Part shown: positions 1-22,861 of the stretch, one piece after another
How the letters are laid out: every line of letters starts with the position of its first letter
Position numbering within the stretch: the stretch's first letter is position 1
From: a virus
Virus record (IMG/VR): IMGVR_UViG_3300005264_000088
Span: 1-22,861 of that record
Direction: 5' to 3' (one strand)
DNA: 22,861 nt
Translations under genes and position numbers: made by a program
Notes under the pieces: generated by a model
What the model saw: the letters and a program-made list of their open reading frames with translations, nothing else
Database searches by the model: none
Told to the model about the DNA's origin: nothing

Positions 1-183
1 TTCTATTGTATGCCCTACTTCTACCCTTATTTTTGATCCAGGTATAGTTGGATGAGGGACTTCCTCATAATCAATCTTTTTTTCAATATTAGCTTTATAA
101 CAATTTAAAATTGGAATCCCATTTATCCAAATAGTTCCTTTATTTCCACTGTTATAATTATTTCCACTGGCTTTCTTCCCCAA
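1..183 (-). CDS. phage tail tube protein, XkdM-like (N-terminal part)
   Basis: Only the first 61 residues lie in the window; the reading frame is open to the left edge. The start is a TTG at 183-181, chosen because AGGAGG at 197-192 lies 8 nt upstream and no in-frame ATG is near. After a short polar N-terminus comes GTIWINGIPI followed by an alternating KANIEKKIDYEEV segment. This resembles the N-terminus of the PBSX XkdM/DUF2001 tail tube family, in which a beta strand carrying a 'G.l.ingk.i' motif opens the tube subunit. The product would polymerise into the inner tube of the contractile tail. Position directly after the sheath gene (stop at 255) supports this, since sheath then tube is the standard order. 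The short length seen limits certainty; the call rests on gene order plus this motif. Confidence 0.62.
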   Translation of the reverse strand, partial: MGKKASGNNYNSGNKGTIWINGIPILNCYKANIEKKIDYEEVPHPTIPGSKIRVEVGHTIE

Positions 184-201
184 AATAATGACCTCCTTAT
201 T

Positions 202-215
202 TGCCTTTTAAGGCA
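202..215. repeat. 14-bp palindrome between sheath and tube genes
   Basis: TGCCTTTTAAGGCA has perfect 6-bp arms around TT. It lies in the 71-nt gap between the sheath stop and the tube start, just upstream of the tube ribosome binding site. It could be a small mRNA hairpin that sets relative sheath and tube expression. No T-run follows on the minus strand, so it is not a normal terminator. Function unknown. Confidence 0.35.
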
Positions 216-254
216 TTTTAAATTTATTTACCTGTATTTATACCTTAAAAAGCT

Positions 255-1358
255 TTACATAAATATATCCATAAATAAATCTTCCATGATACCTGCAATC
301 TTAATATTTGATTTCATATATACATTTGTAGACACAGTCATTTGCATGATCTTAGTATCACTCCACTTTTCTACAACATCTTGACCATATTTTGGATAAT
401 TGGCTAATTTTTGTTTTTCTAGATAGATCTGTATTTGATTATCAAATTCAGGATCTAGAATATAATCTAATGCTAATAATCCTAGATATGCATTAATAGA
501 AGATATTAATAAAATTTGATTATTAAGAATGTTTGGATACCTACCTTTGAAATTATCATTCCATGCATTATAAATATCACAAAAGATCAGATCCATTTTT
601 TCTACAGTATTTATGTGTGTCATTTCTAGAGTTACATCTTGTCCAAGGGTTACTAATGAGTTTACCCCTCTAGCTACTTTTACGACTCCCTCATCATTAA
701 ATAGAATAAACTCTCCCTTTGAGATAGGATCATCTAGATCATCAGGTTCTGTTACACTCTCAAATTTAGTTAGTGGTTTTGCTATTGCTGACATAGATAG
801 TTGAAGCCCTGCTAAATAACCTAATAAGAAAGGGATAGCATTATCTCCTGTTACCTCTCCTCTATCGTCTTTAAACTTCACTTTTTCTGTAGTTAAATTA
901 ACTATACCCATATCATCTGTTGTAGTTCCTTTATATACAAATGCTTTATATCTTTTTTTGTTATTTTTTCTCTGAGATTTAACCCATGTAATCAAATCAT
1001 CTTGATTCTGTTGAATACTAGATGCTATTGCTACCCATGAATTTCTAGGGATAGCACCTTTTAATTTTAAAAGAGTAGTGGCTAAATCAGGAGTTACTTT
1101 AGCTGTTGTTATTACATATAGTTCTAGTGGAATTCCTTCTAAAGCATCTTTTATAAACAATGCATGACTTGGTTCAAATTTAGCTTCTTCTTCAGCTGTA
1201 AAATCTTCAATGGATCTATACTTAACTAAATAATTTTCAGTTGTATCATCAGGTAAGATCAGTACTGCTGTACCTCTTTCACCTCTAGCAACTGCACTCA
1301 CTCCAAGCCCTTTAAAAATTATTTCTAATTTAGGCATTCCGTTATTTGTTGGACTCAT
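255..1358 (-). CDS. phage tail sheath protein (XkdK-like)
   Basis: The 367-residue protein forms the contractile sheath around the tail tube. Features that fit PBSX XkdK-type sheaths are the N-terminal LEIIFKGLGVSAVARGERG segment (a strand-turn region followed by 'RG.RG'), an ILPDDT turn, and the central FESVTEPDDLDDPISKGEFILFNDEG region leading into a conserved C-terminal domain with 'V..GVNSLVTL'. The length is in the range of small Gram-positive myovirus sheaths. The ATG at 1358 follows AGGAGG with a 4-5 nt spacer. The gene lies between the tail terminator and the tube gene, as expected. It identifies the particle as a myovirus or a contractile tailocin-like structure. The terminase and capsid genes nearby argue for a full phage. 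Confidence 0.88.
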   Translation of the reverse strand: MSPTNNGMPKLEIIFKGLGVSAVARGERGTAVLILPDDTTENYLVKYRSIEDFTAEEEAKFEPSHALFIKDALEGIPLELYVITTAKVTPDLATTLLKLKGAIPRNSWVAIASSIQQNQDDLITWVKSQRKNNKKRYKAFVYKGTTTDDMGIVNLTTEKVKFKDDRGEVTGDNAIPFLLGYLAGLQLSMSAIAKPLTKFESVTEPDDLDDPISKGEFILFNDEGVVKVARGVNSLVTLGQDVTLEMTHINTVEKMDLIFCDIYNAWNDNFKGRYPNILNNQILLISSINAYLGLLALDYILDPEFDNQIQIYLEKQKLANYPKYGQDVVEKWSDTKIMQMTVSTNVYMKSNIKIAGIMEDLFMDIFM

Positions 1359-1372
1359 ACTCCCTCCTTCTA

Positions 1373-1391
1373 ATTTCGTAACTTACGAAAT
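1373..1391. repeat. 19-bp palindrome, candidate dispersed centromere (parS-like), copy 1
   Basis: ATTTCGTAACTTACGAAAT is a perfect 9+1+9 inverted repeat. It sits in the gap between the tail terminator gene, whose TGA stop it touches, and the ribosome binding site of the sheath gene. Two other copies of the same motif occur at 6162-6180 and 20536-20554, the last inside the gene next to parA. The shared sequence, symmetry and link to the partition genes suggest binding sites for the partition protein. An operator for late genes is the main alternative. Confidence 0.6.
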
Positions 1392-1840
1392 CAATCAATT
1401 TCTAAATTTTCCATTTTTTCATGATTATCTTCTCTGATATAGTATTCATCTAGATTTATATCAAATTGGAATTGTAATATTTTTTTATTTTCATTGAATT
1501 TTGCATTTTCTACTTCTACTAAAACTGCTTCTCTATCTTCTGTTTCTGGTAATATTTCAATATAGTTATTTTCTATAAATAACTCCTCAAGTGATTCCTG
1601 CATATCTAATAATTCCACTTGATTAATATGTTTATCTTTTGGGAAATAAATTATTCTTACTGTTATATCCCTTGTCTTTGAGGTTTTCATAAAATCATCC
1701 ACTTTTATATTGTCTAATTCTATAAAAAAAGATGGTCTAGAAAATCCCTCCTCAACATCCTGTGTCTGGACCTCTATTTCTACTGGAAGTTTTCCCAAGT
1801 ATTTTCCTAGTGCTTCTAATATATTTTCGTATTTTGTCAT
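1391..1840 (-). CDS. phage tail terminator / tail completion protein (DUF6838-like)
   Basis: A 149-residue acidic protein. It has the pattern seen in tail terminator proteins of PBSX-like phages: an N-terminal helix (YENILEALGKYLGKLPVEIE), then FSRPSFFIELDNIKVDD, then a strand-rich region with 'DITVRIIYFP' and a late 'FQFDINLDEYY'. In this family the first helix is followed by 'RPSFFI' or similar. The protein would cap the growing tail and form the joint to the head. The ATG at 1840 follows TAGGTG. It stands between the gp10-like gene and the sheath gene, which is the expected place. The family call is from motif and order; no catalytic residues are expected. Confidence 0.72.
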   Translation of the reverse strand: MTKYENILEALGKYLGKLPVEIEVQTQDVEEGFSRPSFFIELDNIKVDDFMKTSKTRDITVRIIYFPKDKHINQVELLDMQESLEELFIENNYIEILPETEDREAVLVEVENAKFNENKKILQFQFDINLDEYYIREDNHEKMENLEID

Positions 1841-1853
1841 TATTTACACCTAC

Positions 1854-2279
1854 TTAAAATCCATTTTTCTTGAATATATCATTCTTGAAATTTTCTATAT
1901 TTGTTTCAAACTCTTCTTTATAGTCCTTTGCAGTATTATCAAATATATATAAACCTTTTTTAAATCCATGAGTTTCCCCATCAGATCCATCTTTTTTATT
2001 TTTAGCCTTTATAATGTGACCATTTTCTATTAGATGGGCTACACTACTTGCAGAATACGCATCTACTGATAATCCATCCTCACTATCATAGACATTCCCA
2101 GCTTTGATAGACTTAAAGTAATTACCACTATGTGCTTTTACTTTAGATTTTGCATTATTAAGAGTCTTGGTTTTTAATTTATTAGCTTCCTTTTTTAAAA
2201 AAACTTTAGCTTCTTTTCCACTAGATAAATCCTCTGAAATCTTTAATAAATCATTAGCAAAATCATCTAAATCACTCAT
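1854..2279 (-). CDS. HK97 gp10-like tail/neck completion protein
   Basis: The 141-residue protein resembles the HK97 gp10 family of head-tail or tail-completion proteins. Typical features are an N-terminal amphipathic helix (LDDFANDLLKISEDLSS), a lysine-rich stretch with KTKTLNNAKSKVKAHSGNYFKSIKAG, and a later AHLIENGHIIK motif (usually '..ve.GHR....'), which is a hallmark of the family. The ATG at 2279 follows GAGGAG, and that same sequence contains the stop of the upstream head-closure gene, so the two are translationally coupled. It lies 13 nt upstream of the terminator gene. It acts at the head-tail interface during assembly. Confidence 0.82.
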   Translation of the reverse strand: MSDLDDFANDLLKISEDLSSGKEAKVFLKKEANKLKTKTLNNAKSKVKAHSGNYFKSIKAGNVYDSEDGLSVDAYSASSVAHLIENGHIIKAKNKKDGSDGETHGFKKGLYIFDNTAKDYKEEFETNIENFKNDIFKKNGF

Positions 2280-2285
2280 AAATAT

Positions 2286-2621
2286 CTACTCCTCATATAA
2301 AAATACATTTAAATCTAAGTATTCATTACTATCATAATTAGGTAAAATATGGCTTATATCATACCTTTGACCTTTATAGATCACCCAATTAGCCTTTGAA
2401 ATATTAGTTTTTCTTATAAGTATTTTAAAATTAACAGTACTTTTAGTAGTATTAGCCTCCCCACCACTAGAAAACCCATAGATAGGAGTTATTTTTCCCC
2501 AAATTTTCTTTAGAAGCACTCCTTTATTTGAGGTACCAAGGTTTGTTTTAACCTTGGCATTTCCCCATATTTCAAGTCTATTATTTAGCCTACTAGCCAA
2601 AGATCTCTTATTTTTAGCCAT
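2286..2621 (-). CDS. phage head closure / head-tail adaptor protein
   Basis: The protein has 111 residues with the start chosen here. It carries SLASRLNNRLEIWGN at the start, a central GKITPIYG segment, STVNFKILIRKTN and a late YKGQRYDISHILPNYDSNEYLDLNVFL. This is the layout of the SPP1 gp16/HK97 gp9-type head closure family ('l..ri.i......W..i.p......t..i.iR......i..i.g..y.I..i'). An ATG three codons upstream (2630) overlaps the likely GAGG ribosome binding site, so the ATG at 2621, 9 nt after GAGG, is the better start. The gene overlaps the connector gene by 8 nt, indicating coupling. The product seals the portal exit and joins the tail. Confidence 0.8.
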   Translation of the reverse strand: MAKNKRSLASRLNNRLEIWGNAKVKTNLGTSNKGVLLKKIWGKITPIYGFSSGGEANTTKSTVNFKILIRKTNISKANWVIYKGQRYDISHILPNYDSNEYLDLNVFLYEE

Positions 2622-2901
2622 TAAGCTCATCCTCTTCTACCATAGCTTTTAATTTAGTGCATAAACATGAATAAATATTATTAACTTTAAACTCTACATC
2701 TCCTGAACTTCTATTTTCATATCTATCAGTTACAATTACACGTTGAGCCATCTTATATGTTTCTTTCTCTCCATATTTTTCAAATGTCGCCCCTGTTGAA
2801 TTTTCTATCTCTTCTTTACTAAACTTGAGTAGAGATGTGATGAGAGTATCCTCATCATCACCATCTACTCGTAAATACATTTTTATTTCATCTAATTCCA
2901 T
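2614..2901 (-). CDS. phage head-tail connector protein (gp6-like)
   Basis: A 95-residue protein beginning MELDEIKMYLRVDGDDEDTLITSLL, the classic opening of the HK97 gp6/SPP1 gp15 connector family ('l.e.K.yLri...dD..l..ll..a...ie..tg'). The helix that follows has KEEIENSTGATF. The middle YKMAQRVIVTDRYENRS region corresponds to the family's 'aili.v...Y.nR' helix. It forms the first ring below the portal. The ATG at 2901 follows AGGAGG. It is directly downstream of the capsid gene and overlaps the head closure gene. Confidence 0.86.
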   Translation of the reverse strand: MELDEIKMYLRVDGDDEDTLITSLLKFSKEEIENSTGATFEKYGEKETYKMAQRVIVTDRYENRSSGDVEFKVNNIYSCLCTKLKAMVEEDELNG

Positions 2902-2920
2902 CGTTTAAACCTCCTAGTCT

Positions 2921-4105
2921 TTAAACTACAGGAGTTACATCAACTTGACCAAGTATTCCAGCAGAAGTATCAAATTTAGAAACATCAAGTCTCATAATTC
3001 CTCTGATGTTAGTGAGGTTCTTAGTAAATGCATCTCCACCAATATTAGTTGATAGTAATGACATTTGTTCTCTATCAAATAAAACAATAGTTTCTTTTAA
3101 TGATCCCATAAATACAGGTGCCATCTTTTTAGCATTAACTGTTTTTGTTTTTAAAATTTTATTAGATAAAACTATAATTGGTCTTCCATTTAGTAACTTT
3201 TTAGTAGGATTTTTAGGATCTTTTTCTAAGATATAATTATCATTTTTATCTTTGATTTTATTAAAGAAATTAAATGAATCTTGGTTCATTACAGAGATCC
3301 CCATAGCTGATATTGCAGGATCTAAAGTTACATCAAATACATTCTTTACATCATCTAACCCTGTGATAGTTTTCTTAGTCAATGTTTCTATTAATGTTAT
3401 GATCATTGCATTTTCAGTAGCAGTTGATTTTTTAGCCAACCATCTATTTATATATGCTTTCAAGTTAGCAGTATTGTCTTTTAATAAAGAATTTGGAATA
3501 GGTAAAATTCCACCTTTATCCTTTATCGAATAGCTAACTTTTACAGTCTTAGGATTTGAAACACCCTTTATGTCTTCACCTTCAGTCATATCCTCCCATG
3601 GTGTATGTTCTGCATCTTTTTCCATGTTTCTAGATCCTGTTTTAGTGGTAACTGTTTCTACTGTTACTAACTCTCTTAGAGAACTAAAAGATCTCTTTAA
3701 CTCTTTTATTGCTGTCTTTTGATCTACAGGAATTAAGTACCCACCATCTTCTCCAGTATTAGAAGAGAACGAATTTTGAGCATCTAAGATATTTACATCC
3801 TCAATACTAGCTTGACCCCTAATCACATTGTAAAAAGAGTTTTCATAAGCAACTTCTTGATCATTTTCTCCTCCAAGACCTTGATTTAATATATTGTTTT
3901 CAAGAGGATTCCCGTTATTTGTATTCATCTCAGCATTTTCTGAGGCTTCTATCTCCTCTTGAATATCCAATTTTTTATTCTCTACCACTATTTTATTTTC
4001 AATTTCTGTTAGTTCTTCAGCAGTAACCCCATCTTTACTTAATAATTCCTGTGCCGTTACTCTAAGAGCTTGTATTTGAGCTTTAATTAAATCTGATTTT
4101 CTCAT
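2921..4105 (-). CDS. HK97-family phage major capsid protein
   Basis: The protein has 394 residues. The first roughly 100 residues are charged and helical, including VTAEELTEIENKIVVENKKLDIQEEIEASENAE, and match a scaffolding delta-domain removed by the adjacent protease. The shell domain follows: an N-arm, GEDGGYLIPVDQKTAIKELKRSFSSLRELVTVETVTT, which is the signature start of HK97-fold capsids ('ggylvP......i...l...s.lr.l'), then 'GVSNPKTVKVSYSIKDKGGILPIPNSLLKD', a spine-helix region, and a C-terminal domain with NGRPIIVLSNK and PVFMGSLKETIVLFDR. The ATG at 4105 follows GGGAGG. Its neighbours protease and connector are the standard HK97 order. Confidence 0.94.
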   Translation of the reverse strand: MRKSDLIKAQIQALRVTAQELLSKDGVTAEELTEIENKIVVENKKLDIQEEIEASENAEMNTNNGNPLENNILNQGLGGENDQEVAYENSFYNVIRGQASIEDVNILDAQNSFSSNTGEDGGYLIPVDQKTAIKELKRSFSSLRELVTVETVTTKTGSRNMEKDAEHTPWEDMTEGEDIKGVSNPKTVKVSYSIKDKGGILPIPNSLLKDNTANLKAYINRWLAKKSTATENAMIITLIETLTKKTITGLDDVKNVFDVTLDPAISAMGISVMNQDSFNFFNKIKDKNDNYILEKDPKNPTKKLLNGRPIIVLSNKILKTKTVNAKKMAPVFMGSLKETIVLFDREQMSLLSTNIGGDAFTKNLTNIRGIMRLDVSKFDTSAGILGQVDVTPVV

Positions 4106-4168
4106 TTGTTCCTCCCATAATTCTTTTATTTTGATATATATTTTTATTTTTACCTCTCATAATAAAAC

Positions 4169-4891
4169 TTAAACTATTAATAATTTTATTCTAGCTTTAG
4201 CAAGTTCTATTTGATTTTTTACCTCAGGATCTACTTCTTGTTTTTCACCTTCATTTACTATCTCAGGAATAACCCCATCTGCCATCATTACATTTTTTAA
4301 TTTTTCTATAACCTCTGGTGGCAACGTTCCATCGTTGTTTGTATAAGAATTTACAAAATCAATATTTTCATCAAACATATTTCCATCTACAAACCCTAAT
4401 TTCTTAGCTTTTTCAAGGTTTAACCAAGTTGTTTTATTCATTAATTCTAGTAATTCATCTCTCCCCATCTTGGTCTTGTCCATATAAGCATTGGCGATAC
4501 TTTCATCAATTGATTGTAGAGCTTCACCAGTACTTCCCATGGTGTTTTTATCTCCTTGAGTTCCAGTGGCAGAATTATGAATCATAATTTGAGCTGGTGG
4601 AGACATCAATATTTTATTGCACCCCATAACTGCCACACTAGCAGCACTAGCAGCGACACCCACTATTTTTCCAGTAACATCACCATCATAATCTCGTAAA
4701 CTTGAATATATCTCTGATCCAGCAAATACAGATCCACCACCAGAGTTTACATAGACCTCTAATTCCTCTCCTTTTTGAGCTTTCATGATAGCTTTGTTTA
4801 CTAAGTTAGGAGATGTAGCAGGAATATTAAAATAATCATAGTACCTTTGATGAGCATCGTTTATAATAGGACCTTTAATATCTATCCTCAT
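4169..4891 (-). CDS. ClpP-type phage head maturation (prohead) protease
   Basis: A 240-residue serine protease of the ClpP/S14 fold used to trim the capsid scaffold. The body begins RIDIKGPIINDAHQ. ELEVYVNSGGGSVFAGSEIYSSL (about residues 44-65) provides the oxyanion-hole strand. GVAASAASVAVMG carries the nucleophile Ser82, and IMIHNS supplies His105. The third residue probably lies in LEKAKKLGFVDG. The C-terminal 40 residues are charged and could guide packaging with the capsid. The ATG at 4891 lies one base after the portal stop, with its AGGAGG inside the portal gene's final codons, so the two are tightly coupled. Confidence 0.93.
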   Translation of the reverse strand: MRIDIKGPIINDAHQRYYDYFNIPATSPNLVNKAIMKAQKGEELEVYVNSGGGSVFAGSEIYSSLRDYDGDVTGKIVGVAASAASVAVMGCNKILMSPPAQIMIHNSATGTQGDKNTMGSTGEALQSIDESIANAYMDKTKMGRDELLELMNKTTWLNLEKAKKLGFVDGNMFDENIDFVNSYTNNDGTLPPEVIEKLKNVMMADGVIPEIVNEGEKQEVDPEVKNQIELAKARIKLLIV

Positions 4892-6148
4892 TTATTTACC
4901 TCCTTTCTTTTTATATTGTTTTCCTACATCATTTACTCCTATTGCATTACCATTGCCTAAAAGTTTGTTTCCATCTTCCATATACGGTAAATTTAGCTCC
5001 TCACGGACTTCATTAGGTGTCATGATAAAATTCATAGCATACTTAGAATAAACCTCTGATTTGGTTTTGTTGTCCATCTTAAACAATATTTTTTCATTAA
5101 TCATAAGTCTATATCCTTGCTGTAGTTCTTTTTCATGAAATAATTTATACGTTAATTCTTGCTCATATGTATTAAATAAAGGTTGTAATGAATTTACAAA
5201 GAAATCTATCTGTTGAGTTTCAGAGTTACTATAACTTGATTTTGTATAATCATTGATAACATTAGGTTTTATTCCAAAAGCCGCTGCAAGTTGTAAGGCT
5301 GAATTTTTATTGTTTTCAAAGAATTGAGCATCTGCTAATTTCATGTCAAGAATTTGTGCAGTTGATCCCATAGGAATGGGGATAATACTCCCACTTCCCT
5401 TACTTTTAGAAAATTCTTCTATTTTTTTAGCTAGGTTTCCTTCCTTTTTCTTGCTAAGTTCCCCTGTGTAATGTACTACGATTTTTGAACCAAACATATT
5501 TGCTTTATATAGCTTATTTAAAAAACCAATTGCATTTTTACCACTATTTATTTGTGTTTTTAAAATTTCTTTTACTGGAATTCCTGCTATTCCATTAAAT
5601 GAAACACTAGTTTTAAAATGTAAAATCTCATATTGCTCAAATCTATATTCATTTCCAGTACTTCTATCTGTCCACACATACCAAATTGCATTTTTTATAC
5701 CTATGATTCCCTTATCATCTACCCATATCCTCACATCTTCAGATGGTAGTACCCATAAATGCTTTAATTTACCAGTAGATCTATTCATCTCTATATACAC
5801 AAAGGCATTACCATAGTGCAATTTATTAAGTTCTACAGTCCCCCATAGGGTTGATGCTGAATAGTATGGATTAGGTCTTACATTTAATATCAAGTCTAAA
5901 TTAGAATCAAATTTTTTCTCTTTTCCTTTTTTTTCTGTTTTTTGGACTACTTCCCAAGGCATCTTACTTAAAGTTTCTGAAAGATGTTTCATACAAATAT
6001 AATAAATTGTCTCAGATAACTCTGTGGAGTTTTCTATTTGATTTATATCTATTCCAAGAATATTTGCTAAGCCTGAATCCATCCAATTTCCTATTGGTTG
6101 TCCTCGATTTTTAAATAATCGGTTTCTCAATTTATTGAACACTCCCAT
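4892..6148 (-). CDS. HK97-family phage portal protein
   Basis: A 418-residue portal subunit forming the dodecameric DNA channel at the capsid vertex. Family landmarks are ETIYYICMKHLSETLSKMPWEVV near residues 45-67 ('v...v..ia..va.lp..v'), NLDLILNVRPNPYYSASTLWGTVELNKLHYGNAFVYIEMN (about 85-125), LWVLPSEDVRIWVD, and the RFEQYEILHFKTSVSFNGIAGIPVKEILK segment with 'ilHfk....dg..G'. Later it has AAAFGIKPNVINDY and the NEVREELNLPYMEDGN helix typical of the C-terminus. The ATG at 6148 follows AGGAGG. A parS-like palindrome lies just upstream, between this gene and terminase. Confidence 0.94.
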   Translation of the reverse strand: MGVFNKLRNRLFKNRGQPIGNWMDSGLANILGIDINQIENSTELSETIYYICMKHLSETLSKMPWEVVQKTEKKGKEKKFDSNLDLILNVRPNPYYSASTLWGTVELNKLHYGNAFVYIEMNRSTGKLKHLWVLPSEDVRIWVDDKGIIGIKNAIWYVWTDRSTGNEYRFEQYEILHFKTSVSFNGIAGIPVKEILKTQINSGKNAIGFLNKLYKANMFGSKIVVHYTGELSKKKEGNLAKKIEEFSKSKGSGSIIPIPMGSTAQILDMKLADAQFFENNKNSALQLAAAFGIKPNVINDYTKSSYSNSETQQIDFFVNSLQPLFNTYEQELTYKLFHEKELQQGYRLMINEKILFKMDNKTKSEVYSKYAMNFIMTPNEVREELNLPYMEDGNKLLGNGNAIGVNDVGKQYKKKGGK

Positions 6149-6161
6149 TTACTCCTCCTAC

Positions 6162-6180
6162 ATTTCGTAACTTCCGAAAT
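6162..6180. repeat. 19-bp palindrome, candidate dispersed centromere (parS-like), copy 2
   Basis: ATTTCGTAACTTCCGAAAT differs from copy 1 at one base and so has one mismatched pair. It lies in the 43-nt gap between the large terminase stop and the portal ribosome binding site. Its position (gene gap, just upstream of a ribosome binding site) mirrors copy 1. The third copy is in the gene following parA. Confidence 0.6.
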
Positions 6181-6191
6181 CACATTTAATT

Positions 6192-7925
6192 TTAACCATA
6201 TAATTTATCCAAATATTCATCTTCTAAGTACTTGCTCATATCATTTACAAATTCGTGATACATGGCTAATTTATACCCACAAAGTATTGCATCTATGGGG
6301 TCAATTTTTTTCTTAGTTGCATCTTTATCTATTTTTATTAAACCGTTATTTTGCCTTATCACTGTATTTCCCATGGCAAACGTTAATAGTGGATTACGCA
6401 AATAATAAACATTTCCACTAAATACCTGCTCTCTAAATCCATTTGTGCTTTCATTCAATGACTTATAGGATTGGTAGACTTCTACACACTCATTACCTTC
6501 ATTTTCAGCATCTAACATTAATTTAGAACTGTTTGCAGGGTCAAAACATAGAGTTTGGATCTCTAGATTATTTTCCTCACAAAATTTCATAACATAGTTC
6601 ATAACCTGTGTTTGATCTACAATAGGGGTATTGGTTACTGTAAGATAACCAGCTTCCTCCCATGCATCATATGGGACTTTATCAAGATGTGTTCTTTCTA
6701 TTAGTTTTTCCCTGTTTGGTATAAACGAATGAGTGAATATTGCGTATTTGGCCACTTCATCTATCATCACTGGTATAACAAAGCTTACACTGGTCAAATC
6801 AATCTTAGAGGACATATCAAAGCCTACATAGACCTCTTGATTTTGCCATTCAAAAGGGATCTCTTTAACCTCACAATCTTTCCATTTATCCATATCCATA
6901 TAGCCCATATCTTTAGCCTGTACCCATTCATTTAAGATCTTAGTCCTAAATGAAATCATCTTTTCAGGAACTTCTACAGCGACTTTATGAGTCATCTTTA
7001 TTCTTTCCATTCCTTCTTTGTAGCTTGTTCTTATTGGATTGGCTTTTTTCCAGATCCTTTTATCATTAAAATTATTTTTATCTTCTTTATCTATCTCACA
7101 TATATCTGCAAAATATTCATCATTGATCACTTCTAAATTAGGATTTAAAAGGTTACTCACATAGGTATACTCATTTGTGTAGCATGGATAAGATAGATCT
7201 ACTCCAGCAGTGGTTATTATCATCATGAGTCCCTCTTTTACATCTGATCCAATAAATAGATCATAAAATTCAGTTGTTTGATGTTGATGGTATTCATCTA
7301 GTACTAATACCGCTGGGTTAGTTCCATCCCCTTTCTTTCCATCTTCCTTTGATAGTGCCTTTAAAAAACTTCCACTTTTTGTATGTGTGATAATATTATT
7401 AGTCAGTTTAAATTTAGGAGCTAGTAAACTTCCCCTAAGCATTAATTTAGCCTCATTAAATATTATTTTGGATTGATCCCTTTTAGTACCAGCACAATAA
7501 GTTTCATAGACTTCATTGTTTTTAGTAGCTTGTACTGACATTTCATATAACATACTTCCAGCTTGCATTTGAGATTTAGCATTTTTACGTCCTACTTCTA
7601 CAAATCCAATTTTAAATCTTTTCTTTCCAGTTTCTTTATGTCTCCAGCCATATAGCTGACACATGATAAATTTTTGCCAAGTTGTAAGGTGGATTGGTTG
7701 TCCTGCCAATATCCCTTTGGAATGTTTTAAATAAGCAAACCATTTAACTATCTTTTCTGCTTCCTCTTCATCCCAATAATATTCCCAATCTTTTTCAAGA
7801 TCATCTAGGAATCTTTGACAAGCCTGTTTATGTTTTTTTCCTGAGATATAATCTTCATATTCTGAGACATATACATCACCAATACAGTTATGTGCATACT
7901 TTATAAGCTCTTCTTTAGTGGTCAT
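6192..7925 (-). CDS. phage terminase large subunit (ATPase/nuclease)
   Basis: A 577-residue packaging motor of the HK97/Terminase_1 type. The ATPase domain has a Walker A-like VGRKNAKS at 111-118, Walker B VLVLDEYH with D210/E211, and a coupling motif IITTAG at 236-241. The nuclease domain shows three acidic metal-binding positions: D370 in VYVGFDMS, D462 in TLCFDPANS and D545 in IDPIDAIL. It is therefore complete and looks active. The ATG at 7925 follows a GGGGGA ribosome binding site located in the gap after the small subunit. It uses ATP to drive DNA into the prohead and cuts the concatemer. Confidence 0.96.
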   Translation of the reverse strand: MTTKEELIKYAHNCIGDVYVSEYEDYISGKKHKQACQRFLDDLEKDWEYYWDEEEAEKIVKWFAYLKHSKGILAGQPIHLTTWQKFIMCQLYGWRHKETGKKRFKIGFVEVGRKNAKSQMQAGSMLYEMSVQATKNNEVYETYCAGTKRDQSKIIFNEAKLMLRGSLLAPKFKLTNNIITHTKSGSFLKALSKEDGKKGDGTNPAVLVLDEYHQHQTTEFYDLFIGSDVKEGLMMIITTAGVDLSYPCYTNEYTYVSNLLNPNLEVINDEYFADICEIDKEDKNNFNDKRIWKKANPIRTSYKEGMERIKMTHKVAVEVPEKMISFRTKILNEWVQAKDMGYMDMDKWKDCEVKEIPFEWQNQEVYVGFDMSSKIDLTSVSFVIPVMIDEVAKYAIFTHSFIPNREKLIERTHLDKVPYDAWEEAGYLTVTNTPIVDQTQVMNYVMKFCEENNLEIQTLCFDPANSSKLMLDAENEGNECVEVYQSYKSLNESTNGFREQVFSGNVYYLRNPLLTFAMGNTVIRQNNGLIKIDKDATKKKIDPIDAILCGYKLAMYHEFVNDMSKYLEDEYLDKLYG

Positions 7926-7940
7926 ATCTATTCCCCCATC

Positions 7941-8396
7941 TTATATCCCTCCAAACTCCTCCTCTACTTTTTGGTCTTCTGTATTTATCTTATTAGATCC
8001 TAAATTCAATCTACTTTCAGAGGTCAATCCTAATAATGCTGAATATTTTTTTATTTCATCAGAATATTTAATCTCCAGTGATACTAGTGGATTATGCTCA
8101 CGTCCTACCATAACTCCCTGTTTAGTCAGATTTCCACTTATCTTCTTGTATCTAATAAAAGCATTACAATATAGTCCTAAGTTGTTATAGTCTAAATTAC
8201 TGATCATTGATTTTTTTCCAAATTGTTTAACTAGTCTAACCCACTCTTTTTTTGCTTCTTCATTTACTAACCACTTTGGAGGATCTTCTAGCTGATCTCT
8301 TCCCACATAGACCACTTCTTCTTCTAGCTTTCTTTTATTTATTTCAGATTTTGTATTATGTCTTGTTTGTGCTTCTACAATTTTTTTAGGTGGCAT
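7941..8396 (-). CDS. phage terminase small subunit, P27 family
   Basis: The protein has 151 residues with the start chosen here. It resembles P27-type TerS: a basic N-terminus (MPPKKIVEAQTRHNTKSEINKR), then 'PPKWLVNEEAKKEWVRLVKQF' (the family's 'pP.wL...ak..W......l'), a helix LDYNNLGLYCNAFIRYKKISGNLTKQGVMV, and the late LVSLEIKYSDEIKKYSALLGLTSESRLNL. An upstream in-frame ATG at 8429 has no ribosome binding site. The ATG at 8396 follows AAGGAG by 9 nt and gives the family's usual N-terminus. TerS recognises the packaging site and loads the large subunit, encoded 15 nt downstream. Confidence 0.88.
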   Translation of the reverse strand: MPPKKIVEAQTRHNTKSEINKRKLEEEVVYVGRDQLEDPPKWLVNEEAKKEWVRLVKQFGKKSMISNLDYNNLGLYCNAFIRYKKISGNLTKQGVMVGREHNPLVSLEIKYSDEIKKYSALLGLTSESRLNLGSNKINTEDQKVEEEFGGI

Positions 8397-8519
8397 TTTT
8401 CCCAACTCCTTTTTTTGAAAAAATTTCAAATCTTGCGATTATCTCCCATTGGGAATTTTGCGTGAGAAATTCTAAAGCTGCGATGATGGGCTATAAGTGA
8501 TAAACTTTATTGATACCCC
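8397..8519. other. non-coding gap between HNH and TerS genes, candidate packaging (cos) region
   Basis: The 123 bp hold no gene. Visible structure is TCCCATTGGGA (8444-8454, 5-bp arms) and three related words, TTGCGA, TTGCGT and CTGCGA, at about 8434, 8458 and 8479. In phages with an HNH endonuclease next to TerS, the cos site often lies between or close to these genes, so this is a reasonable place to look. The sequence alone does not show a cleavage site. Confidence 0.25.
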
Positions 8520-8942
8520 CTACCTTTCCCTGTTGTTCCATGTTTTTATTATCTTTAATAACTCAGCTTGTGTACCTCTCTTATCTGTCTTGTATAGTTG
8601 ATGTATCTCTCTATGGGCTTCATCACTCATAGGTATCAAGTTATCAATGTCTAAAGATCTATTCATATCATCCTTTATCTCAACGATATGATGAACTACT
8701 GTTCCTCTGACAACTCTCTTATGTTTTACATAGCTCCAAAGACATAAGCCATCGAACCTATTGATAGCAACTAACCTTAACTTTCTCCATGCTTTAGATT
8801 CATAGAAACTATTGTGTGCTCTTTGATGAGTGGTGTAATAACTATCAGCTTCTTTTTTTGCCTTAGCTTTACACTTGTTAGGGCATTTCTCCTCATATGG
8901 ATATTTAGTTTTACACTTGTCACAAAACTTCATTAATGCCAT
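8520..8942 (-). CDS. phage HNH endonuclease
   Basis: A 140-residue protein with an N-terminal zinc ribbon (CDKCKTKYPYEEKCPNKC, four cysteines at about 7-24). The HNH core follows: SFYESKAWRKLRL, FDGLCLWSYVKHKRVVRGTVVHHIVEI (first His pair near residue 86), SLDIDNLIPMSDEAHREIHQ with the catalytic Asn and final His. This is the type found beside terminase genes in HK97-like cos phages, where the HNH protein helps terminase cut the packaging site. The ATG at 8942 follows GAGGAG, which lies across the stop of the upstream gene, so the two are coupled. Confidence 0.92.
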   Translation of the reverse strand: MALMKFCDKCKTKYPYEEKCPNKCKAKAKKEADSYYTTHQRAHNSFYESKAWRKLRLVAINRFDGLCLWSYVKHKRVVRGTVVHHIVEIKDDMNRSLDIDNLIPMSDEAHREIHQLYKTDKRGTQAELLKIIKTWNNRER

Positions 8943-8947
8943 AGTAA

Positions 8948-9625
8948 CTACTCCTCATCTAGATATAATAAACTGGTTTTCTTCTTTAATTTATAATCAA
9001 TTATTTTCCCTTTTAGTTCTACTTTCTTATGTTCTGTCTCTGTCTTTATCCTCTCTATATCAGCCTTATCTTTACCCACATAGATATTGGATACTTTATT
9101 TCTTAAGTCTAATAATTTATCTACTGAGTCTAATTTACTTACTATTAGAGGCGGTAATTTATTTTTATTTCTTGTAATAGCTTCTTCTATCCTTTGCTCT
9201 AACACTGAGTTAGCATTACAAGTAGCGGTGTCTAGGCTCATTCCTTTATCAGTATAAAAGTCTACTAAGGTCATGTATTCATCATTGGTCATTCCTATAT
9301 TTTGGCTTCTTGAATATTTCTTTAGTTCTTCTTCCCTTTGGATCTTCATTAATCCAGATATATGATCTAGTTCCTCTGTGGCTTCTTGGTTATGAACCTT
9401 TAACAACATGGTTTTATGTTCTTCTGTCTCACTTATAAAATCTTCATAAGATATTCTTTTCCTAAACCCTTTTATCCATGGATCACCATTTTTGGTTGAT
9501 ACTTGTTTTCTACTTTTTATAGTTGCTAGAGGAATTTTATATAGGATAGCTAGATCTTTTAAATTTTCTCCATACTCATATTTTGCTCTTATTTCAAATT
9601 CAATCTCTTTTGTAAATATAGCCAT
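8948..9625 (-). CDS. HTH protein resembling PBSX-type terminase small subunit
   Basis: A 225-residue protein. The N-terminus EIRAKYEYGENLKDLAILYKIPLATIKSRKQ, followed by KNGDPWIKG, is a homeodomain-like helix-turn-helix. It matches the pattern of XtmA/DUF1804-type TerS proteins ('A...Y..G....eiA.....s..ti..WK....W'). The rest is largely helical and highly charged (KIQREEELKKYSR, ADIERIKTETEHKKVELKGKIIDYKLKKK), suiting oligomerisation. As a separate P27-type TerS is encoded downstream, this may be a second DNA-recognition subunit or a regulator of late genes. The ATG at 9625 follows AGGAGG. It is the first gene of the late block. The HTH is clear; the exact role is inference. Confidence 0.6.
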   Translation of the reverse strand: MAIFTKEIEFEIRAKYEYGENLKDLAILYKIPLATIKSRKQVSTKNGDPWIKGFRKRISYEDFISETEEHKTMLLKVHNQEATEELDHISGLMKIQREEELKKYSRSQNIGMTNDEYMTLVDFYTDKGMSLDTATCNANSVLEQRIEEAITRNKNKLPPLIVSKLDSVDKLLDLRNKVSNIYVGKDKADIERIKTETEHKKVELKGKIIDYKLKKKTSLLYLDEE

Positions 9626-9833
9626 CTAATCACCTCCTAATTATTTTTATAAAATGCTCCTAAAATAGATGAAAAAAGTATCTGATTTCTAAAAGGATGA
9701 AAACTGCGTAATTATCTTAAAAGGAATTATAAGAGATTTATTCTGTTATCATTCCCACATCTCCCCTTTATTTTTACTGTATTAGATCAACGTTTTAGAT
9801 GCCGACCTATTGTCGATTAGGTCGCAAAAAAAA
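9626..9833. other. non-coding region before the late block
   Basis: The 208 bp contain no plausible gene on either strand. It holds a 7-bp perfect hairpin (CGACCTA at 9803-9809 and TAGGTCG at 9818-9824, loop TTGTCGAT) just after the stop of the replication-initiator gene. That hairpin is followed by no T-run on the minus strand. At 9652-9666 is a 15-bp match to a sequence beside the integrase (22711-22725). The late-gene promoter is expected here, but I see no good -35/-10 pair, so it may need an activator. Confidence 0.4.
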
Positions 9834-10955
9834 TTACTCTAAATTTAAGATTTTTAAAAAGCTTTTAAGCCTCTTAAAATGGTTAATATCTCCATACTTA
9901 TCATTAACTTGTTTTATATATCTATGCCTACTTTTACTATCTATTTCTTCTTGAACTATCTCTAATAAAAATGAATAATCAAATATCCAAGATTTCTTTT
10001 TGAGAAATTCAAATACTCCTCTTTCTTCTCTATATTTTTTTGGAATAGGTTCATTATTTTCAATGTATTTCTTTCTAATTTCTCTCTTTGTTTTTTCAGT
10101 TCTTCTAAAATTAATAAATTCTTTACGTAAATTTTTTTTAATCACATTCTCAATGAATCTTAAAGGTTTTATTTTCACTTCTGGTATTAAAGCTCTAATA
10201 AGTATTTCATCTAATACCCAATCATTTTCTACTAAGTCATTTAAACTATTAGATAGTTTTAAACCTTTAAAACTTCCTAATTTAACCACTATATCTCTAT
10301 AATAATCTCTTCCTGCTGTTACTTCTGCTCTGGTTAGTTCCATATCTAGTTTTATTTTTTTTGTCCTAAAAAATTCAAAAGTTTTATCATAAAATTTTAT
10401 CTCTTTACCTGTGATGGTCTTTTTTGAATTTAAAGTTGAATTAATATATAAACTTCTTTCTTCCCTTATTTTCCGTGGGATATTTTCATCTTGGAAAGAG
10501 TATAATCCTATTGATTTTTTTAAATTAGTTCTCCCAATAACTAAAAAAACTTCTTCTAATGACTTAAATGGATAATCTATAGTTTTATTTATCTCCAATG
10601 TTTTCACTTTAGCTTTTTCAAGATCTATTTCTACTCCTGACCTATTAAGAGTTTCTTTTAAAACTTCAACAGCCTGTTTTAATTCATTCCCTCTCACATT
10701 GTAAAGATTATGATTTTCTAAAATTGTATTAGGGTTGAAATCTAAATCAGCTAAAATATATAATTCATTATTTGCCTTTAAATGTGTAGAGTATCTAAGA
10801 GTAAATAGTTTTTCTTTAACCTCAATTAATTCTGAAATTTCTGTATTTGTATCAAGAACTTTTTTTTCTAATTCGTCTAGATTTTTAATATTAAAATTAT
10901 TTAGAACTACCCTATCTATCCCAATTTTATTTAACCTTGTAGTATCTACATTAAT
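9834..10955 (-). CDS. phage/plasmid replication initiator, gene II-like
   Basis: About 373 residues. It resembles replication proteins of the filamentous-phage gene II/X (Phage_CRI-like) type. The pattern is an N-terminal GIDRVVLNNFNIKN, a central 'SLYINSTLNSKKTITGKEIKFYDKTFEF' (the family's 's..s..ti.iYdK..E' strand pair) and then 'IKLDMELTRAEVTAGRDYYRD' (the 'lR.E...r' strand). These nick DNA at a double-strand origin to start rolling-circle replication. No single catalytic Tyr can be assigned from the sequence; Y224 and Y225 in RDYYRD are candidates. The start is odd: the GTG at 10964 overlaps a perfect AGGAGGTGA ribosome binding site, so the ATT at 10955, 8 nt after GGAGG, is the better placed start. 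An in-frame TAG lies just upstream. Confidence 0.55.
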   Translation of the reverse strand: MNVDTTRLNKIGIDRVVLNNFNIKNLDELEKKVLDTNTEISELIEVKEKLFTLRYSTHLKANNELYILADLDFNPNTILENHNLYNVRGNELKQAVEVLKETLNRSGVEIDLEKAKVKTLEINKTIDYPFKSLEEVFLVIGRTNLKKSIGLYSFQDENIPRKIREERSLYINSTLNSKKTITGKEIKFYDKTFEFFRTKKIKLDMELTRAEVTAGRDYYRDIVVKLGSFKGLKLSNSLNDLVENDWVLDEILIRALIPEVKIKPLRFIENVIKKNLRKEFINFRRTEKTKREIRKKYIENNEPIPKKYREERGVFEFLKKKSWIFDYSFLLEIVQEEIDSKSRHRYIKQVNDKYGDINHFKRLKSFLKILNLE

Positions 10956-10960
10956 ATTTC

Positions 10961-10970
10961 TCACCTCCTA
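10961..10970 (-). promoter_or_regulatory. strong ribosome binding site deciding an ATT start
   Basis: TAGGAGGTGA read on the minus strand matches the 16S anti-Shine-Dalgarno almost completely. The in-frame GTG is part of it and thus too close to serve as start. The first codon at normal distance is ATT (10955-10953). Confidence 0.5.
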
Positions 10971-11160
10971 GATAATAAATTTTGAACTTATATATTCATA
11001 AAGGCATTACAACAATCATTTTTTTTAGGAGGTTGACTAGACCATGCTGTAATACCTATAAAAATATATAAAAACCCATATTGGGTTATCGAGTTCCCAC
11101 CATCTCAATTTTTAAATAGTTTCCCAAAATAACTAATGAACTATTTCCCTAAAAAATAAA
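10965..11160. other. non-coding region upstream of the replication initiator, possible origin
   Basis: No gene is seen on either strand here. Structure present: GGCATTACA at about 11003 and TGTAATACC at about 11050 form an imperfect inverted repeat around a 40-bp loop. AACCCATATTGGGTT is a 6+3+6 palindrome at about 11073-11087. Two related words, AAATAGTTTCCC and GAACTATTTCCC, occur at about 11116 and 11139. Rolling-circle initiators commonly act on a hairpin near their own gene, so a double-strand origin could be here. No nick site is recognised. Confidence 0.3.
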
Positions 11161-11194
11161 AAGCCCTGAATAGTATTTCTACTATCCAGGACTT
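11148..11194 (-). terminator. Rho-independent terminator (minus strand)
   Basis: Read on the minus strand, a 15-bp stem (11194-11180 with 11175-11161, two G-U pairs) closes a GAAA tetraloop and is followed by a T-rich run at 11160-11148. It ends transcripts leaving the Com-like gene (stop at 11216) and separates them from the replication initiator gene. Confidence 0.88.
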
Positions 11195-11215
11195 CTTGAG
11201 TCTCTACTTTTATAT

Positions 11216-11389
11216 TTAATTTTTTACTGTCCCCTCTACTTTTCTTCCACAGAGTATACACTTAAACTCATATTTGCCATGAGATATTTTTGCTTGTGTT
11301 CTGCCTTGGATCTTAATATTTGTACCTTCAGTTATTGCAAGAAGTTTATTACATTTTTTACACCTAACCTCTTTTATTTCTTTACCCAC
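11216..11389 (-). CDS. Com-like zinc-ribbon protein
   Basis: 57 residues from a GTG start at 11389, chosen because GAGGTGG lies 5 nt upstream. The upstream ATG at 11443 would bury the N-terminus in the previous gene and has no clear ribosome binding site. The protein has CKKC (10-13) and CILC (44-47), with 'R-C-x2-C-N-K-L-L-A' and 'I-K-I' between. This is the pattern of the Mu Com family of small zinc-finger proteins that bind mRNA to control translation. Here the target is unknown and no Mom-like gene is visible in the window. It is last in a run of three short genes and is followed by a strong terminator. Confidence 0.6.
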   Translation of the reverse strand: MGKEIKEVRCKKCNKLLAITEGTNIKIQGRTQAKISHGKYEFKCILCGRKVEGTVKN

Positions 11390-11399
11390 TAATACCACC

Positions 11400-11693
11400 T
11401 CAATTTTTCCCCAAACAATCCCACTTAGCTTCTCTTTCTTCATTATTTTGATATCTTTTAGCTATTTCTAAATACTCTTTTTCTAAGTAATCTTTTATGT
11501 AGTTATTCTTTTGTTTTATTTTATCTTTTAAAAATTTAGGCAGCTCCACCCAACTTTTTAAAGCTTTTTGTAATAAGATCCTTTTCTCTGTTTTATTAAC
11601 CAATTTTTCTCCAGTAGCTATTAATTTTTTTCTTTCTTTTTCTAATATTTTCTCTAACTCTTTCTTTTGTCCCCTATCTAATAAATTCATCAT
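11400..11693 (-). CDS. small charged helical protein of unknown function
   Basis: The 97-residue protein is very rich in Lys and Glu (KKELEKILEKERKKLIATGEKLVNKTEKR...). It is predicted to be nearly all helix, with no membrane segment, cysteine cluster or known catalytic motif. The conserved-looking core is ALKSWVELPKFLKDKIKQKNNYIKDYLEKEYLEIAKRYQ. It begins with two consecutive ATGs (11693, 11690), and the first overlaps the stop of the cysteine-rich micro-gene upstream (ATGA). The stop at 11400 is 10 nt before the GTG of the Com-like gene. The three genes are thus translationally coupled and probably replication-region accessory proteins. I do not recognise a family. Confidence 0.6.
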   Translation of the reverse strand: MMNLLDRGQKKELEKILEKERKKLIATGEKLVNKTEKRILLQKALKSWVELPKFLKDKIKQKNNYIKDYLEKEYLEIAKRYQNNEEREAKWDCLGKN

Positions 11694-11818
11694 TTTTCAT
11701 CACACTTTTCTATACAAAATTTATGTGTGACTAAAACTTCATTTTTTGTTCTAGGGCATATAACGATAGTCTGAAAGTATTTTTTTCTATTGCCGAACTT
11801 ACAGTTTTTACAATCCAT
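11690..11818 (-). CDS. cysteine-rich micro-protein (42 aa)
   Basis: A short gene from ATG 11818 to TGA 11690 with GGAG 10 nt upstream. The protein begins MDCKNCKFGNRKKYF and has five or more cysteines (C3, C6, C21, C35, C39) spaced CxxC ... C ... CxxxC, suggesting one zinc site. The stop overlaps the next start in an ATGA arrangement, strong evidence that it is translated. Such tiny zinc-binding proteins are common in phage early regions; the function is unknown. It could be a partner of the Com-like protein, since both lie in the same transcript. Confidence 0.62.
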   Translation of the reverse strand: MDCKNCKFGNRKKYFQTIVICPRTKNEVLVTHKFCIEKCDEK

Positions 11819-11849
11819 AACTTATCATCTCCTTGATAAACTACTTAGT

Positions 11850-11881
11850 TAAACTTACCAAAAGGGGGGCTGATAAGTTTA
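11850..11881 (-). repeat. stem-loop between the HTH replication gene and the micro-gene
   Basis: Read as minus-strand RNA, TAAACTTATCA and TGGTAAGTTTA pair over 11 bp with one G-U, with a C-rich loop at the top. On the plus strand that pair is an A-C mismatch, so the structure is better on the minus strand, the transcribed one. No T-run follows. It may process or stabilise the mRNA between the two genes. Confidence 0.45.
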
Positions 11882-11903
11882 GCTCAGGAGTTTATCCTTT
11901 AAA

Positions 11904-12782
11904 TTAATCTTTTATCCTTTCGATTTCTTTATCTAGTTCGCTATCTATAAGATTTTCAAAATCACTTCTATTTTTGTATTTAGAATATTTTACTTTTAAC
12001 TCTTCTTTGATTTCATTTATTTTTTCTTTTCCTAATTTTTCTTTCATAGCCTCTATTTTCCCTTTTCTAGTTAATTTTTTAGGTTTTTCTGCTACTTCTG
12101 GTATTAGATGATCTTTATCTTTTAAGATAGCTACAAGGATAGCAGGGTTCATCAATTTACCTTTTAATTTCATAAATTTAATTACTTTTTCAACTTCTTC
12201 CAAAGATCCATTAGAATATTTTCTTATATTCTTTATTGTATTTAGATTTAGGTTTTTAATATTTGATGATTCCAAAATTTCTTTTAATTTTTTATCAAAT
12301 TTAGAATTATCTTGATCTAATTCTTCTGAGCTGTTATGATCTTTTTTCTCTTGTTTATTTACCTTATCTTTTTTTACTATTTCAACTTTTGGTTCTTTTT
12401 GCTTTTCTTCTTCTTTTTTAGTTTCTTTAACACTTATTTCTATTACATCTGCTAAAGAGTTAGTTAATACATAATGATTTCTATATCTTTGTTTAGGGTT
12501 GGTTCTTTCACTGGCAGGGATTAAATATTTTTCTACTTGGATAAGACCTCTTAGTTTTAATTCTTTTAATGCTTTATCTGTCCTAGACTCTCCCCATCCT
12601 AAAAGATGATTTATTGTAGTTTTTTTAGGTGTTGCCTTACTCCCATTGAAGCTATGTGATGCTAAAAATGCATATAAAAGTTTAGCATTACTGCTGAGAT
12701 CTTTATCACACATAATTTTTTTAGGAATCATCCCAAATCCATTTTCGTATACTGTCCCTTTAAATTGCTCTACTGTAAACAT
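11904..12782 (-). CDS. HTH replication/primosomal protein (replisome organiser-like)
   Basis: A 292-residue protein. The N-terminal domain (residues 15-90) has MIPKKIMCDKDLSSNAKLLYAFLASHS followed by KATPKKTTINHLLGWGESRTDKALKELKLRGLIQV. This is the winged HTH found at the start of phage replication proteins and DnaD-like primosomal proteins ('l.....l..kaklly..l.......g..fps...la..lg.s..tv.r.l..L...gli'). A Lys/Glu-rich linker (115-150) leads to a C-terminal half with LKGKLMNPAILVAILKDK, as in DnaD/DnaB-type replisome organisers. It probably opens the phage origin and recruits the host helicase loader. The ATG at 12782 follows AAGGAG. Upstream is a structured leader and a repressor operator. 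Confidence 0.72.
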   Translation of the reverse strand: MFTVEQFKGTVYENGFGMIPKKIMCDKDLSSNAKLLYAFLASHSFNGSKATPKKTTINHLLGWGESRTDKALKELKLRGLIQVEKYLIPASERTNPKQRYRNHYVLTNSLADVIEISVKETKKEEEKQKEPKVEIVKKDKVNKQEKKDHNSSEELDQDNSKFDKKLKEILESSNIKNLNLNTIKNIRKYSNGSLEEVEKVIKFMKLKGKLMNPAILVAILKDKDHLIPEVAEKPKKLTRKGKIEAMKEKLGKEKINEIKEELKVKYSKYKNRSDFENLIDSELDKEIERIKD

Positions 12783-12807
12783 AAGCTACTCCTTTCAGCA
12801 GAGAAGT

Positions 12808-12906
12808 CTCGAGGTTCTCCACTATTTTATTTTTTATAAATTTATTATTTCAAATCCGAGGTCAAGTGTCTGACCTCTTGAGAACCCCGAGTTTCAAATA
12901 ATAAAT
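12808..12906 (-). promoter_or_regulatory. structured leader with alternative hairpins upstream of the replication gene
   Basis: On the minus strand, CTCGGGGTTCTC (12891-12880) pairs fully with GAGAACCTCGAG (12819-12808), 12 bp with one G-U, enclosing a hairpin GAGGTCA/TGACCTC (12877-12871 with 12864-12858). A second helix, 15-nt arms at 12906-12892 and 12854-12840 with one mismatch, crosses the first, so only one can form. The 3' arm of the first ends 14 nt before the ribosome binding site of the replication gene. This looks like an attenuator or translation switch, but no T-run gives a clear terminator. Confidence 0.5.
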
Positions 12907-12910
12907 CACT

Positions 12911-12926
12911 TATACAAAATTGTATA
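12911..12926. promoter_or_regulatory. repressor operator, copy near the replication gene
   Basis: TATACAAAATTGTATA has perfect 7-bp arms around AA. Aligned with the two other operator-promoters, its right arm falls on a -10-like TATAAG on the minus strand, with a degenerate -35 (TATTAA). This suggests a weak promoter for the replication gene under repressor control. Confidence 0.6.
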
Positions 12927-12931
12927 GTTAG

Positions 12932-13135
12932 TTAATAAAAAAAATCATTGATTTTAATTCCAGTTACTTCTGAAATTATTTTAATCTGATTACCATTAAA
13001 AGTTATATTCCCTTTTTTTAGGTTTTTTAAATGATGATAGAAGTTTTGCTTAGTAATTCCTAGACTATTGTAAATTTTTGTATATTTAATTTTTTTATCA
13101 TTTTTAATTTTTTCTAATTTGTAATATCCATTCAT
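12932..13135 (-). CDS. small Cro-like HTH DNA-binding protein
   Basis: The protein has 67 residues from the ATG at 13135, 8 nt after AGAGG. A GTG at 13144 is in frame but lies within that ribosome binding site. The core KYTKIYNSLGITKQNFYHHLKNLKKGNITFNGNQIKIISEVTGI is an XRE-type helix-turn-helix (helix 2 'YNSLGIT', recognition helix 'KQNFYHHLKNL', then the 'l..ia...gi....f' end). It is driven by a strong leftward promoter with a repressor operator in its spacer. This is the place of a Cro protein, although it lies 5 kb from the CI-type gene because the accessory cassette stands between them. It probably binds the same operators to allow lytic growth. Confidence 0.76.
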   Translation of the reverse strand: MNGYYKLEKIKNDKKIKYTKIYNSLGITKQNFYHHLKNLKKGNITFNGNQIKIISEVTGIKINDFFY

Positions 13136-13155
13136 AGTAAGCACCTCTTGAAACG

Positions 13156-13184
13156 ATTATACTCAATTGTATAATTAAAGTCAA
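13156..13184 (-). promoter_or_regulatory. leftward early promoter with operator in the spacer
   Basis: On the minus strand, -35 TTGACT (13184-13179), a 17-bp spacer and -10 TATAAT (13161-13156) form a near-consensus sigma-70 promoter. The operator TATACTCAATTGTATA (13158-13173 on the plus strand) overlaps the spacer and -10. The promoter is nearly identical to the rightward one at 18814. It would drive the Cro-like gene and possibly those beyond. Confidence 0.85.
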
Positions 13185-13201
13185 ATTAAATTTTTTAAAA
13201 T

Positions 13202-13243
13202 AAAAAAGCAGTAGCAATTTTTTCTATTACTACTACTTTTTTT
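13202..13243 (-). terminator. Rho-independent terminator after the accessory cassette
   Basis: A 16-bp stem (13202-13217 with 13227-13242) is fully paired on the minus strand, allowing two G-U pairs, but has two A-C mismatches on the plus strand, so it acts on minus-strand transcripts. The final stem bases give the T-run. It would end transcripts from the subtilase gene and shield the Cro-like gene's promoter from read-through. Confidence 0.8.
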
Positions 13244-13280
13244 ATTAAATATGTTTTTTATTAAATATGTTTACTATTAT

Positions 13281-13367
13281 TACCCCCCTTAGTTTGAAGG
13301 TATTCAAACAGAATACCCTCAATCAGAAGGCATTCAATTTGAACCCCCTCAAAACAGAAGGGTTCAA
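13281..13367. repeat. three tandem 30-bp-period stem-loop repeats
   Basis: Three 27-bp units (13281-13307, 13311-13337, 13341-13367), each separated by 3 nt, share the layout arm, CCCTCAA-like, AGAAGG, arm, TTCAA. The arm bases change in step: GAACC/GGTTC in one, GAATACC/GGCATTC in the next, TACC/GGTA in the third. The first unit also has GTTTGAA/TTCAAAC. They lie in the 3' untranslated part of the subtilase transcript, before its terminator. They could be RNA hairpins, or binding sites for a protein. Confidence 0.65.
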
Positions 13368-13405
13368 AAAAGCTTGAATTTATTGAGGGTAAAAGATTTT
13401 TTATT

Positions 13406-15670
13406 TTATAAAACATCTATTTTATTTTCTATATTTATTTCTAAATTAACAGGGTTATATTCTTCTATTTCTAATTCGTTTGTCAATGCTAAATTTAATT
13501 CATCATTCTTAGACTTTATTGTAATAAAAACACAATAATCTAAAAATAAATCTTCTTTAGGAGTGATGTTTTCAATATAATTGTTATATTCTGGTGTCAA
13601 TGTTAAATACCATTTTTTATTCTTAATCACTGCATTTTTTTTTGCATTTTGCAGAGTAGAAAGGTTAACAGAATATTTTTTTAAAGGAGAATATTTACCA
13701 TTTTTTCTTAGTGCTTCTTCTGTATTAGATTTAACTATTCTTTTTGAAAAATTATTTTCTAACAATAAATTTATGGGATTTTTCGTTCCTATTGCATATT
13801 TAGCTCTTGGATTTGTTAGAGTTCTATCTCTTTTTTCACTATAGGTACCAAAAGCAACTTTTAGATCAGTTTGAGAATATTCTAACCCTTGATTTTTTAT
13901 TAATATAGGATCAACTATAGAAGTTAAAATAATCTCTCCTGATAGTTCTCCTAATTCATCAATTAATTCTTCTGGGAAAGGGATATCTAAACTTCCTATA
14001 CTTTCTCCTTTAGGGATACTTCCGTTAAAAATCATTGTTATCTCATTATCAGCATCGTGTAATATTTCATCTATTTTAGGTGGAACCCCATGACCATATT
14101 TGAATCTAATATTTTCTTCTTCTTCCATCATTTCTTCTAAATATGAAGACTTATGGACTAATAATCCTTTGATAAACATAGGGCTAAAGGGTTCCTTGAT
14201 TTTTTTTGCTAAATGAGCTGCTATTGCAGATATTTGAGGTGTAGAAAAACTTGTCCCAGCATTTTGAATTTCTTCTCCATTAGTATCTATGACTACGATC
14301 CCAGCAGCATTTTTAGTTTTTTTGCAAACACTTCCTCCGTAATAAACTAAATCAGGTTTAACTGTATTATATGGTCCAGGACCAACTTTACTAAAAGAAG
14401 ATACTTTATTTTTTACTGCTGTATTTATAGTTGTATGGTTAATTGATCCAACTGTCAAGGCTCTTAAACTTTCTGCCCCACAATTAATTGAACTATTTAA
14501 ATGATTAGTACAGTTTCCTGATGATTTTACAAATAATACATTATATTTTTTTTGTAAAAAATCTAAGTTCATGGCAAAAGAAGAAAACTTATCTTTAGAA
14601 ATCTTAGTTTTGGAACCCAAAGAGAGGTTCCATATCTGAGCTTTATTGCTATATTTTTTTAAAGAATTTTCTAAATTAATTAGAATTTCAGCTTCACTAG
14701 TAATTTTTTCTATCATCGCAACACAACTAATAATTTGACATCCTTCTACTCCGAGATTCAAGCTGTTTAATTGCTCACCAAAACATACTAAGCTACTTAC
14801 TTGTGTTCCATGATTATCATTTATGTCGTCTAATATATATGGCGAATATTGTCTTTTACACCAATTTTTTATAACATCTTGGTTTACTCCAGAATCAAAA
14901 ACTCCAACTAATGGATATTCTTTAGTTGGATCTATTTCAGGAACAGAAGGAACATCAAAAAAATCTATTTTAAAATCATCTCCAAAATCAAAGGTAAGCA
15001 TTTCTTCTACTGATTCAACAAAGGGCATTTTTTCTAATTCACTAAAAAAATCTATATCCTGATCATTAATTGCTTCATATATAATTTCATTATTAGGATA
15101 TTTAATTTTTTTTATATGAACATTTTCTAATTTTTCAAATAACAGTCTTTCCTCTCTTTCATTGAGTTTTTCATCATGAAAATCTACTAATTTAATTTTT
15201 AATTTTTGTATATTCATTAAATTTTTATCTATTTCCATTTTATATGTTTTGATATCATCTATTGCAGCGACAATAGTTTCTTTATTTTTAGATTTAGCTA
15301 GCCTATTTGATATAGTATCAGTATTTTTAGCATCTATTGAATAAAGAAGTCTATTATCGCCTTTTAAAGCGACTATCTTACTTAGATCTTTATCTATGAA
15401 TATTTCATTAATACTATCTCTATAACTTTTGGCTTTAGCTCTTGGGTTGATAATGGCTTCTACTATAATTGGAAATTCTTCGTACTCTAAACTTCTTTTC
15501 TTTACTTCATCTTTTAGAATTCCTGTGTTTTTTATTAAAAATTCAAATTTTTCGTCAGTATAATTTTCTTGTATCCATTTAGGAATATCATCGTTTCCTC
15601 CGCCTTCTATTCCTCTAAAATCTTTTTCTTTTCTAAATGTAACCTTTTTAATTAAGTTTTTCTTCCCCAT
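13406..15670 (-). CDS. ietS: subtilisin-like serine protease, IetS-type
   Basis: A 754-residue S8-family peptidase without a signal peptide, so cytoplasmic. The catalytic triad is Asp259 (VGVFDSG), His287 (DNHGTQVSS) and Ser474 (AGTSFSTP), with oxyanion Asn386 (SSGN). A roughly 245-residue N-terminal extension has PIIVEAIINPRAKAKSYR and helical parts, and a 250-residue C-terminal extension is of unknown fold. An AAA-ATPase gene overlaps its start by 23 nt. This ATPase-plus-subtilase pair matches the IetAS system, first described as a plasmid stability/incompatibility locus and later as antiphage. It probably cleaves a target when released by the ATPase or by an infection signal. The ATG at 15670 follows AAGGAG. 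The pair's class is well supported; the substrate is unknown. Confidence 0.85.
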   Translation of the reverse strand: MGKKNLIKKVTFRKEKDFRGIEGGGNDDIPKWIQENYTDEKFEFLIKNTGILKDEVKKRSLEYEEFPIIVEAIINPRAKAKSYRDSINEIFIDKDLSKIVALKGDNRLLYSIDAKNTDTISNRLAKSKNKETIVAAIDDIKTYKMEIDKNLMNIQKLKIKLVDFHDEKLNEREERLLFEKLENVHIKKIKYPNNEIIYEAINDQDIDFFSELEKMPFVESVEEMLTFDFGDDFKIDFFDVPSVPEIDPTKEYPLVGVFDSGVNQDVIKNWCKRQYSPYILDDINDNHGTQVSSLVCFGEQLNSLNLGVEGCQIISCVAMIEKITSEAEILINLENSLKKYSNKAQIWNLSLGSKTKISKDKFSSFAMNLDFLQKKYNVLFVKSSGNCTNHLNSSINCGAESLRALTVGSINHTTINTAVKNKVSSFSKVGPGPYNTVKPDLVYYGGSVCKKTKNAAGIVVIDTNGEEIQNAGTSFSTPQISAIAAHLAKKIKEPFSPMFIKGLLVHKSSYLEEMMEEEENIRFKYGHGVPPKIDEILHDADNEITMIFNGSIPKGESIGSLDIPFPEELIDELGELSGEIILTSIVDPILIKNQGLEYSQTDLKVAFGTYSEKRDRTLTNPRAKYAIGTKNPINLLLENNFSKRIVKSNTEEALRKNGKYSPLKKYSVNLSTLQNAKKNAVIKNKKWYLTLTPEYNNYIENITPKEDLFLDYCVFITIKSKNDELNLALTNELEIEEYNPVNLEINIENKIDVL

Positions 15671-16754
15671 GATTACTCCTTTTTAATTCATTATCGATTT
15701 GTCTTAAAGAAATATTTAAATGGCTAGCAATATCACTTCTACTTACTTTTCTATAATTAAGAAAGTGAATTAACGATTCTTGGCCTCTTTGGTAATTAAA
15801 ATGATAAAATTCATTTAAAATATCAGAATAAGATATAGATTCTTTTCCTGCTAGTAAACAATTTCTTATTGTAGAAACAACTATTTTTTTTATTTCTGAA
15901 GGACTTTCTTTAAAAATTAGTTTTTCAAAAACTAATTTTTTAGATGGTGTTATTTTAAAAGAAAAATTAAACTTTTCAAGCTCTTTAGTAAAAATTTTAT
16001 ATTTTGTTTCAACAGAGATTATATCAGTATTAATAATAGTACTAAACCTTCTCCAAATAGCAGGATCTAGTAATTTTTCGTGATTAGTTGCTGCTAATAA
16101 AATATTATTTTTAGTAAATAAATCAATATTTTGTAATAAACTATTTACAACTCTTTTTAATTCTCCTAATTCTTTGGAGTCATCTCTTAATTTTGCAATA
16201 GCATCAAACTCATCAAGAAATAATATACATGGTTTACTATTCGCATATTCAAAAACTTTTCTAATATTTTTGGCTGTATTTCCTAATAAAGATGAAATAA
16301 CTGCATCTAATTTTACTGTAACTAGAGGTAAGTTTATTTTTTTAGCTATTAAATGAGCTATTGCTGTTTTTCCAGTTCCTGGTTGACCATGTAATAACAA
16401 AGAATAAGGAAGATCTAAATTATGTCTTTTTAGTTCTTCTTTTTTTTCTATTCCTAAAATAAAATTATCTATTTGCTGTTTTTGATAGGTTTCTAATATT
16501 AAACCTTTGTGATAGTTTGAATCTATAGTCACTTCTACCATTTCTAAACTACTGTCTTTATCTTTAGGCTTAGTCATAAATGAATCAAAATGCACTGGAT
16601 GAATTGAGTTGTTGTTTAATATTCTATTTATTTCTTTAGAAAATTTTAAATCTTCATCTGCTATATTTTCAGATAATAATTTACTATAATTTTTTACTCT
16701 AATATGATCTTTTTTTAGTCCTGCTTCAATTATTTTTAATATTTCTGTCTTCAT
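15648..16754 (-). CDS. ietA: AAA-family ATPase, IetA-type
   Basis: A 368-residue protein with a central AAA+ domain: Walker A GQPGTGKT (123-130), Walker B ILFLDEFD (D181/E182), sensor 1 AATN (N224) and arginine finger region PAIWRRF (R235/R236). This is the classic, FtsH/spastin-like set, suggesting a hexameric ATPase. The N-terminal 90 residues are helical and the C-terminal tail has an HTH-like SRSDIASHLNISLRQIDNELKR. It pairs with the overlapping subtilase gene as in IetAS, where both proteins are needed. It may hold the protease in check and recognise phage or plasmid cues. The ATG at 16754 follows GGAGGA. A 17-bp direct repeat with a -10-like core lies upstream. Confidence 0.85.
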   Translation of the reverse strand: MKTEILKIIEAGLKKDHIRVKNYSKLLSENIADEDLKFSKEINRILNNNSIHPVHFDSFMTKPKDKDSSLEMVEVTIDSNYHKGLILETYQKQQIDNFILGIEKKEELKRHNLDLPYSLLLHGQPGTGKTAIAHLIAKKINLPLVTVKLDAVISSLLGNTAKNIRKVFEYANSKPCILFLDEFDAIAKLRDDSKELGELKRVVNSLLQNIDLFTKNNILLAATNHEKLLDPAIWRRFSTIINTDIISVETKYKIFTKELEKFNFSFKITPSKKLVFEKLIFKESPSEIKKIVVSTIRNCLLAGKESISYSDILNEFYHFNYQRGQESLIHFLNYRKVSRSDIASHLNISLRQIDNELKRSNHGEEKLN

Positions 16755-16766
16755 TGCTTTCCTCCG

Positions 16767-16845
16767 AAATTATAACGTTTTTCAATATAATTATATCATT
16801 TTCAGAGAAAAAAATACAGTTTTTTAAAAAATTATAACGTTTTTC
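16767..16845. repeat. 17-bp direct repeat upstream of ietA
   Basis: AAATTATAACGTTTTTC occurs at 16767-16783 and again at 16829-16845, 62 bp apart. On the minus strand each contains TATAAT preceded by AACGT, so each could be a -10 element, with no good -35. The first sits at the ribosome binding site of ietA; the second covers the end of the 139-aa gene. Possibly two sites for an autoregulator or a promoter duplication. Confidence 0.45.
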
Positions 16846-17251
16846 GAGATAAAGTATTAAGAAGGCCTAAAGAATAGTTTTGCCTGATAAAGCTATTTAA
16901 TTCATTAAATAAATCTTCTTTTGAATTTATAGTAGCTGTATAATTTTTATCTTCAAGAGAACTATTAAATATTATTGGATAACCTCCTAAATAATAATAT
17001 TCAATATAAAGCATATTAACTCTATAATTTCTTAAATGTGGAGCACTAACATAATAATTTATTCTAGCATCATATTTAGAAACTTCGGGAGTTTCTAACA
17101 GAATAACTTCTTCATAAAATTCTAATTTTTTAAATACTCCTTTTAAATGAAAAGATAATTTTTTCAAAATTTCTTTAATTTCTTTTTCTATATCTTCTTT
17201 GACTTTAAGGTCTTTTAAGTTGATTTCATCAAATGTCATTGTTTTTTCCAT
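16832..17251 (-). CDS. unknown 139-aa protein in the defence-like cassette
   Basis: I do not recognise a family. The 139-residue protein has a charged helical N-terminus (LKDLKVKEDIEKEIKEILKKLSFHLKGVFKKLEF), then a strand-rich aromatic part (EEVILLETPEVSKYDARINYYVSAPHLRNYRVNMLYIEYYYLGGYPIIFNSS), then a helical tail. No cysteine, metal site or membrane segment is seen. It starts with ATG 17251 after GAGAGGTGG, 13 nt past the stop of the EEP nuclease gene, so the two are probably one transcript and may act together. It ends 77 nt before ietA. It could be an immunity or sensor partner for the nuclease, but that is guesswork. Confidence 0.65.
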   Translation of the reverse strand: MEKTMTFDEINLKDLKVKEDIEKEIKEILKKLSFHLKGVFKKLEFYEEVILLETPEVSKYDARINYYVSAPHLRNYRVNMLYIEYYYLGGYPIIFNSSLEDKNYTATINSKEDLFNELNSFIRQNYSLGLLNTLSRKTL

Positions 17252-17264
17252 ATTTCCACCTCTC

Positions 17265-18038
17265 TTAATTAAAAACTATACTTATAGGCATATGATCGCT
17301 AATCTTAGGCTTATATCCTTTATCTAGTAAATGATTAGTTTCTAATTCTACTATTTTAAAATTTTTTTTATCAAATAAACTCACAAGACTTTTTGTCATA
17401 ATAACCTGATCTAAAAGGTGCCAAGATCTCCCAAACCAATGACTCCCTAGAGTAATCTGATCAAAATTTCCTAATAAATGATAACTAGGGTTGTAGTATA
17501 GATTTCTTTCTCTACCTTGATTTGTTATAATGCTACTTCCTAAAGCACAATTAGAAACTTTAAATGACATTAAATCTTCAAATTCATGAGGATTTAAATT
17601 AAAATCACCTATAAATATAATGTCTTCTGTATTCCTATCTTTTTTTAAAGTGTCTAATTTTTGTTCTAACATATCAAATATACTATTAATAGACTCTACT
17701 TGACCTGGTGAGACTTTACTTGGCAAGTGAACAGGAACTATAAGAAAATTTCTGATTTCATCATTTAAGAAAATCTCAATTTCTTTTATCATATATCTCT
17801 TATCTTCTTCTACATCAAAACTTTCAAATAATTTATATTTAAAAAAATATCTTAATTCTTTAGACTGTCCTTTTACTTTGATTTCAACTTTATTAAGCTC
17901 TTTAAATTCAAATTTTACTGGGAGAACTATTTGTTCACCTTCTGCTAGAATTAATATATCAGGGTCTTCCTGATTTATTAATTCTTCTATATGAATACTT
18001 AAATCTTTACTCTGAGTATTCCAAAATAAAATTTTAAT
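17265..18038 (-). CDS. endonuclease/exonuclease/phosphatase-fold (EEP) protein with apparent ATT start
   Basis: The full frame gives 257 residues. A short version from the first ATG (17792) would lose two catalytic motifs. Residues in order: ILFWNT with metal-coordinating Asn7, DILILAEGE with Glu33, VPVHLPS with His104, IIFIGDFN with Asp145/Asn147, HLLDQV with Asp210, and the ISDHMPI ending with Asp248/His249. That is the complete EEP signature, so it likely cleaves phosphodiester bonds in DNA, RNA or a small molecule. No ATG, GTG or TTG fits; ATT at 18038 lies 6 nt after AAGGAGG and gives the family-like N-terminus 'MKILFWNT'. It stands 48 nt after the repressor gene and is followed by the 139-aa gene. 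Confidence 0.78.
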   Translation of the reverse strand: MKILFWNTQSKDLSIHIEELINQEDPDILILAEGEQIVLPVKFEFKELNKVEIKVKGQSKELRYFFKYKLFESFDVEEDKRYMIKEIEIFLNDEIRNFLIVPVHLPSKVSPGQVESINSIFDMLEQKLDTLKKDRNTEDIIFIGDFNLNPHEFEDLMSFKVSNCALGSSIITNQGRERNLYYNPSYHLLGNFDQITLGSHWFGRSWHLLDQVIMTKSLVSLFDKKNFKIVELETNHLLDKGYKPKISDHMPISIVFN

Positions 18039-18044
18039 AATACT

Positions 18045-18051
18045 CCTCCTT
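18045..18051 (-). promoter_or_regulatory. ribosome binding site of the EEP gene
   Basis: AAGGAGG on the minus strand, 6 nt before ATT (18038) and 3 nt before another ATT (18041). The site is strong and no usual start codon follows at proper distance, supporting an ATT start or a recently mutated ATG. Confidence 0.5.
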
Positions 18052-18086
18052 CTTTCGCAATTATATTTTCTTATTAAGTTATATAC

Positions 18087-18746
18087 CTAATGATTAAAAA
18101 CTCCTACTTTTTTTCCTACGATATAAAATTCATCGGATTCATTTATTATGATAGGATCATAATCTTTGTTATCACTGGATAATATTATATCTCCACGATC
18201 TGTTTTTTTATATCTTTTTAATAAGCCTTCATCATTTAAAATGAATGCTCCAACTTCTCCATTTTCAGGCATTACTTCTTTTTTTATAAGAACTGTATCA
18301 CCGTTTTTGATATCAGGGTGCATAGAATTACCATCTACCTTAATACCTATTACATCTCCCCTAAATCCATTTGTTTGTGGGAGAGGCATATGTCCAATGA
18401 TACCACTTTTGCAACTTCCAAAACCTGCCGAAATAGAATCATAAATAGGAATCTGTTTAAATTCAGTAATTGGATTATTTAAATCTATATTCCCTACTTT
18501 TATTTTTCTCATTTTTTCAGGTATTTTTTCATTTTCAACCATTGCTATTATTTCTTGCTGTTCTTCTGTTGGAATTGAAAATTCATTGAAAAATTTCTCT
18601 AAAAATTTATAAGAGGGTAACCTTTTCCCTGTTTTATAGTGACTTATGGATGACAAAGAGACTTTCATTACTGTAGAAATATAGTCTAATGTATATTCAT
18701 TTTTTATCATAAATTCATTCAAATATTCTTTGAATTTTATTTCCAT
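18087..18746 (-). CDS. CI/LexA-type prophage repressor with S24 self-cleaving domain
   Basis: A 219-residue lysogeny repressor. The N-terminal XRE HTH (residues 8-55) has YTLDYISTVMKVSLSSISHYKTGKR. The C-terminal peptidase S24 domain has the Ala107-Gly108 cleavage site (DSISAGFG), nucleophile Ser141 (DGNSMHPDIKNGD) and Lys177 (LLKRYK), so RecA-stimulated self-cleavage and SOS induction are expected. The ATG at 18746 follows AAGGAG. It diverges from the plus-strand operon across a region with three operator-like palindromes. Downstream, 48 nt away and on the same strand, begins the accessory cassette, which could be co-transcribed in the lysogen. Confidence 0.94.
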   Translation of the reverse strand: MEIKFKEYLNEFMIKNEYTLDYISTVMKVSLSSISHYKTGKRLPSYKFLEKFFNEFSIPTEEQQEIIAMVENEKIPEKMRKIKVGNIDLNNPITEFKQIPIYDSISAGFGSCKSGIIGHMPLPQTNGFRGDVIGIKVDGNSMHPDIKNGDTVLIKKEVMPENGEVGAFILNDEGLLKRYKKTDRGDIILSSDNKDYDPIIINESDEFYIVGKKVGVFNH

Positions 18747-18929
18747 AATAGATACTCCTTTTTAGTTAATAATTTATTATATATTATTTTTATACAAAAA
18801 AGTAAAATAAGACTTGACTTTAGTTATACAAAGTTGTAAAGTTTATTAAAGAAGTTTTACAAAAATGTATAATCGATTAAAAAATAACATTATTATTTAA
18901 AATAAAATTTAATAAAAAGGGGGGGCATT
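18747..18929. promoter_or_regulatory. divergent control region between repressor and plus-strand operon
   Basis: The 183-bp gap contains operator-like sites TATACAAAAAAGTAAA (18791-18806, weak right arm), TATACAAAGTTGTAAA (18825-18840) and TTTACAAAAATGTATA (18856-18871). The last two start 31 bp apart, about three helical turns. The rightward promoter is described separately. A leftward promoter for the repressor is less clear; TATAAT at about 18775 on the minus strand is a possible -10. The arrangement is that of a lambda-like switch. Confidence 0.75.
18814..18842 (+). promoter_or_regulatory. rightward promoter of the par-int operon
   Basis: -35 TTGACT (18814-18819), 17-bp spacer, -10 TAAAGT (18837-18842). 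The spacer and -10 are covered by the operator at 18825-18840. The bases TTGACTTTAGTTATACAA are almost the same as in the leftward promoter at 13184 (minus strand), indicating a duplicated control element. Confidence 0.8.
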
Positions 18930-19385
18930 ATGGTAAGGCCAGTATCAGCACTATCACTAGAATTAGAAAGAAGTATGAATATGCAAGTAAGGGTAGAAAC
19001 ATTTGAAGAACACCTAAGACATGGAGAGATTATTGACCAGTTGGATGATGAGAGGCGAATTAAGAGTTTTAATTTAGATAAATGGAATGAAGATATGCAA
19101 AAATCATTTGCTAAAACAAGGAAGAGTATTTTAAAACTGGATGATCTTACAGAGATTAAAGAGGCTTTAAAGGAGTTGGATAAAAAAGTAAATAGTTTTA
19201 ATAAAACCTACTCTAAAAAAATAAAGCAGATCAGAGCCCTTGAACTTGAATATGAAAAATTAGATGATGAACTCAGGACTTGGTTAATAAACTATGCAAC
19301 AAAGTGTAGGGGAAAACTCAGGGAGGAAAACTCAGGTATTGAGAAAAAGATGATAGAAGAGAATATTTTAAAACGATTTCTGTAG
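18930..19385 (+). CDS. coiled-coil protein of unknown function, first gene of the par-int operon
   Basis: 151 residues, starting ATG after a GGGGGG-type ribosome binding site (AAAAGGGGGGCATT-ATG). The protein is almost wholly helical and strongly charged. Residues 70-120 (LTEIKEALKELDKKVNSFNKTYSKKIKQIRALELEYEKLDDELRTW) show heptad spacing typical of a coiled coil. No enzyme motif, membrane segment or zinc site is seen. As the first gene after the repressor-controlled promoter, it would be made early after induction. I do not recognise its family. It could be a regulator or a DNA-structure protein of the partition module. Confidence 0.68.
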   Translation: MVRPVSALSLELERSMNMQVRVETFEEHLRHGEIIDQLDDERRIKSFNLDKWNEDMQKSFAKTRKSILKLDDLTEIKEALKELDKKVNSFNKTYSKKIKQIRALELEYEKLDDELRTWLINYATKCRGKLREENSGIEKKMIEENILKRFL

Positions 19386-19402
19386 GCAGTAGGAGGGTGA
19401 TA

Positions 19403-19576
19403 GTGGATATTAAAATAAAAGGAAAAATAAAAGATTGGGACACTTTTTACAGGAATATTATTCCACAACTAAAGTCATTGACCTTTAGAGGTAAAACAGT
19501 AACTACAATAGATAAAATAGAGAGTGAAGCAATAGATGCTTTCTTACTCAATGAAGAAGTAGAATGGAGTTATTAG
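19403..19576 (+). CDS. small protein of unknown function (57 aa)
   Basis: A short gene from GTG 19403 with AGGAGGG 5 nt upstream to TAG 19576. The sequence MDIKIKGKIKDWDTFYRNIIPQLKSLTF has a WD pair and a basic start, followed by an acidic C-terminal third ending EEVEWSY. No known domain is seen. The strong ribosome binding site, the 17-nt distance from the previous gene and the stop that overlaps the next ribosome binding site support it as a real gene. Confidence 0.62.
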   Translation: MDIKIKGKIKDWDTFYRNIIPQLKSLTFRGKTVTTIDKIESEAIDAFLLNEEVEWSY

Positions 19577-19587
19577 GAGGGTATAAA

Positions 19588-19758
19588 ATGAAAAAACAAA
19601 AATTAAGACCAAATCATCAAGAGATTATAGCTATGAGTTTAGAGGATTTAAACTTTATATTAAAAAGCCAATATGTGTTGACAAATAGGCAGACCAAACA
19701 AATTAAATCAGAAATTAAGAGAAAAAGAAGAATAACAGGGCAGAAGGTGATTGTCTAA
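19588..19758 (+). CDS. small basic protein (56 aa) before parA
   Basis: Starts at ATG 19588, 6 nt after AGGAGGG. An upstream in-frame ATG (19564) precedes that ribosome binding site and is rejected. The sequence is very basic (KKQKLRPNHQEIIAM near the start and TNRQTKQIKSEIKRKRRITGQK near the end) with a helical middle LEDLNFILKSQ. It may bind DNA. The stop TAA shares its final base with the ATG of parA, showing tight coupling, so it may be a small regulator of the partition operon. Confidence 0.62.
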   Translation: MKKQKLRPNHQEIIAMSLEDLNFILKSQYVLTNRQTKQIKSEIKRKRRITGQKVIV

Positions 19759-20474
19759 TGGCTAAAGTAATTTTATTTAAAAACAATAAAGGAGGGGTAG
19801 GGAAGTCATTATTATGCTTCTGGACTGCCCACATCCTTTCTACATTATCAAAAACAAGTGATGATAAGAAAAATAAAGTACTAATCCTTACATCTGATTC
19901 ACAAAATAATATCATGCAGATGGCAGGAACTAAATCAGGCTATGGTGATGGACTTCAAGGATATATTGATGGTAGAGGTTCAGATCTAATAAGATTAAGA
20001 GAAGGACTATTTTATGTTCCTTTGACATCTACTGGAATAAAAAGAACCTTTGAAACCAGGTTCCACGATGTAATAGAGGTTTTCAAAAAACAATATGACT
20101 ATATCCTTATAGATGGATCACCAGTATTAAAGTTAGATAATATCTTTCTGGAAGTCAGTGACAAAGTAGTTATACCTACTTTCCTTGATAATGTAACTAC
20201 TAAGGGAATGATCAATCTTATCAAAGAGGTAGGAGTGGATAGAGTGGCTATGATTGTTCCTAACAGAGTTGGAAAAAGTAAGATGGAACGAGAACATCTA
20301 AATAAATTAAAAAAGAGTCTGAGTGGTGTAGGAGCAACGATTACTAATCCAATTTATCAGACTACAAAAATTATGCAGCTTACAGAAAAATCAAAAACAA
20401 TTATGGAAACTAAAAGTAAACAATATTATGAGATAAAACAAATATTTGCAAAAATTGTAAAGGCTGTGATGTAG
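19758..20474 (+). CDS. parA: ParA-family partition ATPase
   Basis: A 238-residue ParA/Soj-type ATPase. It has the deviant Walker A KNNKGGVGKS (8-17) with signature Lys11 and Lys16, a Walker A' region DSQNNIMQM, and Walker B YDYILIDGSP. It lacks a long N-terminal HTH, so it is of the small ParA class. It would bind DNA non-specifically and move the ParB-parS complex, spreading copies of a low-copy plasmid. Stop and start of the next gene directly adjoin (TAG-ATG), typical for parAB. Presence in a phage genome with an integrase points to plasmid-like maintenance. ParA-like proteins can also have other roles, such as conjugation or positioning. Confidence 0.9.
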   Translation: MAKVILFKNNKGGVGKSLLCFWTAHILSTLSKTSDDKKNKVLILTSDSQNNIMQMAGTKSGYGDGLQGYIDGRGSDLIRLREGLFYVPLTSTGIKRTFETRFHDVIEVFKKQYDYILIDGSPVLKLDNIFLEVSDKVVIPTFLDNVTTKGMINLIKEVGVDRVAMIVPNRVGKSKMEREHLNKLKKSLSGVGATITNPIYQTTKIMQLTEKSKTIMETKSKQYYEIKQIFAKIVKAVM

Positions 20475-21152
20475 ATGGATGTGTTTGAGGAACTGCAATT
20501 AGCAGTAAAAAAAGAAATATATGTTTCAGAATTTGATTTCGGAAGTTGCGAAATTGAAAAAGCAGACATTGAATTCATAAAAAACAGTGAGCAGAAATTA
20601 AGAAAGAGGTTTATGGGAATATCTGAATCTCTCTATGATATATGTATAACTCTTAATCAGATCTCTTTAAAATTTAAAAAATCTGGTGATTTTATGAAGT
20701 GGTATGAAGCTAATGGATTGACTAAAGATAATATTTCAGAGTTCAATAAAAGGTTTATTTTGTTCCAAGAGTTCAGAGATAAAAAAGACTTCATTGCATC
20801 CCTTTCTAACCAATCGGTTAAATTTTTAACTCATAAAGATGTGACCGCAGATGCCAGGGAAAAAATAATAGAAGGTGGAATAAAAAAAGCTGAAACTATT
20901 AAAGAGCTTTTAACTCCTATAAAGGATCAGATAGTAATTGAGTTTAAAGAGAAAACTAAAAGTTATGTGAACTATAAAAAGTTAGAGAAAATGAAAACTA
21001 GGATCACCAAAGTAGAAGATGGGAATGAATTAAATTCTTTAAAAGCAGATTTAGAAGCCTTAGAGATCCATTTGAAGGAAATGAAAAAAGCTGTTAAGGA
21101 TAAAGAAAAGGAATGGGAAAATAAAAATAATTTGAAATTGGTGCAGGGGTAG
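20475..21152 (+). CDS. putative ParB-role partner of ParA (DUF3102-like pattern)
   Basis: 225 residues, immediately after parA. No canonical ParB/Spo0J 'GERR' box is seen. The region 45-95 (GISESLYDICITLNQISLKFKKSGDFMKWYEANGLTKDNISEFNKRF) has the shape of DUF3102-type phage/plasmid proteins ('l.eIg..L.e.K......f..Wle..g.s...a.r..'), which is compatible with HTH DNA binding. The C-terminal 80 residues form a charged coiled coil (ITKVEDGNELNSLKADLEALEIHLKEMKKAVKDKEKEWENK) for dimerisation. A 19-bp palindrome, also found at two distant places, lies in its own coding sequence at codons 21-27. Order after parA and this candidate parS suggest it is the centromere-binding protein. Confidence 0.6.
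   Translation: MDVFEELQLAVKKEIYVSEFDFGSCEIEKADIEFIKNSEQKLRKRFMGISESLYDICITLNQISLKFKKSGDFMKWYEANGLTKDNISEFNKRFILFQEFRDKKDFIASLSNQSVKFLTHKDVTADAREKIIEGGIKKAETIKELLTPIKDQIVIEFKEKTKSYVNYKKLEKMKTRITKVEDGNELNSLKADLEALEIHLKEMKKAVKDKEKEWENKNNLKLVQG
20536..20554. repeat. 19-bp palindrome, candidate dispersed centromere (parS-like), copy 3
   Basis: ATTTCGGAAGTTGCGAAAT, read on the minus strand ATTTCGCAACTTCCGAAAT, fits the same motif as copies 1 and 2 with one mismatched arm pair. It lies inside the putative ParB-role gene and encodes FGSCEI there. Centromeres within or close to parB are usual, so this copy links the other two to partition. Confidence 0.6.
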
Positions 21153-21204
21153 CTATTAAATACAAAATTTAATAGTAATGGTAGGCTTTAGGAGGTTGAT
21201 TAGA

Positions 21205-21453
21205 TTGGAAAATGAGATGTTATTAAAAGATATTGGACATATGTTGGAGGAACGATTAAAACAAGTATATCCAGATAGATTGTTATCATTTAAGGAAGTT
21301 AGAGAAAGGTTAAAAATTCAAGATTCTAAATTGAGAGAAATGTTAGATACATCTATTAAAGGTTTAGGTTGCTTAAAAGTTAGTGAATATACATTAAATA
21401 CGTTTATTAAAAGGAAGGAGGGGAATAGTGCATATAAAAAAAGATCAAATTAG
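21205..21453 (+). CDS. excisionase-like / MerR-type HTH protein
   Basis: 82 residues from a TTG start at 21205, 9 nt after AGGAGG; an ATG at 21178 lies before this ribosome binding site and is rejected. The core LLSFKEVRERLKIQDSKLREMLDTSIKGLGCLKVSEYTLNTFIKRKEG is a winged-HTH pattern ('lt..evae.Lgvs...v..l......g.l..yrv....i..wl') of Xis/HTH_17 proteins. Its end overlaps the integrase start by 26 nt, so it is co-translated. It probably bends attachment DNA to steer the integrase towards excision, though a small regulator is possible. Confidence 0.66.
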   Translation: MENEMLLKDIGHMLEERLKQVYPDRLLSFKEVRERLKIQDSKLREMLDTSIKGLGCLKVSEYTLNTFIKRKEGNSAYKKRSN

Positions 21454-22552
21454 AGGTACTTGGTATTTTGTTTTAGATGCTCCCAAAGAAAATGGTAAGA
21501 GAAAACAAATTAGGAGAACAGGTTTTAAAACCAAAAGAGCAGCAGAACAGAAATATAGACAATTTAAGCAAGAAATTGAGGAGTCAGGAACTTTTAAAAT
21601 AGTTTCTGACATTTCTTTTAATGATTATTTAGATTATTTTATAAAAAATTATATGGAAGTAAATTTGAAAGAATCTACCGTTCAAAACAAATTATTTTTA
21701 ATTGAAAAGCATATACGACCAGTATTAAAAAATTATAAATTAAGAGAGATCACTCCTGCTATAATTAATGAAATAATAAATAATAAAGTAAAAGAAGGGT
21801 ATAAAAAGAAGTATATTTCTAGTATATTTACTTATATTAAATTAATATTTAGATATTCTGTCTTTCCCAGTGAATTTTTAAAGAAAAATCCTGCCGAACA
21901 TCTAAAAATGCCAAAAATAGAGGATGTTAGCAATGCAGAAAAAAGTATCACTATGGATAATTTAAATAAATTAATAAAATTGTGGAAAAACACAAAATTT
22001 AATATTGTTTATACTATCGGTCTACATACTGGAATGAGATTAGGAGAGATAATAGCTCTTGAATGGGATAATATAGACTTAAATAAAGGGGTAATAACGG
22101 TAAATAAAAATGCGGTTACTCTAGGAAGTGAAGTGAAGTTATCTTCTCCAAAAACTCAAAGTTCAATACGAACTATTAATATAGGAAAGACTCTTATTTT
22201 AGAATTAAAAAAATGGAGAGTTGGACAGATAGAGCAAAAATTTAAAAGAGGAAAATTTTATATTCAATCAAACTTTGTATGTACTTATAGTGACGGTAGA
22301 TGGATAAAGCCTAATTCAATAAAATCTAATGGAACAGCTTTAAAAAAGAAATATGGTATAAAATTTAATTTTCATATGTTAAGGCATACTCATGCTACTA
22401 TGTTGATTGAAAATGGTGCAAATATGAAGGATGTACAAGAAAGATTAGGACATTATAAGTATTCTACCACTATGGACACCTATGCACATGTGACTAAAAA
22501 AATGAGTGATGAAACCATAGAAATTTTTGAAAAAGTAATTAATCAAAACTAA
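21428..22552 (+). CDS. int: tyrosine-type site-specific integrase
   Basis: A 374-residue phage integrase. The N-terminal AP2-like arm-binding domain (GTWYFVLDAPKENGKRKQIRRTGFKTKRAAEQKY, about 10-45) is followed by a SAM-like core-binding domain (about 60-165) and the catalytic domain. Catalytic residues visible are Arg204 (TGMRLGEI), His316 and Arg319 (HMLRH), His342 (LGHYKYSTT) and the nucleophile Tyr352 (DTYAHV). It is full length and appears active. The GTG at 21428 lies 4-5 nt after GGAGGGG, within the Xis-like gene. The gene is last in the operon, so the attachment site should lie in the roughly 200 bp after it. Confidence 0.96.
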   Translation: MHIKKDQIRGTWYFVLDAPKENGKRKQIRRTGFKTKRAAEQKYRQFKQEIEESGTFKIVSDISFNDYLDYFIKNYMEVNLKESTVQNKLFLIEKHIRPVLKNYKLREITPAIINEIINNKVKEGYKKKYISSIFTYIKLIFRYSVFPSEFLKKNPAEHLKMPKIEDVSNAEKSITMDNLNKLIKLWKNTKFNIVYTIGLHTGMRLGEIIALEWDNIDLNKGVITVNKNAVTLGSEVKLSSPKTQSSIRTINIGKTLILELKKWRVGQIEQKFKRGKFYIQSNFVCTYSDGRWIKPNSIKSNGTALKKKYGIKFNFHMLRHTHATMLIENGANMKDVQERLGHYKYSTTMDTYAHVTKKMSDETIEIFEKVINQN

Positions 22553-22739
22553 ATGTGATTGAAATGTGATTATTTTATAATTTTATTAATAAAAATGATG
22601 TTTAACCCCTAATTTTATTAAGGTTATAAAAAATAATCATTACAGAGTGGGAATAGAGTTACACCTATAAAAACCATTGAAAACAAAGGGATTGAAGAGG
22701 TTTTATTTTTAAATGCTCCTAAAATGCTCCTAAATTATA
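22551..22739. other. integrase-proximal region, candidate attachment site
   Basis: No gene is present. Two short tandem pairs with 11-bp period are visible: AAATGTGATT at 22551-22560 and 22562-22571, and AAATGCTCCTA at 22711-22721 and 22722-22732. Such helically phased repeats downstream of int are typical of integrase arm or core binding sites. No tRNA gene is seen here. The left prophage end lies outside the window, so no direct comparison of att sites is possible. Confidence 0.4.
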
Positions 22740-22745
22740 TAATAT

Positions 22746-22779
22746 AAAAAAAGTCTACCAATAAAGGTAGACTTTTTTT
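22746..22779. terminator. bidirectional Rho-independent terminator
   Basis: A 9-bp stem AAGTCTACC (22751-22759) and GGTAGACTT (22766-22774) with loop AATAAA is flanked by A-run 22746-22750 and T-run 22775-22779. It can end transcripts from either side, such as the integrase operon or a flanking gene. It may mark the chromosome-prophage border. Confidence 0.87.
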
Positions 22780-22792
22780 ACTTAGAAAAGAA

Positions 22793-22811
22793 TAATTCTA
22801 TTATAGAATTA
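22793..22811. repeat. 19-bp palindrome near the right edge
   Basis: TAATTCTATTATAGAATTA has perfect 8-bp arms around TTA. It lies after the terminator and is different from the three parS-like sites. It could be an operator of a flanking gene outside the window; AT-rich palindromes also occur by chance. Confidence 0.3.
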
Positions 22812-22861
22812 GCCCTCTTAAAAATCTTAAATTGAAATAGTTTGGTTTTATGATGAATCGG

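Follow-up and report, generated by a model that had tools for sequence, protein, structure and literature searches.

A palindrome linked to a ParA and ParB-like gene pair is a candidate dispersed centromere of integrating phages and elements in Fusobacteriota

The centromere sites of phage N15 are scattered along its genome. N15 is described as a linear plasmid prophage whose Sop system includes the protein SopB and four palindromic IR sites (PMC7205306). The stoperators of mycobacteriophage L5 and its relatives are reported to be asymmetric 13-mers to which the immunity repressor binds (PMC9283540), and parS-like sequences of SGI1 are described as hijacking IncC ParABS (PMC10954446). The DNA analyzed here (the window, meaning the whole stretch of 22,861 nt) is part of an integrase-bearing, contractile-tailed phage that is kin to Fusobacteriota phages and carries a two-gene module of ParA and a CTPase-less ParB-like protein. 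The first gene of the module, parA (19758..20474, + strand), encodes a 238-aa ATPase with the deviant Walker A motif KGGVGKS, as in type I partition systems (Pfam AAA_31, 3.8e-15; CbiA, 1.5e-7; ParA-like phrog_164, 5.9e-28). The second, hereafter the partner gene (20475..21152, + strand), encodes a putative centromere-binding protein of 225 aa for which a structural model and its fold matches suggest a ParB-like HTH region and a C-terminal long helix; it matches phrog_32652, a family of unknown function (2.6e-34). Downstream lie the genes for a small DNA-binding protein (21178..21453, + strand; phrog_1877, 6.1e-8), possibly an excisionase because its gene stands before that of the integrase, and for the tyrosine integrase itself (21428..22552, + strand; Pfam Phage_integrase, 2.2e-27). 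An S24/CI-type repressor gene was found by Pfam search on the opposite strand (18087..18746, − strand).

The locus resembles the N15 Sop system, as described, in combining a phage ParA with a DNA-binding partner, putative here, and palindromic sites. In contrast to the linear plasmid prophage with its SopB, the element in the window has a tyrosine integrase where N15 has plasmid maintenance, and a close relative lies in a 1.04-Mb contig. Moreover, the partner has no detected ParB-family sequence match or CTPase domain, the palindrome is a different one, and one site lies inside the partner gene. The first-pass annotation had proposed an independent N15-like case; the ParA, the partner and the scattered palindromes fit this proposal, whereas the integrase and the position of several relatives in megabase contigs do not.

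The palindrome is 19 bp long and ATTTCGKAAGTTRCGAAAT is the coding-strand reading of all three window copies, none of which was assigned a strand. Copy 1 (1373..1391) lies in the 32-bp gap preceding the tail sheath gene, 3 nt upstream of its Shine-Dalgarno sequence, and copy 2 (6162..6180) in the 43 bp that separate terL from the portal gene, 2 nt upstream of the portal Shine-Dalgarno sequence. Copy 3 (20536..20554) falls within the partner gene, directly after parA, where it forms codons 21–27 and encodes (D)FGSCEI. Symmetry extends to 18 of 19 positions in copy 1 and to 16 of 19 in copies 2 and 3, and the first two copies are 14–19 kb from the par operon. A scan of the window allowing up to 3 mismatches returned these three copies and no fourth, compared with a mean of 0.44 in shuffled sequences (three were reached in 2 of 100 shuffles), and base composition alone predicts 0.0023 exact occurrences of ATTTCG-N7-CGAAAT. 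These results bear out the number, positions and settings of the copies as originally claimed, and the view that they exceed chance. A counterpart of copy 1 in genome G084 (L169:8139) likewise precedes the sheath gene, and counterparts of copy 3 are found near the start of the partner gene in relatives with 30–42% protein identity.

The attribution of the palindrome to the parA–partner module was upheld across genomes. Among 98 Fusobacteriota genomes, the 19-bp site was present in 14 of the 15 with a strong partner match and in 4 of the 83 others (p = 1.3e-12), where a strong match denotes E<1e-40, a cut-off picked after the list was seen. In total, 57 palindrome sites were found in the 98 genomes, compared with 5 for a reversed-pattern control. 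A host-chromosomal motif, a distribution that had been named beforehand as contrary to the proposal, was rejected because the exact site was absent from 80 of the 98 genomes; the regions examined placed the sites in loci of phages or of type IV secretion. There were 80 partner matches in all, and gene-by-gene examination covered the 24 with E<1e-40. All 23 distinct strong-match partner genes have a palindrome-type site within the gene or at most 3 kb downstream, corresponding to the linked cis site of type I partition: it is exact and near the gene start in 13, exact but further along and in another frame in 2, degenerate in 2, 0–476 nt downstream in 5, and 3 kb away in 1. ParA adjoins the partner at 22 of the 23 strong-match loci, and the remaining locus, L138, is truncated where its contig ends; no ParA was detected by phmmer beside the remote partner homologues of L157–L160. 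When viral contigs were scanned with the motif only, 32 stretches were obtained, about half of them judged to be of other origin by G+C content and context, and of the 18 records tested that the motif had brought up, 7 encode both ParA and a partner, the latter a distant homologue.

A GERR-type motif is a mark of the canonical ParB CTPase domain. Neither this motif nor an N-terminal ParB/CTPase domain, the features of the canonical ParB clamp, was found in the partner, for which Pfam and NCBIfam returned no ParB domain match and no family above cut-off. Weak Pfam matches to UPF0137, which we take to be the family of chlamydial pGP6-D, were obtained for 3 of 15 partners (best E 0.001), and a PDB sequence search with a partner profile returned no DNA-binding relative, the best match being 2dgj in the C-terminal region (E 0.0018). 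The predicted model of the partner is all helical, and DNA-binding domains of ParB, Spo0J and Noc made up 10 of the 11 top structural rows in the fold search, with modest scores (best Foldseek E 0.17; best Z 8.4; other ParB/Noc rows Z 6.4–7.7) that all fall within the range where the tool warns of a possible common arrangement only. The unrelated protein Raf1 (Z 7.4) also appeared among these rows. The model thus modestly resembles ParB/Spo0J/Noc DNA-binding domains, and the idea of a ParB-type partner finds modest support in the predicted fold, whereas the CTPase domain was not found. The half-sites share TTTC with those of the oligomers described for Noc and ParB (NBS ATTTCCC, parS GTTTCAC, here ATTTCG; PMC8429893). 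Unlike in those systems, the arms ATTTCG are 7–8 bp apart, and sites of the window type follow mobile elements where examined instead of covering the whole host chromosome as Noc sites do.

Taken together, we favor the reading that the palindromes are a dispersed centromere of a ParA/CTPase-less ParB system in integrating elements, to which we assign a probability of roughly 0.6. The module, its sites, their linkage and, as described below, their coevolution and the DNA-level selection on them can be read directly from the sequences, and the partner is a well-supported candidate for the palindrome-binding protein. The 20475–21152 product would most likely bind the palindrome as a dimer, with the half-site ATTTCGNRA and a central C/G. 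The primary site would be the one within the partner's own coding sequence, and further sites would have arisen at other places, either within genes or, in many cases, in the very short stretch that separates a stop codon from the ribosome-binding site that follows. Through contact with nucleoid-bound ParA, the site-bound partner would be moved or tethered as cargo, and an excised circular or newly entered element would thereby be positioned and inherited; the internal site may also allow the partner gene to be autoregulated. The integrase beside the module and the relatives in megabase contigs count against the simplest partition reading, and continuous partition is not obviously needed because an integrase is encoded and several relatives lie in such contigs.

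The positions of the sites bear on a different, rather unlikely account, in which the partner sits at dispersed sites as a silencer or roadblock in the manner of cluster A mycobacteriophage stoperators, holding down late or transfer genes of the integrated element and regulating its own gene via the internal site. In agreement with this, 25 of 77 distinct sites lie just upstream of a ribosome-binding site, stoperators are reported to occupy short intergenic spaces (PMC9283540), as do dispersed copies here, where protein binding is putative, and several carriers in megabase contigs look integrated. However, 31 of the 77 sites lie within ORFs that are not the partner gene, or in other places, and the palindrome is symmetric and linked to the partner of a ParA, whereas stoperators are described as asymmetric and oriented with transcription (PMC9283540). 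Transcription control would also leave unexplained the ParA neighbor seen at every strong-match locus not cut by a contig end. Furthermore, the S24 repressor has separate candidate operators resembling TATACAAARTTGTAWA, with exact matches at 12911 and 18825, one mismatch at 18856, and two mismatches at 13158 and 18791; this different repeated motif in the repressor/Cro region disfavors the S24 repressor as the palindrome binder. The same scan gave a two-mismatch match at 16635 and many matches at three mismatches. A late-gene signal specific to phages was rejected, since the parA/partner/palindrome unit is also carried by an element that has type IV secretion genes.

It is less likely still, though conceivable, that ParA and the partner serve a role other than segregation, such as control of host growth or division during transfer, anchoring or packaging, in which case the sites would gather the partner on the element. 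ParA and Shi of ICEclc are described as acting in growth arrest (PMC6812849) and Noc as controlling division from scattered sites (PMC8429893), and the fold matches of the partner include the DNA-binding domain of Noc.

An mRNA hairpin before ribosome-binding sites, affecting stability, processing or translation, is very improbable. The 25 sites adjoining Shine-Dalgarno sequences and the identical sense of all three window copies relative to transcription would suit such an element. However, positions 7/13 form Watson-Crick pairs in 24 of 77 sites compared with 19.6 expected if independent (p = 0.13), which gives no sign of covariation, and positions 8/12 do so in only 53 of 77; sites also occur mid-gene and downstream of the partner gene, and the tie to a ParB-like partner would be unexplained. 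The pairing and position counts comprise 77 distinct sites and the spacing count given below 79, as the locus sets and flank keys differ.

The codons of the in-gene site point to selection at the level of DNA. Where the site overlaps the peptide motif DFxxxEI, its Phe is encoded by the rare codon TTC, and a related peptide with TTT persists where the site is absent. TTC was used for the site Phe in 13 of 20 genes, compared with 41 of the 280 Phe codons elsewhere in the genes (p = 1.6e-6); the expression used missed 3 of the 23 genes, and L155 (G025:C5) was excluded as its partner row equals that of L144. The 7 genes with TTT coincide exactly with those that have no site, not even a degenerate one, at the DFxxxEI position, and in L137/L138 the site is found elsewhere in the partner gene, where it encodes FRNFRN. 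Conservation of the DFxxxEI peptide alone, with the other copies as coincidence, would account for the related peptide that outlasts the DNA site, but is refuted by the TTC/TTT switch, the sites moved to another frame or downstream, and the enrichment over the control (57 compared with 5).

Symmetric variants of the site track the divergence of the partner, from which coevolution of site and partner is apparent. Beside diverged partners one letter is changed in both arms, to AATTCG..CGAATT or TTTTCG..CGAAAA; the loose scan behind these variants covered 265 kb and also returned three other matches (L065:664, L080:23211 and L080:33403). Symmetric 20-bp sites have a partner homologue no more than 21 kb away at 15 of 21 places, and 11 of these 15 are beside remote homologues. 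On the tree of partners, the types of site form clusters, with 8 changes compared with a shuffled mean of 11.7 (0 of 200 shuffles were as low). Six-letter arms occurred at spacing 7 (n = 79) and spacing 8 (n = 5) and at no other spacing from 2 to 13, while five-letter arms also gave single matches at spacings 6, 10, 11 and 13.

Dispersed copies were found in several phages and in one element with type IV secretion genes, with four palindromes over 28 kb in the G084 relative. Dispersal is not universal, as G002 and G003 have a single copy with intact arms, the one within the partner gene. Of the 57 genomic sites, 24 are more than 50 kb from a typed partner match or on contigs without one, where 70 of the 80 partner rows were typed and the 10 weakest omitted. 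Palindromes in related phages without par genes, which the first-pass annotation had listed as evidence against its proposal, do occur: palindrome-bearing prophage regions of G079 and G084, which are included in these 24, have no detected par genes, have late genes and site positions in common with par-bearing relatives, and are accompanied in their genomes by a par-bearing element. The use of another element's partition system, as described for SGI1, is a possible model for these prophages, for which the evidence, unlike that for SGI1, is co-residence in genomes only. Also included is one site shared by G052–G054, three genomes with no partner match at all. A broader proposal remains speculative, namely a widespread Fusobacteriota partition module used both by integrating phages and by type IV secretion elements, with a centromere that is dispersed and partly coding, first inside its own ParB-like gene, and with sites also on co-resident par-less prophages that may hitchhike on the par-bearing neighbor or be under its control. 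If the favored centromere reading is right, the range of scattered centromeres would grow beyond plasmid-prophages to take in, from another phylum, both integrating phages and elements with type IV secretion, and a CTPase-less ParB-like protein would have a precisely predicted site, raising the question of why an integrating element would need partition. The sites, which are in-gene, moved within the gene, downstream, 19 or 20 bp long, or changed in both arms, offer a natural series for the coevolution of a centromere and its binding protein under coding constraint.

The Fusobacterium phage Funu1 likewise has ParA followed by a partner homologue, HMPREF1993_00013, with 34.7% identity across 76% of the query, although its in-gene site has one arm letter changed. 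HMPREF1993_00013 is annotated as a hypothetical protein only.

The viral record is a 22,861-bp fragment with a contractile tail sheath gene at its left end (phrog_1480) and minus-strand late genes in its left part, and with an S24 repressor, parA (19758..20474, plus strand), its partner gene (20475-21152, plus strand), a small DNA-binding protein and a tyrosine integrase in its right part. The three 19-bp palindromes (ATTTCG-N7-CGAAAT) were all present exactly as described in the first-pass annotation, which had claimed no further full copy; a scan of the window likewise yielded no fourth. The view that they exceed chance also held, with 0.0023 exact matches expected in the window from base composition. 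Copy 1 (1373-1391) fills 19 bp of the 32-bp gap preceding the sheath gene, 3 nt from the Shine-Dalgarno sequence, copy 2 (6162-6180) fills 19 bp of the 43-bp gap preceding the portal gene, 2 nt from the Shine-Dalgarno sequence, and copy 3 (20536-20554) forms codons 21-27 of the partner gene. A degenerate palindrome with a TTTTGCAACTTCCAAAA core and four mismatches to copy 3, possibly a decayed site or a chance match, was seen inside the repressor gene (18406-18424).

The palindrome and the partner gene were strongly linked. Scanning 2.9 million viral contigs with the motif alone returned 32 stretches. Among the 18 motif-found viral records tested, seven encoded ParA together with a partner homologue (90% identical in G001, 32-42% in the other six), and the other 11, several of them short fragments, yielded neither. 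Counting two records found by protein rather than motif (G002 and G003), there were nine partner-bearing records, each with a palindrome in the 5' portion of its partner gene; the copies of G007 and G013 had intact arms, with one centre letter deviating from AANTT. A profile built from the nine partners gave 80 matches in 41 of 98 Fusobacteriota genomes. In the same 98 genomes the pattern ATTTCGNRANTYNCGAAAT occurred 57 times, in 18 genomes, compared with five times for the reversed control. It was present in 14/15 genomes with a strong partner hit (E<1e-40, a cut-off chosen after the list was seen) vs 4/83 others (Fisher p 1.3e-12), and one of these four, G082, carries fragments of the partner at the ends of contigs. 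The 57 sites were located in or at a partner gene (17), at 5-50 kb (16) or farther than 50 kb (5) on the same contig, or on contigs with no typed partner hit (19). In Cetobacterium sp. 2A (G025), exact palindromes were found on contigs C1 and C5 and one-mismatch palindromes on C1, C3, C4 and C5; the partner copies of C1 and C5 are nearly identical. These may be repeats where the assembly breaks, or copies outside the chromosome.

The strong hits came from 23 distinct partner genes, and a palindrome-type site was found for all of them. The exact site lay near the gene start, at the DFxxxEI codons, in 13, in a different frame, at an FRNFRN stretch further along, in two (L137, L138), and directly after the stop codon in one (L154); two had a one-mismatch site at the DFxxxEI codons (L127, L162). 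Four had a site 53-476 nt downstream, of 20 bp in L143 and L141 and of the forms AATTCG..CGAATT in L140 and TTTTCG..CGAAAA in L142, and one (L139) a 20-bp site 2,966 nt downstream. The variants at L140 and L142 come from a looser scan of 265 kb in 15 loci, which also matched three times away from partner genes (L065:664, L080:23211, L080:33403). In the 20 of 23 genes that were readable, the Phe codon within the site was TTC in 13/20, compared with 41/280 other Phe codons (p 1.6e-6); across the window, TTC made up 35/261 Phe codons counted. The seven genes with TTT were precisely the ones in which not even a degenerate site was present at that position, and they retained a related peptide. Hence, selection acts at the DNA level: the site overlaps a conserved peptide and can vanish or relocate independently of it.

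Over 77 distinct sites, with the arms fixed by the search, the half-site read ATTTCGNRA and the central position was C/G in 73/77. Pairing at positions 7/13 was at chance level (24/77 vs 19.6 expected, p 0.13), a result that favours a dimer reading two half-sites over an RNA stem. In 87 loci (1.52 Mb), many chosen for the 7-spaced motif and none for the 8-spaced one, the six-letter arms were spaced by 7 in 79 cases, by 8 in five, and by 2-6 or 9-13 in none. The 20-bp form, with spacing 8, had 21 exact occurrences in the 98 genomes. Of these, 15 fell no more than 21 kb from a partner homologue; in 11 cases they adjoined a remote one. Site type clustered on the partner tree (8 changes vs a shuffled mean of 11.7; 0/200 as low), to which near-copies contribute. 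On three contigs (G094 C2, G103 C18, G104 C2), 20-bp palindromes, mostly ATTTCGACCGCGGTCGAAAT, were present in 2-3 copies <2 kb from remote partner homologues. Four loci (L157-L160) had remote homologues with no ParA detected nearby, and 20-bp palindromes were seen in L157 and L158.

The S24 repressor is not a likely reader of the palindrome, since its own candidate CI/Cro operators (12911, 13158, 18791, 18825 and 18856; consensus near TATACAAARTTGTAWA), which surround the repressor and a small HTH gene, are a different motif. For the partner, an AlphaFold2 model was built from 15 homologues (mean pLDDT 77). The first three Foldseek rows were ParB or Spo0J (best E 0.17, probability 0.97; none <0.001), and ParB, Spo0J or Noc filled 10 of the top 11 VIA-align rows, with a best Z of 8.4 over 107 residues (model residues 28-150). 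Row 3 was the unrelated Raf1 (Z 7.4), and helical models reach middling Z by chance; the resemblance of the predicted fold to ParB/Spo0J/Noc is thus suggestive, not proof. Searches of the partner for a CTPase domain and a GERR motif found neither.

The 77 sites lay in partner genes (21), directly 5' of a ribosome-binding site (25), in other ORFs (21) or elsewhere (10), with recurrent settings at the sheath, as two tandem copies preceding an MIE(I/F)DSE gene, and at phage lysozyme and YqbQ-like genes. In the nearest genomic relative (G084; 93% identity in terL and 94% in ParA), four sites are spread across 28 kb, and here too one precedes the sheath. Dispersal was not universal, as G002 and G003 each had one intact-arm site, inside the partner gene. 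An element in G079, with a ParA/partner pair 71 and 67% identical to the window's, carries palindromes at three gene boundaries and genes for VirB8, TrbI, a T4SS coupling protein, TrbC, a T2SSE-type ATPase, a topoisomerase and an integrase. A relaxase was not identified in this element, which we label putatively conjugative from the genes listed. Thus, next to the same ParA-partner module, elements have acquired sites amid unrelated genes. In six loci (L066, L145, L146, L148, L167, L176) the palindrome lies in frame within the lysozyme gene (HFESYEM; Phage_lysozyme 6e-35 in L176), presumably close to the usual catalytic Glu of such lysozymes.

The first-pass annotation had named palindromes in related phages lacking par genes as a finding that would refute a centromere role, and such regions were found. 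In G079 and G084, six regions (A, B, C, E, F and G) had one to four sites each with no parA or partner detected, some at positions coinciding with those in par-bearing phages. In regions A and G, a serine recombinase gene (Resolvase and Recombinase domains in A) follows the replication gene, where region D has par genes. One site is common to G052-G054, where the partner profile had no hit; in L179 it lies close to the gene for a phage lysozyme. G079 and G084 each also hold a par-bearing element. The par-less sites may reflect module swapping, or use of a partition system in trans, of the kind reported for SGI1 with IncC (PMC10954446). Since the element has an integrase and several relatives are located in contigs 1.0-3.5 Mb long, either partition would be of use only when the element is excised or incoming, or the module would have another role.

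The partner-site linkage is strong, and we infer a ParA-based partition function of a new form. No report of the palindrome or of a partition role for the partner was found in the literature searched, which largely excluded subscription journals. The IR sites of N15 are scattered along its genome. This phage-plasmid is the nearest precedent, with a ParA-type system and four palindromic IR sites (PMC7205306). An early region resembling that of a phage, with ParA and a partner match shared with Funu1, was also seen in a 218-kb Fusobacterium animalis plasmid record (NZ_CP077186.1, ~210-218 kb; L081), ~30-40 kb from lpxA and lpxC. Within the phage of the window, 13406-16754 encodes a subtilase (Peptidase_S8 1.8e-32) and an AAA ATPase (2.4e-32), a pair that resembles a cargo or defence module.

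Follow-up and report, generated by a model that had tools for sequence, protein, structure and literature searches.

Two putatively independent gene modules, an IetAS pair and an EEP nuclease-partner pair, as probable defence-type cargo beside the repressor of a temperate phage

Introduction

The four genes that directly follow the CI-type repressor gene of a temperate phage are probably two independent modules, an EEP nuclease with a small partner and an IetAS pair, carried as defence-type cargo in a repressor-linked slot. The phage is known from an IMG/VR virus record of 22,861 bases (G+C 28.5%), analysed over its full length and referred to here as the window. Terminase and other structural-type genes occupy the left side of the window, and ParA (19758-20474) and an integrase the right. 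The host is likely a Fusobacteriota lineage, because, among named phages, only Fusobacterium phage Funu1 has a relative of the 225-aa gene that adjoins ParA.

Layout of the Cassette

The EEP nuclease, a 139-aa protein, an AAA ATPase and a subtilase are encoded on the minus strand between positions 13406 and 18038, directly behind the CI-type gene, and both the coordinates and the gene order given in the original prediction, which was made from the DNA letters, were borne out. The features are as follows:

18087-18746, minus strand: CI-type repressor (HTH and S24 peptidase; Pfam Peptidase_S24 8.1e-23, PHROG transcriptional repressor 5.7e-33)
17265-18038, minus strand: EEP (DNase I/exonuclease III-like) nuclease, 257 aa, ATT start, recognised by a window-blind HMM
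16832-17251, minus strand: 139-aa partner protein, encoded by the second gene of the EEP-partner module, recognised by a window-blind HMM
16767-16790 and 16829-16852, minus strand: copies, 92% identical, of a 24-nt direct repeat, one on each side of the gap that separates IetA from the 139-aa gene
15648-16754, minus strand: IetA-type AAA+ ATPase, 368 aa (PADLOC PDLC02196, Pfam AAA)
13406-15670, minus strand: IetS-type subtilase, 754 aa, with Asp259, His287 and Ser474 (PADLOC PDLC02201, Pfam S8)
13280-13408, minus strand: strongly structured stretch following IetS, at the cassette's left end (-46.8 kcal/mol, z = -5.9, 0/200 shuffles as good)

The genes are closely packed, with 48 bp between CI and EEP, 13 bp between EEP and the 139-aa gene and 77 bp between the latter and IetA, while the reading frames of IetA and the subtilase overlap by 23 bp. 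The widest gap of the cassette and the direct repeat both fall exactly between the EEP-partner and IetAS genes; the repeat (16767-16852) is possibly a module junction, or else an operator or other regulatory site, and the 77-bp gap could hold a separate promoter for IetA. The G+C content of the cassette is 22-27%, compared with 31% for the structural genes.

The IetAS Pair

Sequence comparison identifies the ATPase and the subtilase as full-length IetA and IetS. The first matches PADLOC family PDLC02196 at 1.3e-117 over residues 1-361 and the second PDLC02201 at 4.2e-188 over residues 2-753, full length in both cases, so that the proposed equation of this ATPase-protease pair with IetAS stands. 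Pfam recognises the AAA domain of IetA (2.4e-32) and the S8 domain of IetS (1.8e-32); the C-terminus of IetA is helix-turn-helix-like, and HTH_23 scores 0.0018 on IetA, under its cut-off. IetA retains the Walker A lysine (Lys129) and the Walker B pair Asp181-Glu182, and the IetS triad D259, H287 and S474 is invariant. The active-site residues named beforehand (Lys129 of IetA, Ser474 of IetS and Asp145 of EEP) were all correct.

The known relatives of this pair are pTiC58 ietAS, SGI1 sgiAT and mycoplasma TA132/3 (IetA/IetS in PADLOC, IteA/IteS in NCBIfam), with which it shares the full length of both proteins, the gene order, the frame overlap and the catalytic residues. It differs from the reference system in being preceded by an unrelated two-gene module and in scoring below what NCBIfam requires of an equivalog (321.9 bits against a required 510, and 316.7 against 900), scores which argue for a distant IetAS subgroup and not an equivalog of the reference anti-phage pair. 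Tested pairs of this type, from SGI1 and mycoplasmas, behave as toxin (the protease) and antitoxin (the ATPase); stability and incompatibility come with the pTiC58 pair (PMC5006074, PMC8562856).

A six-sequence IetA alignment used as query retrieved 80 loci each from species genomes and viral contigs, which with plasmid and phage loci made a total of 165 loci with IetA. IetS lies directly downstream on the same strand in 157 of the 165, as it does in the window, and no gene upstream of IetA is constant across the surveyed loci. On an Enterococcus faecium plasmid, a second TIR gene was observed downstream of IetS, in addition to the one upstream of IetA described below.

The EEP-Partner Module

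Relatives of the first two genes were difficult to reach. Single-protein scans of viral contigs found no relatives of EEP, the 139-aa protein or IetA; scans of genome contigs and plasmids with EEP were equally empty, as were those of phage records with EEP and with the 139-aa protein. The first EEP relatives, five in number, were reached only by scanning viral contigs with the degenerate motif GDFNxNPxE. Each is directly followed by a gene of 125-178 aa, and three of the five followers match the 139-aa protein at 0.002-0.006. Further loci were added by alignment search and by a search of Bacteroidota genomes; the EEP and partner alignments comprise 12 and 13 sequences, respectively.

A partner homologue follows EEP in 11/11 full-length loci at a gap of -11 to +11 bp, next to which the window gap is 13 bp, and IetA is absent from every EEP-partner locus found outside the window. 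Profiles built with the window left out recover both of its proteins from 20,327 ORFs: that of 11 EEP relatives finds the window EEP at 2.5e-37 (next best 0.8), and that of 12 partners places the 139-aa protein best at 1.2e-5 (next 0.25), a statistically clear match to the partner family despite just 14-22% sequence identity. EEP and the 139-aa gene thus form a conserved two-gene module of their own, independent of IetA; that the two are so strictly adjacent points to regulation of the nuclease by the partner. The pair is rare, occurring under strict cut-offs in 4/395 Bacteroidota genomes and in 0/398 in each of two Bacillota draws. One EEP relative (locus L230) is also located directly behind an S24 repressor, and on a Bacteroidota chromosome (L250, 8298-9552) EEP is split by a frameshift next to an intact partner gene.

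PADLOC and NCBIfam have no family for either protein, nor does Pfam have one that the partner matches. A weak hit of the 139-aa protein to the Mycoplasma peptidase family DUF31 (Pfam 0.002) was discarded, since it lies under the cut-off and the partner family supersedes it. Structure prediction from single sequences performed poorly (mean pLDDT 53.8 and 38.7), and a fold search with the 139-aa model obtained in this way gave no meaningful match. No description of such an EEP pair was found in a limited literature library, and the pair is apparently undescribed.

The nuclease scores just under the Pfam gathering thresholds (25.4 of 27 for PF19580, 23.8 of 24.5 for PF03372), which some of its relatives pass. 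It shares with the EEP superfamily (exonuclease III, DNase I; PF03372, PF19580) the catalytic N, E, H, D, N, D, D-H pattern, and positions N7, E33, H104, D145, N147, D210, D248 and H249 do not vary across 12 sequences; we take their roles to be those of their counterparts in exonuclease III and DNase I. What sets the subfamily apart, besides its sub-cut-off scores, is a set of motifs of its own (GDFNxNPxE, YNP, DQV, SDHxP) and the small partner gene downstream. The pair also resembles two-gene toxin-antitoxin modules of mobile elements in combining a possibly harmful enzyme with a small partner gene and in its link to mobile elements, but the partner has no known family, the enzyme gene comes first, and toxicity of EEP is only possible. 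Whether phage defence or toxin-antitoxin, a new system that is rare, spread over several phyla and mobile in prophages, and in which the partner controls the enzyme, is a reading to which we give slightly less than an even chance.

The start of the EEP gene at 18038 needs an ATT codon, which is preceded by a ribosome-binding site (AAGGAGGAG) and sets an N-terminus that aligns with those of the relatives, most of which begin with ATG. ATT is a legal but inefficient bacterial start codon, and translation may be low or absent. The nuclease could accordingly have decayed in this phage through a change of ATG to ATT, leaving IetAS as the sole working module. The contrast with the ATG of most relatives speaks for such decay, but the ribosome-binding site, the remaining frame and every catalytic residue are intact, and an inefficient start would suit a harmful nuclease; we regard the loss of this module as decidedly unlikely.

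One System or Two

The original prediction left open whether the cassette holds two adjacent systems or an extended four-gene version of IetAS. The latter would be a single machine in which the protease activates or cuts the 139-aa protein and so releases the EEP nuclease. The four genes are indeed co-directional, with short gaps, in a single block behind CI, and elsewhere IetAS is at times immediately preceded by an effector-like gene, such as the TIR-domain gene upstream of IetA on the Enterococcus faecium plasmid (L002, 4119-4904). Against this, phmmer run without filters found no significant relative of EEP or the 139-aa protein in 166 IetAS-type loci, in a co-occurrence survey drawn from genomes other than those of Fusobacteriota, the likely host phylum. 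An HMM of 22 EEP proteins from IetAS-carrying genomes, which does recognise the window EEP, likewise detected no EEP gene in IetAS neighbourhoods. Since EEP-partner pairs elsewhere also lack IetA, and the largest gap and the direct repeat sit exactly at the module boundary, the extended system is very improbable.

The prediction that the nuclease and the 139-aa protein stand outside the two-gene IetAS system is upheld by the same 166 loci, and of its two alternatives that of two adjacent systems is favoured. Its expectation that the four genes would recur together failed in what was searched, a result that counts against a four-gene system only. As judged from gene content, the four genes are best described as two independent two-gene modules, a structure that corrects their reading as one system.

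An Exchangeable Slot Beside the Repressor

Six sister phages were found through ParA and/or the 151-aa gene that diverges from CI, and their left sides were then completed. In all six, CI is separated from the left replication-type genes by a variable block, reaching about 13 kb, with the following cargo:

L167: BRCT/HHH protein, DUF2806, DUF4062, PD-Lambda-5_A, ATPase
L168: AbiH, type III Mod with a long adjoining gene
L169: HsdM, HsdS, PD-Lambda-3-like protein
L179: ThsB, PDC-S20, DUF4062, others
L180: histidine-kinase-type ATPase and neighbour, no PADLOC match
L181: Avs1a, Avs1b (AVAST type 1)

Type I and type III restriction-modification and Thoeris-like genes are thus among the cargo, but neither IetAS nor the EEP pair occurs in any of the six. 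Because they hold other, mostly defence-type cargo in the same interval, the interval behind CI appears to be an exchangeable defence-cargo slot beside the repressor. Ten window proteins from outside the slot gave no match to PADLOC.

In lambdoid phages the interval behind cI has been described as a hotspot of mosaicism in which rexAB and bstA reside (PMC8585504), and in Pseudomonas putida a RexAB-type system has been reported behind a CI-like gene (PMC12894663). The slot is therefore an already described kind of place, found here in a new lineage, probably of Fusobacteriota. Like lambda rexBA and P22-like bstA, the cassette lies directly behind cI and is co-directional with it, and it has operator-like sites on both sides; the window proteins, however, are unrelated to those of rexBA and bstA, the cargo is larger and exchangeable, and the host is probably a member of Fusobacteriota.

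Operators and Transcription

The 18-bp palindrome-like operator motif TTATACAAAATTGTATAA has six matches in the window compared with 0.41 expected, a count reached by 0/100 shuffles. The sites and the signals near them are:

18790-18872, no strand assigned: three operator-like 18-mers (starts 18790, 18824 and 18855) in the stretch that separates CI from the divergent 151-aa gene, a putative right operator and maintenance promoter region
13156-13184, minus strand: putative left early promoter TTGACT-17-TATAAT (11-of-12 match), overlapping an operator-like site at 13157-13174
12910-12927, no strand assigned: fifth operator-like site, beyond a 70-aa HTH gene (12932-13144)

With operator-like sites on both sides of cI and its cargo, the cassette would lie between cI and the putative left operator, the position that rexBA occupies in lambda. 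A clear operator copy left of the cargo was not found in the six sister phages, which do have repeats upstream of CI. The 70-aa HTH gene left of the cassette is itself flanked by operator-like sites, one per side, and near it lies a tandem pair of the 16-nt unit TTTTTTATTAAATATG (13238-13269).

A general promoter scan returned 43 promoter-like matches against 41.6 expected, that is, the chance level. The terminator proposed behind IetS fared unevenly: the structured stretch described above lies at the right place, but a scan for intrinsic terminators after IetS found none. A search of Rfam gave no match. Since the cassette genes are co-directional behind cI, have no recognised terminator between them and end before the operator-controlled left promoter, both modules would probably be transcribed in the lysogen by read-through from the CI maintenance promoter.

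Possible Functions

In the proposed mechanism, the small cognate partner of the first module would restrain or direct the EEP nuclease until phage or another stress releases it, and in the second the AAA+ ATPase IetA would control the subtilase IetS, as in the related toxin-antitoxin pairs. From the position and the company of the cassette, the IetAS pair here would most likely act in superinfection defence, and possibly in prophage stability as well. The earlier description of the cassette as a superinfection-defence moron gains from the other, mostly defence-type cargo of the six sisters and from the rex-like position indicated by the operator-like sites, while expression in the lysogen and defence activity are what we infer.

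Alternatively, the modules could be addiction units of the toxin-antitoxin kind, which would stabilise the prophage or keep out incompatible elements and have no part in phage defence. The toxin-antitoxin behaviour of protease and ATPase in SGI1 and mycoplasmas, together with the stability and incompatibility conferred by the pTiC58 pair (PMC5006074, PMC8562856), is in keeping with this, as is the ParA of the phage. However, PADLOC-recognised genes occupy the slot in 6/7 phages (the six sisters and the window), restriction-modification and AVAST among them, and the integrase makes plasmid-like stability less needed. The two roles are, moreover, compatible with each other, and addiction to the exclusion of defence is unlikely.

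A repressor-linked exchangeable slot in a lineage remote from the lambdoid phages offers a place to look systematically for defence systems not yet known. It has so far yielded the nuclease-partner pair of the window, absent from PADLOC and NCBIfam, and the PADLOC-unrecognised genes of one sister (L180, 268-4514), where an 842-aa histidine-kinase-type ATPase and a 566-aa protein behind CI constitute a candidate defence pair. A near-identical C-terminal stretch (YHRKGC...SYPLKEAEALGYEAC) was also observed in the different cargo blocks of two other sisters (L167, 4163-4516; L179, 2724-3362).
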